Assembly: GCF_000719705.1 (NCBI RefSeq)
Contig: NZ_JOHO01000030.1
Location: forward strand, 14,564 to 78,563
Reading direction: 5' to 3'
Length of the DNA: 64,000 nt
Origin: Streptomyces sp. NRRL S-350
Lineage (GTDB): Bacteria > Actinomycetota > Actinomycetes > Streptomycetales > Streptomycetaceae
The notes under the pieces were generated by a model. It was not told the origin of the DNA. It saw only the letters and a list, made by a program, of their open reading frames with translations, and searched no databases. Of this stretch, positions 1 to 64,000 are shown piece by piece. Both the position numbers and the translations under genes were made by a program. Position 1 is the stretch's first letter. Each line of letters starts with the position of its first letter.

Positions 1-2
1 CG

Positions 3-431
3 ACCGAAGGGCCGGAAGGGGCCATGGGCCGGGTCGCGTTGAAGGCGTATCAGGACTGGTGGGAGGTCCAGGCCGAGGTTTTCGGACGGCCGGATTCGGA
101 CGGGTACACACTGGAGCAGTACTCTTCCGGCCGGGCCCTGTCGGACACCCTGGTCGGACTCCGCCAACTCCGGGACGCCAAAGCGGTGATGACCGGAACG
201 CCGCGCAATTCGCCGGTGGTCGAGGCCATCGACCTGAAAGCCGATCCGCAGACCGCCGTGATCGAGGACTGCGTCGACCTGACGGCCTGGCACCGCGTCG
301 ATGCCGCCACCGGGGCCACCAAGGATCCGGGGCAGCGGCTGAACCGCTACGTCGCGAAGGCGTCCCTGCGCATGTTCCAAGCACATTGGCTGATCTACGA
401 GTTCACACGGGAGGTGGACCGGACATGCTGA
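3..431 (+). CDS. Secreted or lipoprotein-like hypothetical protein, 5' end outside the window
   Basis: The frame is open from the first bases of the window, so the true start is probably upstream; an internal ATG at 24 would give 135 aa. The visible part is helix-rich (AYQDWWEVQAEVF near its start) and ends in a Cys. It resembles small exported actinobacterial proteins of NTF2-like size, but I recognise no family with certainty. Its stop overlaps the start of the next secreted protein in an ATG/TGA arrangement, so the two are translationally coupled at the head of a Tad pilus operon. Function unknown; a role as an accessory exported protein is inference from context. Confidence 0.6.
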   Translation, partial: TEGPEGAMGRVALKAYQDWWEVQAEVFGRPDSDGYTLEQYSSGRALSDTLVGLRQLRDAKAVMTGTPRNSPVVEAIDLKADPQTAVIEDCVDLTAWHRVDAATGATKDPGQRLNRYVAKASLRMFQAHWLIYEFTREVDRTC

Positions 432-1378
432 ACGCGCGGAAACCGGCCCGGCGAATCGCGGCCGCGGCGTCGATGTCGGTCGGGTTGCTGCTGTCCTCGG
501 CAGTGGCCGCGACGGCGGACGAACCGCCCAGCGGCGGAGCCGAGCAGTGTTTCCCGAACGTGATCTGTGCGGACGCCAATTCCGGCGGAAAGACGCCCGT
601 GCCGGGATCCACGAAACCGGGCGGCGGGGGCGGCGGAGGTGCGGACACCGGCCCGCAGCTGTGCAGCTACCACGACGTCCCCTGGGCCTGCCACGACCCG
701 CAGTTGGGCTGGTTCAACAGCGACAAGGGCTGCTACTTCCGCGCACTGGACAACCCCCCGGCCGCGGGCGACCCGGCATGGGACGGACACGACCCGAAGG
801 ACGGCTCGCTCTACTCGAAGGTCTGCCCGCAGACGGGCGGGGGCCAGGACGGGGCCGAGATCGTCTTCGTGCCCAGGTCGGAGAACGGGCCCGCGCCGGA
901 CGCCGAGGCCATGGCCATCGAGTCGGCGAGGGAGCAGGTCGTCTTCGGGAAGCCAGTCGGCCGGGTCGCGCCGGACGGCACCGCGGTCGTCAACTCGCCG
1001 GTCTGGCTCTGGGCCGACCACGCCGCGACACCGGCGCCCGGAACGGCGGCGGTGCAGGGCATCTCCGTCACCGTCACCCCCAAGCCGGTGCGGGCGGACT
1101 GGGACTTCGGGGACGGCCTCAAGACGTCCTGCGCGACGGCCGGCACGCCGTACGAGCCCAAGTACGAGGGCGCCCGGTCACCGGACTGCGGCTTCGTGTT
1201 CAAGACCAGCTCAGGCAAGCAGAAGGACGGGGTCTTCGCCGCCACGGTGACGATGAACTGGGAAGCCACCGTGGTCGTCACCGGCGGGCCCAACCCGAGG
1301 ACCTTCAAGATCGGCGGCATCAAGCAGACCAGCCCGGTCTTCCGACTCAGGGTCGCCGAGGTGCAGGTGCTCAACTGA
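425..1378 (+). CDS. Secreted hypothetical protein upstream of the Tad genes
   Basis: This 317-aa protein starts at ATG 425, overlapping the previous stop. It has a clear Sec-type signal peptide: twin Arg/Lys residues in MLNARKPARR, a hydrophobic stretch near residues 13-28 and an Ala-rich cleavage region before ADEPPSGG. A Gly-rich linker (about residues 62-70) separates a short Cys-containing N-terminus from a Cys/Trp-containing domain. The C-terminal half is beta-rich and includes WDFGDG, a PKD-like signature, so a beta-sandwich extracellular domain is plausible. It lies 64 nt before the SAF-domain gene of the pilus locus. An extracellular or envelope role alongside the pilus is inference; no enzymatic motif is visible. 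Confidence 0.8.
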   Translation: MLNARKPARRIAAAASMSVGLLLSSAVAATADEPPSGGAEQCFPNVICADANSGGKTPVPGSTKPGGGGGGGADTGPQLCSYHDVPWACHDPQLGWFNSDKGCYFRALDNPPAAGDPAWDGHDPKDGSLYSKVCPQTGGGQDGAEIVFVPRSENGPAPDAEAMAIESAREQVVFGKPVGRVAPDGTAVVNSPVWLWADHAATPAPGTAAVQGISVTVTPKPVRADWDFGDGLKTSCATAGTPYEPKYEGARSPDCGFVFKTSSGKQKDGVFAATVTMNWEATVVVTGGPNPRTFKIGGIKQTSPVFRLRVAEVQVLN

Positions 1379-1442
1379 GCCCGCCACGGCGGCGATCCGA
1401 CCACTGACGATCCAGAGACGAACGAGGGAAAGGCGGAACCCG

Positions 1443-2300
1443 GTGGAGAACCGTACGTACGCGACGCCGGGATCCGGCACACCCGCGGGCGCCGGCGCGT
1501 CCGTGGCGCTCCCGGAACAGCCGGAGCCGGGCGGCGCCGCCGGCCAGGGCCGCGGGCGGACGGCGCCGCACGCGCCCGGGCGGACCATGCGGGCGAGGCG
1601 GCGGCGCCCGGCCGTGCTGGCGATGGCGGTCGCGCTGATCGCGGCCGGCGGCCTGGGCGGGGCCGTCCTCTACGACAGCACCGGCCAGCGGGTCGCGGTG
1701 CTGGCGCTCGCCCGGGACGTGCCGTGGGGGCAGGTGATCACCGAGGACGACCTGGTGGTGGCCCGGATCGCGGGCGACCCGGCACTGCACCCGCTGTCCG
1801 CCCAGGACCGGACGAAGGCCGTCGGCATGCGCGCCGCCACCGACCTCAAGCGCGGCGCCATGCTCACCGGCGGCGACCTGGCCCAGGGCCTCACCGTCCA
1901 GCCAGGGCAGATCGTGGTCGGCGTGTCGGCCAAGCGCAGCCAACTGCCCGCCAGCCGCCTCCAGCCCGGGGTGCAGCTGGTCGTGGTCTACACGCCCGAC
2001 AACGGGCGGGCCGACTCGCTGCCCGCGACGGTGATCACCGTCGGCCGGGTGGACACCGACGGCAGCCAGGTGATCGACGTCGCGGTCGGCACGGCGGACG
2101 GGCCCCGGCTGGCGCAGTGGGTGGCGAGCGGCCGGATCCAGGTGCTGCTGGCGCCGCGCGGCACCACGACCGGGGGTCCGGGCGGCGGCGCCGCGCCCAG
2201 CCCCGCCCCGAGCGGCGCGCCGTCCGTCGGGGCGCCTTCGGGTGCGCCGTCCGGCGGTGCCGGCACGCCCGGGGCCCCGGCCGCGACGGGAGGCGCCTGA
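1443..2300 (+). CDS. cpaB: SAF-domain protein, CpaB/RcpC-like Tad pilus assembly factor
   Basis: This 285-aa protein has a GTG start at 1443. A Pro/Gly/Arg-rich cytoplasmic N-terminus (1-58) is followed by one membrane helix (about 59-78) and a SAF domain starting at VAVLALARDVPWGQVITEDD, the hallmark of CpaB/RcpC proteins that line the secretin or periplasmic part of Tad machines. Actinobacteria have no outer membrane, so here it probably helps pilus passage or anchoring at the cell wall. The tail after residue ~240 is Gly/Pro/Ala-rich low complexity. Its stop overlaps the start of the TadZ-like gene (TGATG). Family assignment is firm; the precise role in Gram-positives is not known. Confidence 0.85.
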   Translation: MENRTYATPGSGTPAGAGASVALPEQPEPGGAAGQGRGRTAPHAPGRTMRARRRRPAVLAMAVALIAAGGLGGAVLYDSTGQRVAVLALARDVPWGQVITEDDLVVARIAGDPALHPLSAQDRTKAVGMRAATDLKRGAMLTGGDLAQGLTVQPGQIVVGVSAKRSQLPASRLQPGVQLVVVYTPDNGRADSLPATVITVGRVDTDGSQVIDVAVGTADGPRLAQWVASGRIQVLLAPRGTTTGGPGGGAAPSPAPSGAPSVGAPSGAPSGGAGTPGAPAATGGA

Positions 2301-3748
2301 TGGCGGTGATCGCGGTGGTCGGCGGCCCGGGCGCGCCCGGCGCGACCACGGCTGCGCTGGCGCTGCTGCTGGCCTGGCCGCTCCAGCCCGGCCGGCGGAT
2401 CCTGCTGGTCGAGGCCGACCCGGACGGCGGCGCGGTGCTCGCCGGCGCCCTGGAGGGCCGGGTCGAGGCGGTGTACGGGCTGCGCAACCTGGCCGTCGCC
2501 GACCGGCGCGGGCTCCTCGCCCAGACCATCTGGGAACAGCTGATCGACCTGTCGCCCGACGGCGAGGCCCAGCGCCTGCTGCTGCCCGGGCTGACCGACC
2601 CCACCCAGGCCCCCGGCCTCGCCTACACCTGGGAGCCGCTCGCCGAACTGCTGCACGGCATCGAACAGCAGGGCTACGACGTCATCGTGGACCTCGGCCG
2701 CTCCGGCGCCACCGGCGCGAGCGCGGTACTCGCCCGCCGGGCCGACGTGGTGGCCGCGACCGTCCGGACGACGCTGCGCGGGCTCAGCTCCGTGCGGCCC
2801 CGGCTCGCCGCCCTCGCCGAGGACCTGGCCTCCGCCGGCACCGGCGCGGACGCGCTCGGGCTGCTGCTGGTCGCCGAGGGGCCGTACGCGCGGGCGGAGG
2901 TGGCCCGCGAACTCGGGCTGCCGGTCCTCGGGGTGCTGCCGTACGCCACCCGCACCGCGAAGGTGCTCTCCGACGGCGGCGACACCACCGACCGGCGGTT
3001 CGTCCGCTCCGAACTGATGCGGACGGCCCGGTCGGCGGCGGACGAGGTGCAGCTGCTGGTCCGCCGCAGGCGGCAGCGGCTCGCGCCGACCGCCGAACCG
3101 GCTCCGGCGCCGGCCCGGTTGGGGGCGGCCGGTCCGGTGGCGGCTTCCCCGGTGGCGGCTTCTCCGGTGGCGGCTGGTCCGGTGCACGCCCAGCCGGTGC
3201 CGACGCCCGCGTCCGCCACGTACGGCCAGACCACGTACGGCCAGACCGGCTACGGGCAGACCGGCTACGTCCAAGGCGGCTCCGGGCAGGGCGGCCCTGC
3301 GCAGGCGGCCTACGGGCAGTATCCGCACGGGCAGAGCGCCTACGGCGCGGTCGGGTCCGCTCAGGCGGGGCCTGGGCAGGCCGGGTACGGCCAGGCGGGG
3401 TACGGCCAGGCGGGGTACGCGCAGGCGGGGTACGCGCAGGGCGGGTTCGCCCAGCCGCCGTACCGGCAGGCAGCCGCCGAGGCCGAGCCGCCGTCGTACA
3501 GCCCGCCGCAGCCGGTCCCGCCGGTGATCGTCACCGGGCCGGTCGCGCCGCTCGCCGGGCTGGCCCCCCAGCCGGCCGCGCCGGCGCCGTTCCCGGCGCA
3601 CGTCCAGTCGCCGCAGCAGGCCGAGCGCCGCGACCGGGGCGGCCTCGACGATCAGAACAACTCCCAGCAGGCATCGATGACGAATGGTCAGGTCGAGGTG
3701 AACGGGCAGTACCCGCCCAATCCCGGGGAGGTGCTCCGTGCGCGGTAG
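2300..3748 (+). CDS. tadZ: TadZ/CpaE-like P-loop protein with degenerate Walker A and Tyr/Gly/Gln-rich tail
   Basis: This 482-aa protein uses ATG 2300 overlapping the cpaB stop. The N-terminal ~280 residues have a MinD/ParA-like fold: MAVIAVVGGPGAPGATTAAL at the P-loop position and LLVEADPDGG at the position of the switch/Walker A' acidic motif. Both lysines of the ParA deviant Walker A motif (KGGxGKTT) are replaced, so ATP binding or hydrolysis is doubtful; atypical P-loops are known in TadZ/CpaE proteins, which position Tad machines at the pole. Residues ~300-400 are a low-complexity tract of repeated Tyr-Gly-Gln motifs such as YGQTGYGQ and GYGQAGYAQ. The C-terminus overlaps tadA by 11 nt. 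Confidence 0.85.
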   Translation: MAVIAVVGGPGAPGATTAALALLLAWPLQPGRRILLVEADPDGGAVLAGALEGRVEAVYGLRNLAVADRRGLLAQTIWEQLIDLSPDGEAQRLLLPGLTDPTQAPGLAYTWEPLAELLHGIEQQGYDVIVDLGRSGATGASAVLARRADVVAATVRTTLRGLSSVRPRLAALAEDLASAGTGADALGLLLVAEGPYARAEVARELGLPVLGVLPYATRTAKVLSDGGDTTDRRFVRSELMRTARSAADEVQLLVRRRRQRLAPTAEPAPAPARLGAAGPVAASPVAASPVAAGPVHAQPVPTPASATYGQTTYGQTGYGQTGYVQGGSGQGGPAQAAYGQYPHGQSAYGAVGSAQAGPGQAGYGQAGYGQAGYAQAGYAQGGFAQPPYRQAAAEAEPPSYSPPQPVPPVIVTGPVAPLAGLAPQPAAPAPFPAHVQSPQQAERRDRGGLDDQNNSQQASMTNGQVEVNGQYPPNPGEVLRAR

Positions 3749-5381
3749 CCCCCTGCACCAGCGCTCCGCGGCCGACCCGGCCGCCCTGCCCTGGGCCGCT
3801 CCGACACCGGCCGCGACGCCGGCGCCCGCGCCGGCTCAGGCTCCGCCCGCCGCGCACGCGACCGGCCCGGTCGCCCCGCCCCAGGCCTACCGGCCGGGCC
3901 CGGTGGCGCCGCCGCCCGTGGCCGCCGGCCCCGTCACGCCGACCGCCGTCCCCTCCCAGCTGCCCTCGCTGGACGTGCGCGGCGCCGCGACCCGGCCGGC
4001 CGTCGACCCGCAGGTCGCCCGGGAGCTCAAGCGTCAGGTCGCGGCCGAACTGCACCAGCAGATCACCCGGTTGACCACCACCTCCGGTTCCGAGCCGGAT
4101 CGTGCCACCCGCCGCCAACGCGGCCGGGCACTGATCGAGGAGGCCGTCGCCCGCTGGTCCGACGCCTACGCACAGACCCACGGCATCCCGCCCACCCGGG
4201 AGCAGGACCGCGCCCTCGCCGAGGCCGTGTTCGACCTGCTCTTCCGGGCCGGCCGGCTCCAGCCCTACCTGGACGACCCGGAGATCGAGAACATCCTGAT
4301 CAACGGCTGCGACGACGTCTGGGTCTCCAAGGTGCACCAACCCCTGCGCCAGGTGCCGCCGGTGGCCGACACCGACACCGAACTCGTCGAGCTGCTCCAG
4401 GACTTGGCCCGCCAGCACGGCGGCGGTGAGCGCAGCCTGTCCACCGCCAGCCCGACGCTCGCGCTGCGCCTGGAGGGCGGCATGCGCCTGCAGGCGCTCA
4501 CCGAGGTGACGCCCCGCCCGTACGTGGCGATCCGCCGGCACCGGGTGGCCTCCGCGACGCTCTCCGAGATGGTCGAACTCGGCACCCTGGACGGTACGCT
4601 GGCCGCGTTCCTGGCCGCGGCGATCCGGGCCCGGAAGAACGTGATGATCACCGGGACCCAGGGCGTCGGCAAGACCAGCCTGCTGCGCGCGATGGCCGCC
4701 GAGATCCCGCCGGACGAGCGGATCGGCACCCTGGAGTCGGAGTTCGAGCTCTGGCTGCACACCCTCGGCCACCTGCGCCAGGTCGTCCCGATGGAGGCCC
4801 GCGAGGGCAACGGCGAACGCGTCGAGGGCCGCCTGGCCGGGGAGTTGACGATCGGCGACCTCATCCCCGCGGCGCTGCGGATGACGCTGTCCCGGATCAT
4901 CGTCGGCGAGGTGCGCTCCGGCGAGGTCGTCCCGATGCTGCGGGTCATGACCAACGGCGAGGGCGGCTCGATGTGCACCCTGCATGCCCGCGGTCCGCAC
5001 ATGGTGGTCGACCGCATCGCCGAACTCTGCCTGGAATACGGCTCGCACATGACCGACTCGCTCGCCTACCGGCTCACCGCCAACGCCCTGGACCTCATCG
5101 TGCACGTCGCCATGGTCGACGAGACCGCCGTCGGCGGCCGCCGGCACCGCTTCGTCTCCCACGTCCTGGAGGTCACCGGCCTCGGCGAGAGCGGCCGGCC
5201 CGCGCTGAACACCGTCTTCGGCCCCCGGCCGGACCTCGGCGAGCCGCGAGCCGTCCCGCACACCCCGCCGCAGTGCCTCGACGACCTGCGCCGGGCCGGT
5301 TTCGACGCCGCCCTGCTCGACTCCCGGTACGGGAGTTGGGCCACCCCGCTGCAGCTTCGGATCGGGGGTGGCGCACGGTGA
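3738..5381 (+). CDS. tadA: TadA/CpaF-type secretion ATPase
   Basis: This 547-aa hexameric ATPase of the type II/IV secretion superfamily powers pilus assembly at the cytoplasmic face. The start is GTG 3738, inside the tadZ end. The first ~90 residues are Pro/Ala-rich. The catalytic core has Walker A GTQGVGKTS (near residue 311), an Asp-box-like segment GTLESEFEL, the Walker B region IIVGEVRSGEVVPML and the His-box GGSMCTLHARGP, all typical of CpaF/TadA. All active-site elements look intact, unlike the neighbouring TadZ. Its stop overlaps the tadB start. Assignment is firm. Confidence 0.95.
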   Translation: MRGSPLHQRSAADPAALPWAAPTPAATPAPAPAQAPPAAHATGPVAPPQAYRPGPVAPPPVAAGPVTPTAVPSQLPSLDVRGAATRPAVDPQVARELKRQVAAELHQQITRLTTTSGSEPDRATRRQRGRALIEEAVARWSDAYAQTHGIPPTREQDRALAEAVFDLLFRAGRLQPYLDDPEIENILINGCDDVWVSKVHQPLRQVPPVADTDTELVELLQDLARQHGGGERSLSTASPTLALRLEGGMRLQALTEVTPRPYVAIRRHRVASATLSEMVELGTLDGTLAAFLAAAIRARKNVMITGTQGVGKTSLLRAMAAEIPPDERIGTLESEFELWLHTLGHLRQVVPMEAREGNGERVEGRLAGELTIGDLIPAALRMTLSRIIVGEVRSGEVVPMLRVMTNGEGGSMCTLHARGPHMVVDRIAELCLEYGSHMTDSLAYRLTANALDLIVHVAMVDETAVGGRRHRFVSHVLEVTGLGESGRPALNTVFGPRPDLGEPRAVPHTPPQCLDDLRRAGFDAALLDSRYGSWATPLQLRIGGGAR

Positions 5382-6343
5382 TGCTGCTGTTCACCCTGTG
5401 CGGGCTGGCGGTCGCGGGCGGACTGGTCGCCCTGGTGGCGTGGTTCCGCGGCAGCGAGCCGGGCGACGAGGACGCGCCGGCGCGGCCCAACCCGCTGGCC
5501 GGGCGCGCCCACGTGTTCTGGTACGGCGCCCCCGGATCGGCCGCCCCGCGGATGGTGCGGCTGCGCCGCGTCCAACTGCCGCTGGCGCTCGCCGGCGCGC
5601 CGCTGGCCTGGCTGTTCACCGGCATCCCGCTGACCGCGCTGCTGGTGCCGCTGGCCGTCTTCGGCCTGCCCTGGCTGTTCGACACCACCCGGCCGGACAC
5701 CCACCGGATCGAGCGGCTCGAAGCACTGTCCGAATGGACGCAGCGCATCGCCGACGTGCTGCTGCTCGGTGTCGGCCTCAACCAGGCCATTGTCACCAGC
5801 CGCCGCACCGCCCCCGCCGCCCTGGAGGACGAGATCGGCGAGCTGGCCGCCCGGCTGCAGGCCCGCTGGCGGCCCGAGGAGGCGCTGCGCGCCTTCGCGG
5901 ACAGCCTCGCCGACGCCACCGCCGACAAGGTGCTCGCCGCGCTCGTGCTGCGGGCCGGGGACAGTGGCCCCGGCCTGGCCCGGACCCTGGCCGACATGGC
6001 CGACTCGGTCCGCGAGGAGGTCCGCCAGCGCCGCGCCATCGAGGCCGACCGGGCCAAGCACCGGACCACCATCCGCTGGCTGGTCGGCATCATCGTGCTG
6101 GTCGTCACGGTCGGCTCCTTCAACACCGAGTACACCCGCCCGTACGGCACCTTCCTCGGGCAGCTGGTCCTCGCGGTGGTCGCCGCCCTGTTCGTGGCGA
6201 TCATCGCCTGGATGCGGGCGCTGGCCTCCCACCCGCCGGTGCCCCGGCTGCTCACGCCGGACCGGCGCAGCCGCGGCGGGCGCCGGGCGGGCGCCGGGGT
6301 GCGCGAGCAGAAGCCCGCCGAGCAGCTCGGGGAGGTCCGGTGA
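5378..6343 (+). CDS. tadB: TadB-like inner-membrane pilus platform protein (T2SF domain)
   Basis: This protein of about 320 aa starts at GTG 5378 or the adjacent in-frame ATG 5381; the GTG is better spaced from the GGGGG run and overlaps the tadA stop. It has an N-terminal helix (LLFTLCGLAVAGGLVALVAWF), two central hydrophobic segments near residues 65-95, a cytoplasmic T2SF helical domain beginning RIERLEALSEWTQRIADVL, and two C-terminal helices (WLVGIIVLVVTVGSF and LVLAVVAALFVAIIAWM). This is the TadB architecture: the platform protein that pairs with TadC and couples TadA to pilin insertion or extraction. It overlaps tadC by 4 nt. Confidence 0.9.
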   Translation: MMLLFTLCGLAVAGGLVALVAWFRGSEPGDEDAPARPNPLAGRAHVFWYGAPGSAAPRMVRLRRVQLPLALAGAPLAWLFTGIPLTALLVPLAVFGLPWLFDTTRPDTHRIERLEALSEWTQRIADVLLLGVGLNQAIVTSRRTAPAALEDEIGELAARLQARWRPEEALRAFADSLADATADKVLAALVLRAGDSGPGLARTLADMADSVREEVRQRRAIEADRAKHRTTIRWLVGIIVLVVTVGSFNTEYTRPYGTFLGQLVLAVVAALFVAIIAWMRALASHPPVPRLLTPDRRSRGGRRAGAGVREQKPAEQLGEVR

Positions 6344-7218
6344 TCTCCTCCTGGTCCGTGCTGGCCGGCGCCGTCGCGGCCGGTGGCGTCGCCCTGTTGG
6401 TCGCCGAACTCCGGCCCGCGCCGCCCGACCTGCGCCAGGCGCTGGACCGGCTGCACGCCGTCCCCGCCGACCGCGCGCAGGACCCGGACGAGCGGCCGCG
6501 CTGGTACGACCGGATCGGCGAGCGGTCCGTCCACCTGCGGGGGGTCTCCGTACCGCGCCGCGAACTCTCCCTGATCGGCCGCACCCCGGCCCGGTTCATG
6601 GTGCACAAGCTGCTGTTCGCCGCGCTCGGCCTGATGCTGCCCGCCTACCTGGGCGCGATGGCCGTGCTGATGGACGTCGGCCTGCCGTTCGCGCTGCCGC
6701 TGGTCGCCGGGCCGCTGCTGGCCGGCCTGCTCTGGTTCGTCCCGGACGCCATCGTGCGCGGCGAGGCGAAGGAGGCGCGCACCGAGTACCTGCACGGCAT
6801 CGCCGCCTACCTGGAACTCGTCGCACTGGAGCGGGCCGCCGACTGCGGGCCCGCCGAGGCGCTGCGCCGGGCCGCCGCGGTCGGCCGGGGCGCGGTGTTC
6901 CGGCGGATCCGCGACGCACTCGAGCGCGCGGCCACCGACCGCCTTCCGCCGTGGGCCGGACTCGACGCGCTGGCCGAGGAGTTGGGGCTCAGCCCGCTGC
7001 AGGACGTGGCCGACATCATGCGGCTGTCCGGCAACGACGGCGCCGCCGTGTACGACACCCTGCGGGCCCGCGCCAAGGGCCTGCGCGGCGAACTCCTGGC
7101 CGAGGACCTGGCCCGCGCCAACGCCGACAGCGAGCGGATGGTCGCGCCGGGGGCCGCCCTGACCCTGCTGATGACGGTCCTGATCGTCTTCCCCGCACTG
7201 CACCAGATGCTCAACTGA
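6340..7218 (+). CDS. tadC: TadC-like inner-membrane pilus platform protein
   Basis: This 292-aa protein has a GTG start at 6340 overlapping the tadB stop. An N-terminal membrane helix is followed by a soluble stretch, a central pair of helices (LLFAALGLMLPAYLGAMAVL and ALPLVAGPLLAGLLWFV), a T2SF-type helical domain (EYLHGIAAYLELVALERAADCG onward) and a C-terminal helix. TadB and TadC are paralogues that form the membrane platform of Tad pili. A 92-nt gap with A/C-rich sequence separates it from the pilin-like gene, the first real spacing in the operon, so a separate ribosome entry or internal promoter there is possible. Confidence 0.9.
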   Translation: MISSWSVLAGAVAAGGVALLVAELRPAPPDLRQALDRLHAVPADRAQDPDERPRWYDRIGERSVHLRGVSVPRRELSLIGRTPARFMVHKLLFAALGLMLPAYLGAMAVLMDVGLPFALPLVAGPLLAGLLWFVPDAIVRGEAKEARTEYLHGIAAYLELVALERAADCGPAEALRRAAAVGRGAVFRRIRDALERAATDRLPPWAGLDALAEELGLSPLQDVADIMRLSGNDGAAVYDTLRARAKGLRGELLAEDLARANADSERMVAPGAALTLLMTVLIVFPALHQMLN

Positions 7219-7310
7219 GGTGCCCGGCCGAGCAGCTGACACCAGAGCACGTAGCACAACGCAACACAACGCCACACCACACCACATCGCCACAGCCCCG
7301 GGAGACCCCG

Positions 7311-7595
7311 ATGACCGTACGACTCGCCCAGCTGGCCGGCCGGGTGCTGCGACCCGTCCTGCTGCCGGTGCAGTTCGCGCTGCTGCTGTTCACGCTGCGG
7401 CTGGGCCGGCTGCGCGCCGCCCGCGCGCGCGGCGACCGCGGCGCTATCAGCATCGAACTGGCCCTCGCCATCATCGCGTTGGTCTTCGTCGCGGGTGCCG
7501 TCGCGACCGCGCTGTACCTGCTCAAGGACAAGGTCGTTCAGAAGGTGGAGCAGGACCCGAACATGCCGGGCGGCGCGGGCGGCGCCACCAAGTGA
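7311..7595 (+). CDS. Small Flp-like pilin or pseudopilin
   Basis: This 94-aa protein has ATG 7311 with a GGGAGA ribosome site 8-9 nt upstream. A basic leader (LRAARARGDRG) precedes AISIELALAIIALVFVAGAV, a class III (type IVb) prepilin signature: Gly before the cleavage site, Glu at mature position +5 and a long hydrophobic helix. The predicted mature part after cleavage is only about 50 aa, like Flp pilins, and ends in a short charged tail with GGAGG. It is the best candidate for the major pilin, although it could be a minor pseudopilin. No TadV/CpaA prepilin peptidase gene is visible in the window. Confidence 0.8.
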   Translation: MTVRLAQLAGRVLRPVLLPVQFALLLFTLRLGRLRAARARGDRGAISIELALAIIALVFVAGAVATALYLLKDKVVQKVEQDPNMPGGAGGATK

Positions 7596-8008
7596 TGCGC
7601 CGCCCTCTCCGCCGCAGGGACGACCGGGGGTCGATGAGCGTCAGTCTCGCCATCGTCTTCCCGGTCGTCCTGCTGCTCCTGCTGCTCGTCGTCCAGGCCT
7701 CGCTGTGGTGGTTCGACCGGCAGGTCGCGCTCACCGCCGCCCGCGAGGGCGTGGACGCCGGTCGGGTCCAGGGGAACGCGACGGACGAGGTGAAGAACGA
7801 GGCGGCGCAGCGCCAGGCCCGGGACTTCCTCGACCGGCAGGGCGCGCACGGCTACTCGGTGAGGACGGACGGCAGCACGCCCCTGACCATCCGGGTCACC
7901 GTGGAGCTGACGCCGCCGCTGCTGATACCGGGGCTCCGCGCCCCCAGCATCACCCAGTTCGCCGAGGCGCCGCGCGAGCGCTTCGTCCCACCCGGGGTGA
8001 AGCCGTGA
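7595..8008 (+). CDS. tadE: TadE-like pseudopilin
   Basis: This 137-aa protein starts at ATG 7595 in a TGATG overlap. The basic N-terminus and DRGSMSVSLAIVFPVVLLLL match the TadE processing motif and single membrane helix; a periplasm-like helical domain follows (AREGVDAGRVQG), then a short beta-rich end (TPLTIRVTVELTPPLLIPG). TadE and TadF are minor pseudopilins needed for Flp pilus biogenesis. The Glu at +5 of classical TadE is replaced here (SMSVS), so processing could differ. Overlaps the next gene by 4 nt. Confidence 0.85.
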   Translation: MRRPLRRRDDRGSMSVSLAIVFPVVLLLLLLVVQASLWWFDRQVALTAAREGVDAGRVQGNATDEVKNEAAQRQARDFLDRQGAHGYSVRTDGSTPLTIRVTVELTPPLLIPGLRAPSITQFAEAPRERFVPPGVKP

Positions 8009-8475
8009 GACCGGCGTCGCCCTGGGCGGCGACGGCGCGACGGTGGCGGCTGCGCAGGAGGGACCGGGGCGGGATCGCCATCGAGGCGGCGATCGTCGTT
8101 CCGCCCGTGGTCGGCCTGGTACTGCTGGCCGTCGCTGCCGGACGGGTGCAGACGACGGCGGCCACGGTCGAGGCCGCGGCCCGTGCGGGGGCCCGCACGG
8201 CCACGCTCCAGCGCGACCCGGGCGCGATGAACCAGTCGGCCAGGGACTCCGCCTTCGCGGCGCTGCGCCAGCAGGGAGTCTCCTGCCGCGACGGGGACGT
8301 CCGGGTCGAGAAGGGCACGCTGGACCTGCCGGGCGGCCCGGTCGACACCGTGAAGGTCAGGGTGGCCTGCGACGTCGAACTGGCCGACCTGCTCGGCGGA
8401 CCGTCCGGGGTACCCGTGACGAAGCACCTCGTCGGCGAGTTCACCTCGGTGGTGGACCGCTACCGGGGCACGTGA
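8005..8475 (+). CDS. TadE/TadF-like pseudopilin
   Basis: This 156-aa protein starts at GTG 8005 overlapping the previous stop. The segment RRDRGGIAIEAAIVVPPVVG contains the TadE/TadF prepilin-type motif with Glu at +5, then one membrane helix. The exported domain has AAARAGARTATLQR, the alanine-rich helix typical of TadE-like proteins, and two Cys residues (VSCRDGD and VACDVEL) that could form a disulfide. It belongs to the Tad operon, and its end is followed by about 160 nt before the best start of the next gene. Confidence 0.85.
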   Translation: MRPASPWAATARRWRLRRRDRGGIAIEAAIVVPPVVGLVLLAVAAGRVQTTAATVEAAARAGARTATLQRDPGAMNQSARDSAFAALRQQGVSCRDGDVRVEKGTLDLPGGPVDTVKVRVACDVELADLLGGPSGVPVTKHLVGEFTSVVDRYRGT

Positions 8476-8635
8476 CGGCGCGCGCCGCCGCCACGGGCAA
8501 CACCACGACGGGGGATTGGAGGCGGCCCGCGCGGGGGAGACGCAAGCGGAGAGCGCTCGGGGGATGACACAGCGGTACCGAGCGGCGCCCGGTGGGGGCC
8601 GGTGGGGAGAGCGACGTGTGGATTGGGGGAGGGGG

Positions 8636-9088
8636 ATGCGGGTGCTGAGCCGTCTGCGGCGACGGGCGTCGCGCCGGTCGGACCGGGGCGCGGTGGCGCT
8701 CTTCGTGGCGATCTGCGCGGCGTACGTCGTGCTCGTCATCGCCCTGGTGATCGACGCGGGCGGCAGGCTCCGGGTCGCCGAGCGCACCGACGCCTACGCC
8801 CTGGAGGCCGCGCGGGTCGGCGGGCAGCAGCTCGACCAGGCGGAGCTGCTGAAGGGCAAGGGCTTCAAGGCCCAGCAGCAGTACGCCCAGGCCGCCGCCG
8901 ACGCCTACCTCGGCCTGTACGGGCTCAAATCCGCGAGCGTCGACTTCTCCGATGACGGCAGGGTCGTCATCGTCACCGTGCAGGCCGACTTCCACCCGGC
9001 CCTGCTGGGCGCCCTCGGAAATCGGAAGGTAACGGGCAAGGGCAGTGCGACCCTCGTCCACGGAGTCGAGAAAGCGGAGACCGACTGA
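8636..9088 (+). CDS. TadG-like or Tad N-terminal-domain pseudopilin
   Basis: This 150-aa protein is assigned to ATG 8636, directly behind a GGGGGAGGGGG run. In-frame upstream starts at 8564 (ATG) and 8618 (GTG) are possible. The N-terminus RRASRRSDRGAVALFVAICA matches the Tad-like leader followed by a membrane helix, and the exported part begins GGRLRVAERTDAYALEAARVG, typical of TadG/TadE proteins. The C-terminal half (VSFSDDGR-like strands through ALLGALGNRKVTGKGSATLV) is beta-rich. Probably a minor component of the pilus tip or scaffold. Overlaps the LysM-BTAD gene in TGATG. Confidence 0.8.
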   Translation: MRVLSRLRRRASRRSDRGAVALFVAICAAYVVLVIALVIDAGGRLRVAERTDAYALEAARVGGQQLDQAELLKGKGFKAQQQYAQAAADAYLGLYGLKSASVDFSDDGRVVIVTVQADFHPALLGALGNRKVTGKGSATLVHGVEKAETD

Positions 9089-12000
9089 TGGCCGCGCCAC
9101 GTGCCAAGGACCAGGCCCGAACTGCCCGGGCCCGTACCGGGCGGGACCGTACCGGGCGGGACCGTACCGACCGGGACCGAACCGACCGGACCCGTACCGA
9201 CCGGACGCATGCTGACCGGGACGGCTCCGGCCGGGCCCATGCCGCCGGCCGCCGGTCCGCCGCGCCGTCGCCCCGACCGCCGAGCCGGGGCGGCCGCGCC
9301 GGAGCCCTGGTCACCGCCCTCGCCGCGCTGGCCGCCCTGGCCGTCCTCCTGATCGGTGTCCCCGCACTGCTGCTGTACGGCACCCAGGCGGTCGCCGGGA
9401 TGGGGGAGGTCGCGCCCGGCGGCATCGGGGAGGCGCTCACCAGCCCGGACGACGGGCACCTGTTCCTGTGGGCGCTGGTGGTGGTCGGCTGGCTCGCCTG
9501 GGCCTGCTTCGCGTTCTCCGTGCTGCTGGAGATCCCGGCCCAGCTGCGCGGCCGGGTCGCGCGCCGGATCCCGGCCTTCGGCTGGAGCCAGCGGCTCGCC
9601 GCCGGGCTGGTCGGCTCGGTGCTCGCCCTGCTGCCGGTCGCCGGATCGGCCTTCGCGGCCGTCCCCGAGCTGGCCCACAGCCCGGCCGTCCAGGCGCAGT
9701 TGACCCCGGGCGTGCAGCGCGCCGCGCTACCCGCCGCCCAGTCCGCCCCCGTCCTGACGCCCGCCGCCGAGCAGCAGCCCACGTACACCGTGCGTGACAG
9801 CCGGCCCGCGGACAGCCTCTGGTCCATCGCCGAGCGCCAACTGGGCTCGGGAGAACGGTGGGTGGAGATCGCCAAGCTCAACGACGGCCGGGTGATGGAG
9901 GATTCGGGGGTCCGCTTCGACGCCGACCGGCCGATCCAGCCCGGTTGGGACCTGCTGATGCCGGCGGACGCCAAACCGGACGAGGCGAAGGGCCCGAACG
10001 CTGCTTCGACGCCGGCGCCCTCGGGGGACGCCACCCAGGGAGCACCGGGGACGGCACAGGCGACACCGCCTGCGAACCCGCAGGCGGACTCGCCGACGGC
10101 GCCGCAGCCCGGCGAGTCGGACGGCTCGGGTGGCCGGCACACCGTCACCGTCCAGGCCGGAGACAGCCTGTCGGCCATCGCCCAGCGGGAGTTGGGGGAC
10201 GGGGAGGAGTGGCCGAAGCTCTTCGAGGCGAACAAGGGGGTGCAGGCGCCGGACGGCGAGCGGCTGACGAACCCGGACGTGGTGGTGCCCGGGATGGTGC
10301 TCACGGTGCCGGGTGCGGCTGCCGCCCCCGCGCCTGCGCCTGCTCCGGTGCCCGCGCCCGTGCCTGCTCCGGAGCAGGCTCCCGCGCCTGCTCCCGCGCC
10401 CGCTCCGGCGGAGGGGCAGGCGCCCGCGCCGGCGAGCCAGGCTCCCGCCACCCAAGCGCCCGCCACCCAGGCGCCCGCGCCGGGTGCGCCGCAGTCGGCT
10501 CCCGCGCCCGCCCCCGCCGCGCACGCCGACCCGGCTCCCAGCGGCGACTACACCGTCGCCCTGACGGCCTCCACCGTCGGCGTCCTACTCGCCGCGATCA
10601 TGGTCGGCACCGTCGCCCACAAGCGCGGTACCCAGCAGCGCGCCCGCCGCCCCCGCCACCGCATCGCGATGCCCGGCGTCGCGGCCGCCGCCTTCGAGAA
10701 CGAGCTGATGGCCCGACAGGACCAGGCCGGGCTCGAACTCCTGGACCGTGCCCTGCGCACCCTGGCCCGGAACACCGTGCGCGGCGGCAAGCGGCTGCCC
10801 GCCATCGTCGCCGCCCGGATCACCCCCGGCCACACCGTCGAGCTGCACCTGTCCGGCCCGGCGACCCCGATCGCGCCGTTCCGCGCCGCGCACGCCGCCA
10901 ACGTGTGGTGGTGCAGCGCCGAATCCGGCGAGATGCTCAGCGCCGCCCAGGCCCGGAAGACCGCCGCGCCCTACCCCGCGCTGGTCACCCTCGGTACGTC
11001 ACCCGACGGCTCGGTGGTCCTCGCCGACCTGGAGGCCGTCCGGCTGCTCCACCTCTCCGGCCACCCCGACGACGCCCGCGACGTGCTGCGGACCCTCGCC
11101 GTCGAGCTCGCCCACAGCCCGCTCGCCGACCGGCTCCACCTGCACCTGGTGGACCTCGCCGAAGAGGTGCCGATCAGCGGCCCGGCCGCCGAACGCGTCC
11201 ACCGGCACGCCACCCTGGAGGCCGCGCTCGCCGCCCTCGGCCCGCGCACCGCCAAGGCCCGCGCCACGCTGGTCGCCGCCGAGGCCGCCAGCCCGCGGGA
11301 CGCCCGCAGCCGGGGCCAGGCCGACGAGGCCTGGACGCCGGAGATCGTGCTCTGCGCGCATCAGCCCGGCGGCGACATCCCGGCGGAGCTCGGCAGGCTG
11401 CTCGACGCCCGCCCGCGCACCTGCGTCGCCGTCATCACCCGCGCCCCCGAGCGAGGCACCGGCCCGGTCGCCCGCTGGACCCTGCCGACCAGCGGCCAGG
11501 CCGCCATCCCGGGCCTGCACCTCACCGTCGAACTGCAGCGGCTCAGCGGACCCCAGTACGACCAGGTCGCCGAACTGCTCAGGGTCGCCGACGACACCAC
11601 CCAGCACCCGGCCCCGGCCTGGACCCTCGACGGACCGGAGGACACCGACACCACCGAACTTCCCCGCGCCGTACCGGTGCTGGCCGCCGTCGGAGCCCCT
11701 GGCGGTGCGGACGAGGAAGGCGCGGGAGCCGCCGCCGGGCCCCGGCTGCTGGCCCGGGTCATCGGCACCGGCGCCAGTCCCTTCGCGGGCACCGACCCGG
11801 TTACCCCGCTGCCGGGTCCGGTCCCCGGCCCGACTTCGGTTCCGGTCGGCCCGGCGCGGTTCGCCGTCAACGGGCAAGGGCGGCAGGCGGCAGCCGACGA
11901 AACCACCCGGGACCTGCGGCGGCCGAGCGCGCCGGACGGGACCGGGGAGGAGCCTGGGAGGAGCGCTGGGGAGGACGCCGAGGGGATCGGCGGCGAGGGC

Positions 12001-13257
12001 ATCGGCGGCGAGGCCGTGGCCGAGGCCGCCGCCGAGGCGGTGGAGGCCGCGGCGGAGACCGCCGGGACGGTCGTCCTCGCCGTCCAGCCCGTCGTGCCAC
12101 GGCCTGCTGCCGCGGAGCCCGCCGTCCCGGAGCCGGTGGAGTCGCGGCCGGTCGAGTCGCAGCCGGTCGAGTCGGAAGGCGGCCTTCCGGAACCGGGTGC
12201 GCAGGCCCCGGGACAGCAGGCCGTCGATGCGGCGACGCCGGCGCCGTCGCCCGTTCCCGCGGCCGGCGCCGAGGCCGCCGTGCGGACCGAGGCAGACGAA
12301 ACCGACGAAAGCAGCGAGCGCGACGAGCGCGGCGAGACCGAAGCCGCCCTCGCCCCCGCGGCCGCCGTGGCCTCCGGCCCCGTGGCCGTGGAGCCCGGCC
12401 CCGCCGCCGTCGCACCGGTCGCCCGGACCACGTCCGGCCGCAGCGACAGCGACGACCTGCTCGGCATCCTCCGCTCGCCCGAGGCGCACGCTCCCCGCAA
12501 CGCGCCCCGGATCCGGCTGCTCGGCCCGGTGGACGTCGCCGGTGCCCTCGGCAGCGCCGAACCCGGCGCGCTGCCCCGGCTCACCGAGCTCGCCGTCTAC
12601 CTCGCGCTGCGCCCCGGCTCCGACCACCACGCCCTCGACCACGACCTGCACCCGGGGGCCGCGCACCTCGACCCGCATCCCACCGCAGGCGACGCCAAGA
12701 GCCCGCTGCCCGGCAAACTCGCCGACCTGGCGGCCTGGTTCGGCACCTCGCCGGACGGCCTGGCCTTCCTGCCCGTCGAAGGCACCGAGGGCTACTCCTT
12801 CGCCCCCACGGTCACCTGCGACTGGGACGAGTTCCGCAGCCTCTACCGGCGCGGCATGCGCAGCACCAGCGCCACCGCTGACGCCGCGCTCGCCCACGCG
12901 CTGGCCCTGGTGCGGGGTGCCCCGTTCGCCGAGGCCCCGCCCGCGTCCTTCGGCTGGGCCGAGGCGGAGCGCCAGGACATGATCGCGGCGATCGTCGACA
13001 CCGCCCACGAACTGGCCGCCCGCCGCCTCCAGTACGGTGACCACCGCAGTGCCGAGGCCGCCGTCTTCCGCGGCCTCGCCGTCGCCCCGGACGTCGAACT
13101 CCTGCACCGGGACCTGTTCTACGCCTACGCCTCGGCGGGCGCCCGGGACCAGCTCCTGCGCGCCGTCAACCGCCTGGACGCGCTCAGCCGCCGTACCGGC
13201 CGCGACCTCGACGCCGACACGGTCGCCCTGCTGAGGGACCTGCTCGCCGGGTCCTGA
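9088..13257 (+). CDS. Giant LysM and BTAD-domain membrane protein
   Basis: This 1389-aa protein is coupled to the pilus operon (TGATG). In order it has: a repetitive Arg/Thr/Asp N-terminus (about 10-45, iterated RTDR/RDRT), membrane helices near residues 70-97 and 125-147 and a third near 170-195, a LysM domain (~231-291), a second LysM (~351-408), a long Pro/Ala linker, another helix (~491-511), a large cytoplasmic region, an acidic low-complexity tract (~950-1110) and a C-terminal bacterial transcriptional activator domain (BTAD, ~1250-1389) with TPR-like helices. LysM binds peptidoglycan, so the protein could report wall status to the cytoplasmic BTAD. No DNA-binding helix is obvious. The signalling role is inference. 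Confidence 0.85.
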   Translation: MAAPRAKDQARTARARTGRDRTGRDRTDRDRTDRTRTDRTHADRDGSGRAHAAGRRSAAPSPRPPSRGGRAGALVTALAALAALAVLLIGVPALLLYGTQAVAGMGEVAPGGIGEALTSPDDGHLFLWALVVVGWLAWACFAFSVLLEIPAQLRGRVARRIPAFGWSQRLAAGLVGSVLALLPVAGSAFAAVPELAHSPAVQAQLTPGVQRAALPAAQSAPVLTPAAEQQPTYTVRDSRPADSLWSIAERQLGSGERWVEIAKLNDGRVMEDSGVRFDADRPIQPGWDLLMPADAKPDEAKGPNAASTPAPSGDATQGAPGTAQATPPANPQADSPTAPQPGESDGSGGRHTVTVQAGDSLSAIAQRELGDGEEWPKLFEANKGVQAPDGERLTNPDVVVPGMVLTVPGAAAAPAPAPAPVPAPVPAPEQAPAPAPAPAPAEGQAPAPASQAPATQAPATQAPAPGAPQSAPAPAPAAHADPAPSGDYTVALTASTVGVLLAAIMVGTVAHKRGTQQRARRPRHRIAMPGVAAAAFENELMARQDQAGLELLDRALRTLARNTVRGGKRLPAIVAARITPGHTVELHLSGPATPIAPFRAAHAANVWWCSAESGEMLSAAQARKTAAPYPALVTLGTSPDGSVVLADLEAVRLLHLSGHPDDARDVLRTLAVELAHSPLADRLHLHLVDLAEEVPISGPAAERVHRHATLEAALAALGPRTAKARATLVAAEAASPRDARSRGQADEAWTPEIVLCAHQPGGDIPAELGRLLDARPRTCVAVITRAPERGTGPVARWTLPTSGQAAIPGLHLTVELQRLSGPQYDQVAELLRVADDTTQHPAPAWTLDGPEDTDTTELPRAVPVLAAVGAPGGADEEGAGAAAGPRLLARVIGTGASPFAGTDPVTPLPGPVPGPTSVPVGPARFAVNGQGRQAAADETTRDLRRPSAPDGTGEEPGRSAGEDAEGIGGEGIGGEAVAEAAAEAVEAAAETAGTVVLAVQPVVPRPAAAEPAVPEPVESRPVESQPVESEGGLPEPGAQAPGQQAVDAATPAPSPVPAAGAEAAVRTEADETDESSERDERGETEAALAPAAAVASGPVAVEPGPAAVAPVARTTSGRSDSDDLLGILRSPEAHAPRNAPRIRLLGPVDVAGALGSAEPGALPRLTELAVYLALRPGSDHHALDHDLHPGAAHLDPHPTAGDAKSPLPGKLADLAAWFGTSPDGLAFLPVEGTEGYSFAPTVTCDWDEFRSLYRRGMRSTSATADAALAHALALVRGAPFAEAPPASFGWAEAERQDMIAAIVDTAHELAARRLQYGDHRSAEAAVFRGLAVAPDVELLHRDLFYAYASAGARDQLLRAVNRLDALSRRTGRDLDADTVALLRDLLAGS

Positions 13258-13282
13258 GGGCCGCGAGGCGGGAACTGACCTG

Positions 13283-13322
13283 CCGCGGCCGCGTGGCACC
13301 GACGGATGCCACGCGGCCGCGG
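13283..13322 (+). terminator. Terminator hairpin after the Tad operon
   Basis: A perfect 16-bp stem (CCGCGGCCGCGTGGCA paired with its complement) with an 8-nt loop lies 26 nt after the LysM-BTAD stop. No U-tract follows, which is normal for Streptomyces. It also sits ahead of a convergent gene at 13444, so it may act in both directions. Confidence 0.8.
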
Positions 13323-13443
13323 CGCGTCGTTGTCAGGCGTCAGCGTCCGCGACCTCCCGGTCCCATCGTGGGCCGCTGCGCACGGCTCGACGCCTCGGGC
13401 CGCCCGGTGGTCCGTCCTCGGGCCCCGGTCTGAGGGTTCGGTC

Positions 13444-13983
13444 TCAGACGGTGCGCAGCCAGGCGGCCAGAGCGGTGAAGTCCGCTTCGGTGAGGCCGCG
13501 TCGGGGATCGACCCGGTGGAGGAGGGTGCGGGCCGGAGAGTGGGCCGCGACCCACCGGCGGTCCGCCTCGGTGATCTCGTCGTCCACCCACGCGAACGGA
13601 CGCCCGGCGGCCCAGGCGACCAGTGCGCGGGTCTTCCAGTGCACCCCGAGCGGGGCGTTCGCCTCGTCCACCGGCTCCTCGTCGACCGGATCCTCGTTCA
13701 CCGGCCAGTCCACGACGGGCAGTTGCGGCAGGCCGAGCCACGGCGCGAGGCACGCGTTGGCGTCGTCCAGCCAGGTCGTCGCCCACACCAGGTCGCACGG
13801 CAGGCCCAGCAGGCGCGGCCCCCAGGCGGGGTCGGCGCGGGCCACCAACGGGTTGCCGCCGGGGGAGGTTCCGGCGCGGGAGGGGCCGCCGTAGGTGGGG
13901 TAGCCGCCCGGGGGAGGGGCCCCGAAGGGGATGAGCGGGCCGTCCACGTCGAGGAACAGCAGGGGACGGCCGGGAACGGTCAT
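13444..13983 (-). CDS. HAD-like hydrolase family protein
   Basis: This 179-aa protein starts at ATG 13983. The N-terminus PLLFLDVDGPLIPFG is a HAD motif I with the nucleophile Asp and the +2 acid Asp (DVDG). WATTWLDDANACLAP carries the motif II Thr region typical of the small secondary HAD proteins of actinobacteria, and FAWVDDEITEADRRW provides the acidic metal-binding motif IV. A phosphatase activity on a small molecule is likely but the substrate cannot be told. It is transcribed convergently with the Tad operon and divergently from the next gene, with 172 nt between the two starts. Confidence 0.8.
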   Translation of the reverse strand: MTVPGRPLLFLDVDGPLIPFGAPPPGGYPTYGGPSRAGTSPGGNPLVARADPAWGPRLLGLPCDLVWATTWLDDANACLAPWLGLPQLPVVDWPVNEDPVDEEPVDEANAPLGVHWKTRALVAWAAGRPFAWVDDEITEADRRWVAAHSPARTLLHRVDPRRGLTEADFTALAAWLRTV

Positions 13984-14155
13984 GATCGCACCATAGCGGG
14001 CATCACGGGTGGTGTGGCGTGCCGATCGGAGACCCGGCCTGGATAGGGTGCGCGGGGATCTCGTAGGGTGGCGCGCACGGAGTGTGGTGGCAAGCACCAC
14101 GCAGGCAAGGGCATCAGACGCCGCGGGAGCGGCGGGGCGGGGCGGTGACCAAGAG

Positions 14156-16633
14156 ATGGCGGAGACCACAGCGGGTCCCGGAGGTCCCGACCCGGCAGCG
14201 GATCCGGGCCCGTGGGACGCCGTACCGCCACCCCCGCGCGTTCCGTCCGAGGAACACCCGCCAGGCCCGGCCGCGCTCTACGAGCCGCCGCCCACGCCTC
14301 CGGTCGTGCCCGCTCCGGCAGCTGTTCCCGCTCCTGCGCCGGTGACTGCCGCGGCGCCCGTGACTGCCGCGGCGCCCGTGACCGCGCCGCCTCCCGTGAC
14401 CGCCCCCGTGTTCGTGTCGGCCGCCGCGCCGCCGTCCGGCCCGCAGCCGGTCGGGCATCAGCCCGCGCAGGCGCCCACGCCGCCGTCCGCGCCCCCCGTC
14501 GCGCCGCCGGTCCCACCCACCGGGTGGACCCTCACCGGTCTTCCGGCAGCAGGCCCGGCAGGCCCGGCGACGCCGCCGCCGTTCCCCGCCGCGGGCGGGC
14601 TGCCGGGTGGCGCACCGGGCGCCGCCGTCGCCGGTGCGGGCGGGCTCGGTGCCGCGCCGCGCGGGCGGATCCTGGTGATCGAGGGCGGGTACGGCAACTC
14701 CGGCCGCCGTACCTGGGGCCGGGGCGGCCCGGCGCAGGCGCCGGTCCTCTCGGCCATGCTCGCCGCCGTCTCCCCGCAGGTGCTGCTCGCCGCCGACGCG
14801 GTGGACGCCGTCCACCTCCCCGGCGCCAGCGACCCGCACACCGTCCTCGCCCACCTGCGCGCCGCGTCCCGGCACCCGGGGCCGCTGCTGGTGCACGTGG
14901 GCGGCCACGTGGTCGCCGACAAGCGGGGCGGCCAGCTCCAGCTGACCCTGCGCGACGCCAAGCAGGACGGCCTGCCCTGGCAGGCCGTCGCCGCCGAGCT
15001 GAGCCACCGTCCGGCCGAGTGGCAGACCCTCGTCATCGCCGACCTGAGCGCCGACCAGAACGCCTGGCCGTACCTCCAGGGCACCGTCTCACCGCTCAGC
15101 GAGGGCATTCCGCTGTGGGCGGTCGTCAGCCCGGACCCGGAGCAGATCGGCACCTTCACCCGCGCCCTGATCGAGGCGCTGCACGGCGGGCGCCCCGGCG
15201 CGGGCGATGTGCTCGCGCCCGAACAACTGCGGCAGCAGGTCTACTCGGTGTTGCGGCCGGACGTGGTCATCCTGGCCACCCACGCGCCGGACCGCCCGTT
15301 CTTCCGCAACACGGCCCGGCGCGGCGACGCCCTGTCGGCCGAGACGCCGCAGCCGACGGAGACGGCGTCGACCCCGGACGCGATGCCGGTGACGCCGGTG
15401 GCGGACGCGGTGCCGGCCATGGACCCGACGCAGTTCCCGCCGCCCGCGGCGCCGGTGTTGCCGCGCCAGACGCGGCCCGCGGACGGCACCGCCACCCGGT
15501 CGGTGACCGCCCCGCCCACTACGGCCGCGACGGCCACCGACGGCGGCCCGGTCAGCCTGGTCAAGCCGGGGGTGCCGCCGACCCCGCCCCGCCCGGCCCG
15601 CCCGGTCAGCCTGGTGAAGGTGGCCGAGGTGGTCGAGGTGGCCGAGGTGGCCGAGGTGGTCGAGGCGGTCGCCGGACCGGGCGTGACCCTGCGCAAGACC
15701 GCGCCGGCCGCCGTCGTGCCGGAAGACGGCACGGAGACGGTCACCTCGTCCGACCCGGCCTCGTCCGTGACCGCCGTTTCCGAGGCCGGCAAGCCCACGG
15801 CCGGAGTCACGCTCCTGAAGGGCGGTGGCGCGAAGGCCGAGGACGTCCTCATCGAGGATGAACTCCCGCAGGCGGAGGCGACGGCGTCCGGAGACGTCGT
15901 GGACGTTGAAGCCGCCGTGGACGCCGCCGAGGACGTGGCAGAGCCCGCAGGGCCGGCGGAGGCCGCCGAGGAACCCGAGGACGCCGTCCCGGCCGATGCC
16001 GTGCCCGCCGAGGTCGCGTCTGCTGACGCTCCGTCGGCCGATGTCACGCCGCAGGACGACGTGCCCGCCGCCGAGGCCCCGGCCGACGCGCCGCCCGCTT
16101 CGGCGGAGGTAGCGGCCGAGACGCCCGCCGATGCGCCTGCCGATGCGCCCGCCGATGCGCCTGCCGAGGCCCCAGCCGATGCGCCGGAGGCCGGCCTGCC
16201 CCGCCCGGACTACCGCGAGATCATCGGACGGATCGTCCGCAGCGCCGATGCCGGGGACCACGCTGCTGCGACCGACCTGGCGTTCGCCCTCGAACTGGAG
16301 GCGATCGCTGAGCACGGAGCCGTCTCCGAACCGGTTCTCCAGGTCCGCCAGGTCCGGGCGCACGTGTGTCGGCTGGCGGGCCGCCCGGCCGAGGCCGCGG
16401 ACATCTACCGCGAGGTGGCCCTGACGCTGCTCCGTTCGCAGGGCCCGGACCACCCGGAGACCCAGCAGGCGGCCACCAACGCCGAGGCATGCTGGCGTTC
16501 GATCACCGATCGGGCGGAGGCCATCCGCATCGCCCCGGAGATCATCGAGCTGCGCGCCTATCTTCCGGGTCCTGAGGGCCGGAAGCTGCGCGCCGCCGAG
16601 CGCTACCTCGCCCAACTGGCCGCCACCGGCTGA
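14156..16633 (+). CDS. Caspase-like-fold protein lacking the catalytic Cys, with TPR-like C-terminus
   Basis: This 825-aa protein is assigned to ATG 14156. Residues 1-~160 are a Pro/Ala-rich linker. About 165-385 looks like a caspase-fold domain: strand RILVIEGGYGN; LLVHVGGHVVADKRGGQL where caspase-like proteins have the GH(G) His; TLVIADLSADQNAW where they have D-C-C/H-S-G; and PLWAVVSPDPEQIGTFTRAL, like their A-S-s-p...FT-L element. The Cys is absent, so it would be inactive. About 385-675 is low complexity with repeats (VAEVVEVAEV, ADAPADAPAD). The last ~140 residues are helical and TPR-like (AADIYREVALTLLRSQGPDHPET). The fold is my reading of motifs, not a search result. Confidence 0.7.
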   Translation: MAETTAGPGGPDPAADPGPWDAVPPPPRVPSEEHPPGPAALYEPPPTPPVVPAPAAVPAPAPVTAAAPVTAAAPVTAPPPVTAPVFVSAAAPPSGPQPVGHQPAQAPTPPSAPPVAPPVPPTGWTLTGLPAAGPAGPATPPPFPAAGGLPGGAPGAAVAGAGGLGAAPRGRILVIEGGYGNSGRRTWGRGGPAQAPVLSAMLAAVSPQVLLAADAVDAVHLPGASDPHTVLAHLRAASRHPGPLLVHVGGHVVADKRGGQLQLTLRDAKQDGLPWQAVAAELSHRPAEWQTLVIADLSADQNAWPYLQGTVSPLSEGIPLWAVVSPDPEQIGTFTRALIEALHGGRPGAGDVLAPEQLRQQVYSVLRPDVVILATHAPDRPFFRNTARRGDALSAETPQPTETASTPDAMPVTPVADAVPAMDPTQFPPPAAPVLPRQTRPADGTATRSVTAPPTTAATATDGGPVSLVKPGVPPTPPRPARPVSLVKVAEVVEVAEVAEVVEAVAGPGVTLRKTAPAAVVPEDGTETVTSSDPASSVTAVSEAGKPTAGVTLLKGGGAKAEDVLIEDELPQAEATASGDVVDVEAAVDAAEDVAEPAGPAEAAEEPEDAVPADAVPAEVASADAPSADVTPQDDVPAAEAPADAPPASAEVAAETPADAPADAPADAPAEAPADAPEAGLPRPDYREIIGRIVRSADAGDHAAATDLAFALELEAIAEHGAVSEPVLQVRQVRAHVCRLAGRPAEAADIYREVALTLLRSQGPDHPETQQAATNAEACWRSITDRAEAIRIAPEIIELRAYLPGPEGRKLRAAERYLAQLAATG

Positions 16634-16700
16634 CGCGTGCCACAAGCCGGGTAGCAGAAGCCGGAAGCCGGAAGCCGAAAAGACGAAAGTCAGCGGACGG

Positions 16701-16794
16701 ACAACAGGTAACGGGTAGCGGGTAACAGAAAACAGCGGACAGATAACAGATTTCGAAATCTGTTATCTGTCCGCTGTTACTTGTCAGCCGTTAC
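16701..16794. repeat. Heptad inverted repeat, copy A (48-bp perfect palindrome)
   Basis: This copy lies between two convergent genes. The left arm reads as consecutive 7-mers ACAACAG, GTAACGG, GTAGCGG, GTAACAG, AAAACAG, CGGACAG, ATAACAG, then ATTTC. The right arm reads GAAAT, CTGTTAT, CTGTCCG, CTGTTAC, TTGTCAG, CCGTTAC. Positions 16731-16778 are a perfect palindrome with 24-nt arms and no spacer. Just upstream (about 16659-16680) is another 7-nt run, AAGCCGG repeated. It probably works as a bidirectional terminator for the two flanking genes. Confidence 0.85.
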
Positions 16795-16798
16795 GCGG

Positions 16799-18169
16799 TC
16801 AGCGACCGGCGATCGCGTGCACGAACTTCGAGGCGTCGATGGTGCCCAGGCCGCTGGCGAGGTCGTAGCCCGCCGTGGCGTTGTAGCCGGTGACACCGTT
16901 CCAGCCGTTGTCGCCGTCCTTCACGTCCACGATGCCGCTCCACTGGCTCGGGAGCAGGCTCAGGCCGTACAGGCGCCAGTTGAGCTGGCCGAGGCGGTGG
17001 CCGGCGAGCTGGTCGGCGAGGGCGACGACACCCGAGAAGATCGGGGTGGCCTCGCTGGTGCCGCCGGTGAGGTGCCAGCCGACCGCGGTCGGGTCGTAGG
17101 ACTCGTAGGTCCAGGCCCCGCCGTCGACCGCCGCGCTCATGCTGATGTCGGGCGTGCCGCGGTGGTTGCCGGTGACGTTGGCGACGCCCGCCTGGTACCA
17201 CGGCCGCTCGAAGATGCCGGAGACGCCGCCGCCGCCGGCGCCGGACTGGTCGTGCCACACCTTGTCGGCCGCGGTGCGCTTGCCGGAGTCGTCCAGCGTG
17301 AGCTGGGTGCCGCCGATGGAGGTGACCAGCGGGTCCGAGGACGGCCAGGAGTTGACCTTGTACGGGTAGAGGTCGGTGCCGTTCTCCTTCGCGTCGGTGG
17401 CACCGTTGTCGCCGGACGCGGCGAGCACCGTCACGTTGCGGTCGGCGGCGGCCTGGAAGGCGTAGCGCAGGTCGGTCAGGGACTTGAAGTCGCCCTTGTC
17501 GTACCCGGGGAAGGTGTTCTCGGTCGCGCCGAAGCTCTGCGAGATGACGTCGCCGCGGCCGGACTTGATGAGGGCCTTCTCGGCGTCCATCATCTCGGGC
17601 AGGCCGGTGGTGCCCTCGGTCTCGGCGACTCCGGTCTCGACCAGGACGATGTGCGCGTCGGGGGCGACCGCGTGGGCGTACTCGACGTCCAGGGTGGTCT
17701 CGCCGGCCCAGCCCGTGTGGTCGGGGTTCTTCGGGTCGAAGACGGGGACGTTGCCCCACTTGACCACCTCGACGTTGGTGTCCGGGATGCCCCACTGCTT
17801 GTCGAAGACCTCCAGGTCGTGCTGGATGGTCGGCGAGCCGAAGGAGTCGACGATGACGATCGTGCGTCCCTTGCCGGTGATCCCCTGGTCGTACAGCGGG
17901 TTCAGGTTGTAGGCCGCGCGGTACTGCAGCGGGGAGTAGCAGTGGAGGCCGATCTGGCTGACGCACTGGGTGGTGGTCAGCGGGGCGGGGCGCGCCTGGG
18001 CGTTGTGGTGCCCGAAGGAGGCGGGGCGGACGTGGACGCCCGTGAGGTCGTGCGAGGGGGCGGCGGTCGCGGCGCCGGCGGCCGGTACGGCGATGGTGCC
18101 GGCGGTCAGAGCGGTGGCTCCGACGGCGAGCAGAGCCAGGGCGCGGCGGAGGGGAGCGGGGCTGCCCAT
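16799..18169 (-). CDS. Secreted sedolisin-family (S53) serine-carboxyl peptidase
   Basis: This 456-aa protein starts at ATG 18169, behind an AAGGAG site 5 nt upstream. Signal peptide: RRALALLAVGATALTAGTIA to AGAATAAPS. The sedolisin catalytic residues are visible: Glu and Asp in GWAGETTLDVEYAHA (E-x3-D), the oxyanion Asp in AASGDNGA and the nucleophile Ser (residue 372) in TGGTSEATPIF. The C-terminal DLASGLGTID fits the calcium site. Only about 50 residues separate the signal peptide from the catalytic core, so the usual ~180-residue pro-domain is absent. Acid-active extracellular proteolysis is expected. Its stop abuts repeat copy A. Confidence 0.92.
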   Translation of the reverse strand: MGSPAPLRRALALLAVGATALTAGTIAVPAAGAATAAPSHDLTGVHVRPASFGHHNAQARPAPLTTTQCVSQIGLHCYSPLQYRAAYNLNPLYDQGITGKGRTIVIVDSFGSPTIQHDLEVFDKQWGIPDTNVEVVKWGNVPVFDPKNPDHTGWAGETTLDVEYAHAVAPDAHIVLVETGVAETEGTTGLPEMMDAEKALIKSGRGDVISQSFGATENTFPGYDKGDFKSLTDLRYAFQAAADRNVTVLAASGDNGATDAKENGTDLYPYKVNSWPSSDPLVTSIGGTQLTLDDSGKRTAADKVWHDQSGAGGGGVSGIFERPWYQAGVANVTGNHRGTPDISMSAAVDGGAWTYESYDPTAVGWHLTGGTSEATPIFSGVVALADQLAGHRLGQLNWRLYGLSLLPSQWSGIVDVKDGDNGWNGVTGYNATAGYDLASGLGTIDASKFVHAIAGR

Positions 18170-18313
18170 GGAACTCCTTGGGACGCAGGGCCCGACCTGG
18201 TCCGGTCGGGTCGGTTGGGCCATCCCATCGAGTGCCACATGATCATGCCATAGTCATTTGGTGGGGTCATACGATCAAGGTCATGGTCATGCTCGGCCAC
18301 GAGAAAAGGTAAA

Positions 18314-18353
18314 GGCCGTCCCAGGTGAAGGTAACCCTGCACCTGGGACGGCC
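18314..18353 (-). terminator. Terminator hairpin between reductase and protease genes
   Basis: A 14-bp perfect stem (GGCCGTCCCAGGTG and its complement) encloses a 12-nt loop. It lies about 100 nt downstream of the reductase stop on the minus strand and upstream of the protease promoter region, so it separates the two minus-strand units. The remaining intergenic sequence (18170-18313) is AT-richer and probably carries the protease promoter. Confidence 0.8.
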
Positions 18354-18451
18354 ATCTGATGACACGTCAGTGATATTCAATGAATATCAAGCGTATCCAC
18401 TGGGGGCCGGTCGGTTCAACCAGGACCCCTGGAAATTCCGGATCACCCGGA

Positions 18452-19210
18452 CTATCGGGCCCCGCCGTTGACGTACAGGGTCTGCCCGCTGACGTACGAG
18501 GCGTCCTCGCTCGCCAGGAAGGCGACCACCGACGCCACCTCCTCCGGCTGCCCGACCCGGCGCAGCGGCGTCCGGGCGGCGACCTCGGTCTGGTGGTCCT
18601 CGGCGGTGCTGCCGACCCGCTCGGCGGTGGCCGCGGTCATGGCGGTGGCGATGTACCCGGGGGCGACGGCGTTGACGTTGATGTTGAACGGCCCGAGCTC
18701 GATCGCCAGGGTCGCGGTGAGGCCCTGGATGCCGGCCTTGGCGGCCGCGTAGTTGGCCTGGCCCCGGTTGCCGAGGGCGGAGCGCGAGCTGAGCGAGACG
18801 ATCTTCCCGTACTTCTGCGCCACCATGTACTTCTGCGCGACGTGGCTGCAGTTGTACGCGCTGGTCAGGTTGACCGTCAGCACCGCGTCCCAGTCGGACT
18901 TGGGCATCTTGAAGAACAGGTTGTCCCGGGTGATCCCGGCGTTGTTGACCAGGATGTGCAGACCGCCGAGATCGGCCGCGACCTGCGCGAACACCGCGTC
19001 GACGGCGTCGTAGTCGGCCACGTCGCAGCCGTACGCCCGGGCGGTGCCGCCCTTGGCGGTGATCTCGGCGACCGTCCCGGCGGCCCGCTCGGCACTGAGG
19101 TCGACCACGGCGACCGCCGCGCCCTCCTCGGCCAGCAGCCGGGCGGTGGCCGCCCCGATGCCCTGTGCCGCGCCGGTCACCACGGCGACCTTCCCCGCGA
19201 AACGCCCCAT
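18452..19210 (-). CDS. fabG: FabG-like short-chain dehydrogenase/reductase (beta-ketoacyl or 3-hydroxyacyl type)
   Basis: This 252-aa protein starts at ATG 19210 with an AAGGAG site 5 nt upstream; an in-frame extension to 19270 would translate repeat copy B and is rejected. It is a classical SDR: TGAAQGIG coenzyme motif, NNAG strand motif, catalytic Ser in VSLSSRSALG, and YAAAK for the Tyr/Lys pair. The acidic VVDLS after strand 2 leans toward NAD(H) binding. FabG-like enzymes reduce 3-oxoacyl-ACP or act as 3-hydroxyacyl-CoA dehydrogenases; beside a thiolase and an acyl-CoA dehydrogenase, the latter is reasonable. It lies downstream of the thiolase, separated by repeat copy B. Confidence 0.85.
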   Translation of the reverse strand: MGRFAGKVAVVTGAAQGIGAATARLLAEEGAAVAVVDLSAERAAGTVAEITAKGGTARAYGCDVADYDAVDAVFAQVAADLGGLHILVNNAGITRDNLFFKMPKSDWDAVLTVNLTSAYNCSHVAQKYMVAQKYGKIVSLSSRSALGNRGQANYAAAKAGIQGLTATLAIELGPFNINVNAVAPGYIATAMTAATAERVGSTAEDHQTEVAARTPLRRVGQPEEVASVVAFLASEDASYVSGQTLYVNGGAR

Positions 19211-19232
19211 GTGAACTCCTTGGAAGAGTGTG

Positions 19233-19326
19233 AAGACGGCCGACGGATGACAGATTTCATCATCTGTCATCTGTCATCTGTCATCTGTCAGCCGTCGGCT
19301 GTTGCCTACTGCCCACTGCCTACTGC
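19233..19326. repeat. Heptad inverted repeat, copy B
   Basis: Heptads AAGACGG, CCGACGG, ATGACAG lead to the core ATTTC-ATCAT, followed by CTGTCAT three times, then CTGTCAG, CCGTCGG, CTGTTGC and CTACTGC-like units. The hairpin pairs GATGACAGAT with ATCTGTCATC around 6 nt, and CCGACGG can pair with CCGTCGG further out. The right arm is longer than the left. It lies between two genes read in the same direction (thiolase then reductase), so it may attenuate read-through within an operon. Confidence 0.85.
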
Positions 19327-19376
19327 CGTACTGCTGCCCTTCGGCCCGCTGTCCGCCGCCGGTCACCCGCCCGCGG

Positions 19377-20576
<1,200 letters not shown>

Positions 20577-20621
20577 GTCGTCGGGCTCCTTGTGAGGTGG
20601 GCGGGGATGCTCTTGCGGGGG

Positions 20622-21785
20622 TCAGAAGGCGTTGACGCCGGTGAGGGCGCGCCCGATGAGCAGTTGGTGGATCTGGCTGGTGCCCTCGTAGAGGGTCATC
20701 ACGCGGGCGTCGCGCAGGTACTTGCCGACCGGGTACTCGTCGATGAACCCGTACCCGCCGAACACCTGCAGTGCGTTGTTGGCGGACCGGACGGCGGCCT
20801 CACTGGCGTAGAGCTTGGCGACGGAGGACTCGGTGGCGAACGGCAGGCCGCGGTCGATGTGGTCGGCGACCTTCCAGGTGAGCAGTCGGGCCGCTTCGAC
20901 GTCCACGGCGATGCCGGCCAGCAGTTCCTGGACGAGTTGGTGCGAGGCGATCGGCCGGCCGAACTGTTCGCGCTCGCCCGCGTAGCGGACCGCGGCCTCC
21001 AGGCAGGCGCGGGCGATGCCCACGCAGCCGGCCGCGACCGACATCCGGCCCTTGGCGAGCGCGGCCATCGCGACCGTGAAGCCCTTGCCGACCTCGCCGA
21101 GCCGGGCACTGTCCGGTACCCGGACGTCCTCGAAGGAGAGTTCGGCGGTGGCCTGGCCGCGCAGGCCGAGCTTGCCGTGGATCTCGGTGCGGGTGAAGCC
21201 GGGCAGGTCGGTGGGGACCAGGAAGGCGGTGATGCCCCGGTGGCCCTGGTGTTCGGGCTCGCTGCCGCCGGTGCGGGCGAAGACCAGGGCGACGTCGGCC
21301 CAGGTGCCGTTGGTGATGAACATCTTGCTGCCGCTGATCAGCCAGTCCGCGCCGTCCCGCTCCGCGCGGGTGGTGAGGTTGGCGGCGTCCGAGCCGGTGC
21401 CGGGCTCGGTGAGGGCGAAGCAGGCGAGTGCCTCGCCGGAGGTGAGCCGGGGCAGCCAGTGCCGCTTCTGCTCCTCGGTGCCGAAGCCGTTGATCGACTT
21501 GCCGACCAGGCCGAGCGAGACGGAGACGATTCCGCGCACCGCCGAGTCGCCGCGTCCGAGTTCCTCCAGCACCAGGCAGTAGGCGAGGTGGTCGCCGTCG
21601 CTGCCGCCGTACTCCTCGGGGATGGTCAGCCCGAGGAAGCCCACCTTCGCCAGCTTGCCGATGATCGCGCGGTCGACGGACTCGACGCGGTCCCACTCGG
21701 CGGCGTACGGCACGATCTCGCGGTCGGTGAAGGAGGCGGCGAGGTCCCGGACGGCGCTCTGCTCCTCGGACAGTTCCAGGTTCAC
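20622..21785 (-). CDS. Acyl-CoA dehydrogenase
   Basis: This 387-aa FAD flavoenzyme is of the usual family length. FAD/substrate motifs are visible: CFALTEPGTGSDAANL, KMFITNGTWADVALVFA, AAALKG-like helix AALAKGRMSVAAG, AGEREQFGRPI, and the C-terminal LYEGTSQIHQLLIGRAL, whose Glu is the catalytic base of short/medium-chain enzymes. It performs the first, trans-2-enoyl-forming step of beta-oxidation. It heads the minus-strand unit with the thiolase and is divergent from a TetR gene. The 5' spacer (about 21786-21920) is a degenerate GGCTGC/ACGGCTG low-complexity stretch. Confidence 0.95.
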   Translation of the reverse strand: MNLELSEEQSAVRDLAASFTDREIVPYAAEWDRVESVDRAIIGKLAKVGFLGLTIPEEYGGSDGDHLAYCLVLEELGRGDSAVRGIVSVSLGLVGKSINGFGTEEQKRHWLPRLTSGEALACFALTEPGTGSDAANLTTRAERDGADWLISGSKMFITNGTWADVALVFARTGGSEPEHQGHRGITAFLVPTDLPGFTRTEIHGKLGLRGQATAELSFEDVRVPDSARLGEVGKGFTVAMAALAKGRMSVAAGCVGIARACLEAAVRYAGEREQFGRPIASHQLVQELLAGIAVDVEAARLLTWKVADHIDRGLPFATESSVAKLYASEAAVRSANNALQVFGGYGFIDEYPVGKYLRDARVMTLYEGTSQIHQLLIGRALTGVNAF

Positions 21786-21929
21786 GGCGGCTCTCCCGAC
21801 TCGGGCCCGGCGGTGGCTGCGGCTACGGCTGTGGCCGCGGCCTCGGATACGGCGACGGCTGCCGTGGCGGCGACGGCGCCGGCGATGCCGACTGCGGCTG
21901 CCACGGCTGTCACAGCGGCTCCGGGCGTT

Positions 21930-21948
21930 AAACTAGCGCTGCAAGTTT
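21930..21948. promoter_or_regulatory. Candidate TetR operator
   Basis: AAACTAGCGCTGCAAGTTT is a 19-bp imperfect palindrome (AAACT...AGTTT, with central GC/GC also symmetric; 14 of 19 positions match the reverse complement). It is the only AT-rich island between the divergent acyl-CoA dehydrogenase and TetR genes, where a TetR dimer would control both. Binding is inference. Confidence 0.55.
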
Positions 21949-22050
21949 TATGGAGGGACTGTAGCCCCGGCCGGCCCGCGCTGGGAAGGGGCACCTGCCA
22001 GAATCGGTCCCCACCGCACCCGACCGGAGGAACCGGAGGCAGTCGCCGAG

Positions 22051-22695
22051 ATGGCCCGTCCACGCACCCCGCTGCTCAGCCGCGAGCGCATCGTCGTCGC
22101 CGCCCTGCGGCTGATCGACGACGAGGGGCTGGACGCCCTGTCCACCCGTCGCCTCGCCACCGAGCTGTCGGTCAGCGGGCCGTCGCTCTACAACCACTTC
22201 GCCACCAAGGACGAGTTGCTGGACGCGGTGGTGGACAGCGTCATCGGCGAAGTCGACCTGTCGATGTTCGGTGCCGCGGGGGCCCCGTGGCCGGAGGCGC
22301 TGTACGACTGGGCCCGCTCCTACCGGGCCGCCCTCGCCGCCCACCCCAACATCGTCCCGGTGCTCGCGCAGGGCCCGGGGCGTCGGCCGAACGCACTGCG
22401 CCTGGCCGACGCGGTCTTCGGCCACCTGGTCGACGCCGGGTGGCCGCGCGGCCAGGCGACCCGGATCGGCGCGCTGATGCGCTACTTCGTCACCGGTTCC
22501 GCGCTGGCCTCCTTCGCGGCCGGTTTCCCGGCGGACGCCGAGGTCTACGACGCGGCCGACTACCCGCACCTCGGCGAGGCGCACCGGCTGGCCGGGCACC
22601 GCGGGGCGGTCGACGAGGGTGCCTTCGAGACCGGCCTGGAGGCGCTGCTCGAAGGCCTCGCCCTGCGCTACGCCCGCCTTCCCGAGCGCGCCTGA
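22051..22695 (+). CDS. TetR/AcrR-family transcriptional regulator
   Basis: This 214-aa protein starts at ATG 22051. The N-terminal HTH is typical: RIVVAALRLIDDEGLDALSTRRLATELSVS...SLYNHFATKDELLDAV (the long helix-turn-helix is split here only for brevity). The C-terminal ligand domain has an RYFVTGSALASF helix as in the TetR_C group. It is divergent from acyl-CoA dehydrogenase and thiolase genes, with a candidate palindromic operator between, so it probably represses them until an acyl-CoA or fatty acid binds. It is convergent with the NO synthase gene. Confidence 0.9.
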   Translation: MARPRTPLLSRERIVVAALRLIDDEGLDALSTRRLATELSVSGPSLYNHFATKDELLDAVVDSVIGEVDLSMFGAAGAPWPEALYDWARSYRAALAAHPNIVPVLAQGPGRRPNALRLADAVFGHLVDAGWPRGQATRIGALMRYFVTGSALASFAAGFPADAEVYDAADYPHLGEAHRLAGHRGAVDEGAFETGLEALLEGLALRYARLPERA

Positions 22696-22702
22696 CGCCG
22701 CC

Positions 22703-22739
22703 CCGGCGGCCCAGCCGGTTCCACCGGCCCCACCGCCGG
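22703..22739. terminator. Possible bidirectional hairpin between TetR and NO synthase genes
   Basis: A two-part stem: CCGGCGG (22703-22709) with CCGCCGG (22733-22739), and inside it GCCGG-TTCCA-CCGGC. It lies 8 nt after the TetR stop in a 131-nt gap between convergent genes. The surrounding sequence is GC-rich and forms such structures easily, so this is a moderate call. Confidence 0.45.
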
Positions 22740-22826
22740 TGCAGCGGGCAGCGGGGCGGCCGGGCAGCTCCGGGAAGGCCAGGCAGCACCAGGACGGCCG
22801 GGCGCCACCGGGGCAACGGGATGGGG

Positions 22827-24122
22827 CTACCAGGGCACGCGGGGGACGAAGGCCGGCCGCAACGCCGGGTCCACCGGGTCGTAGTACCGGTGGTAGACCG
22901 GCGTCAGCCCGCCCGAGACCGGGGGCACGATCCAGCTCCAGTCCGCCGGAGTGGGCCGGCCGAGCCGCTTCTCCTGGGCGACGTGCTTGAGGAAGCGCTC
23001 CGACTCGGTGTGGTGGTCGGCGATCGTCACCCCGGCCTCCTGGAAGGAGTGCAGCACCGCGATGTTGAGCTCGATCAGCGCGCGGTCGCGCCAGAGCGTG
23101 CGGTCGCTGGAGGTGTCCAGCCCGAGCCGCTCGGCCACGGTGCCGAGCATGTCGTAGCGGTCGGCGTCGGCGAGGTTGCGGGCGCCGATCTCGGTGCCCA
23201 TGTACCAGCCGTTGAACGGCGCGGTGGGGTAGCGCACCCCGCCGATCTCCAGGGTCAGGTCGCTGATCGCGGGCACCGCGTACCAGCGCAGCCCGAGGTC
23301 GGCGAACCAGTGGTGCTCGGGGTGGCTGAGTGCCACCTCCAGCGTGGTGTCGTCCGGCAGTTCGTACCAGGCCGGGCGCTCGCCCGGGCGTTCCTGGATC
23401 AGCAGTGGCAGCACCTCGAAGCGTTCCTCGGCGCACTTCCACCCCAGGTCGCGGGCCCGGGCGGCGAGCACCGTGCCGGCCGGGTCGCCGACGGGGCCGC
23501 CCTCGGTGCGGTGGCCTGCGTAGCGGACCAACTGCTGGTTGAGGATGCGCGCGGCCGGGCGGCCCGGGCGGTCGGGGGCGAACACCGACACCACCGGCCG
23601 GATCCGCCCGCCGTTGCCCGCCAGCCGCAGGTGCTCGAAGCACTCGGCGGCGATGTCGTCGGCCGCGGACAGGTGACGCAGGTCGCGGACCATCAGGCTG
23701 CGCCAGTAGAGCCGGCCGATGCAGCGGGCGGCGTTGCGCCAGGCGAGCCTGGCGCCGTAGGCGAGTTCGGCGGGGGTGTGCCGGTAGCTGCCCGTGCGGT
23801 CGATCTCGTCGAGGACGGCGCGAAGGCGCGGTTCCGGATCCCCGGCGGCGGGCTGCTCGCGGTGGAACTGCCGGACGAAGTCGGCGGCCTGGCCCGGGTC
23901 GGTGAACGGCGGGGGAGCGGGCGCGGGTTGCGGGCCGGGCAGCGGTTGCGGCTGCGCCGTGTGCGTCGGCTCCGTCGGGTACGGCTGCCGGACGGCGTGC
24001 GTCGGCTCGGCCTGGCGCGCTTGCGCTTGCGCGTGCGTGTGGGTGTGGGCGTACGGGCAGCCGACGGTGGGCGCGGCGGCCGCGGGTGTGCGCGTGCGAA
24101 GCCGGTTGAAGATCAAGGACAC
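22827..24122 (-). CDS. nos: Nitric oxide synthase oxygenase (bacterial NOS)
   Basis: This 431-aa protein has a GTG start at 24122 behind AGGAGG. It has the NOS heme domain: the heme-ligand Cys (~residue 134) in WRNAARCIGRLYW, the arginine/heme pocket FNGWYMGTEIGARNL, and the pterin-side C-terminal DWSWIVPPVSGG. As in all bacterial NOS there is no reductase domain, so electrons come from other flavoproteins. It converts L-arginine to citrulline and NO. The N-terminal ~75 residues are a His/Gln/Pro/Thr-rich extension (HTHTHAQAQ) beyond the ~360-aa core. It has its own leader upstream with a strong terminator at 24182-24228, so it is probably monocistronic. NO may serve stress defence or nitration chemistry. 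Confidence 0.95.
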   Translation of the reverse strand: MSLIFNRLRTRTPAAAAPTVGCPYAHTHTHAQAQARQAEPTHAVRQPYPTEPTHTAQPQPLPGPQPAPAPPPFTDPGQAADFVRQFHREQPAAGDPEPRLRAVLDEIDRTGSYRHTPAELAYGARLAWRNAARCIGRLYWRSLMVRDLRHLSAADDIAAECFEHLRLAGNGGRIRPVVSVFAPDRPGRPAARILNQQLVRYAGHRTEGGPVGDPAGTVLAARARDLGWKCAEERFEVLPLLIQERPGERPAWYELPDDTTLEVALSHPEHHWFADLGLRWYAVPAISDLTLEIGGVRYPTAPFNGWYMGTEIGARNLADADRYDMLGTVAERLGLDTSSDRTLWRDRALIELNIAVLHSFQEAGVTIADHHTESERFLKHVAQEKRLGRPTPADWSWIVPPVSGGLTPVYHRYYDPVDPALRPAFVPRVPW

Positions 24123-24181
24123 ATCCCTCCTGTCGGGACAGGAGTACCGAATGTGCGCGGTCCGCCGCTGGGAGTGAACGA

Positions 24182-24228
24182 TTCGGCCCCCGCACCCGCG
24201 CCGAGCGCGCTAGGGTGCGGGGGCCGAA
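24182..24228 (-). terminator. Strong terminator hairpin upstream of NO synthase
   Basis: TTCGGCCCCCGCACCC (24182-24197) pairs perfectly with its complement at 24213-24228, a 16-bp stem with a 15-nt loop. It lies downstream of the sugar permease on the minus strand and about 60 nt ahead of the NO synthase start, insulating the two genes. Confidence 0.8.
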
Positions 24229-24287
24229 GGTCCGACAGTCGGATCAGCCGATGTTCGACGGACTGCCGGCGTCGGACGGACTGCAGA

Positions 24288-24336
24288 CGTGCGACGTGCG
24301 ACGTGCGACGCGAGGCGTCCGGTGGTCGGCGTCCGG
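24288..24336. repeat. GC-rich 7-nt-period repeat (relative of the heptad family)
   Basis: CGTGCGA occurs three times in tandem (24288-24308), then CGCGAGG, CGTCCGG, TGGTCGG, CGTCCGG keep a strict 7-nt phase. GAC-bearing units on the left and GTC-bearing units on the right make the array roughly self-complementary around GACGCGAGGCGTC. It ends next to the sugar permease stop (24340). It shares layout, not sequence, with the AT-richer heptad copies. Confidence 0.6.
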
Positions 24337-24339
24337 GCG

Positions 24340-25764
24340 TCAGCCCATGTCCTCCAGGCGGATGCCCTTCGTCTCCTTCAGGTACCTGGCCACGAAGAGG
24401 GCGGACAGCGCCGCGAAGGCGGCGTAGATCAGGTAGGTCACCGACAGGTTCCACCGCGACATCGACGGGAACGACACCGTGATCGCCCAGTTCGCGATCC
24501 ACTGCGCGGAGGCGGCGACGGAGAGCGCGGCGGCCCGGATCCGGTTCGGGAACATCTCGCCGAGCATCACCCAGACGACGACGCCCCAGGACATGGCGAA
24601 GAACAGTACGAAGGCGTTGGCGGCGATCAGCGCGACGGTGCCCTGCAGGTCGGGCAGGGTGAGGTTGTCGCCGCTGCCGGTGGCCGAGGAGAACGCCCAG
24701 CCGGCCGCGCCGAGGGCGACCGCCATGCCGACCGAGCCGATCAGGGCGAGCGGCTTGCGGCCGATCCGGTCGACCAGCACGATCGCGATCACGGTGCCGA
24801 GGATGTTGATGACCGAGCCGATGAAGCTGATCAGCAGCGAGTTGCTCTGGTCGATGCCGACCGACTGCCACAGGATCGACGAGTAGTAGAAGATCACGTT
24901 GATGCCGACCAGCTGCTGGAACACCGACAGTCCGATGCCGACCCAGACGATCGGCAGCAGGCCGAACCGGCCGCCGAGCAGGTCACGGAAGCGCGGGCGG
25001 TGGTCCGAGGCGATCAGGGCCTGGATCTCGGCGATCCGGGCGTCGGTGTCCACGCCCTCGCCCTCGACCGCGGCGAGCACCTTGCGGGCGTCGGCCAGGC
25101 GGTCGGCCTGGATCAGGAAGCGCGGGGACTCGGGAATCACCGAGGAGAGCGCGAAGTAGACCGCGGCCGGGACGACGCAGATGCCGAGCATCCACTGCCA
25201 GGCCTCCAGGCCGAGCAGCTGGCCCCGGGTGTCGCCGCCGGCCGCCCGCGCCAGCACCCAGTTGACCAGCTGGGATATCGCGATGCCGAGCACGATCGCG
25301 GCCTGCTGGAAGGAGGCCAGCCGGCCCCGGTACTTGGTCGGTGCGACCTCGGCGATGTAGGTCGGGGCGATCACCGAGGCGATGCCGATGGCCGCACCGC
25401 CGAGGACGCGCCACAGGGCGAGGTCCCAGGCGGAGAACGGCAGCATCGATCCGACGGCGCTGACCGCGAACAGCAGCGCGGCGACCTTCATGACCTTGAT
25501 GCGGCCGTACCGGTCGGCGAACCGGCCGGCCAGCGCCGCGCCGATCGCCGAGCCCAGCAGGGCCGAGGAGACGATCAGGCCGGTCACGCCGTCGCCGACG
25601 CCGAACTTGTCCTGGATGCCGGAGACGGCGCCGTTGATCACGGAGCTGTCGTAGCCGAACAGGAACCCGCCGAGGGCCGCGGCTGCGGTGATGAAGACGA
25701 CGAAGCCGAGGCGGCCGGGCGCGGGGGCCTCGACCGCCCCGGAGGGCTTCTGGGTGACGCTCAC
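24340..25764 (-). CDS. glcP: MFS sugar permease, GlcP-like
   Basis: This 474-aa protein is assigned to GTG 25764 because CAGGAG lies upstream of it and inside the longer TTG-start version. It belongs to the sugar-porter family: 12 hydrophobic segments, FADRYGRI between helices 2 and 3, RVLGGAAIGIASVIAPTYIAE, PESPRFLI before the central loop, QQLVGINVIFYYSS in helix 7, VDRIGRKPLAL, and a C-terminal KETKG. Length and motifs match the proton-symport glucose permease GlcP of Streptomyces, but other hexoses or pentoses are possible. The upstream spacer (25765-25900) is AT-rich and probably holds its promoter. Confidence 0.9.
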   Translation of the reverse strand: MSVTQKPSGAVEAPAPGRLGFVVFITAAAALGGFLFGYDSSVINGAVSGIQDKFGVGDGVTGLIVSSALLGSAIGAALAGRFADRYGRIKVMKVAALLFAVSAVGSMLPFSAWDLALWRVLGGAAIGIASVIAPTYIAEVAPTKYRGRLASFQQAAIVLGIAISQLVNWVLARAAGGDTRGQLLGLEAWQWMLGICVVPAAVYFALSSVIPESPRFLIQADRLADARKVLAAVEGEGVDTDARIAEIQALIASDHRPRFRDLLGGRFGLLPIVWVGIGLSVFQQLVGINVIFYYSSILWQSVGIDQSNSLLISFIGSVINILGTVIAIVLVDRIGRKPLALIGSVGMAVALGAAGWAFSSATGSGDNLTLPDLQGTVALIAANAFVLFFAMSWGVVVWVMLGEMFPNRIRAAALSVAASAQWIANWAITVSFPSMSRWNLSVTYLIYAAFAALSALFVARYLKETKGIRLEDMG

Positions 25765-25906
25765 GATCTGACTCCTGGTACTCAACGCTGAGCTCGGTAG
25801 CGCGATCGTAAGCCCGTTCGTTTAACTCTTGTACATCGGGGCCTCGATTTCGCCATTGAGAATTCGTAAGGTGAAAAGGCAAATTGGGCGTGCCGGGGCC
25901 CCGTGC

Positions 25907-25968
25907 GCGGCTCATCGGCCCGCGGCTCACCCGCCCCGCGACTCACCCGCCCGTGGCTCACCTGCCCC
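25907..25968. repeat. Four tandem 15-16-nt repeats
   Basis: Units GCGGCTCATCGGCCC, GCGGCTCACCCGCCCC, GCGACTCACCCGCCC and GTGGCTCACCTGCCCC lie between the egtD stop and the permease promoter. The conserved part is GCNCTCAC-CGCCC. They are intergenic, of unknown role, and may form part of the egtD terminator region. Confidence 0.6.
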
Positions 25969-26006
25969 GCTGCCCGTCCGCCGCTCCGGCGCGCCCCCGC
26001 TCCCCC

Positions 26007-26978
26007 TCAGGCGGGGGTGGAGAGCGAGAGCCCGAACCGGCCCTCCGGATCCGTCCACCAGTGGTCCAGCCGCAGCCCGGCCGCCGCCAGCTCCTCGTCG
26101 ACCCGCTCCCGGCGGAACTTGGCCGAGACCTCGGTGCGCAGCTCCTCGCCCTGCTCGAAGTGCACCGGCAGGTCCAGGGCCGGGATCTTCACGGTCTGTG
26201 AGCGCAGCGAGCGCAGTCGCATCTCGATCCACTCCCGCTCCGCGTCCCAGAGTGCGACGTGCTCGAAGGCGCCCGGGTCGAAGTCGGCGCCGAGTTCGCG
26301 GTTGAGCACGTTGAGCACGTTCCGGTTGAACTCGGCGGTGACCCCGGAGGCGTCGTCGTAGGCGGCGACCAGCACTGCCGGGTCCTTGACCAGGTCGGTG
26401 CCGAGCAGCAGGAAGTCGCCCGGGTCGAGGGCGGCCCGCAGGCGGCTCAGGAAGGCCGCGCGTTCCTCGGGCAGGAGGTTGCCGAGGGTGCCGCCGAGGA
26501 AGGCGACCAGCCGCGGACCGCCTTCCGGGGGGAGTCCGAGCCGGGCGGTGAAGTCGGCGAGCACGCCGTGCACGGCCAGCCCGGGGTACTCGGCGGCGAG
26601 CGCGGCGCCGGCCGCGGTCAGCGCGCTCTCGGAGACGTCCACCGGGACGTACGTCTCCAGGGTGCCGAGCGCGCGCAGGGCGTCCAGCAGCAGCCGGGTC
26701 TTCTCGGAGGAGCCGGAGCCCAGCTCGACCAGGGTGCGGGCGCCGGTGGCGGCGGCGATCTCGCCGGCCCGGGCGGTCAGGATGGCCCGTTCGGCGCGGG
26801 TCGGGTAGTACTCGGGCAGCCGGGTGATCTCCTCGAACAGCTCGCTGCCCCGCGCGTCGTAGAACCACTTCGGCGGCAGCCACTTGGGTGCGGCGGTCAG
26901 TCCGTGCCGCACGTCGTGGTGCAGTGCGGTGCTGAAGTGGTCGGCGGGCAGCAGTCGGACCAGATCGAAGGTGTCCAT
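26007..26978 (-). CDS. egtD: L-histidine N-alpha-methyltransferase EgtD (ergothioneine)
   Basis: This 323-aa SAM-dependent enzyme trimethylates the alpha-amino group of histidine to hercynine, the first ergothioneine step. Recognisable EgtD features: [18 protein letters not shown] with [10 protein letters not shown] near the N-terminus, the SAM loop [17 protein letters not shown], and the histidine-site segment with [18 protein letters not shown]. The length matches the ~320-aa family. It is last in egtABCD, 47 nt after egtC. Assignment is firm. Confidence 0.97.
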
Positions 26979-27025
26979 GACAGGGTGGTTCCTCTGTTCA
27001 GAAGATGAAGGGAGAGTGGGAGTGG

Positions 27026-27775
27026 TCAGTATTGGTTCGGGAGCTGCTGGACGGTGACGCCGCCGGCGTCCGCCAGCAGCAGCGAGCCGTCCGGGACGGC
27101 CGTCCAGCCCGGTCCGTCGTCGTACGGCTCGGAGGCCACCACCGTGCCCAGACCCGGCAGGGTGCGGTGGTGCAGGTTGTCACCCCAGGCGGTCGCGGCG
27201 ATCGCGGTGCCGTCGGTGAGGAGGAGGTTCAGCCGCCCGCCGGTGTGCGCGGCCACGTCCGCGACGGTGGCGGCCAGGGCCTCGCCGAGCCCGGCGCCGG
27301 CCCGCAGCCGGTGCAGGGTGAGGGCCCACAGCAGGGCCGAGTCGGTGCGCGCCTCCAGCTCCAGCAACTCGGCCGGGGGGAGCAGCCCGGCCAGCGCGTC
27401 CAGCTTGCCCGGCCAGCCGGCCACCGCGCCGTTGTGGCTGAACAGCCAGCGCTCGGCGGCGAACGGTGCGGCCGCGCCCTCGCCCGGCGCGCAGCCCTCG
27501 GTGGCGGAGCGGACGGCCGCCAGCAGGGCCCGGGTGCGGACTACCCGGGCCAGGTCGGCGAAGCTCTCGTCCGCCCAGATCGGCCCGGTCCGGCGGTAGC
27601 GGGCGGGCACCTCGTCGCCGTCCGCGTACCAGCCCAGGCCGAAGCCGTCCACGTTGACCGTGCCGTACTGCTGCGTCCGTGGCGCCCAGGACTGCCGGTA
27701 CAGACCGTGCGGCGGGTGCACCAGCAGCTCGCGCGGCGCCACGGGCTCGCCCAGGTAGGCGATGTGGCGGCACAT
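27026..27775 (-). CDS. egtC: Ergothioneine biosynthesis class II amidohydrolase EgtC
   Basis: This 249-aa protein starts at ATG 27775 overlapping the egtB stop. It is an Ntn-type glutamine amidotransferase-like fold with the nucleophile Cys at residue 2 (MCRHIAYLG), exposed after Met removal, and the conserved [11 protein letters not shown] and [14 protein letters not shown] segments. It hydrolyses gamma-glutamyl-hercynylcysteine sulfoxide to hercynylcysteine sulfoxide. Its presence means the pathway uses gamma-glutamylcysteine, consistent with egtA beside it. The final PLP lyase EgtE is not in the egt cluster itself. Confidence 0.96.
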
Positions 27776-29220
27776 CAGTCGCGCTCCGCGTCGCGGGCGG
27801 TGCGGAACCCGGCGAAGATCTGCCGCCGGACCGGATAGTCCCAGTTGCGGAAGGTGCCCCGGCAGGCCACCGGCGCCACCGCGAAGCAGCCGCCGCGCAA
27901 CACCTTGTACTCCGGGCCGAAGAACACCTCCGAGTACTCCTGGTACGGCCAGGCGCGGAAGCCCGGGTAGGAACGGAAGTCGCTGGCCGTCCACTCCCAC
28001 ACGTCGCCGATCAACTGCCGCACGCCGTAGGGGGACTGGCCGTCCGGGTAGCTGCCCGCGCCGGCCGGGCGCAGATGGCGCTGGCCGAGGTTGGCGTGTT
28101 CGGGGCCGGGCGGTCCGTCGCCCCAGGGGTAGCGGCGGGAGCGGCCCCCGGCCGGGTCGTGCCGGGCCGCCTTCTCCCACTCCGCCTCGGTCGGCAGCCG
28201 TCGCCCGGCCCACCGGGCGTACGCGTCGGCCTCGTACCAGCTGACGTGCAGCACCGGCTCGTTCGGCGGTACGGGTTCGACCGAGCCGAAGTGGCGGCGG
28301 AGCCACTGGCCGCCCTCGCGCCGCCAGAACAGCGGGGCGGTCAGATCGGCGCGGCGCCGGTGCTCCCAGCCCTCCGGAGTCCACCAGCGCGGGTCGTCGT
28401 AGCCGCCGTCCGCGATGAACCGCTGGTAGGCGGCGTTGGTGACGGGTGTGGTGTCCAGCAGGAAGGCCGGCAGGTCGACGACGTGCGCCGGGCGCTCGTT
28501 GTCCAGCGCCCACGGCTCGGTGTCCGTGCCCATCGTGAACGGCCCGGCGGGAATGAGGACCTCGGCGGGCAGCGTGGCCGCGTCGGCGGGTGGGGGCGGC
28601 GGCGGAGGAGCGGCCAGAACCGGCTCGCCCTTGCGGAGCTGGTGGGTGATCAGCATCGTCTCGTCGTGCTGCTGCTCGTGCTGGGCGATCATCCCGAACG
28701 CGAACCCGGCCTCCAGCAGCGGCGCACCCTCCAGCGGACTGGCGGCGAGCAGGTCCAGCACCCGGCCGCGCACGTCGTGGGCGTACGCGCGGGCCTCGGC
28801 GGGCGCCAGCAGGGGAAGGGCGGGGCGTTCGGCCCGGGAGTGCTGGAAGGCGTCGTACAGCGGGTCGATCTCCGGGTGCATCGGGTCACGGCCGCCGACG
28901 TTGCGCAGCAGCCACAGCTCCTCCTGGTTGCCGATGTGCGCGAGGTCCCAGACCAGCGGGGACATCAGCGGGGAGTGCTGGGCGGTGAGGTCGCCGTCCT
29001 CGACGCAGTCGGTCAGCGCGGCGGTCCGGGCGCGGGCGGCCAGCAGTTCGGCTGCGATGGTCTCGCGCAGGTGCTCGGTGCCGCGCAGGTGCTCGGTGCC
29101 GCTGGAGGTGCCGTGCAGGCCCCCGGAGCCGTTGGAGGTGCCGGGCAGGCCCCCGGTGCCGTTCGCCTCGACCCCGGCGGCGGGGGCTGTGGTCGGGCCG
29201 TTCGGTCGGACGTCGGTCAT
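27775..29220 (-). CDS. egtB: Hercynine oxygenase EgtB (sulfoxide synthase)
   Basis: This 481-aa non-heme iron enzyme joins hercynine and gamma-glutamylcysteine with O2 to form the sulfoxide. A DinB-like N-terminal domain supplies iron ligands (LAHIGN and the H-x3-H-x-E of QHEQQHDETML), and a C-terminal formylglycine-generating-enzyme-like domain follows (EVLIPAGPFTMGTD; IGDVWEWTASDF; RGGCFA; GFR). Start ATG 29220 overlaps the egtA stop. Residues ~8-45 are repetitive (GTSNGSGGLHGTSSG and a duplicated TEHLRG), an unusual N-terminal extension not needed for the fold. Ends in overlap with egtC. Confidence 0.96.
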   Translation of the reverse strand: MTDVRPNGPTTAPAAGVEANGTGGLPGTSNGSGGLHGTSSGTEHLRGTEHLRETIAAELLAARARTAALTDCVEDGDLTAQHSPLMSPLVWDLAHIGNQEELWLLRNVGGRDPMHPEIDPLYDAFQHSRAERPALPLLAPAEARAYAHDVRGRVLDLLAASPLEGAPLLEAGFAFGMIAQHEQQHDETMLITHQLRKGEPVLAAPPPPPPPADAATLPAEVLIPAGPFTMGTDTEPWALDNERPAHVVDLPAFLLDTTPVTNAAYQRFIADGGYDDPRWWTPEGWEHRRRADLTAPLFWRREGGQWLRRHFGSVEPVPPNEPVLHVSWYEADAYARWAGRRLPTEAEWEKAARHDPAGGRSRRYPWGDGPPGPEHANLGQRHLRPAGAGSYPDGQSPYGVRQLIGDVWEWTASDFRSYPGFRAWPYQEYSEVFFGPEYKVLRGGCFAVAPVACRGTFRNWDYPVRRQIFAGFRTARDAERD

Positions 29221-30584
29221 GGTGCGGCCTCCTCCGGGGGAGTGCGTCGGGTGCCGGAGCGCAGGGCGTCCAGCTGGTCGTCGGCCGGGCAGCGGCCGCG
29301 CGCGGGATAGCGCTCGGCGAACTCGGCGACGGCGGTGCGCAGCCACCCGGCGCCGGGCAGGCGGCCCAGCGCGGCGTCGGCGGCGGCGAAGCAGGTGAGG
29401 GCGGCGCGGCGCAGCTCCGGGTCGGCGACGGCCAGGGTGGCGGCGCGGCGCCAGACTTCGCTGCGCGGCGGGCGCGGGCCGTCCCGGCACTCCAGCGGCT
29501 CCAGTGCGGCCAGCGCGGTGTCGGCGGCCACCGGGTCGTCCAGCAGTGCGGTGACCAGGGCGGCGACCACCATCCAGCCGTCCCCCGGTTGGGCGTCGAC
29601 CATCCGCAGCTCCAGGTGGCCGTGCGGGCGCACCGGGGGGAAGAGGGTGGTGCGGTGGTAGTCCAAGTCCGCGAGCGTGGGCGGGCGTTCACCCGCGCCC
29701 CGGATCCAGTCGCGGAACGTCAGCCCGGGCGGGGCGGTCCACGGAAGCCCCTCCGGCCGCTGCATGCACAGGACTTCGGCGTCCAGCACGTACTGGGCCC
29801 AGGCCTCGCGCGGATCGCCGTGGTCCGGCGCCGGGGCCAGTGTGCGGGTCGGGTCCATCCGGGACCAGACGGTCTGCCGGGTCGACCGGTGGCCGGTCGG
29901 CTTCCCGTCCAGGAGCGGGGAGTTGGCGAAGGCGGCGACCAGCACCGGACCCAGCCGGTGGACGAGCTGCCAGCGGCGCTCCATCGCGTGCGGACCGCCC
30001 GTGTCACCGGCGTCCAGGCACACCTGCACCGAGGCGGTGCCGGTCATCATGATCCGGCCCCAGGGCCCGGCGGAGTCGAAGAAGCGCTCCATCGCGAGGT
30101 AGCGCGGGTGGTGGTCCAGCACCATCCGGCGGGGCCGGGCCAGGGGGTCCGTACCGGTGCCGGTGAGTCGAAGGCCCTGCGCCGCGAAGGCGGCCCGCAG
30201 GGCGGTCAGATCGCGCCGGGTGTCGTCGACGCAGGCGAGGAGGCCGTCGGCGGGCGGGGAGCTGAGCTCGACCTGTCCGCCGGGTTCGAGCGTGAGGCGC
30301 GAACCGGAGGGGAGCGAATCGCCGGCGGGCCCGCCGAGGGGCAGCGAGTCCAGTGCGGCGTGGAGCTGGTCCGGCCGGACGGGCCGGGTGGGACATCGGT
30401 CGTCGTGGACGAACCACTCGACTTCGACACCTACCAGTCGAGGTGGTCCGATCTTGAAACAGACGCCCGACACGTGGCTGCGCGCCCCCGATTCGGTCAG
30501 CGGGGTCACCCCTGTCGGGGGCGGTGGCGTGCTCTGCCGGTCGGGCGGAGTGGTGCGGGATGTCGGTATCACCGGACTCACCAT
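29217..30584 (-). CDS. egtA: Ergothioneine-type glutamate-cysteine ligase EgtA
   Basis: This ~455-aa ATP-dependent ligase forms gamma-glutamylcysteine. GCS2-type features: VGVEVEWFVHDD (acidic metal/substrate motif) near residue 55, GGQVELSSPPADGL, MMTGTASVQVCLDAGD, and the C-terminal HGHLELRMVDAQPGDGW. Start uncertain: ATG 30584 gives a 40-residue leader before HVSGVCFKIGPP, and a GTG just upstream is also possible; no well-spaced ribosome site is evident for either. Its stop overlaps egtB, making egtABCD one polycistronic unit. The 203 nt upstream to the aminotransferase stop hold the promoter. Confidence 0.95.
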   Translation of the reverse strand: MVSPVIPTSRTTPPDRQSTPPPPTGVTPLTESGARSHVSGVCFKIGPPRLVGVEVEWFVHDDRCPTRPVRPDQLHAALDSLPLGGPAGDSLPSGSRLTLEPGGQVELSSPPADGLLACVDDTRRDLTALRAAFAAQGLRLTGTGTDPLARPRRMVLDHHPRYLAMERFFDSAGPWGRIMMTGTASVQVCLDAGDTGGPHAMERRWQLVHRLGPVLVAAFANSPLLDGKPTGHRSTRQTVWSRMDPTRTLAPAPDHGDPREAWAQYVLDAEVLCMQRPEGLPWTAPPGLTFRDWIRGAGERPPTLADLDYHRTTLFPPVRPHGHLELRMVDAQPGDGWMVVAALVTALLDDPVAADTALAALEPLECRDGPRPPRSEVWRRAATLAVADPELRRAALTCFAAADAALGRLPGAGWLRTAVAEFAERYPARGRCPADDQLDALRSGTRRTPPEEAAP

Positions 30585-30769
30585 CCTCGGGATCACGATT
30601 GCGGCCCGGTCTACTTTGCCCAGTCTGCTACGGAGCATGCGGGCGCGCTCCGCAAATATCGTGTGAATGTTCGTTTCCCCAGGTCAGGGGCGTGACGAAC
30701 GGGTGAATCGGGGTTTGCGGGGGTCTTGCGGGCGCCGTATCGGCGGGCACGTGCGCGGGCGGACGAGCC

Positions 30770-30787
30770 CCCCGGCACGTGCCGGGG
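30770..30787 (-). terminator. Palindrome at the aminotransferase stop
   Basis: An 18-bp perfect palindrome CCCCGGCACGTGCCGGGG touches the stop codon at 30788. Its position right after the gene suggests a terminator for the minus-strand unit; it could also be a protein-binding palindrome upstream of egtA. Confidence 0.5.
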
Positions 30788-32023
30788 TCACGGCAGGTCG
30801 AGGCGCGCCAGCCGCTCCAGGGCGGTGGCCAGGGTCGAGCCCGGCAAGGCGTAGTTCAGGCGCAGCGAGCCCCGGCCGCCCGGGCCGAACTCGGCCCCGT
30901 CGGTGGCTTCGAGGCCGGAGCGCTCCAGCAGTGCCCGCCGGGCCGTACCCGGCGGCAGGCCGAGGGCGGCGGCGTCCACCCAGAGCAGGTACGAGGCCTG
31001 CGGGGCCGACCGGACGGCGGCCCCGAGCCGGTCGGTGAGCCGGGCCCGGGCGGCGGCGAGGTGGGCGAGCAGCGCGTCCAGCCACGGGCCGCCTTCGCGC
31101 AGCGCCGCCTGCTGCACGGTCTGCTCCAGCAGGCCGCCCTCCCAGAGGCCGTAGCCGGCCAGGGCGTCGGCGAACCGGGTGCGTAGCCCCGGGTCGGGCA
31201 CGAGGGCGAAACTGCTGGGGATACCGGAGCAGTTGAAGGTCTTGCCCACGGAGTTGAGGCTGACGGTGGATCGGCGGTGCGCCGGGTCGACGGTGGTGAC
31301 GGCGACGGGGTGCGGGCGGCCGGGATGGGTGAGGTCGCCGTGCACCTCGTCCGAGACCAGCAGTGCGCCCGCCTCCGCCGCCCGCTCGGCCAGCGCGCGC
31401 AGCCCCTCGGCGGGCCAGACCCGGGCGGAGGGGTTGTGCGGGCTGCTCAGCAGGACGGCGGCGGTGGGGCGGGGGAGCGGACCGTCCGGTAGTCGGTACC
31501 CCTCCGGGCCGACGGGCAGGGGCAGTTCTCGGAAGTCGATGCGCGCGGCGCGGCACAACTGCGCGAAGCCGCCCCACTCCGGGGTCGGGAACAGCACGGG
31601 TGCCTGCGGCCGGGGCGCTTCCGCCCGTACGATCTCCAGCAGGACGCGCAGCGTGGTGCGCGGGCCGCAGGGCAGCAGCAGGACCCAGTCCGGGTCCACC
31701 TCGGCGCCGTGCCGGGCGCGGTACCAGTCGGCCACCAGCGTGCGGCCGGCCGGGTCGCACGCCGTGTAGCCGTAGGCGCGGTGGCGGGCGCGCCGCTGCA
31801 GGGCGCGGGCGATGGCGGGCGGGCCGGGGAGGTCCATGTCGGCGAGGCCCATGGGGATCACGCCGGGGGCGGTCGCGCGGCTCCATTTGCTGCTGGCGGT
31901 GCCGGTGCGGTCGAAGGGGGAGTCGAAGCCGAAGGGAGCGTCGGGAGCGGGGGCGGGGGCGCGGCGAACAGATGACAGATTTCGAAATCTGTCATCTGTT
32001 CGCTGAAAGCTGTCATCTGTCAT
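30788..32023 (-). CDS. PatB/MalY-like PLP aminotransferase (C-S lyase type) with repeat-encoded N-terminus
   Basis: This 411-aa fold-type I PLP enzyme has FDSPFDRTGTASSKW at the N-terminus, LADMDLPGPPAI as in MalY/PatB, the LLSSPHNPSARVW and VSDEVHGDL motifs, and the PLP lysine in SVGKTFNCSGI. Family members are cystathionine beta-lyases or aminotransferases. The only start that keeps the fold is ATG 32023, which lies inside heptad repeat copy C; residues 2-21 are translated repeat. A near-perfect ribosome site GGAGGTGA sits 6 nt upstream and its GTGACAG part is itself a repeat unit. The start overlaps the SRPBCC stop. A cysteine conjugate lyase role, even in ergothioneine breakdown or synthesis (EgtE-like), is possible but unproven. 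Confidence 0.85.
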   Translation of the reverse strand: MTDDSFQRTDDRFRNLSSVRRAPAPAPDAPFGFDSPFDRTGTASSKWSRATAPGVIPMGLADMDLPGPPAIARALQRRARHRAYGYTACDPAGRTLVADWYRARHGAEVDPDWVLLLPCGPRTTLRVLLEIVRAEAPRPQAPVLFPTPEWGGFAQLCRAARIDFRELPLPVGPEGYRLPDGPLPRPTAAVLLSSPHNPSARVWPAEGLRALAERAAEAGALLVSDEVHGDLTHPGRPHPVAVTTVDPAHRRSTVSLNSVGKTFNCSGIPSSFALVPDPGLRTRFADALAGYGLWEGGLLEQTVQQAALREGGPWLDALLAHLAAARARLTDRLGAAVRSAPQASYLLWVDAAALGLPPGTARRALLERSGLEATDGAEFGPGGRGSLRLNYALPGSTLATALERLARLDLP

Positions 32024-32030
32024 CTGTCAC
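31965..32030. repeat. Heptad inverted repeat, copy C, overlapping a gene start
   Basis: In plus orientation: CGAACAG, ATGACAG, ATTTC then GAAAT, CTGTCAT, CTGTTCG, CTGAAAG, CTGTCAT, CTGTCAT, CTGTCAC. Positions 31964-32003 are a 40-bp perfect palindrome. On the minus strand the GTGACAG unit completes the Shine-Dalgarno sequence, the next ATGACAG supplies both the SRPBCC stop and the aminotransferase start, and the palindrome falls in codons ~7-20 of the aminotransferase. An mRNA hairpin here would shape translation of that gene. Confidence 0.85.
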
Positions 32031-32646
32031 CTCCCTCTGTCGTCCCGTGTGCCGCCCCGTGCGCCGCCCCGTGGGCCGCCCCGTGAATCGCGCCGCGGGC
32101 GGCCCCGTCCACCGACCCGGAAGCCGCCAGGTGCGCCGCCAGTCCGCGCCGCCCCCGGCGCATCATGATCGCGTGGTTGGCGCGGAACACCGGGTGCAGC
32201 GGCAGGGCGAGGCGGCGCAGCAGGGCCTTGCCGGGCCGGGTGTCCTCCTCGAACAGCACCCGGCTGCCCGCACTCCGGTCACCCGCGCCACCCGCGCCAC
32301 CTGCACTCCGGGCGCCCGCGCCGCCCGCGGCGCGCGTACGGCCCGCGTCGTCGGGGGAGTCCGCCGTCACCGTGAACCGCGACCAGCCCTCCAGGTCGCC
32401 CCGCATGACCGCCTCCAGCACCCCGGCGGCCGGGTCGCGCCGCCGCGCCTCCAGGCTGATCACCAGCCGGTACGGCAGCAGGGCGCGCACCACCACGTCC
32501 CCGGTCGTCTCGCCGGTCTCCCGCACCTCGCGGACTTCCGGCCACCAGAGCGGGTAGTTCCGGACGTCCTCCAGTGCCGCGTACACGACGGCCGCAGGTG
32601 CCGCGAGCCGCCACATTCCTCGGAAGCGGTAGTGGTTGGGATCCAC
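32020..32646 (-). CDS. SRPBCC-superfamily (polyketide cyclase/START-like) protein
   Basis: This 208-aa protein has a GTG start at 32646. The N-terminus YRFRGMWRLAAPAAVVYAALEDVRNYPLWWP is the usual SRPBCC beginning (shown in part: LEDVRNYPLWWPEV), and EGWSRFTVTA and RVLFEEDTRPG strands follow. Members bind hydrophobic ligands. Two low-complexity insertions stand out: AGGAGARSAGGAGGAGD in the middle and a C-terminal GAAHGAAHGAAHG run. It is coupled (ATGA overlap) to the aminotransferase downstream; a shared pathway is inference. Confidence 0.8.
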   Translation of the reverse strand: MDPNHYRFRGMWRLAAPAAVVYAALEDVRNYPLWWPEVREVRETGETTGDVVVRALLPYRLVISLEARRRDPAAGVLEAVMRGDLEGWSRFTVTADSPDDAGRTRAAGGAGARSAGGAGGAGDRSAGSRVLFEEDTRPGKALLRRLALPLHPVFRANHAIMMRRGRRGLAAHLAASGSVDGAARGAIHGAAHGAAHGAAHGTTEGGDR

Positions 32647-32890
32647 GGGCCCACCCTAGCGGCCGGGGCGGCGTGGTGGACGAACACCGGTGGGCCGTTG
32701 CCGAGTTGGTCCGGTGGCCGGCCTGGCGCGGAGGTGAACGCCCCGGAAACGTCCGCCTGTCGGGAGGGGTTCGCTCCGCTTGCACCTGTTCGGCGTGCGG
32801 AGGAGGATCTTCTGTGCTTGTAGTCTCGTCTGTCACGGCAGCATCTCCAGGGCGCTGCACCCCCGGAACCGGAGTGAAGGAGTCACAGGC

Positions 32891-33697
32891 ATGCGGCGAC
32901 CGAGCTGGGTACCGGAGGGCACGGACCTGGACAAACCGAACGCCGCGCGGGTCTACGACTACTACCTGGGGGGCTCGCACAACTTCGAGGTCGACCGGGA
33001 GATGGCCCGCAAGGCGCTCGCCCTGTGGCCGGAGCTGCCGCAGATCATGCGCTCCAACCGTGCCTTCCTGCGCCGCGCCGTGACCTTCCTCGCCGAACAG
33101 GGCATCACCCGCTTCCTGGACATCGGCTCCGGCATCCCGACCTTCGGCGCCGTGCACGAGATCGCCCGCGCGATCCGCCCCGAGGCGAAGGTCCTCTACG
33201 CGGACCGCGACCCGGTCGCCGTCGCCCACAGCCGCCTGCTGCTGGAGGACGACCCGGCCAGCAACGTCATCCAGGCCGACCTGCGCGACGTCGCCGACCT
33301 GCTGGGCCGCCCCGAGGTGACCGCGCTCCTCGCGGAGGGCGAGCCGGTAGGCGTCCTGCTGGTGGCCGTCGCGCACTTCGTCAGCGACGGCGAGGACCCG
33401 TGGAAGCTGATCGGCGTGATCCGCGACGCGCTCCCGCCAGGCAGCGCGCTGGTGCTCTCGCACGCCTCCCTGGAAGGCCGCCCCGACCAGGCGGAGGACC
33501 ACCAGAAGCTCTACCGGATGACGCCGACCCCGCTGACCATGCGCACCCACGAGCAGATCGCCGCCATGTTCGACGGCTTCGACGTGGTCGAGCCGGGCGT
33601 CGTCTACCTGCCGCAGTGGCGCCCGGACCAGCCCCACACGGTCGGTGAGCACCCCGAGCGGATGACCGGGGTGGCGGGCGTGGGGTTCCGCCCTTGA
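32891..33697 (+). CDS. SAM-dependent methyltransferase of the Streptomyces PF04672-type family
   Basis: This 268-aa protein is assigned to ATG 32891 because GAAGGAG lies 9 nt upstream; an in-frame ATG at 32780 lacks support. The N-terminus RPSWVPEGTDLDKPNAARVYDYYLGG (PNAARVYDYYLGG is diagnostic) and the SAM motif FLDIGSGIPTFG identify the family formerly called DUF574. Many Streptomyces carry dozens of such genes, often beside regulators; substrates are mostly unknown. It overlaps a tiny repetitive ORF that leads into the GGDEF-EAL gene. Confidence 0.88.
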   Translation: MRRPSWVPEGTDLDKPNAARVYDYYLGGSHNFEVDREMARKALALWPELPQIMRSNRAFLRRAVTFLAEQGITRFLDIGSGIPTFGAVHEIARAIRPEAKVLYADRDPVAVAHSRLLLEDDPASNVIQADLRDVADLLGRPEVTALLAEGEPVGVLLVAVAHFVSDGEDPWKLIGVIRDALPPGSALVLSHASLEGRPDQAEDHQKLYRMTPTPLTMRTHEQIAAMFDGFDVVEPGVVYLPQWRPDQPHTVGEHPERMTGVAGVGFRP

Positions 33698-33951
33698 GCG
33701 GACGCGACCGACGAGGCACCGACGGCCGCCCGTCCCGCGCGGCGGCCGCCGGGAGCACGGTGCTGGGCGCGGCGCCCGGCACGGGCGCAGGCGCGGCGGG
33801 CAGCGGATCCGCAGCCCCCCGTGAATCCGTCGCCCCCGGTGGTCTCGTCGCCCCCGGTGGTCTCGTCGCGCCCGGCGGTCCCGTCGCCCCCAGCAGACTC
33901 GTCGCGGCCGGTGAACCCGTCGTGGACAGCGGCCGCGGGACGCCGCGATGA
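33694..33951 (+). CDS. Possible small repetitive coupling ORF (VAPGGL repeats)
   Basis: A TTG-start ORF of 85 codons overlaps the methyltransferase stop (TTGA) and the GGDEF-EAL start (ATGA). The second half is a minisatellite read as VAPGGL, VAPGGL, VAPGGP, VAPSRL, VAAGEP. It may be an intergenic spacer that happens to stay open, or a translated linker that couples the two genes. No domain is recognisable. Confidence 0.3.
   Translation: MSGRDRRGTDGRPSRAAAAGSTVLGAAPGTGAGAAGSGSAAPRESVAPGGLVAPGGLVAPGGPVAPSRLVAAGEPVVDSGRGTPR
33829..33918. repeat. Five tandem 18-nt repeats
   Basis: GTCGCCCCCGGTGGTCTC (33829-33846) is repeated exactly at 33847-33864 and with changes at 33865, 33883 and 33901. 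The unit length is a multiple of three and lies in the frame of the small ORF above. Confidence 0.85.
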
Positions 33952-36065
33952 GCAGCCTCCCGCTGCGCGGCGGTGCCGAGCGGTTCCACGAGGAATGGGC
34001 CCGGCTGCTCTCGGCCGACCACGGCATCGCCATCCACCCAGGTCTGCTCAACCGGCTCGTCGCGCGCACCGCCGCGCTGCTGCACCGCGCCCAGGAGGAC
34101 GAGCCGTTCGAGCGCCGCCTGGCCGCCCAGGCCGGCGCCGAGCTGGTCGACGCCCACTTCACCGACCCGGTGCTGCTGGCCCGGGCCGTCGAGCTGCTCC
34201 ACGCGCAGCCCCTCGCCGACGACCGCGGCCCCGCCCTGACCGGAGCCTTCGCGGCCGGCTGGGCCGCCGCCCTGCGCGAGCGCACGCTGAGCGAGCAGGA
34301 GGCCATCCGCACCGCCGCCGACACCGCCCGCAAGGAGGCCGAGCGGGCGCTGCGCGCCTCCGAGGCGCGGTTCCGCGCACTGTTCGAGAGCGCCGCGATC
34401 GGCATCGGCATCGGCGACACCGACGGCAACATCCTGGCGGTCAACAAGGCGCTGCAGGAGCTGTTCGGCGCGGGGCCGGCGGACATGATCGGCCGCCGGG
34501 TCGGCGACCTCGTGCACCCCGAGGACACGCCGGGCGTGTGGGAGGCGTACGAGGAGCTGATCAGCGGCAAGCGCGACCACATCCAGTTCGACAAGCCGTA
34601 CTACCGCCAGGACGGCGAGGTGATCTGGACCCACCTGACCGTCTCGCTGATCCGCGACGACGACGGCTCCCCGCAGTACCAGGTCGCCATGCTGGAGGAC
34701 ATCACCGACCGCTACCGGCTCCAGGAGCGGCTGCGCCACCAGGCCACCCACGATCCGCTGACCGGCCTGCCCAACCGCGCGGCCTTCTTCGAACGGCTGG
34801 AGAAGCTGTTCGAGGAGCCGGAGCCGGCCGCCCGGTTCGGCCTCTGCTACGTCGACCTCGACGGCTTCAAGGTGGTCAACGACAGCCTCGGCCACGACAT
34901 GGGCGACCAGCTGCTGGCCGCCGTCGCCGCACGGCTGAAGGCCGCCCTCACGCCGCTCGGCCACCTGGTGGCCCGGCTCGGCGGGGACGAGTTCGTCGTG
35001 CTGCTGGAGAACTGCCGCGGCGAGCAGGAGGCGGTGTCCGCCGCGAAGACCGTGCTCAAGGCGCTCGCCGGACCGGTGCTGATCGGCGATCACAAGCTCG
35101 CCGTGGGCGCCAGCGTCGGCGTGCTGGAGCGGCGGGTGTCCACCACCACCCCGGGCGCGGCCGTGCGTGCCGCCGACCTCACGCTCTACCGCGCCAAGGA
35201 GGCCGGCCGCGGCCGGTGGACGCTGTTCGACCCCAAGGAGAACGCCCGCGCGGTCAGCCGCTACGCGGTCTCGGTGCGGATGCCCGCGGCCCTCGACCGC
35301 GGCGAGTTCTTCATCGACTACCAGCCGCTCTACCGCCTCGCCGACGGCCGCCTCGCCGCCGTGGAGGCCCTGGTGCGCTGGCGCCACCCGCAGCTCGGCG
35401 TGCTCGGCCCGGACGAGTTCGTCACCACCGCCGAGGAGACCGGGCTGATCATGCCGCTCGGCCGCTGGGTGCTGGAACAGGCCTGCGGCCAGGCCGCGGA
35501 CTGGATCAAGCGCTTCGGCGACGCCGCGCCGCAGCTCAACGTCAACCTCGCGGTCCGCCAGGCCCGCAGCGCCGCCCTGGTCACCGACCTCGGCCGGATC
35601 CTGGACGGCACCGGCCTGGACCCGGCCCGGCTGCAGCTGGAGATCACCGAGTCGACCGTGGTCGGGCCCGAGGACGAGGCGCTGCGCACCCTGCACGGGC
35701 TGGTCGACCTCGGGGTGTCGCTGGCCGTGGACGACTTCGGCACCGGCTGGTCCAACCTCTCCTACCTGCGAGACCTGCCGGTTTCCGGCCTCAAGATCGC
35801 CGGGTCCTTCGTCGGCGACCTGCACGAACCCGGCAAGGACGAGTCCACCGGGTGGCGGATCGTCAGCGGCCTGGTGTCGATGGCGCACACCCTCGGGCTG
35901 ACCGTCACCGCCGAGGGCGTCGAGACCCGGCGGGACGCCGAACGGCTGCGGACCATGGGCTGCGACTGGGCGCAGGGGTGGCACTTCGGCCGCCCGGTAC
36001 GGCCGGCGGAGATCGCCCGGCGGATCACGGAGGAGCCGAAGGGCCGCCCGGTCGAGGAGCGCTGA
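33948..36065 (+). CDS. PAS-GGDEF-EAL cyclic-di-GMP turnover protein
   Basis: This 705-aa protein is cytoplasmic with no membrane helix. An N-terminal helical region (1-~135), PAS domain (~139-258, ending VAMLEDITDRYRLQERL), GGDEF domain (~262-425) with intact RLGGDEFVVLL, and EAL domain (~440-688) with VEALVRWRHP, DDFGTGWSNLSYL and ITAEGVET-like TVTAEGVET. Both catalytic motifs look complete, so it could be a bifunctional diguanylate cyclase/phosphodiesterase, as described for the PAS-GGDEF-EAL proteins of Streptomyces that control development through BldD-c-di-GMP. Followed by a strong terminator. Confidence 0.93.
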   Translation: MSSLPLRGGAERFHEEWARLLSADHGIAIHPGLLNRLVARTAALLHRAQEDEPFERRLAAQAGAELVDAHFTDPVLLARAVELLHAQPLADDRGPALTGAFAAGWAAALRERTLSEQEAIRTAADTARKEAERALRASEARFRALFESAAIGIGIGDTDGNILAVNKALQELFGAGPADMIGRRVGDLVHPEDTPGVWEAYEELISGKRDHIQFDKPYYRQDGEVIWTHLTVSLIRDDDGSPQYQVAMLEDITDRYRLQERLRHQATHDPLTGLPNRAAFFERLEKLFEEPEPAARFGLCYVDLDGFKVVNDSLGHDMGDQLLAAVAARLKAALTPLGHLVARLGGDEFVVLLENCRGEQEAVSAAKTVLKALAGPVLIGDHKLAVGASVGVLERRVSTTTPGAAVRAADLTLYRAKEAGRGRWTLFDPKENARAVSRYAVSVRMPAALDRGEFFIDYQPLYRLADGRLAAVEALVRWRHPQLGVLGPDEFVTTAEETGLIMPLGRWVLEQACGQAADWIKRFGDAAPQLNVNLAVRQARSAALVTDLGRILDGTGLDPARLQLEITESTVVGPEDEALRTLHGLVDLGVSLAVDDFGTGWSNLSYLRDLPVSGLKIAGSFVGDLHEPGKDESTGWRIVSGLVSMAHTLGLTVTAEGVETRRDAERLRTMGCDWAQGWHFGRPVRPAEIARRITEEPKGRPVEER

Positions 36066-36126
36066 GGGCCGGCCGGGGTGGCGCGGCGGGCGCCCGGTGG
36101 CGGTTCGGCGGACCCGGCGCCTGGCC

Positions 36127-36200
36127 GGTACGCAACCGCGACCGCGACCGCGACCGGCGACCGGCACCCGGTTCGCGGCCGCCGGTCGCGGTTGCGTACC
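36127..36200 (+). terminator. Terminator-like long inverted repeat
   Basis: GGTACGCAACCGCGACCG (36127-36144) pairs perfectly over 18 bp with 36183-36200; the loop contains further CGACCG repeats that can extend or shift the pairing. It lies about 60 nt after the GGDEF-EAL stop. The rest of the gap to 36352 shows no other clear feature. Confidence 0.75.
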
Positions 36201-36352
36201 GGTCCTGCGGCGGGTCTGTCCTGATCCGCGGAAGCGCCCGACACCCGCGCCCGCCATGCGGGATGATGGCGCGTCAAAATCACCACCCGGCACCGGCGCG
36301 CCCATGCTCACGGCCCCGCGCCGGTCCGGGCTGCGGGGAAGGGGATCGCCGC

Positions 36353-39300
36353 ATGGGCACGACGGAGGGCGCGGACCCGGCCGAGGGCGACCTGCGCGGG
36401 CCGCGGTCCCGGTCGGAGGCCGGCGCCGAGCCGGAGGAACAGCCGCGGAGCAGGGTGGAGCGGTGGTCGAAGGGGCGGTGGCGCGGCTCCGAGGCCGTAC
36501 CGGGCGGGGCGTCCCGGCTCGGGTCCGTCCCGCACACCCGGGTGGACCCGGAGGCCGCGACCCGTCGGGTGGGCGGCGCCGAGCCGCGCCACGACCCGCA
36601 GGCGCCGACCAAGGTCCGCACGGGCGGCGGGGGCCGGTCCGACCCGGAGGCGGTGACCGAGGTCGTCCGACCCCGGCGCGGCGCCGCACCGGGCCCGTCC
36701 TGGCAGGACAGCGTCGGACCGGGCCCGAGTCCGGGCGGAGGATCCGCCCCGGTCGGAGCCGCCCCGGTCGGAGCCGACCCGGGCCAGGACCACGGCTTCG
36801 GTGGGCCCCTCGGCGCCGACGGCCCGCCCGAGGACGCCTTCCCGGGGGCCCTGCGGGCGCGGTTCATCCCGCTGGGCCGGGCCGGCGCCGGCTCCGAGGG
36901 CACCGTCTGGTACGTCCGGCGCACCGACGGCGGCGGCGACGCGGCCGTCAAGGTGGCCGCCACCGGGCAGCCGATGGACCACGACCTGCTCGACCACCTG
37001 CGCAACGACGGCTTCCGGCGGCACGTCCCGCACCTGATCGACTTCGGGCGGGTCCGCCACCACGGCGCCCTGGTCGACTGGGTGGCGATGGAGTACCTGC
37101 CGGTCACCCTCGCCGCGCACGTCGCCGAGTTGTGGCGCCGGGGCGGGCACACCGACCGGCGGACCACCGAGCAGATCGTCTACGAGCTGGTCGCCCTGCT
37201 CGACTTCTGGCAGCAGCGGATCAAGCGCAACCCGCTGGACTTCAAGCCGGCCAACATCCTGGTGCGCCCCGGCAGCGGGTCCGGCGAGTTCGTGATCGCC
37301 GACTTCGGCGGCGTCGACCGGCTGACCGACAGCCGCCGGTTCAGCTCGGCGATGATGGTCACCGTCGCCTACATGGCCCCCGAGCAACTGGCCGGAAAGA
37401 ACCACCAGGCCGGCCCCTGGTGGGGCCTCGGCAACGTGCTGTACGAACTGTTCGTCGGCCGCCCCCGGTTCCTCGGTGCGGACGGCGAGCGCGCCGCCGA
37501 CCAGGAACTGGAACTGGAACTGGTGATGGGCGAGGAGGTGGACCTCGCCGCCGTCCAGGACCCACGCCAACTGCTGCTCCTGCAAGGGCTGTTCACCAAG
37601 AAACCGGAGGACCGCTGGACCGCGCCGCAGGTCCGCGCCTGGCTCGCCGGCGGCAGCCCCGAGGTGATCCGCCGCCGGCCCCGGGCACACGCCCGGGCCC
37701 ACCGGCCGGTCACCTTCCTCGGCAACCCGTTCACCGATCCGGTGCGGCTCACCGGGGCGCTGCTCAAGAACTCGGGCGCCGCGGCACGCTGGCTCTCCAC
37801 CGGCGGCGCGGAGCGCCTGCGGGACTGGCTGCGCGACGAGGTCGAGGACACCGTCTTCGACCTGCACTACCTCACCGACGTGGCCCGGGCGCCCGGCTCC
37901 CGGCGCGAGGCGGCAGCGGCCGTCGCCGTACTCGCCCTCGGCGCCGCCTTCGCCCCGTCCGCCACCCCGCACTACCGCGATCGTCCGATCGACACCCCCG
38001 GCCTGGAACGCATCCTCACCGAGCCCGACGGCGCCGAGCTCGTCGACGAGCTGGTCCGCGGCGGAGCACCGGCCGTCGCCGCGCGCTACGACTGCTTCCA
38101 CCGCGAGTGCGCGAGTGAGCACTGCTCGCGCCTCCTCGCGCTGGGCGCACTGCCCGACGTGCTCGCCGAGGTCGACCGGTTGGCCCGTACCGTCGGCGGC
38201 GGCCGGCGGGGCGGCGGCGGCCTCAGCCCGGAGGAACGCGAGGAGGCGCACCGGCAGGCGGTCTGGCTGAGCATCCGCCCCGAGGAGCGCACGCGGCTGC
38301 TGGGCCGGCTCTCGCCGCTGCCCGCCGCGCTGCACCGGCTGCCCCTGCCCGACCGGGTGTCGGAACTGGCGGCCGTCGTCGCGGCCGTGGTGGTGGACGG
38401 GGCGCTGGCGGCCGGTGCGCTCGCCCGTACGGCTGCCCGCGCGGCGGCCCGGAAAGCGGCACCCGACCCGGCGGCGGCCACCCCGCGGGACGTGGTGCGA
38501 CGCCGCTGGTCGGCGCTGCGGCGCCAGGCCGTGGGAGCCGACCCGGCGCAGACGGCCGGGTGCGCGGCACTGGTCGCGGCCGAGGCGTTGCGGCGGCGCG
38601 GCCGGGGGCGTCCCGAGCGGCCCGGACCGGAGCCCGGGGTGCGGCGGGAGAGCCGGCTGACCCGGCTCTGGCGCAACCGGCGCAGACGGCCGCCGCTGGA
38701 CTGGCGCGCCCGGCTGGAGGCCTGGTGGCCGCACGCCCGCACCGCACTGCCGCGCCGGGCCGGGGCCGTCCTGCTGCTCGTCCTCGGCTTCGGACTGCTG
38801 CTCTGGGCGGGCGCGGTGCTCCGCTACCCGGTCGAGGCGGGCGAGAAGCTGGGCATCGCGCCCGGCGGCGCCTTCGGCGGGCCCCTGAGGTCGGCCGGCG
38901 ACCACGCGGCACGGCAGGTGGCCGGCCAACTCGGCGGGGCCTTCGTCGCGGCCGTCGTCCTCGCCTTCTTCCCCGCCCGGGTCGGCGTCGGCACCGCCCT
39001 GCTGACCGGCGCCGGGGCCTTCACGATCGGCTACCTGCGGCTCGGGCCGCCGATGACCGGGGTGGAAGCGCCGCAACCGGTGGCCGAGCGGGTCATCATG
39101 TTCGAGGGCGGAATGGGGAGTTGGGCCGGAATCGTGTCGGTCGTGGCGATCGTCGGGTCGCTCTGGCTGATCGAGCGGGCGTCCAACCGGCTGCTGAAGC
39201 CCGCCCATGAGGCCCGGCGGCTGACCAGGCAGGCCTGGCAACGGCTCGACGCGCGGAGGGCGCCACGCTCCGGCACCGCCTCCCGCCCGCGCCCGGGCCA

Positions 39301-39796
39301 GCGCCCGGGGCCGGCTGCGGGCGCGGCCGGCGGGCAGTGGCGCCCGGGCGGCGCGGGCGTGCGCGACCGGTTGGGATTCGCGCTCGGAACCACGGCGGTG
39401 CTGGTCCTGCTCCTGTGGGCGGCGGTCGAGGTGCGGCTCGCGGCCACCAGGGTGCACCCGACACCGGCCTCCTGGGGGGCGGGCGAGGCGGGTGCGGCCT
39501 ACCAGGCCGGGTTCGTCATCCTGCTGGCGGTGGTGTCGCTGGTGAGCACCCTCGGGACCAGGCCCACCGCCCGGGCGCTCTTCGCGGTCTGGATCCCCGC
39601 CACGCTGTTCCTCGGCGCCTGGCCCAAGCCGTTGGGCCCGGTCGAGGCGTTGCGGATCCCGGTGTTCGAAGCGCAGTTCCGCGCCGTCGCGGAGCTGTGG
39701 GGGCACGGCGCCTTCTGGGCCGCACTGCTGCTGGCACTGCCGCTGGCGGCGTACGGAGTGCTCCGGACGGTGCGGGAGCGGCCGGGGGAGAGGTGA
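36353..39796 (+). CDS. Membrane Ser/Thr protein kinase with large C-terminal membrane domain
   Basis: This 1147-aa protein is assigned to ATG 36353. Disordered residues 1-~170 precede a kinase domain (~172-432): glycine loop GRAGAGSEGTVW, Lys in AAVKVAA, catalytic loop PLDFKPANIL (HRD replaced by PLD, catalytic Asp, Lys and Asn kept), DFG in ADFGGVD, and YMAPEQL. A helical domain of unknown type follows (~450-680) with Cys/His in CFHRECASEHCS. From ~800 there are six or seven membrane helices in two groups separated by a Pro/Arg linker. Activity is plausible. Substrates unknown; I do not recognise the C-terminal part. Convergent with ribA. Confidence 0.8.
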   Translation: MGTTEGADPAEGDLRGPRSRSEAGAEPEEQPRSRVERWSKGRWRGSEAVPGGASRLGSVPHTRVDPEAATRRVGGAEPRHDPQAPTKVRTGGGGRSDPEAVTEVVRPRRGAAPGPSWQDSVGPGPSPGGGSAPVGAAPVGADPGQDHGFGGPLGADGPPEDAFPGALRARFIPLGRAGAGSEGTVWYVRRTDGGGDAAVKVAATGQPMDHDLLDHLRNDGFRRHVPHLIDFGRVRHHGALVDWVAMEYLPVTLAAHVAELWRRGGHTDRRTTEQIVYELVALLDFWQQRIKRNPLDFKPANILVRPGSGSGEFVIADFGGVDRLTDSRRFSSAMMVTVAYMAPEQLAGKNHQAGPWWGLGNVLYELFVGRPRFLGADGERAADQELELELVMGEEVDLAAVQDPRQLLLLQGLFTKKPEDRWTAPQVRAWLAGGSPEVIRRRPRAHARAHRPVTFLGNPFTDPVRLTGALLKNSGAAARWLSTGGAERLRDWLRDEVEDTVFDLHYLTDVARAPGSRREAAAAVAVLALGAAFAPSATPHYRDRPIDTPGLERILTEPDGAELVDELVRGGAPAVAARYDCFHRECASEHCSRLLALGALPDVLAEVDRLARTVGGGRRGGGGLSPEEREEAHRQAVWLSIRPEERTRLLGRLSPLPAALHRLPLPDRVSELAAVVAAVVVDGALAAGALARTAARAAARKAAPDPAAATPRDVVRRRWSALRRQAVGADPAQTAGCAALVAAEALRRRGRGRPERPGPEPGVRRESRLTRLWRNRRRRPPLDWRARLEAWWPHARTALPRRAGAVLLLVLGFGLLLWAGAVLRYPVEAGEKLGIAPGGAFGGPLRSAGDHAARQVAGQLGGAFVAAVVLAFFPARVGVGTALLTGAGAFTIGYLRLGPPMTGVEAPQPVAERVIMFEGGMGSWAGIVSVVAIVGSLWLIERASNRLLKPAHEARRLTRQAWQRLDARRAPRSGTASRPRPGQRPGPAAGAAGGQWRPGGAGVRDRLGFALGTTAVLVLLLWAAVEVRLAATRVHPTPASWGAGEAGAAYQAGFVILLAVVSLVSTLGTRPTARALFAVWIPATLFLGAWPKPLGPVEALRIPVFEAQFRAVAELWGHGAFWAALLLALPLAAYGVLRTVRERPGER

Positions 39797-39819
39797 GCCG
39801 AGGGGGCTGACGGCTGCCA

Positions 39820-39899
39820 CCCGTTCAGCCGATCCGTCGTTCGGCTGGTCCGTCGTTCGGCTGGTCGGTCGTTCGGCCGATCCGCCGTTCGGTCGATCA
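39820..39899. repeat. Tandem 16-nt repeats between convergent genes
   Basis: GTCGTTCGGCTGGTCC at 39836 is followed in phase by three variants (39852, 39868, 39884), with a degenerate copy before. The array fills the gap between the kinase and ribA stops and may serve as their common terminator region. Confidence 0.8.
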
Positions 39900-40526
39900 G
39901 CCGACGAGTTGGGAGAGCTCGATCGAGTGCCCCGTCCGCTCCACCTTCGCCCGCAGGTACCGGACGTTGCTCGCCGAGAGGTGGACGCCGGTCGGCACCC
40001 GGTGGCGGACGGTGATCCCGAGGTCGCCCAACTGCGCCGCCTTGTCCGGGTTGTTGCTCAGCAGGTCGATGCGCGTGGTGTCGAGCGCGGCGAGCATCTG
40101 GGCTGCGGCGGTGTAGTCCCGGCCGTCCTCGGGCAGTCCGAGCGCGGTGTTGGCGTCGTACGTGTCCAGCCCGGAGTCCTGTAGGGCGTACGCATCGAGC
40201 TTGTTGTACAGCCCGATGCCCCGGCCCTCCTGCCGCAGGTAGAGCAGGTACCCGCCGGCCGCGCCGATCCGTTCGGCCGATTCACGCAGCTGGGGGCCGC
40301 AGTCGCAGCGGTCCGAGCCGAAGACGTCCCCGGTCAGGCACTCGGAGTGCAACCGCACCAGCGGCGTCCCGCCCTCGGGCACCGTGCCGAGCGCGAGTGC
40401 CAGGTGTTCGGCTCCGTCGGTGAGGCCGTGGAAGGTGAAGACGTCCGCGTCGACGCGGTAGCCGTCGGGGAAGGTCAGCGGAATGCGCACGCGCGAGCGC
40501 ACCGTGGCGGAGCCGGGCAGCGGCAT
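39897..40526 (-). CDS. ribA: GTP cyclohydrolase II (riboflavin biosynthesis)
   Basis: This 209-aa protein starts at ATG 40526; the longer frame to 40718 is not supported. Zinc-binding Cys residues are in HSECLTGDVFGSDRCDCG and the GTP/active-site loop is LRQEGRGIGLYNK, both hallmarks of RibA. It opens GTP to 2,5-diamino-6-ribosylamino-pyrimidinone phosphate. There is no fused DHBP synthase domain, unlike the RibAB of the main riboflavin operon, so this is a stand-alone copy, perhaps for a deazaflavin or secondary pathway. Divergent from gdhA with a palindromic AT-rich site between. Confidence 0.93.
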   Translation of the reverse strand: MPLPGSATVRSRVRIPLTFPDGYRVDADVFTFHGLTDGAEHLALALGTVPEGGTPLVRLHSECLTGDVFGSDRCDCGPQLRESAERIGAAGGYLLYLRQEGRGIGLYNKLDAYALQDSGLDTYDANTALGLPEDGRDYTAAAQMLAALDTTRIDLLSNNPDKAAQLGDLGITVRHRVPTGVHLSASNVRYLRAKVERTGHSIELSQLVG

Positions 40527-40587
40527 GGAACGGGCCTCCGTCGATCGGGGGTGGACCGGGCTGGATCGGATGCTGACCGTACTCGGT

Positions 40588-42223
<1,636 letters not shown>

Positions 42224-42238
42224 ACCCCGGCCTGCCGG

Positions 42239-42303
42239 CCTGACCTGCCGGCCTGACCTGCCGGCCTGACCAGCCGGCCTGACCTGCCGGCCCCACCAGC
42301 CGG
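42239..42303. repeat. Five tandem 13-nt repeats after gdhA
   Basis: CCTGACCTGCCGG at 42239 and 42252, then CCTGACCAGCCGG, CCTGACCTGCCGG and CCCCACCAGCCGG in exact 13-nt phase. CCGGC elements allow many small hairpins. Located 16 nt after the gdhA stop, so a terminator or mRNA-stability role is possible. Confidence 0.85.
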
Positions 42304-42435
42304 CCTCCTGACCCGCTGGCTTCCCGACCCGGCCACCCGGCGATCGGTACCCGACCGGAGCGGGCACCGATTGTCGGGTGCGGCAGGGTGGGTCCTTCCT
42401 ACGGTGGTGATCAGTAAGGGAAGGACGGGGTTGGC

Positions 42436-43311
42436 GTGATTGAGCACCTGAACCGGGCGATGGACCACATCGAACGGCACCTGGACGGCGAGATCGACGT
42501 GGCCGAGCTGGCACGCATCGCGATGACGTCGGAGTACCACTTCCGACGGCTGTTCTCGATGCTCGCCGGGATGCCGCTCTCGGAGTACGTGCGGCGTCGG
42601 CGGCTGACCGTCGCGGGGGCCGAAGTCCTGGACGGCGAACGGACGTTGCTCGACATCGCGGTCCGGTACGGGTACACCTCGGGGGAGGCGTTCGCCCGGG
42701 CGTTCCGGGCGATGCACGGCGTCGGGCCGGGGGAGGCCCGGCGGGACGGTGCGGTGCTCACCTCCCAGCCCCGGATGTCCTTCCGACTCGTCGTGGAAGG
42801 AAACAGCAGTATGGAATACCGGATCGTCGAGAAGCCGGACTTCCGGATCGTCGGAAAGAAGGCCCGGGTCACCCTGGTCTACCTGGGGATCAACCCGGAG
42901 ATAGCCGAGTTCATCAAGGGACTCGGCACGGAGACCGTCGAGCGGATCACCGCGCTCGCGGGGACGGACCCGGCCGGCATCGTGTCGGTGAGCGACGACT
43001 TCTCGCCCAACCGGGAGGAGGGGTCCGAACTCGACTACTGGCACGCGGTGGTGGCGCGCGAGGACGCCGTGGTCCCGGCGGACCTGGACGTCCTCGACGT
43101 CCCGGCCGGCACCTGGGCCGTGTTCACCAACGCCGGACCGTTCCCGGAGGCGCTGCAGAAGATGTGGGGGGACGTGGCCAGCCAGTGGTTCCCGTCCAAC
43201 CCGTACGAGGCCCGGCCTGGTCCGGAGATCCTGAGGACCCGGTTCGTCCCGGAGACGGGTGACACCGAGGCGGAGCTCTGGATCCCCGTGGCGCGGGCCG
43301 CGCGGGGCTGA
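42436..43311 (+). CDS. AraC-family regulator with GyrI-like ligand domain
   Basis: This 291-aa protein has a GTG start at 42436. An N-terminal AraC DNA-binding domain with two HTHs (LDGEIDVAELARIAMTSEYH; LLDIAVRYGYTSGEAFARAF; HGVGPGEAR) is joined to a C-terminal GyrI-like/effector-binding domain (MEYRIVEKPDFRIVGKKARV; DVPAGTWAVFTNAGPFPEAL; ELWIPV). This order is shared with Rob/SoxS-type multidrug-response regulators that bind amphipathic compounds. Target genes are not evident here. Followed by repeat copy D. Confidence 0.92.
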   Translation: MIEHLNRAMDHIERHLDGEIDVAELARIAMTSEYHFRRLFSMLAGMPLSEYVRRRRLTVAGAEVLDGERTLLDIAVRYGYTSGEAFARAFRAMHGVGPGEARRDGAVLTSQPRMSFRLVVEGNSSMEYRIVEKPDFRIVGKKARVTLVYLGINPEIAEFIKGLGTETVERITALAGTDPAGIVSVSDDFSPNREEGSELDYWHAVVAREDAVVPADLDVLDVPAGTWAVFTNAGPFPEALQKMWGDVASQWFPSNPYEARPGPEILRTRFVPETGDTEAELWIPVARAARG

Positions 43312-43370
43312 CCGACCGTACCGGGCCGCCGGGCCGTGCGGTGCCGGCGGCGCGGCGGCGCGGGGGCCGA

Positions 43371-43456
43371 CAAGTAACAGATGACAGCCGACAGCTGACA
43401 GAGTTCGAAATCTGTTATCTGTCGGCTGTCATCTGTCATCTGTCTTCTGTTACTTG
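43371..43456. repeat. Heptad inverted repeat, copy D, unequal arms
   Basis: Left arm: CAA, GTAACAG, ATGACAG, CCGACAG, CTGACAG, AGTTC (four heptads). Right arm: GAAAT, CTGTTAT, CTGTCGG, CTGTCAT, CTGTCAT, CTGTCTT, CTGTTAC, TTG (six heptads). The outer ends CAAGTAACAG and CTGTTACTTG are perfect complements although the arms differ by exactly two units. It lies between two plus-strand genes. Confidence 0.85.
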
Positions 43457-43599
43457 TTCGCCGCGCCCGTCGCCGGCCCTCCCCGCCCCGCCCGCAGCAC
43501 CCGCCCGTTCGGCTCACCAGCGCCCACCTCCCGCCCTCCCCGCCCCGCATCCTGGGCAGGGAGGGTCGGGGGCCGAGACCGAGCTGGAGAGCAGGACCC

Positions 43600-44364
43600 A
43601 TGAAGCAGACGTCCGTGACCACCAACGCCCCGTGCTGGGTCGAGCTGGGCACCTCCGACCCGACCGCCGCCAGGGCCTTCTACAGCGAGCTGTTCGGCTG
43701 GCGGGAGGACGACCGCTCGCGCCCGGCAGGCAGTGACTACGCCCAGATGCTGGTTGGCGACGCCCCGGCCGCCGCGATCACCCCGCGCTACGCGCCGCGG
43801 CAGCCGACCGCCTGGACGGTCTGCTTCGCGGTCGCCGACGCGGACGCCACCGCCGCGAGGATCGCGGAGTCCGGCGGCAGCATCCTCAAGGAGCCCACCG
43901 ACGTCCTGGACCACGGCCGCTTCGCGGTGGCCGCCGACCCGTCCCGCGCGGTCTTCATCCTCTGGCAGGCCCGCGCCTTCCGGGGCGCCGGGGTGTTCAA
44001 CGAGCCCGGCTCGCTCGGCTGGGTGGAACTGCTGACCCGCGACCCGGCCGGCGCGACCGCGTTCTACCCGTCGGTCTTCGGCTGGTCCGTCGCCCCGTCC
44101 GAGCACTACACCCAGTGGGGCCTGGCCGGCCGGGACTTCGGCGGCATGCTGGCGATGGACGACCGCTTCCCGCCCGAGGTGCCGCCGCACTGGCTGCCGT
44201 ACTTCGCGGTCCTCGACGCCGACGTCACCGTCAGCCGGGCGGTGACCCTCGGCGGGGACGTGCTGATGCCTGTCTTCGGCATGCCGGGCGGTCGGCGGAT
44301 CGCCGTGCTGCGCGACCCCCAGGGTGCCGCGTTCGGCGTCTACGCCTCCGGTACGGAGGGCTGA
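43600..44364 (+). CDS. Two-domain VOC (glyoxalase-like) family protein
   Basis: This 254-aa protein has two tandem VOC domains of about 120 residues: the first begins CWVELGTSDPTAARAFYSELF (key part ELGTSDPTAARAFY), the second GWVELLTRDPAGATAFYPSVF. The paired arrangement and PHWLPYFAVLDADVT match the actinobacterial group that includes mycobacterial CFP32-like proteins. Enzymatic activity is not predictable from motifs. The 3' end overlaps the convergent lnt gene by 25 nt. Confidence 0.88.
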   Translation: MKQTSVTTNAPCWVELGTSDPTAARAFYSELFGWREDDRSRPAGSDYAQMLVGDAPAAAITPRYAPRQPTAWTVCFAVADADATAARIAESGGSILKEPTDVLDHGRFAVAADPSRAVFILWQARAFRGAGVFNEPGSLGWVELLTRDPAGATAFYPSVFGWSVAPSEHYTQWGLAGRDFGGMLAMDDRFPPEVPPHWLPYFAVLDADVTVSRAVTLGGDVLMPVFGMPGGRRIAVLRDPQGAAFGVYASGTEG

Positions 44365-45938
44365 CCGGAACGCCGTGCGGCACGCCGGGCCGCGCGCGAG
44401 CGCCACCCCGCCACCGCCGCCCCCGCCGTGACCAGCAACGCCCCCATCGGTACCACGTCGCCGATCCGGTCGTACCAGGTCAGCGTGCCGGGGGCGGTGA
44501 GCGGCAGCCGGACGGTCAGCGCGCCGGTGCTGTCGGTGCCCATCCGGGCGAGTTCCCGGCCCTGGGCGTCGAATGCCGCCGAGACCCCGGTGAGCGAGGC
44601 CTGGACGGCCGGTCGGCCGGTCTCGGCGGCCCGGATCGCGGCCAGCGAGACGTGCTGTTCGGGCGCCCAGGTGTGCTGGAAGGTCGAGGTCGAGGACTGG
44701 TAGACCAGGACCCGGGCGCCGTCCCGCGCGGCGGTGCGGGCCATGTCGGGGAAGGCCGATTCGAAGCAGATGAGCGCCCCGACGGGCAGCGGCGCGCCCG
44801 TCCGGTCGGTGGTCGGGAGCACGTGGAACCCGGTGCCGGGCGCCCGGTTCTCGCCCGCCGCCCGGCTGACTCCGGCGATCCAGCCGAGCGCCGGCCGCAG
44901 CGGGATGTACTCGCCGAACGGGACCAGCCGGATCTTGCGGTAGCGGTCGGCCACGCCTGCCGGGGAGACCAGCACCGCGTCCTTGGAGATCCGCCCGTCC
45001 GCCTTGCGCGCGTCCTCCCCGGCGATGACCTGGGCGCCGGTGGTCGCGGCGAGCCCGCGCAGCACGTCCAGTGCGGCGGGATCGCGGTCGAGGTCGGCGG
45101 TGGTGCTGCTCTCGCCCCACACGACGAGGTCGACGGGCTGGCCGACCAGTCCGGCGGTGGCCCGGGCGCTGGCGTCGAACCGGGCCTGGGGGTCCTCGAC
45201 GACGCCGGCCTGGACCAGGGCCACGCTGACGGTCCCGGACCGGGCGGGCGCTTCGCGCAGCGCGAACAGCAGGGGACCGGAGGCCAGCACCAGTACCGTC
45301 GCCGACGCCGCGACGGCCCGCGGCCGCCAGTGCACCGCGGTCAGCGCGATCAGCACCCCGGTGTTCACCGCCGCCACGGCCGCGCTGACCAGCCAGATCC
45401 CACCCGCCGACGCCAGTCCGAGGATCGCCGGGTGCTGCCACTGGGTGGCGCCGAGCAGCGCCCACGGACCGCCGAGCGCGTGCCAGGACCGCGCGTACTC
45501 GGCGGACACCCAGACCGCGGGGACGACCGCCAGCGCGAGCAGGGCCCGACGGGTGGTCAGCGGGGGGCGCAGCAGCCGGTGCACGGTGTACCCGACGGCG
45601 CCCTGCAGCGCCCCGAACAGCACCGCGATCACCGGCAGGCCCGGTCCGACGGACGGGATCAGCCAGTACATCGCGGTCATGATGAACCCGGCCCCGAACC
45701 ACCATCCGCGCACCGCCGCCTCGCGCCCCCCGGGCGCCCGCTGCATCAGCAGCAGTCCGGGGACGAGGGCGATCCACGCCAGCCAGGCCTGCCCGGGCGT
45801 CGGGAACGCGAGGACGGGCACCGCCCCGGCCGCCAACGCGCCGAACCGGGCGCGGTACTGGTGTGGCGGGTGCGGCTCCCGTTCGTCCGGGGGAGTCGTG
45901 CTCGGAGCTGGGCTGGGGAGAGCGATGCGGCGCGACAT
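44340..45938 (-). CDS. lnt: Apolipoprotein N-acyltransferase Lnt
   Basis: This 532-aa protein starts at ATG 45938. Several N-terminal membrane helices, then a nitrilase-like exported domain with the Glu-Lys-Cys triad: VVWGESST, RKIRLVPFGEYIP and LICFESAFPD. A final membrane helix and basic tail follow. Lnt N-acylates the lipid-modified Cys of lipoproteins; Streptomyces usually have two such genes. The first 30 residues are Pro-rich. It overlaps the VOC gene tail-to-tail, which makes antisense transcription likely at their ends. Confidence 0.92.
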   Translation of the reverse strand: MSRRIALPSPAPSTTPPDEREPHPPHQYRARFGALAAGAVPVLAFPTPGQAWLAWIALVPGLLLMQRAPGGREAAVRGWWFGAGFIMTAMYWLIPSVGPGLPVIAVLFGALQGAVGYTVHRLLRPPLTTRRALLALAVVPAVWVSAEYARSWHALGGPWALLGATQWQHPAILGLASAGGIWLVSAAVAAVNTGVLIALTAVHWRPRAVAASATVLVLASGPLLFALREAPARSGTVSVALVQAGVVEDPQARFDASARATAGLVGQPVDLVVWGESSTTADLDRDPAALDVLRGLAATTGAQVIAGEDARKADGRISKDAVLVSPAGVADRYRKIRLVPFGEYIPLRPALGWIAGVSRAAGENRAPGTGFHVLPTTDRTGAPLPVGALICFESAFPDMARTAARDGARVLVYQSSTSTFQHTWAPEQHVSLAAIRAAETGRPAVQASLTGVSAAFDAQGRELARMGTDSTGALTVRLPLTAPGTLTWYDRIGDVVPMGALLVTAGAAVAGWRSRAARRAARRSGQPSVPEA

Positions 45939-46049
45939 GCCCCGTATTGTCCGCCTGGGAGGAGATTGCTGCCAGGTGGCGGCACATGAGGTTGACGCCC
46001 GGGCGGCGGGGAAGCGGCGTGGAAGCGGTACGAAAGCGGTTCCGGAGCG

Positions 46050-46127
46050 CCGTCCGGACCATCCGCACCATCCGGAGAACCGTCCGGAGAACCGTCCGAA
46101 GGATCGTCCGGGGAACCGTCCGGTCCG
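46050..46127. repeat. 12-nt-type tandem repeats between cobN and lnt
   Basis: Variants of CCGTCCGGAGAA run from 46050 to 46127 (CCGTCCGGACCA, TCCGGAGAA, CCGTCCGGAGAA, CCGTCCGAAGGA, TCGTCCGGGGAA). The 317-nt gap 45939-46255 otherwise holds only the hairpin at 46210-46246 and presumably the lnt promoter. Confidence 0.75.
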
Positions 46128-46209
46128 GACGACGGGAGGCGGAGACCGCCCGCACGCCGTGCCGTCGCGTGGCCGAACGGCGGGCGGGCGAAGGCCGGTT
46201 GGGACGTCA

Positions 46210-46246
46210 CGCGGCCGCAGCCCCTCCGGGAGGGACGGCGGCCGCG
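46210..46246 (-). terminator. cobN terminator hairpin
   Basis: CGCGGCCGC (46210-46218) pairs with 46238-46246, and an inner CCCTC/GAGGG pairing extends the structure. It lies 10 nt beyond the cobN stop. Confidence 0.65.
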
Positions 46247-46255
46247 GGGCGGGGC

Positions 46256-49878
<3,623 letters not shown>

Positions 49879-49882
<4 letters not shown>

Positions 49883-50079
49883 GCGAAGGCCCTCCTGGCC
49901 TCGGGGGTGGCCAGGACGGCCGAGAAGACGGCCGGGGTGGCCGTGAAGTGGCCCGGGACGGCCGTGGAGTGGGCCGGGACGGCCGAGGTGTCGGCTTTGG
50001 CGGCCCGGGTGACGGCCGGGACGGCCGTGCGGGCGACGGCCGTGGACGCGTGTGCGGGCATGCGACAGCTCTGGTGCAT
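49879..50079 (-). CDS. Leader ORF between the cobalamin riboswitch and cobN
   Basis: A 66-codon ORF starts at ATG 50079 with GGAAGG 5 nt upstream and stops at TGA overlapping the cobN ATG. The peptide begins MHQSCRMPAHAS and continues as a degenerate repeat (TAVPAVTRAA, SAVPAHSTAVPGHFTA). It is close behind the riboswitch aptamer, so the switch would most easily act on this ribosome site, with cobN translated by coupling. No homologous domain is recognised. The DNA is itself a degenerate ~21-nt repeat. Confidence 0.6.
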
Positions 50080-50099
50080 TTCTGCCTTCCTCGGGGTCC

Positions 50100-50225
50100 G
50101 CGCCCCGGGCCGGTGGAGGACGGCAGGAGTTCCTGGCTCCCGCGGCCGACCGGCTTACCGGTGAACCGCGGTCACAGTGGCGGGACCGCACCGGGCTTGC
50201 ACCGGCTTCCTCCCCTGCGCCGTCG
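50100..50225 (-). promoter_or_regulatory. Cobalamin (AdoCbl) riboswitch
   Basis: Read on the minus strand, the sequence contains the class-defining elements in order: GGAAGCCGGTGCAAGCCCGG, then CGGTCCCGCCACTGTGA, then the B12 box GGGAGCCAGGAACTCCTGCC. The spacing fits the canonical cobalamin aptamer core. Boundaries are approximate. It is 20-30 nt upstream of the leader ORF ribosome site of cobN. I find no equivalent in front of cobG, cbiD or cobL. Confidence 0.92.
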
Positions 50226-50232
50226 CTGGCGT

Positions 50233-50258
50233 GCGGGCGGTCCGCCGGGACCGCCCGC
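50233..50258. other. Perfect GC hairpin flanking the riboswitch
   Basis: GCGGGCGGTCC pairs over 11 bp with GGACCGCCCGC around a GCCG loop, just 5' of the aptamer on the minus strand. It could be a terminator for transcription arriving from cobG's side or part of the 5' leader. Confidence 0.6.
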
Positions 50259-50368
50259 CCAGCATCGTACGGGGTGCGGCTGACCTGGGGGAGAGTGAGC
50301 TTTCGGACGCGGGCTCCGGCGCCCCGGCGCATGCGTCGGGGCGCGCTCGGCTCACGCGTCGGCGCCGT

Positions 50369-50404
50369 GCGTCGCTTCACGCGTCGCTTCACGCGTCGGT
50401 TCAC
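50369..50404. repeat. Three tandem 12-nt repeats in the cobN-cobG gap
   Basis: GCGTCGCTTCAC twice, then GCGTCGGTTCAC, in exact phase. The gap 50259-50531 otherwise shows only GC-rich sequence and presumably both promoters. Confidence 0.8.
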
Positions 50405-50531
50405 GCTCGGCGCGCGGGTCGGAGTGCGTCGGGGGTACCTCGGGAGTACGTCAAGGGGCGCACGGCGGGCGCGCCGGAGTGTGACGCAGCGGACGGAATC
50501 AACCGATCGGATCATCTGTATGCTCGCCGCC

Positions 50532-51812
50532 ATGCCACCGACACCCGACGCCACCGCGCCGGGCGCCGCCGTGCCCGACCGGGAGGTGTCCGACCGGGGG
50601 CACGCCGACGCCTGCCCCGGGGCACTGCGCCTGCACCCGGCCGACGACGGCTCCCTGGCCCGGATCCGCCTGCCCGGAGGGCTCCTGACGGACCGTCAGG
50701 CAACCGCACTGGCCGATGCCGCCGAGGCCCTGGGCGACGGGGAGTTGGAGACCACCTCGCGCGGCAACGTCCAACTGCGCGGCCTGGCTCCGCAGTGCGC
50801 GGCAGACCTCGCCGACCGCCTGCGGGCCGCCGGACTGCTGCCCTCCGACACCCACGAGCGGATCCGCAACATCGTCGCCTCGCCGCTGGCGGGACTGGAC
50901 GCCACGGCCTCCGCCGACGTCCAGGCCTGGGTGCGGGAGCTGGACACCCGGCTGTGCGCGAGCGACTGGGCAACCGGGCTCTCCGGCAAGTTCCTGTTCG
51001 CGCTGGACGACGGGCGGGGCGACGTCGCCGCGCTCGACGCCGATGTGACATTGATCGCAGGTTCGGGCGGTCCCGCCCTGCTGCGCCTCGGGCGCTCCAC
51101 CCACGGGCTCCCCGTCGAGCCCGGGCAGGAGGTGACGGCCGTGCTGGACGCGGCCCGCTCCTTCCTGGACGCGCTGCGGGCGGACGGGCGCCGAGCCTGG
51201 CACCTGCGCGAGGTGCCCGACCTGCTGCCGGCCGGTTCGGTGCCGTTGCCCGCCTACGCCGGTACGGCCCCGGAAGTCGGCGCGCTGCCCGGCGGGCTCT
51301 CGGTGGGGCTGCGCTTCGGGCGGGCGAGTGCCGGGCAGTGGCGATCGCTGGTCGCGGCCTCGGCCGGTCGGCTGCGGCTGACGCCCTGGCGGGGCGTGGT
51401 GCTGCCCGGTGCGCCGGCCGAGCGGCTGCCCGCGCTCGCCGAAGCCGGGTTCCGCACCGAGCCGGGCTCGCCCTGGGAGCGGGCCACCGCCTGCACCGGG
51501 CTGCCGGGGTGCGCCAAGTCGCGGGCCGACGTCCGCTCGGACGCGGCCCGGGCGCTGGGCGCCGCCATCGGCGCACCGGGTGCGGCCGATGCGTCGGGCG
51601 TGGCCGCCGGACCCTCCGGCGTGCTGCCCGTCCACTGGTCGGGCTGTGAACGACGCTGCGGCCACCCGGCCGGGCGGTGGGTGGACGTGCTCGCCACCGG
51701 GCACGGCTACCGGGTGACGGTGAACGGACCGGCGGCCGCCCCCACGGCCGTCGACGTGACGAACGAGGAGATGGCCGAGGCGGTCGCCGAGGCCAGGAGG
51801 ACCACGAAGTGA
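50532..51812 (+). CDS. cobG: Precorrin-3B synthase CobG
   Basis: This 426-aa protein belongs to the nitrite/sulfite reductase-like family with two ferredoxin-like repeats ([11 protein letters not shown]) and [4Fe-4S]/siroheme-type Cys ligands in [10 protein letters not shown] and [10 protein letters not shown]. It oxidises precorrin-3A to 3B with O2, which marks the aerobic corrin pathway. ATG 50532 is chosen over the in-frame ATG at 50520: neither has a ribosome site, but TATGCT at 50519-50524 would place a transcript start at 50532, giving a leaderless mRNA. Overlaps cobH by 4 nt. Confidence 0.9.
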
Positions 51813-52435
51813 TCGAGTACGAAAAGGACGGCGCGTCCATCTACCGCCAGTCCTTTGCCACCATCCGCGCGGAGGCCGATCTGGCCGCCCTCCCGGCTGA
51901 CGTCTCCCAGGTCGCGGTGCGGATGATCCACGCCTGCGGGATGGTCGACCTGGTCGAGGACCTGGTGTACTCGCCCGGCGTGGTGGCCTCCGCGCGCGCC
52001 GCGCTGCACGCCGGTGCGCCGATCCTCTGTGACGTCAACATGGTTGCGAGCGGTGTGACCCGCAAGCGGCTGCCCGCCGACAACGAGGTCGTCTGCACCC
52101 TCACGGACCCGTCCGTGCCCGAACTCGCCCGGAAGATGGGCACCACCCGCAGCGCCGCGGCCATGGAGCTGTGGCTGCCCCGGCTGGAGGGTGCGGTGGT
52201 CGCCGTCGGCAACGCACCGACCTCGCTGTTCCGGCTGCTGGAGATGATCGAGGCGGGCGCGCCTCGACCGGCCGCGGTGATCGGCGTCCCGGTCGGCTTC
52301 ATCGGCGCCGCCGAGTCCAAGCAGGCCCTGGCCGAACACCCGTCCGGCCTGGAGCACCTGGTGGTGCGCGGCCGGCGCGGCGGCAGCGCGATCGCCGCCG
52401 CCGCCGTCAACGCGATTGCGAGCGAAGAAGAGTGA
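51809..52435 (+). CDS. cobH: Precorrin-8X methylmutase CobH/CbiC
   Basis: This 208-aa protein has a GTG start at 51809 overlapping cobG. The family signature is clear: [27 protein letters not shown] containing the catalytic His, [17 protein letters not shown], and [15 protein letters not shown]. It moves the C-11 methyl to C-12, forming hydrogenobyrinic acid. Overlaps cobIJ by 4 nt. Assignment is firm. Confidence 0.97.
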
Positions 52436-53973
52436 CGGAGCAGCAGAATCCGCCGGTGGGGCGCCTGTTCGGAGTCGGACTCGGCCCGGGCGACCCTTCG
52501 CTGGTGACCGTCCGCGCCGCCGAACTCATCGGCAAGGCCGACGTGGTGGCGTACCACAGCGCCCGGCACGGGCGGTCCATCGCGCGCTCGATCGCCGAAC
52601 GCTACCTGACGGGCGGTCAGGTCGAGGAGAAGCTGGTCTACCCGCTCACCGTCGAGACCACCGACCACCCGGGCGGCTACCGGGGCGCGCTGGACGACTT
52701 CTACGAGGAGGCCGCCGCCCGGTTGGCCGCCCACCTCGACGCCGGCCGCGACGTCGTGGTCCTCGCCGAGGGCGACCCGCTCTTCTACGGCTCCTACCAG
52801 CACATGCACAAGCGGCTGGCGCACCGCTACCCGACCGAGGTGGTGCCCGGCGTCACCTCCGTCAGCGCGGCGGCGGCCCGGCTCGGACAGCCGCTCACCG
52901 AGGCCGAGGAGACGCTCACCGTCATCCCGGGCACCCTGCCCGAGGAGGAACTGACGGCACGCATCGCGGCCGCGGACTCCGCCGTGATCATGAAGCTGGG
53001 CCGGACCTTCCCGGCCGTCCGCCGGGCCCTGGAACGGGCCGGACGCCTGGCCGACGCCCAGTACGTGGAGCGGGCCTACATGGCGGGGGAGCGCATCGCC
53101 CCGCTCGCGGAGGTCGACGGCGAGACGGTGCCGTACTTCGCGGTCGCGGTGCTGCCCAGCAAGGTCGCGGTGCTGCCCGGCCGGGTCGCGCCGCTGGAGC
53201 CCGAGGTCCGGCCGGCGGACGGCGCGGGCAGTGTGACCGTCGTCGGCACCGGGCCGGCCGGGCCGCTCTGGCTCACGCCCGAGGCGCGCGGCGCGCTGGC
53301 CGCGGCCACCGACCTCGTCGGCTACACCACCTACCTGGCCCGGGTGCCGGAACGCCCCGGGCAGCGGCGGCACGGCTCGGACAACAAGGTGGAGTCCGAG
53401 CGCGCCGAGTACGCCCTGGACCTCGCGCGGCGCGGCCACCGCGTCGCCGTGGTCTCCTCCGGCGACCCCGGCGTGTTCGCGATGGCCACCGCCGTCCTGG
53501 AGGTCGCCTGCGAGGAGGCCTACCGGGACGTTCCGGTGCGGGTCCTGCCGGGGATGACCGCCGCCCATGCGGCCGCCTCCCGCGCCGGCGCCCCGCTCGG
53601 GCACGACTACGCGGTGGTCTCGCTCTCGGACCGGCTCAAGCCCTGGGATGCGGTGGCCAAGCGGCTGCGCGCGGCCGCCGAGGCGGACCTGGTGCTCGCG
53701 CTGTACAACCCGGGTTCGAAGTCCCGGACCACCCAGGTCGGCCTCGCCCGGGACCTGCTGCTGGAGTACCGGGCGCCGGAGACCCCGGTGGTGATGGCGC
53801 GCGACGTCGGCGGCCCGACCGAGCGGGTGCGGATCGTCCGGCTGGGCGAGCTGGACCCGGCGCTGGTCGACATGCGGACCATCCTGCTGATCGGCTCCTC
53901 GCAGACCCGTGCGGTCGAGCGGGGCGGCGGTGTGGAGGTCGTCTGGACGCCTCGGCGCTACCCGGAGGCGTGA
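52432..53973 (+). CDS. cobIJ: Fused precorrin-2 C20- / precorrin-3B C17-methyltransferase CobI-CobJ
   Basis: This 513-aa protein has a GTG start at 52432. Two tetrapyrrole methylase domains: CobI (1-~265) with [31 protein letters not shown] and [14 protein letters not shown]; CobJ (~270-513) with [48 protein letters not shown] and [12 protein letters not shown]. The fusion is standard in actinobacteria. Both use SAM in steps either side of CobG. It ends the cobG-H-IJ operon, then repeat copy E. Confidence 0.97.
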
Positions 53974-53983
53974 CGGCGGTCGA

Positions 53984-54049
53984 GTGACGGATGGCAGCCG
54001 ACAGATTTCTCCATGGGTCAGCTGTCATCCGTCATCCGTCATCTGTCGC
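53984..54049. repeat. Heptad inverted repeat, copy E
   Basis: GTGACGG, ATGGCAG, CCGACAG, ATTTC, a 12-nt irregular centre, then CTGTCAT, CCGTCAT, CCGTCAT, CTGTCGC. The pairing is imperfect and the core GAAAT is lost. It lies between the convergent cobIJ and metallophosphoesterase genes, where it could terminate both. Confidence 0.8.
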
Positions 54050-54102
54050 CAGGCCGCCTGTCGGCCGTCAGCCGCCCGCTGCCCGGAGCTCGCCGCCCGC
54101 CG

Positions 54103-55851
54103 TCACCGGGTCGGCTTGGTGACCAGCAGCTCGGTGTTGTGGTCCTCGCCCGCGCCGAGCAGCGCCGTCGGCCGCCCGTTCGGGTCGTTGTACGACAGCT
54201 CGCGGTAGAGCGCCGCGAGGTTGGCGTCCGAGGTGCCGCCGAAGTCCGTTGCGTACGGCGCGGACGACTCGATCAGCGTGGTGAACAGCGAGAGCGTGCC
54301 GTCCCCGTTGTCCGCGACCTCGATGATCCGGCCGTGCTGCGGGTAGTCGATGTGGGAGGCGGTGTTGATCTCCCAGAACGCCCGCTCCGGCACGGCGTGA
54401 CCGTGCGGCGTGATCTTGTTCATGTGGGTGTGACCGTTCACCCACGCGACCACGTTCGGGTAGCGCTGGAGCAGCGCCACCAGCTCGTTCCCGTCGTGCC
54501 GCTTCTCGAAGATGTTGCGCGGGTCCGGCAGCAGGTTGCCCATGGTGTTGCTGGTGTGGTGGCTGAACAGCAGGATCACGTCGTCCGTGCTCCCGCCCGT
54601 CACCCTGCGTCCGTCGGCGTCGTACCAGTGCCCGCTGTGCGCCTGCAACTGCTTCTCCAGCCAGCGCAGTTGGGCGGTGCCCAGGGAGCCGTCGGCGAAT
54701 CCGGCCTGGTTGGTGGTGTCCAGGCTGATGCCCAGGACCTTCTCCGAGATGCGGAAGGTGTAGTAGAGCTTGCCGCTGTTCGCCATGTCCGAGGTGAAGC
54801 CGTGCCCGTACGGGCCGGCCCCGGTGGCCGCCGGGTCCAGGTGGGCCTTGGCGAACTCCTTGAGCGTGAACGGCTTGCGGCGCTCGTCCGGGGTGATCCG
54901 GCGCACCGCCTCGCCGTTCGCGATCAGCTTCGCCAGCAGCAGCACGGCGCCGGCCGGGTCGCGGCGCAGCGAGTCCATCAGCTGGGCGGCCGTCGCGTCG
55001 TCGCAGCCCTCCAGCTTGTACTGGCCGGTGTAGAGGTCGTTGAGCAGGCCGAGGTCCGGCAGCGAGCCCTCGATGCTGTCGTCGTGGTTGCCAACGGTCG
55101 TGTACCAGGGCGTACGCAGGCCCGGCGCGTCGAAGGGCCGGCCGGAGGCGGAGAGGAAGCCGGGTATCTGCGGGAAGCCCTTGGCCTTGTAGCCGTCGCT
55201 GTAGGCGAGTTCGGGGTTCCAGAAGGCCGAGTTGCCGGAGTTCTGCACGCCTTCGTAGCGGGTCGGGTCGCCGGTGTTCTGGGCCAGTCGGCCGCCGCCC
55301 ATGACCTTGAGGTACCAGTCGAGTTCGGCGAGTTCGTGGTTGTCCGTGTTGTCGCCGGTGGCCATCACCATGCTGAACGGCATTCCCGTGTAGGGGCCGC
55401 CGTCGAGCGAGTTGACCCGTTCGACGAGGGCCGACACACCCCGGGCGTTCAGGGCTTCCTGCGGCCGGTAGGCGCTGCCGTTGAACCGCGCCAGGTACTC
55501 GAAGCGCACCGGCGACTCGGTGTCCACCAGGTGCAGGTCGCTGAACTGGACGAAGCTGGCCAGGCCGGTGCGGCGGTCGTCCCGCCCGGTGCCCGGCGCC
55601 GCCAGGTCGCCGCGCACCACGAGCGGCCACCCGGGCCCGGCCGTCAGCCGCTTGTAGGTGCCGGTGCCGACCGGCGTGGCCACCTGCTCCAGCGTGGTCC
55701 CGGCGACCTTGACGGCCCGCGAGGCCGTGGCCGCCAGCGCCCGGTCGCGCGTCGCGGCTGACGAGAACTGCGCGCCCCCCAGCGACAAGGCCGACCACAC
55801 GGCGGCCACCGACGTACCCGTCAGGAACGTACGCCGACTCATCCCTGCCAC
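54103..55851 (-). CDS. Tat-exported metallophosphoesterase (TIGR03767-type)
   Basis: This ~582-aa protein has GTG 55851 with GGGGG 5 nt upstream; ATG 55842 inside is the alternative. The N-terminus SRRTFLTGTSVAAVWSAL is a Tat signal. Calcineurin-like metal motifs: QFSDLHLVD, MATGDNTDNHE, TVGNHDDS, LFSHHTSN and NGHTHMN. This fits the actinobacterial secreted metallophosphoesterase family; the substrate may be nucleotides or phosphodiesters. Between cob genes but convergent with them, so not part of the pathway. Confidence 0.9.
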   Translation of the reverse strand: MAGMSRRTFLTGTSVAAVWSALSLGGAQFSSAATRDRALAATASRAVKVAGTTLEQVATPVGTGTYKRLTAGPGWPLVVRGDLAAPGTGRDDRRTGLASFVQFSDLHLVDTESPVRFEYLARFNGSAYRPQEALNARGVSALVERVNSLDGGPYTGMPFSMVMATGDNTDNHELAELDWYLKVMGGGRLAQNTGDPTRYEGVQNSGNSAFWNPELAYSDGYKAKGFPQIPGFLSASGRPFDAPGLRTPWYTTVGNHDDSIEGSLPDLGLLNDLYTGQYKLEGCDDATAAQLMDSLRRDPAGAVLLLAKLIANGEAVRRITPDERRKPFTLKEFAKAHLDPAATGAGPYGHGFTSDMANSGKLYYTFRISEKVLGISLDTTNQAGFADGSLGTAQLRWLEKQLQAHSGHWYDADGRRVTGGSTDDVILLFSHHTSNTMGNLLPDPRNIFEKRHDGNELVALLQRYPNVVAWVNGHTHMNKITPHGHAVPERAFWEINTASHIDYPQHGRIIEVADNGDGTLSLFTTLIESSAPYATDFGGTSDANLAALYRELSYNDPNGRPTALLGAGEDHNTELLVTKPTR

Positions 55852-56217
55852 AAAAACCCCCACATGCTGATGGCCCGGACGGGCGGACAATCCGCGCGCC
55901 GGACCGACGTGTCATGAACCCGCTTCTGGCGGACCGCCAGATTACTCACTGGTAGCGGCGGGGGGCGAGGCCCGTGCGGAGAACTCTTCGGGAACGCGCG
56001 GCGGCCGTAACCCGGCGGTACCGCAGCCCGGCGCCCCGGCGCCCCGGCGCCCGATGTCTCGACGGCTTCGCGCCACGGCGGCTCGCGCACCGGACCCCGG
56101 CAGGCTGCACCCCGGTCGGGCCGCGATCGGGCGCGTGGGGGAAAATCGGCGGCGGCGGCCGGTGCGGCCGTCCCGGAACGCAGGACGGCACGGGCGCCGT
56201 CGGAAGCGAGGCGCAGG
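55852..56217. other. 366-nt divergent promoter region without a gene
   Basis: The gap separates the metallophosphoesterase (minus) and cbiD (plus). It holds GGCGCCCC repeats near 56030-56050 and is otherwise GC-rich. I searched for cobalamin riboswitch elements on both strands and find none, although cbiD would be a natural target. Open frames here look like shadows. Confidence 0.6.
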
Positions 56218-57504
56218 GTGGCCGCAGCTGGAGCCGAGGCGGGTGGCCGGGCCGGCCAGCTGAAGAGCAGCGGCCTGCGGCACGGCTGGACGACGGGCGC
56301 CTGCGCCACCGCCGCTACCAAAGCCGCGTACACCGCGCTGCTCACCGGCGAGTTCCCCGACCCGGTGGTCATCACCCTGCCCAAGGGCCAGCAGCCCGCC
56401 TTCGCACTCGCCGCCGAGTACCTGTCCACCGGGCACGTCTCCGCCGAGGGCGCCTCCGCCGAGCACGTCTCCGCCGAGGACGCCTCCCCCGAGCACGTCT
56501 CCGCCGAGGGCCCCTCTCCCGAGCGCCCGGTCACCGCCGAGGGCCCTGCCGCCGCCCACGAACCGGCCGCCGGGAGGGGCGGGCGGCCGTACGCCATGGC
56601 CGGAGTGGTCAAGGACGCCGGCGACGACCCCGACGTCACCCACGGCGCGCTGATCCGCTCGACGGTACGGGCCGGGGAGCCCGGCGCCGGGGTGGTGTTC
56701 CGGGCCGGTCCGGGAGTGGGGACGGTCACCAAGGCGGGCCTGCCCCTGCCCGTCGGTGAGCCCGCGATCAACCCGGTGCCCCGGCAGATGATCAGGGACG
56801 CCGTCGCCGAGGTCGCCGCCGAGCACGGCGGCACCGGGGACGTGGTGGTGGAGATCTCCGTCGACCACGGCGAGGAGATCGCGCGCTCGACCTGGAACCC
56901 GCGGCTTGGCATCCTCGGCGGCCTGTCCATCCTCGGCACCACTGGGATCGTCGTCCCCTACTCCTGCTCGGCCTGGATCGACTCCATCCGGCGCGGTGTG
57001 GACGTGGCCCGGGCGGCCGGGCGCACGCACGTGGCCGGCTGCACCGGCTCGACGTCGGAGAAGGTCGCGGTCGGGGTGCACGGGCTGCCCGAGGACGCGC
57101 TGCTCGACATGGGGGACTTCGCCGGCGCGGTCCTCAAGTACCTCAAGCGTCACCCGGTGGCCCGGCTGACCATCGCGGGCGGCTTCGCCAAGCTGTCCAA
57201 GCTCGCGGCCGGCCACCTCGACCTGCACTCGGCGCGCTCCCAGGTGGACAAGGGGTACCTGGCCGGACTGGCCCGGCAGGGCGGGGCGGACGAGGCGCTG
57301 GTCGCGGCGGTGGCGGCGGCGAACACCGGGCTGGAGGCGGTGCAGTTGTGCCGGGCGGCCGGGGTGCCGCTCGGCGACCTGGTCGCCGAGGCGGCCCGGG
57401 CGACGGCGCTCGGCGTGCTGGTCGGTTCGCCGGTCGCGGTGGACGTCATCTGCATCGACCGCGCGGGCACCATCGTCGGTCGGGCGGAGCCGCTGGGGCC
57501 GTGA
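56218..57504 (+). CDS. cbiD: Cobalt-precorrin-5B C1-methyltransferase CbiD with repeat insertion
   Basis: This 428-aa protein has a GTG start at 56218. CbiD signature: LRHGWTTGACATAATKAAY, GGLSILGTTGIVVPYS, HVAGCTGSTSEK and IAGGFAKLSKLAAGH. It methylates C-1 with loss of acetaldehyde; many actinobacteria with CobG use CbiD instead of CobF. Residues ~72-110 are an insertion of three 10-residue repeats (HVSAEGASAE, HVSAEDASPE, HVSAEGPSPE), absent from the core fold. It is monocistronic. Confidence 0.93.
   Translation: MAAAGAEAGGRAGQLKSSGLRHGWTTGACATAATKAAYTALLTGEFPDPVVITLPKGQQPAFALAAEYLSTGHVSAEGASAEHVSAEDASPEHVSAEGPSPERPVTAEGPAAAHEPAAGRGGRPYAMAGVVKDAGDDPDVTHGALIRSTVRAGEPGAGVVFRAGPGVGTVTKAGLPLPVGEPAINPVPRQMIRDAVAEVAAEHGGTGDVVVEISVDHGEEIARSTWNPRLGILGGLSILGTTGIVVPYSCSAWIDSIRRGVDVARAAGRTHVAGCTGSTSEKVAVGVHGLPEDALLDMGDFAGAVLKYLKRHPVARLTIAGGFAKLSKLAAGHLDLHSARSQVDKGYLAGLARQGGADEALVAAVAAANTGLEAVQLCRAAGVPLGDLVAEAARATALGVLVGSPVAVDVICIDRAGTIVGRAEPLGP
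56433..56522. repeat. Three tandem 30-nt repeats inside cbiD
   Basis: Units at 56433-56462, 56463-56492 and 56493-56522 share GCACGTCTCCGCCGAGG and differ at a few positions; a decayed fourth follows. In frame, they add ten residues each, so copy number can change without a frameshift. Confidence 0.9.
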
Positions 57505-57608
57505 CACTGTCACAGCTTCGCGACAGCATCATGTGGTGATGTGAAGATCCGACGCCTATACGGGGTGAGAAACGGACAAAAGTGGCGCAGTGTCGCGTCT
57601 CGACTCTG

Positions 57609-57634
57609 TTGGCATCTCAACCATGAGATATCGT
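57609..57634 (+). promoter_or_regulatory. Candidate promoter for a leaderless HTH-MurA transcript
   Basis: TATCGT (57629-57634) fits a -10 TANNNT box and lies exactly 7 nt before the GTG 57642; TTGGCA (57609) or CTGTTG (57605) could serve as -35, with 14 or 18 nt spacing. No ribosome site precedes the gene, so a leaderless mRNA is suggested. Confidence 0.4.
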
Positions 57635-57641
57635 CTGGCGA

Positions 57642-59171
57642 GTGACAGGCGACTACCTCACCCGCATCGGCACCCTCATCCGTACCGCACGTCAGCACCG
57701 CGGCTGGTCCCAGGCGCAGCTCGGCGAGGCACTCGGCACCAGCCAGAGCGCGGTCAACCGCATCGAACAGGGCAAGCAGAACGTCAGCCTTGAGATGATC
57801 GCCCGCATCGGCGAAGCCCTCGACAGCGAGATCGTCTCCCTCGGCTACTCCGGCCCCATGCACCTGCGGGTTGCCGGTGGCACCCGCCTCTCCGGCGCCA
57901 TCGACGTCCGCAGCAGCAAGAACGCCTGCGTCGCGATCCTCTGCGCGTCGCTGCTGACCACCGGCCGCACCACCATCCGCAGCGTCGCCCGGATCGAGGA
58001 GGTCTACCGCATCCTCGAAGTCCTGACCAGCATCGGCGTCAAGAGCCGCTGGATCAACGACGGCCGCGACCTCGAACTCACCCCGCCCGCCGAGCTGGAC
58101 CTCGCGGCGATGGACGTCGAGGCCGCCCGCCGCACCCGCAGCGTGCTGATGTTCCTCGGCCCGCTGATGCACCGCGCCCAGCGCTTCGCCATCCCGTACG
58201 CGGGCGGCTGCGACCTCGGCACCCGCACCGTCCAGCCGCACCTGACGGCGCTGCGCCGCTTCGGCCTTGAGGTCGCGACCACCGGCGGCGCCTACCACGC
58301 CTCGGTCGAGCAGGGCGCCCCGATGGACCGCCCGATCGTCCTGACCGAGCGCGGGGACACCGTCACCGAGAACGCCCTGCTGGCCGCCGCGCGGCACGAC
58401 GGCGTCAGCGTCATCCGCAACGCCTCGCCCAACTACATGGTTCAGGACCTGTGCTTCTTCCTGGAGGAACTGGGCGTCAGGATCGAGGGCATCGGCACCA
58501 CCACCCTCACCGTGCACGGCGTGCCGGAGATCACCCGCGACGTCGACTACACCCCGGCCGAGGACCCGGTGGAGGCGATGAGCCTGCTCGCCGCCGCCGT
58601 CGTCACCTCCTCCGAGCTGACGATCCGCCGGGTACCGATCGAGTTCCTGGAGATCGAGCTCGCGGTGCTGGAAGGCATGGGCCTCGACTACGACCGCACC
58701 CCCGAGTACCGGGCCCACAACGGCCACACGCGGCTGGTCGACCTCACCGTGCGCCCCTCCAAGCTGACCGCGCCGATCGACACCATCCACCCGATGCCGT
58801 TCCCCGGCATCAACATCGACAACGTGCCGTTCTTCGCCGCCATCGCCGCGGCCGCCCACGGCACCACGATGATCCACGACTGGGTCTACGACAACCGCGC
58901 GATCTACCTCACCGAGCTGACCCGCCTCGGCGCCGACGTCAAGCTCCTCGACCCGCACCGCGTCCTGGTCCAGGGCCCCACCCGCTGGCGCGCCGCCGAG
59001 ATGATGTGCCCGCCGGCCCTGCGCCCGGCCGTGGTCATCCTCCTCGCGATGCTCGCCGCCCAGGGCACCTCCGTCCTGCGCAACGTCTACGTCATCAACC
59101 GCGGCTACGAGGACCTCGCCGAGCGCCTCAACTCCATCGGCGCCCGGATCGAGACGTTCCGCGACATCTGA
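57642..59171 (+). CDS. murA: HTH-MurA fusion: UDP-GlcNAc 1-carboxyvinyltransferase-like protein
   Basis: This 509-aa protein joins an N-terminal XRE-type HTH (~3-66: IRTARQHRGWSQAQLGEALG, SQSAVNRIEQGKQNVS) to an EPSP/MurA-type enolpyruvyl transferase. MurA marks: the Ser-Lys-Asn segment DVRSSKNACVAIL and the PEP-binding Cys (~residue 188) in AGGCDLGTRTVQPHL. Streptomyces have a separate housekeeping MurA, so this is a second, HTH-bearing copy. It may sense UDP-GlcNAc or PEP to regulate cell wall genes, or be an enzyme that binds its own promoter; inference. GTG start without ribosome site. Confidence 0.88.
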   Translation: MTGDYLTRIGTLIRTARQHRGWSQAQLGEALGTSQSAVNRIEQGKQNVSLEMIARIGEALDSEIVSLGYSGPMHLRVAGGTRLSGAIDVRSSKNACVAILCASLLTTGRTTIRSVARIEEVYRILEVLTSIGVKSRWINDGRDLELTPPAELDLAAMDVEAARRTRSVLMFLGPLMHRAQRFAIPYAGGCDLGTRTVQPHLTALRRFGLEVATTGGAYHASVEQGAPMDRPIVLTERGDTVTENALLAAARHDGVSVIRNASPNYMVQDLCFFLEELGVRIEGIGTTTLTVHGVPEITRDVDYTPAEDPVEAMSLLAAAVVTSSELTIRRVPIEFLEIELAVLEGMGLDYDRTPEYRAHNGHTRLVDLTVRPSKLTAPIDTIHPMPFPGINIDNVPFFAAIAAAAHGTTMIHDWVYDNRAIYLTELTRLGADVKLLDPHRVLVQGPTRWRAAEMMCPPALRPAVVILLAMLAAQGTSVLRNVYVINRGYEDLAERLNSIGARIETFRDI

Positions 59172-59193
59172 CCCCCGCCCCCGCCGCCCGGCC

Positions 59194-59700
59194 TCACCCG
59201 CTGAGCCCGGTCAGCAGTACCGCCACGTCCAACCCGGTGTTCAGGTAGTCCACGAACACCGGGTTGTTCAGCGCCCGGGGCGAACGCCGCTCCCGCACCA
59301 GACGGACCGCCTCGTCCGTGCCGTGCCCGAGGTCGACCAGCGCCTGCGCCACCACCAGGCCCGAGCGGTTGTAGCCCGCGTGGCAGCGCACCAGCGTCCG
59401 ACAGCCCCGGCGGACGGCGGCCGCGGTGAGCCAGGCCGCCTCCTGGACGGCGAGCAGTTGGCCGGGGGAGAGCGGTCCGTCGGGCACCTCCCGGACGACG
59501 TGCTCCACCCCCGGCGCCGGGCCGTGCCCGGGGAGCGTGAAGAGGCTGACCACCAGGTCGAACTCGCCCTTCACGACCGCGCGTTCCGGTTCGCCGCCGG
59601 GCAGGGTGTAGTAGTGCCCGCCCATCCACAGCCCTGGAGCGATCTCGGTCCAGGGCTCGGACGGCCCGGGCGCGTCGCGTTCCTTCTGGCGGGTTCGCAA
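59194..59700 (-). CDS. Dual-specificity/tyrosine-type protein phosphatase
   Basis: This 168-aa protein has a TTG start at 59700 with GGAGGGAG 5 nt upstream, a strong reason to accept the rare start. The P-loop CX5R is RCHAGYNRSGL with Cys and Arg intact, and PDGPLSPGQL includes a plausible general-acid Asp. Small DSP of actinobacterial type; the partner kinase is unknown. It is 25 nt downstream of the DinB gene and probably cotranscribed. It is convergent with the HTH-MurA gene. Confidence 0.85.
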   Translation of the reverse strand: MRTRQKERDAPGPSEPWTEIAPGLWMGGHYYTLPGGEPERAVVKGEFDLVVSLFTLPGHGPAPGVEHVVREVPDGPLSPGQLLAVQEAAWLTAAAVRRGCRTLVRCHAGYNRSGLVVAQALVDLGHGTDEAVRLVRERRSPRALNNPVFVDYLNTGLDVAVLLTGLSG

Positions 59701-59725
59701 TCCGACTCCCTCCGGCCCGCCGCCG

Positions 59726-60229
59726 CTATTCGCCGGTGCTGCCGTCGAGGTGCTCGCGGAGGAGGTCGGCGTGGCCGTTGTGGCGGGCGTACTCCTCGAT
59801 CATGTGGGTGAGGATCCAGCGCAGCGAGAAGGCCTCCTCGCCGTGGTGGCCCAGGACGTCCAACGACTCTGCGGCGGAGACGAGTTCCCGTGCGTGGTCG
59901 CACTCGCGGCGCCAGACGGCGAAGGCCTCCTCCGGGTCGGCGGTGTCGGCGTCGAACTCGGCGAAGGAGCCGTCGGGGTGCTTCCAGAAACCGGGTGCGG
60001 CCTCGCCGTTGAGGACGTTGCGGAACCAGCCGCGTTCCACCTCGGCGAGGTGGCGGACCAGTCCTAGCAGGGAGAGCCCGGAGGGTTCCAGCACGCGGGT
60101 GCGCAGTTGCTCGGCGGTCAGGCCGGTGCACTTCATCGCGAGGGTGTCACGTTGGTGGTCCAGGAAGCCTGCGAGGGTGGTGCGTTCGTCGGCGGTGCGC
60201 GGGGTGCGGGTGCGTTGATCGTCGGCCAT
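59726..60229 (-). CDS. DinB-family (DUF664-type) metal-binding protein
   Basis: This 167-aa four-helix protein has the DUF664 layout: LAGFLDHQRDTLAMKCTGLT, the first metal His in LVRHLAEVERGWFRNVL, and the others in LTHMIEEYARHNGHADLLRE. In actinobacteria many such proteins are mycothiol-dependent S-transferases or detoxification enzymes. It lies downstream of cobK in the same direction with a 55-nt gap and could be in that transcript. Confidence 0.9.
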   Translation of the reverse strand: MADDQRTRTPRTADERTTLAGFLDHQRDTLAMKCTGLTAEQLRTRVLEPSGLSLLGLVRHLAEVERGWFRNVLNGEAAPGFWKHPDGSFAEFDADTADPEEAFAVWRRECDHARELVSAAESLDVLGHHGEEAFSLRWILTHMIEEYARHNGHADLLREHLDGSTGE

Positions 60230-60284
60230 CGGGCCATCCTGCCGGACGGTCGGCGGCGCCGCCCGGCTGTTTCACCGGCCGGGC

Positions 60285-61025
60285 TCAGCCCGGTTGCTCC
60301 AGCCAGTGCAGTGCGGCCGCCACGTCCGGCGCGACCGGCACGCCTTCCGGTACCGGGGGGCGCTCCACCATGACCACGGGCAGGCCGAGTTCGCGGGCGG
60401 CCGTCAGCTTGGGCGCGGTCGCGGCGCCGCCGCTGTCCTTGGTGACCAGGACGTCGATGCGGTGGTCGCGCAGCAGCGCGCGTTCGCCGTCGAGCGTGAA
60501 CGGGCCGCGGTCCAGCAGGACTTCGAAGGAGGGCGGCAGCGGCGGCTCGGGCGGGTCCACCGAGCGGGCGAGGAAGTGGACTCGGTCGAGGTGCGCGAAC
60601 GCCGCGACGCCCTGCCGTCCGATGGTGAGGAAGATCCGCTCCCCGCGCCGCGGCAGCAGGTCGGCCGCCTCGGCGAGTGAGGCGGCGGGGAGCCAGCGGT
60701 CCCCGGTGACCGGCGCGAAGCCGGGGCGGCGCAGGACCAGCAGCGGCACGCCGGTGGCGGCGGCCGCGAGCGCGGCGTTGTGGGAGATGCCGGCGGCGAA
60801 CGGGTGGGTGGCGTCCACGACGGCGTCCACCCGTTCGGCGCGCAGCCAGTCGGCCAGGCCGTCCGGGCCGCCGAAGCCGCCGATCCGCACCTCGCCGGCG
60901 GGCAGCCGGGGCCGGGCGACCCGGCCGGCGAGCGAGCTGGTGACCCGCAGGGACGGCCGGCCGTCGACGGCGGCGGCCAGTGCCCGCCCCTCCGTCGTCC
61001 CGCCGAGGACGAGCAGGTGCCGCAT
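60285..61025 (-). CDS. cobK: Precorrin-6A reductase CobK/CbiJ
   Basis: This 246-aa protein starts at ATG 61025, overlapping the cobM stop. Family motifs: LLVLGGTTEGRALA at the N-terminus, VDATHPFAAGISHNAA and VLVTKDSGGAATAPKL. It reduces the C18-C19 bond of precorrin-6A with NADPH. Third gene of cobL-cobM-cobK. Confidence 0.96.
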   Translation of the reverse strand: MRHLLVLGGTTEGRALAAAVDGRPSLRVTSSLAGRVARPRLPAGEVRIGGFGGPDGLADWLRAERVDAVVDATHPFAAGISHNAALAAAATGVPLLVLRRPGFAPVTGDRWLPAASLAEAADLLPRRGERIFLTIGRQGVAAFAHLDRVHFLARSVDPPEPPLPPSFEVLLDRGPFTLDGERALLRDHRIDVLVTKDSGGAATAPKLTAARELGLPVVMVERPPVPEGVPVAPDVAAALHWLEQPG

Positions 61026-61786
61026 CACGCCCCGCAGGGCTCGTGCGGGCGCTCGCGGTCCGCCGAGTAGAGGTGGCTGTCGCGGAAGTGCTCGGCGGCC
61101 AGGGTGCGGCCGACGATGATGACGGCGGTGCGGACCACACCGGCGGCCTTGACCTGTTCGGCGATGTCGCCGACGGTGCCGCGCAGCACCAGCTCGTCGG
61201 GGCGGCTGGCCATGGCGACGACGGCGGCGGGGCAGTCGGCGCCGTAGTGCGGGAGCAGCTGCTCGACCACGTCGTCGACGTACCCGGCGGCCAGGTGCAG
61301 CACGAGCAGGGCGCCGCTGCGGCCGAGGGTTGCGAGGTCCTCGCCCTCGGGCATCGGGGTGGCGCGCTTGGCGATGCGCGTCAGGATGACGGTCTGGCCG
61401 ACGGTCGGCACGGTCAACTCCCGCTTCAGCGCTGCCGCCGCGGCGGCGAAGGCGGGCACGCCGGGGACGACCTCGTACGGGATCCCGGCCGCGTCCAGTC
61501 GGCGCATCTGCTCGGCGACGGCGGAGAACACGGACGGGTCGCCGGAGTGCAGCCGGGCCACGTCGTGGCCCTCGCGGTGGGCTCGGGCCATCTCGTCGAT
61601 GATCAGGTCCAGTGTCATCCGGGCGGTGTCGATGAGCCGGGCGCCGGGCGGGCACTCGTCCAGCAGTTCGCGCGGGACGAGGCTGCCGGCGAACAGGCAG
61701 ACGTCGGCGCGGGCCAGGATGCGCTGGCCGCGCAGGGTGATCAGGTCGGCGGCGCCCGGGCCGGCGCCGATGAAGTAGACGGTCAC
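61025..61786 (-). CDS. cobM: Precorrin-4 C11-methyltransferase CobM/CbiF
   Basis: This 253-aa protein has a GTG start at 61786 overlapping cobL. Tetrapyrrole methylase with VYFIGAGPGAADLITLRG, LHSGDPSVFSAVAEQM, EVVPGVPAFAAAAAAL and VILTRIAKRATPMPEGED, the last being typical of CobM. It methylates C-11 of precorrin-4 to precorrin-5. Confidence 0.96.
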   Translation of the reverse strand: MTVYFIGAGPGAADLITLRGQRILARADVCLFAGSLVPRELLDECPPGARLIDTARMTLDLIIDEMARAHREGHDVARLHSGDPSVFSAVAEQMRRLDAAGIPYEVVPGVPAFAAAAAALKRELTVPTVGQTVILTRIAKRATPMPEGEDLATLGRSGALLVLHLAAGYVDDVVEQLLPHYGADCPAAVVAMASRPDELVLRGTVGDIAEQVKAAGVVRTAVIIVGRTLAAEHFRDSHLYSADRERPHEPCGA

Positions 61787-63036
61787 GAGGCGTCCTCCTG
61801 GGGGGCTTCGGGCTTGCGGGTGTCGGGCTTGACGGCGGACCACTGGGTGACCGGCATGGCTTGACGCCACCCGGTGAAGCCGCCCACCGGGACGGCGTGG
61901 GCGACGGCGAGCTTGACGAGCTCGCCGCCGTGGCGCCGGTACCACTCGGCGAGCAGGGCCTCGGACTCCAGCGTCACGGTGTTGGCGACCAGTCGGCCGC
62001 CCGGGCGCAGGTCCGCCCAGCAACGGTCCAGCAGCCCTGGCGCGGTGAGGCCGCCGCCGATGAACACGGCGTCGGGGGAGGGGAGTCCGGCGAGGGCGGC
62101 GGGGGCCGGTCCGGTCACCACGCGCAGCCGGGGCACACCGAGCGCGGCGGCGTTGCGGGCGATCCGCTCGGCCCGGACAAGGTCGCGCTCGACGGTGACG
62201 GCCCGGCAGTCGCGGTGGGCACGCAGCCACTCGATGGCGATCGAGCCGGAACCGCCGCCGACGTCCCAGAGCAGTTCGCCGGGGGAGGGGGCGAGGGCGG
62301 CCAGGGTGGCGGCGCGGACGTGCCGTTTGGTGAGCTGGCCGTCGCTCTCGTACGCGGTGTCGGGCAGGCCGGGGACGAGGGACGTGCGGGGGCCGTCGCC
62401 GAGGTCGACGGCGATGACGTTCAAAGGGGCGCCCGGCGGGTGCGGCCAGCCGTCGGCGGGGCCGGCCAGGTGCCGCTCGGCGGGAGCGCCGAGCTGTTCA
62501 AGCACGCGCAGCCGGGCGGTGCCGTAGCCGCGGGCCGTGAGCAGCGCGGCGACGGCGGCCGGGGTGGCGGCGTCGGCGCTGAGCACCAGCAGGCGGCGGC
62601 CGGGGTGGAGGGCGAACGTGAGGGAGTCGAGCGGGCGGCCGACCAGGCTGACCACCTCGGTCGCCTCCAGGGGCCAGCCGAGCCGGGCGCAGGCGTAGGC
62701 GACGGAGGAGGGGTGTGGCAGCACGCGCAGGTGTTCGGCGCCGACGGTCTCGGCGAGGGTGCGGCCGATGCCGTAGAACATGGGGTCGCCGCTGGCCAGG
62801 ACGGCGACGCGGCGGTCGGCGTGGGCGGCGAGGAGGCCGGGGACGGCCGGGCGTAGCGGGGAGGGCCAGGGGACGCGCTCGGCGGACACCTCCTCGCGGG
62901 GCAGCAGGTCCAGCTGGCGGGGGCCGCCGACGACCACCTCGGCGTTCCGCAGCGCGGCGCGGCCGGTGGCGGCGAGGCCGGGCCAGCCGTCGGCCCCGAT
63001 ACCGACGACGGTGATCGGGGATGGCAGCTCGGGCAC
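61783..63036 (-). CDS. cobL: Precorrin-6Y C5,15-methyltransferase (decarboxylating) CobL
   Basis: This 417-aa protein has GTG 63036 with AGGAG 7 nt upstream; the in-frame extension to 63216 translates repeat copy F and is rejected. Fusion of a CbiE-type methylase (1-~205: ITVVGIGADGWPGL, LASGDPMFYGIGRTL, HPSSVAYACARLGWP) with a CbiT-type methyltransferase (~225-417: LTKRHVRAATLAAL, LWDVGGGSGSIAIEWL). It methylates C-5 and C-15 and decarboxylates the C-12 acetate, giving precorrin-8. Heads the cobLMK operon. Confidence 0.96.
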   Translation of the reverse strand: MPELPSPITVVGIGADGWPGLAATGRAALRNAEVVVGGPRQLDLLPREEVSAERVPWPSPLRPAVPGLLAAHADRRVAVLASGDPMFYGIGRTLAETVGAEHLRVLPHPSSVAYACARLGWPLEATEVVSLVGRPLDSLTFALHPGRRLLVLSADAATPAAVAALLTARGYGTARLRVLEQLGAPAERHLAGPADGWPHPPGAPLNVIAVDLGDGPRTSLVPGLPDTAYESDGQLTKRHVRAATLAALAPSPGELLWDVGGGSGSIAIEWLRAHRDCRAVTVERDLVRAERIARNAAALGVPRLRVVTGPAPAALAGLPSPDAVFIGGGLTAPGLLDRCWADLRPGGRLVANTVTLESEALLAEWYRRHGGELVKLAVAHAVPVGGFTGWRQAMPVTQWSAVKPDTRKPEAPQEDAS

Positions 63037-63062
63037 CGGGTGGCTCCTCCTCGTTCGGGGGC

Positions 63063-63080
63063 GCCAGCGTTTCCGCTGGC
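63063..63080 (-). other. Hairpin in the cobL 5' leader
   Basis: GCCAGCG-TTTC-CGCTGGC lies 27 nt upstream of the cobL start. Next to it (63081-63100) is a GCC/GGC-rich segment with GCCAGGTAGGCTGCC on the minus strand. The segment could be a structured leader, but the cobalamin aptamer core motif is absent. Confidence 0.45.
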
Positions 63081-63157
63081 CGGGGCAGCCTACCTGGCAG
63101 TATCCGGGCGATTCGCGGGCGGTTCGGACTGGCTTCCTGGGGGGTGTCAGCTGAGCG

Positions 63158-63244
63158 CTGACAACTGACAGGTGACAGATAACAGCTGACAGATAACAGA
63201 TTTCAAACTCTGTCATCTGTGATCTGTTGCCGGTTGCCGGTCAC
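63158..63244. repeat. Heptad inverted repeat, copy F
   Basis: Left arm: CTGACAA, CTGACAG, GTGACAG, ATAACAG, CTGACAG, ATAACAG, ATTTC. Right arm: AAACT, CTGTCAT, CTGTGAT, CTGTTGC, CGGTTGC, CGGTCAC. Strict 7-nt phase throughout. It lies between two minus-strand genes, downstream of the gamma-glutamylcyclotransferase-like gene and upstream of the cobL leader. Confidence 0.85.
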
Positions 63245-63297
63245 CCCGACGCCTTCCCCCGACGTCTTCCCCCGGCTTCCCCCCGCCCTGCCGTCCG

Positions 63298-63723
63298 TCA
63301 CCTGTCCGCCCAGTCCCCCGACTCGATCAGTGCGGGCCGTTCGCGCAGCCGTGCCTCCGCGCCGGGCCCCGCGAGGTAGACCCAGGCCTCCCGCAGCTCG
63401 CCCGTCGCGATCCGCACCGCCATCCGTCGGCGCACGTACAGGCCGGTCCCGTCCGCCCGGCACTCCTCCAGGGCGTCCAGGGCCGCCAGGGCTCCGGCGT
63501 ACGCGCCGGGGCGGACGGTGATCAGCTCACCCGTGATCCGGCGCCCGGGTTCCGTGTCCGGCACCGCGTACGGGAAGCCGGGGCCCGCGTGCAGCGCGGC
63601 ACCGTCCAGGACCGCCGGTCGGATGTCGGTGCAGCGTCCGGCCAGGTGGACGGCGTGGTTGCGGCTGCCGCTGCGAAGGGTGCCGTAGACGAAGAACGGC
63701 AGGGCGTCCTCGGGTGCGGACAC
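63298..63723 (-). CDS. Gamma-glutamylcyclotransferase-like family protein
   Basis: This 141-aa protein has a GTG start at 63723 with GAGGAGG 8 nt upstream. The N-terminal FFVYGTLRSGSRNH is the YGTLR glycine loop of GGCT/AIG2-like proteins, and ALDALEECRADG supplies the catalytic-type Glu followed by the YVRRRMAVRI strand. Such proteins open gamma-glutamyl amines or peptides to 5-oxoproline. A link to gamma-glutamyl intermediates of ergothioneine is possible but not indicated by location. Confidence 0.88.
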   Translation of the reverse strand: MSAPEDALPFFVYGTLRSGSRNHAVHLAGRCTDIRPAVLDGAALHAGPGFPYAVPDTEPGRRITGELITVRPGAYAGALAALDALEECRADGTGLYVRRRMAVRIATGELREAWVYLAGPGAEARLRERPALIESGDWADR

Positions 63724-63855
63724 GGGTTCGACCTCCTCGCCGGGGAGCGCTCACGGTACGTCCTGTGGTCCGATTCGTGATACCGACTGGCGCGCCGGAC
63801 CGTCGATGCGCTCTCATGTCCGATGTTCGGCCAGCACCGTCCAAGGGGGACACAC

Positions 63856-63951
63856 ATGACATCGCCAGCCTCACCCCAACCGGCCACCACTTCCGGCCCG
63901 ACCCCCACCCCTTCGGGCCTGACCCCCGGCGCGTCCGGCCCGACTCCCACC
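63856..63951 (+). CDS. 5' end of a Pro/Thr/Ser-rich protein, truncated by the contig end
   Basis: ATG 63856 follows AAGGGGG by 7 nt. Only 32 codons are genomic (MTSPASPQPATTSG onward, Pro/Thr/Ser-rich); reading then runs into adapter sequence and yields the well-known artefact peptide LSLIHISEPTRQ. The true product cannot be identified. Confidence 0.7.
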
Positions 63952-64000
63952 CTGTCTCTTATACACATCTCCGAGCCCACGAGACAGGCAGAAATCTCGT
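63952..64000. other. Illumina Nextera adapter contamination
   Basis: CTGTCTCTTATACACATCT (63952-63970) is the Tn5 mosaic end, CCGAGCCCACGAGAC (63971-63985) the read-2 adapter, AGGCAGAA (63986-63993) matches Nextera i7 index N703, and ATCTCGT is the start of the P7 flow-cell sequence. On the reverse strand it encodes the artefact MGSEMCIRDR. It should be trimmed. Confidence 0.99.

What the first reader, a model, noticed from the sequence alone, without database searches (positions are those of the whole stretch)
16701..63244. Dispersed family of inverted repeats built from 7-nt units
Six intergenic loci (16701, 19233, 31965, 43371, 53984, 63158) share one design: heptads NNRACAG in tandem, a core ATTTC/GAAAT, then heptads CTGTYNN. 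Units differ inside and between copies, but the 7-nt phase, the RACAG/CTGTY half and usually the core are kept, and arms differ by whole units. That suggests growth by unit duplication under pressure to stay self-complementary. No known REP, ERIC, MITE or terminator family I know has a 7-nt repeated stem. They could be modular terminators, RNA stabilisers or protein-binding arrays. Since 7 is not a multiple of 3, translation through them gives seven-residue peptide repeats ([11 protein letters not shown]).
Basis: partly seen in the sequence, partly recalled or inferred. Interest (0 to 1): 0.9.

Follow-up and report, generated by a model that had tools for sequence, protein, structure and literature searches.

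The report
Repressor operator multiplied across one chromosome block
In one group of Kitasatospora soil bacteria, what looks like the DNA landing site of a single gene-regulating protein has been copied up to about thirty times, grown into tandem seven-letter arrays, and planted behind genes in one stretch of roughly 400,000 letters around that protein's own gene, a pattern we did not find described.

Summary
All six arrays exist; five have RACAG and CTGTY on both sides of the core, the sixth (53983-54056) is degenerate. They belong to a Kitasatospora family (26-33 clusters in 400-kb stretches of three relatives, 16 in this draft genome) confined to one chromosome block: 358-612 kb in six well-assembled genomes, 2.1-2.8 Mb from dnaA in the four where this could be measured.

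The core is not of unknown kind. It matches a palindrome (GACAGAT-ATTGAA-ATCTGTC) at the promoter of an aldo/keto-reductase–TetR operon. Among 30 genomes of other Streptomycetaceae genera it is at 17 of 17 loci holding that TetR, and a genome-wide pattern hits once in 16 of those 17 and never in the 13 without it. The 7-nt half-site GACAGAT/ATCTGTC is the "heptad", and tetR lies inside the block in six of six genomes. So the arrays look like a locally amplified operator with half-sites repeated in tandem.

Arrays sit mostly just after stop codons. The inner 38 nt stays palindromic through paired changes, without the wobble bias expected of RNA; outer heptads keep phase, not pairing. TetR binding and any function are inferred. 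The claim that no 7-nt stem is known is wrong (Nostoc intron P6b), but this family was found in no paper searched.

The parts
16698..16803 (.). Array 1, between convergent genes (14675-16633 + and 16799-18169 -); core 16750-16759 ATTTCGAAAT; perfect inner palindrome
   Evidence: called terminator-like on both strands
19233..19316 (.). Array 2, after the 3' end of a thiolase gene (19377-20576 -), upstream of a FabG-type reductase gene (18452-19210 -); core 19254-19263 ATTTCATCAT, tail of CTGTCAT heptads
31962..32035 (.). Array 3, upstream of a PatB-like C-S lyase gene (30788-31861 -, below that model's cut-off), overlapping the 3' end of a weakly predicted ORF 32020-32586 -; core 31979-31988 ATTTCGAAAT
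43367..43461 (.). Array 4, between tandem genes (42436-43311 +, AraC-like; 43600-44364 +, KbpA-like; both below their models' cut-offs); core 43402-43411 AGTTCGAAAT
53983..54056 (.). Array 5, degenerate: between convergent genes (52432-53973 + CobI/CobJ, 54103-55809 - metallophosphoesterase); core 54005-54014 ATTTCTCCAT, right half-site lost
   Evidence: (2 mismatches)
63157..63229 (.). Array 6, upstream of a tetrapyrrole-methylase gene (61783-63036 -) and after the 3' end of a weakly scored GGACT gene (63298-63723 -); core 63200-63209 ATTTCAAACT

Best explanation
The arrays are amplified copies of the operator of a TetR-family repressor. Shown: a palindrome GACAGAT-N6-ATCTGTC lies at the promoter of an aldo/keto reductase (AKR)-tetR operon and, in 30 genomes of other genera, is found only where that tetR is. 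Shown: in the K. aureofaciens/xanthocidica group, sites with the same dyad number about 16-33 per genome examined, nearly all in one block that contains the tetR gene. Inferred: the operator was copied locally, its 7-nt half-site was repeated in tandem on both sides (hence the heptads, NNRACAG = ATGACAG and CTGTYNN = CTGTCAT), and copies survived mostly just behind stop codons, where they disturb no promoter. Inferred: TetR dimers still bind the core of most arrays, so the block carries a cluster of up to about 30 extra operators near the gene that makes the protein. This would buffer (titrate) the repressor and concentrate it in that part of the nucleoid. The long palindromes may also end transcripts in both directions, as a side effect or an adopted role. 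Confidence by step: origin from the operator 0.85; TetR still binds most arrays 0.6; repressor cluster as the main selected role 0.35. The figure below is for origin plus present binding.
For: (1) Footprint: 17 of 30 genomes of other Streptomycetaceae genera (30 of the 179 seen) have the TetR (E<=1e-30). All 17 loci carry the palindrome near the AKR start (two one-letter variants, L354 and L361). Genome-wide, RACARATTTCNNNATYTGTY (widened after to admit L354) has exactly one hit in 16 of those 17 and none in the 13 without the TetR (the miss is L361's variant). (2) In 8 of 13 low-copy loci sampled from repeat-poor Kitasatospora the site is syntenic, before the AKR gene; in 6 of these 8 its TTGAAA is followed after 17 nt by CATAGT (reading these as -35/-10 boxes is mine). 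AKR and TetR assignments: Pfam PF00248; PF00440+PF17935. (3) tetR lies inside the block in 6 of 6 genomes compared (G007, G018, G035, G037, G045, G065). All 20 of 70 genus genomes with >=7 hits have tetR, as do 62 of 70 overall. (4) Array cores match operator cores: two sampled arrays (L339, L347) carry exactly GACAGATTTCAATATCTGTC. (5) The commonest heptad, CTGTCAT (164 of 687), is the half-site in phase; one operator in another genus (L363) is already flanked by tandem half-sites. (6) Recognition helix: SHSSVYR in 7 of 7 sampled genomes of the main array clade; SHGS/SHGT in 9 of 9 other Kitasatospora and 16 of 16 other-genus proteins that the search pattern matched. The same 7 have AACAG..CTGTT at the AKR operator; 6 others printed have GACAG..CTGTC, and G031 AACAG..CTGTC. 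(7) DNA-level symmetry: in 72 orthologous pairs of inner 38-mers, positions changed on both sides and paired in both number 91, changed on both sides otherwise 18; with the wrong heptad as partner 8 and 68.
Against: No binding or expression data exist here. One-sided changes are also common (131, against 197 with the wrong partner). The heptad tails (third heptad outward) are not palindromic (15 of 73, 4 of 44 identical words), and a TetR dimer needs no such tails. Placement near 3' ends (39 of 44 tandem arrays; median 26.5 nt after the stop) fits terminators as well as operators. The helix and operator change is one evolutionary event, so its coincidence with the expansion is a single observation; 12 of the 20 genomes with >=7 hits were not sampled for it; G031 has 10 hits but keeps SHGS; and the helix also varies without expansion (YRFF in G026, G058, G064). 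A repeat-poor relative (G064) has a weak array 8 kb from its tetR, and several repeat-poor species have one to three extra sites, some megabases away, so confinement is not absolute across the genus. Core conservation is partly by construction, because arrays were selected for RACAG, CTGTY and GAAAT. The block is asymmetric about tetR: by exact-core hits about 315-361 kb on the far side and 43-263 kb on the other in the six genomes.
Confidence: 0.58

Rival explanations
1. Bidirectional transcription terminators or 3'-end hairpins. The palindromes took over from ordinary G+C-rich stem-loops at gene ends in this block; the operator was only the seed sequence, and TetR binding is irrelevant today.
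For: 47 of 100 intergenic arrays lie between convergent genes against 227 of 1276 gene pairs; only 9 are divergent. 39 of 44 tandem arrays are nearer the upstream stop codon, median 26.5 nt. Strong folds. Ordinary stems >=12 bp are rarer in convergent plus tandem intergenic regions of array genomes (79 of 705) than in the syntenic blocks of two repeat-poor relatives (68 of 361), Fisher p = 0.001. Array 1 is called terminator-like on both strands.
Against: The stem deficit is carried by tandem regions (p = 0.002; convergent alone p = 0.10), and within array genomes regions with and without arrays do not differ (7 of 94, 72 of 611, p = 0.29). No G.U excess on the transcribed strand: 15 G.U against 17 A.C in tandem contexts. 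Upstream and downstream arms do not differ (4.33 and 3.92 units, p = 0.21). In one search only one of the three arrays scanned passed the terminator pattern. At compact orthologous sites the repeat-poor relatives have a stem >=10 in 6 of 13 and 4 of 9, not clearly above their convergent background (33 of 87). Terminators give no reason for confinement to one block around tetR.
Confidence: 0.35
2. Neutral or selfish palindrome: the operator served as a seed that replication slippage and template switching multiplied and kept symmetric, with no function. Copies survive where they do least harm.
For: Symmetry is best near the centre and fades outward, as hairpin-templated correction would give. 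Two-sided changes often replace whole words. Words two units apart are repeated. Arms differ by whole units. Sites come and go: 46-85% of comparable sites are shared between array genomes, by pair. Gene-end placement is what purifying selection alone would leave.
Against: Many sites are shared by species whose block proteins differ by about 10%, so copies persist. Orthologous cores are more alike (0.83) than non-orthologous ones (0.75), yet differ with the dyad kept. The repressor's recognition helix changed in the same clade.
Confidence: 0.3
3. A chromosome-domain mark: TetR bound to the arrays organises or tethers this part of the linear chromosome, as SlmA and MatP do with regional sites in E. 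coli.
For: 26-33 clusters per 400 kb, one per 12-15 kb, in three genomes, in one block at a similar distance from dnaA (2.1-2.8 Mb) in four genomes. Similar far edge about 315-361 kb from tetR in six genomes. SlmA, structurally TetR-like, binds a palindrome found 50 times in E. coli, absent from Ter, and is described there as not acting on gene expression (PMC3116907 passages). phmmer finds SlmA among weak PDB relatives (E 2.3e-5), as expected for any TetR-fold protein.
Against: No cellular role is known to me for this TetR beyond the AKR operon. The clade is narrow and most other Kitasatospora do without arrays. The shared edge is one inherited observation. The protein shows no extra domain. 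SlmA itself is reported as a gene activator in Vibrio (title and abstract start of PMC5519180 in the listing), so regional sites need not mean a structural role.
Confidence: 0.15
4. A conventional mobile repeat (REP/RAYT, MITE or CRISPR-like) with its own transposase.
For: Many short palindromic copies between genes, some lineage-specific sites.
Against: Copies lie in one block instead of genome-wide. No Rfam family matched the arrays at gathering score. Copies differ in length by heptads and have no fixed ends. A RAYT-type transposase was not searched for.
Confidence: 0.04

Closest known systems
Operators of TetR-family regulators (single palindromes at own or neighbouring promoters; general knowledge, recalled)
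   Same: The array core is the same 20-nt dyad as the site at the AKR-tetR promoter, found only with that tetR in 30 genomes of other genera.
   Different: Here 16-33 copies, mostly behind genes instead of in promoters, with tandem half-site tails.
SlmA binding sites and matS (macrodomain-specific sites of E. coli; PMC3116907, passages seen)
   Same: Tens of specific palindromic sites with a regional distribution; SlmA is structurally TetR-like.
   Different: SlmA sites are absent from Ter, sparse in Left and Right, and lie mainly in coding regions; matS is a 13-bp motif repeated 23 times in Ter. Heptad arrays are not mentioned in the passages seen, and whether this TetR binds is untested.
[quoted passage not shown]
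   Same: A stem built of 7-nt units whose number varies, with complementary arms.
   Different: Inside one group I intron at one locus, with unit TDNGATT or NNTGAGT; not a multi-copy intergenic family.
Heptanucleotide-repeat elements of Geobacter metallireducens (PMC2700814, passages seen)
   Same: Several loci with four or five tandem 7-nt repeats, proposed regulatory.
   Different: Other unit sequences (GGGACCG, MTYCTGA); regional confinement is not mentioned in the passages seen.
REP/BIME palindromes of enterobacteria (recalled, not looked up)
   Same: Short palindromes after stop codons, strongly folding.
   Different: Genome-wide, 35-40 nt fixed units, no 7-nt phase, linked to RAYT transposases.

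Membership tests
TetR operator | Palindrome at the promoter of the tetR gene or its operon, conserved with it | tested here: met
   For the founder site: 17 of 17 loci in other genera and syntenic in 8 of 13 low-copy Kitasatospora loci sampled. The window arrays themselves are not at the tetR promoter.
TetR operator | Site occurs only in genomes with the regulator | tested here: met
   1 hit in 16 of 17 genomes with TetR, 0 in 13 without (the miss is a one-letter variant seen). Tested in 30 genomes of other genera, not in the 8 genus genomes without a TetR match.
TetR operator | Physical binding by the protein | not testable with these tools
   -
Macrodomain sites (SlmA, matS type) | Confined to part of the chromosome | tested here: met
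   One block in 6 of 6 well-assembled genomes for the exact core; with 2 mismatches one further place is listed in each of G007 and G018, about 0.29 Mb from dnaA.
Macrodomain sites (SlmA, matS type) | Bound by a protein that shapes the chromosome or division | not testable with these tools
   -
Intrinsic terminator | Stable stem behind a stop codon | tested here: met
Intrinsic terminator | T-rich tract after the stem | tested here: not met
RNA structural element | Wobble (G.U) pairs preferred over A.C on the transcribed strand | tested here: not met
   15 against 17 in tandem contexts (small sample).
REP/RAYT | Genome-wide spread | tested here: not met
REP/RAYT | Associated RAYT transposase | not tested
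Any described Rfam family | Match at gathering score | tested here: not met
   Only a cobalamin riboswitch in the window.

The most novel reading that the evidence does not exclude
A one-operon repressor has been turned into a chromosome-region organiser. In one Kitasatospora clade its operator was multiplied up to about thirtyfold in the roughly 400 kb around its own gene while its recognition helix and operator ends changed together, so that the protein now coats and marks, or gathers into one focus, a defined arm segment of the chromosome. If so, this is a recent, traceable birth of a macrodomain system from an ordinary TetR repressor.
Probability: 0.17. Interest if true: 0.95.

Novelty: new variant of a known kind. 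Interest (0 to 1): 0.8.

Why it matters
It ties a 'mystery repeat' to what looks like a specific regulator's operator and shows, with the conserved single site and repeat-poor sister species at hand, how a binding site can multiply in one region only. That makes two open questions testable in harmless soil bacteria: how regional protein-binding site systems (SlmA, MatP) arise, and whether repressors act as local sponges near their own gene. It also offers an explanation of the 7-nt period: it is the length of an operator half-site.

Tried and rejected
RNA-level selection: tested by wobble counts on the transcribed strand and by arm asymmetry; both negative. One-to-one replacement of ordinary terminators at orthologous sites: not shown (6 of 13 and 4 of 9 compact sites have a stem >=10), although ordinary stems are rarer overall in array genomes. 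Genome-wide heptad arrays: simple tandem runs such as CTGTCGC exist elsewhere (G009, G035, own contigs C27 and C136), but the reversed-pattern control gives such hits too, so they were set aside. Transfer of a whole block from a donor full of repeats: no candidate donor seen; one exact 20-mer, scanned over 84,980 species genomes, gave 84 stretches (loci L168-L251), of which three lie outside Kitasatospora/'Streptomyces'-named records (one Marinobacter, two Clostridia MAGs). Other forms of the core were not scanned there. A gene inside the block present only in array genomes: 21 candidates in G018, a good part of them next to the outer edge of the fetched stretches, none pursued. Unit growth by single heptads: not supported; lag 2 is. 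Genes were called with a home-made codon-position scorer, so gene borders and start codons are approximate. Of the 105 clusters, 16 had no recognisable 10-nt core and were left out of the pairing tests; of 87 reciprocal orthologous pairs, 72 had cores on both sides. Pairs of genomes share sites, so the covariation and occupancy counts are not independent events.


Full report
WHAT IS THERE. Each has a 10-nt core flanked by heptads, RACAGNN-type on the left and CTGTYNN-type on the right. Array 5 is degenerate. In-phase runs of two or more units are about 50 times more frequent than in Markov sequences of the same composition (4 and 5 against 0.08 and 0.10). The window (74% G+C) is G000:C30:14564-78563 of an 8.78-Mb draft.

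A REGIONAL FAMILY. RACAGATTTCNNNATCTGTY (no mismatch, both strands summed, so a symmetric site counts twice) has >=7 hits in 20 of 70 genus genomes, 1-4 in 34 and none in 16; the reversed pattern has none. The symmetric 20-mer occurs in 16 of 249 Streptomycetaceae genomes examined, all 16 in the own genus. In the six well-assembled genomes whose hits were listed in full, all lie in one block: G007 1.672-2.065 Mb, G018 5.089-5.447, G065 0.983-1.381, G035 5.863-6.333, G045 0.676-1.288, G037 0.227-0.660. In the four with dnaA on the same contig the block is 2.1-2.8 Mb from it. With two mismatches allowed, one further place is listed in each of G007 and G018, about 0.29 Mb from dnaA; a site of the same sequence in the own genome lies upstream of topA (TopA by its sequence, recalled). 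In the own genome 16 of 17 places lie on contigs C6, C30 and C61, whose arrays are syntenic with the single block of the relatives. A cluster rule finds 30, 26 and 33 clusters in the 400-kb stretches of G007, G065 and G018 and 16 in the own contigs.

HISTORY. A CobN tree of 30 of the 69 genus genomes with a match puts 16 of its 17 genomes with >=7 hits in one clade (support 100/99); G031 stands apart among repeat-poor relatives. G035, G056 and G057 are not in the tree. In the 400-kb syntenic stretches of two repeat-poor relatives, G064 and G058, the cluster rule finds 0, and 0 of 57 and 0 of 60 site comparisons are occupied (sites counted once for each array genome). Between array genomes most comparable sites are shared, 46-85% by pair: for example G000 to G007 12 of 16, G007 to G018 22 of 29, G018 to G065 15 of 26, G018 to G000 12 of 26. 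A softer scan shows one weak array in G064, 8 kb from its tetR, heptads beside its AKR operator, and one heptad palindrome with other words in G058.

ANATOMY. Of 105 clusters, 89 have a recognisable core. Identical 4-nt words face each other in 56 of 89 first and 47 of 83 second heptad pairs, but in only 15 of 73 third and 4 of 44 fourth pairs. So the element is a 38-nt palindrome with tails that keep phase without pairing. Across 72 orthologous pairs of inner 38-mers, two-sided changes that keep pairing outnumber other two-sided changes 91 to 18; with the wrong heptad as partner the counts are 8 and 68. One-sided changes number 131 and 197. There is no wobble preference on the transcribed strand (15 G.U, 17 A.C) and no strand asymmetry of the arms. 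That favours a constraint or mechanism acting on DNA over one acting on RNA, though the sample is small.

WHERE IN THE GENE MAP. 47 of 100 intergenic arrays lie between convergent genes (background 227 of 1276 pairs), 44 between tandem and 9 between divergent genes; 3 more fall in predicted genes and 2 at an edge. 39 of 44 tandem arrays are nearer the upstream stop codon, at a median of 26.5 nt.

THE LINK TO TETR. Of 13 low-copy loci sampled from repeat-poor Kitasatospora, eight lie at one syntenic locus with GACAGATTTCAATATCTGTC or a near variant, and this locus corresponds to an array inside the block. It lies before an aldo/keto reductase gene followed by a TetR-family gene. In 30 genomes of 16 other genera, 17 have the TetR. 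All 17 loci carry the palindrome; a pattern widened to admit one variant hits once in 16 of them and never in the 13 without TetR. I read this as the operator. Its half-site GACAGAT/ATCTGTC is 7 nt long, and the commonest heptad in the arrays is exactly that half-site in phase. One operator outside the genus is already flanked by two further half-sites on one side and one on the other (L363). tetR lies in the block in all six genomes. Array density is 4.4-5.0 per 50 kb within about 50 kb of the operator and 2.3-3.3 out to about 350 kb (three genomes, fetched stretches only); beyond the block the exact core has no hit in these genomes.

CO-CHANGE OF PROTEIN AND SITE. In the seven sampled genomes of the main array clade the recognition-helix segment reads SHSSVYR; in nine other Kitasatospora and sixteen other-genus proteins it reads SHGS or SHGT. 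The operator ends changed in the same seven from GACAG..CTGTC to AACAG..CTGTT. This is one event on the tree and therefore suggestive only. G031 has 10 hits with the old residue, and its relatives show another change (YRFF) without expansion.

HOW IT MOST LIKELY WORKS. Step 1 (shown): an operator-like dyad conserved with tetR. Step 2 (inferred): local copying plus tandem repetition of half-sites; words two units apart are repeated above chance (65 of 348, shuffled mean 38.8), neighbouring words are not, so 14-nt steps are likely. Step 3 (inferred): copies persist behind stop codons. Step 4 (inferred): TetR still binds the cores. Step 5 (open): the effect is titration, a domain mark, transcript ends, or nothing. 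Ordinary stems are rarer at gene ends in array genomes (79 of 705 against 68 of 361, p = 0.001; tandem p = 0.002, convergent p = 0.10), which keeps the terminator role alive.

WHAT IS KNOWN. Stems built of 7-nt repeats are known in the Nostoc tRNA-Leu intron (passages of PMC4476775 and PMC3488679), and heptanucleotide elements in Geobacter (passages of PMC2700814). Regional palindromic sites of a TetR-like protein are known for SlmA (passages of PMC3116907). No paper in the held library contains any of five array or operator sequences as printed text. The listed titles and abstract starts for Kitasatospora with repeat and palindrome (15 of 24 listed), heptanucleotide repeats (2 of 2), TetR with AKR operators (12 of 40), amplified binding sites (5 of 5) and REP with Streptomyces (10 of 191) show no description of it. 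The library lacks most subscription journals.

VERDICT. A real, unusual, regionally confined repeat family whose core is most probably a TetR operator. Origin is well supported; present binding and function are not shown.

Noticed in passing
L010 1501-1520 (G000:C23:51890-51909) and L058 1501-1520: A second operator-like site (GACGGATTTCAAGATCTGTC / AACAGATTTCAGAATCTGTC) lies upstream of topA (DNA topoisomerase I, by its sequence), outside the block, in the own genome and in repeat-poor G015: a possible second target of the same TetR.
   Followed up: partly
L052 around 1500 (G005), L061 around 1500 (G019), L056 around 1500 (G010): Repeat-poor Kitasatospora have a few extra heptad palindromes; in G005 one (L052) lies between ORFs that look convergent, about 188 kb from tetR. 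G005 has another extra core hit about 23 kb from tetR; the G019 site (L061) is more than 5 Mb away and the G010 site (L056) is on another contig.
   Followed up: partly
G058:C1:7495614: A palindrome with a different heptad (GACTGAT) and the same design in a repeat-poor relative, so heptad palindromes may arise more than once.
   Followed up: no
window 50127-50212 (-): Cobalamin riboswitch (RF00174) upstream of a cobN gene, ordinary.
   Followed up: no
G064:C1:2314168, 2452138, 2469786; G058:C1:7263632: Several intergenic palindromes built of CTTTGCAAAG units in both repeat-poor relatives: perhaps another multi-site regulator's operators.
   Followed up: no
own genome C27:62735-62767, C136:1416-1455; G009:C1:5621248-5621294; G035:C1:844762-844808: Plain tandem heptads (CTGTCGC, CTGTTGC, CTGTCCG) with no core seen in the matches, apparently unrelated to the block.
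   Followed up: no
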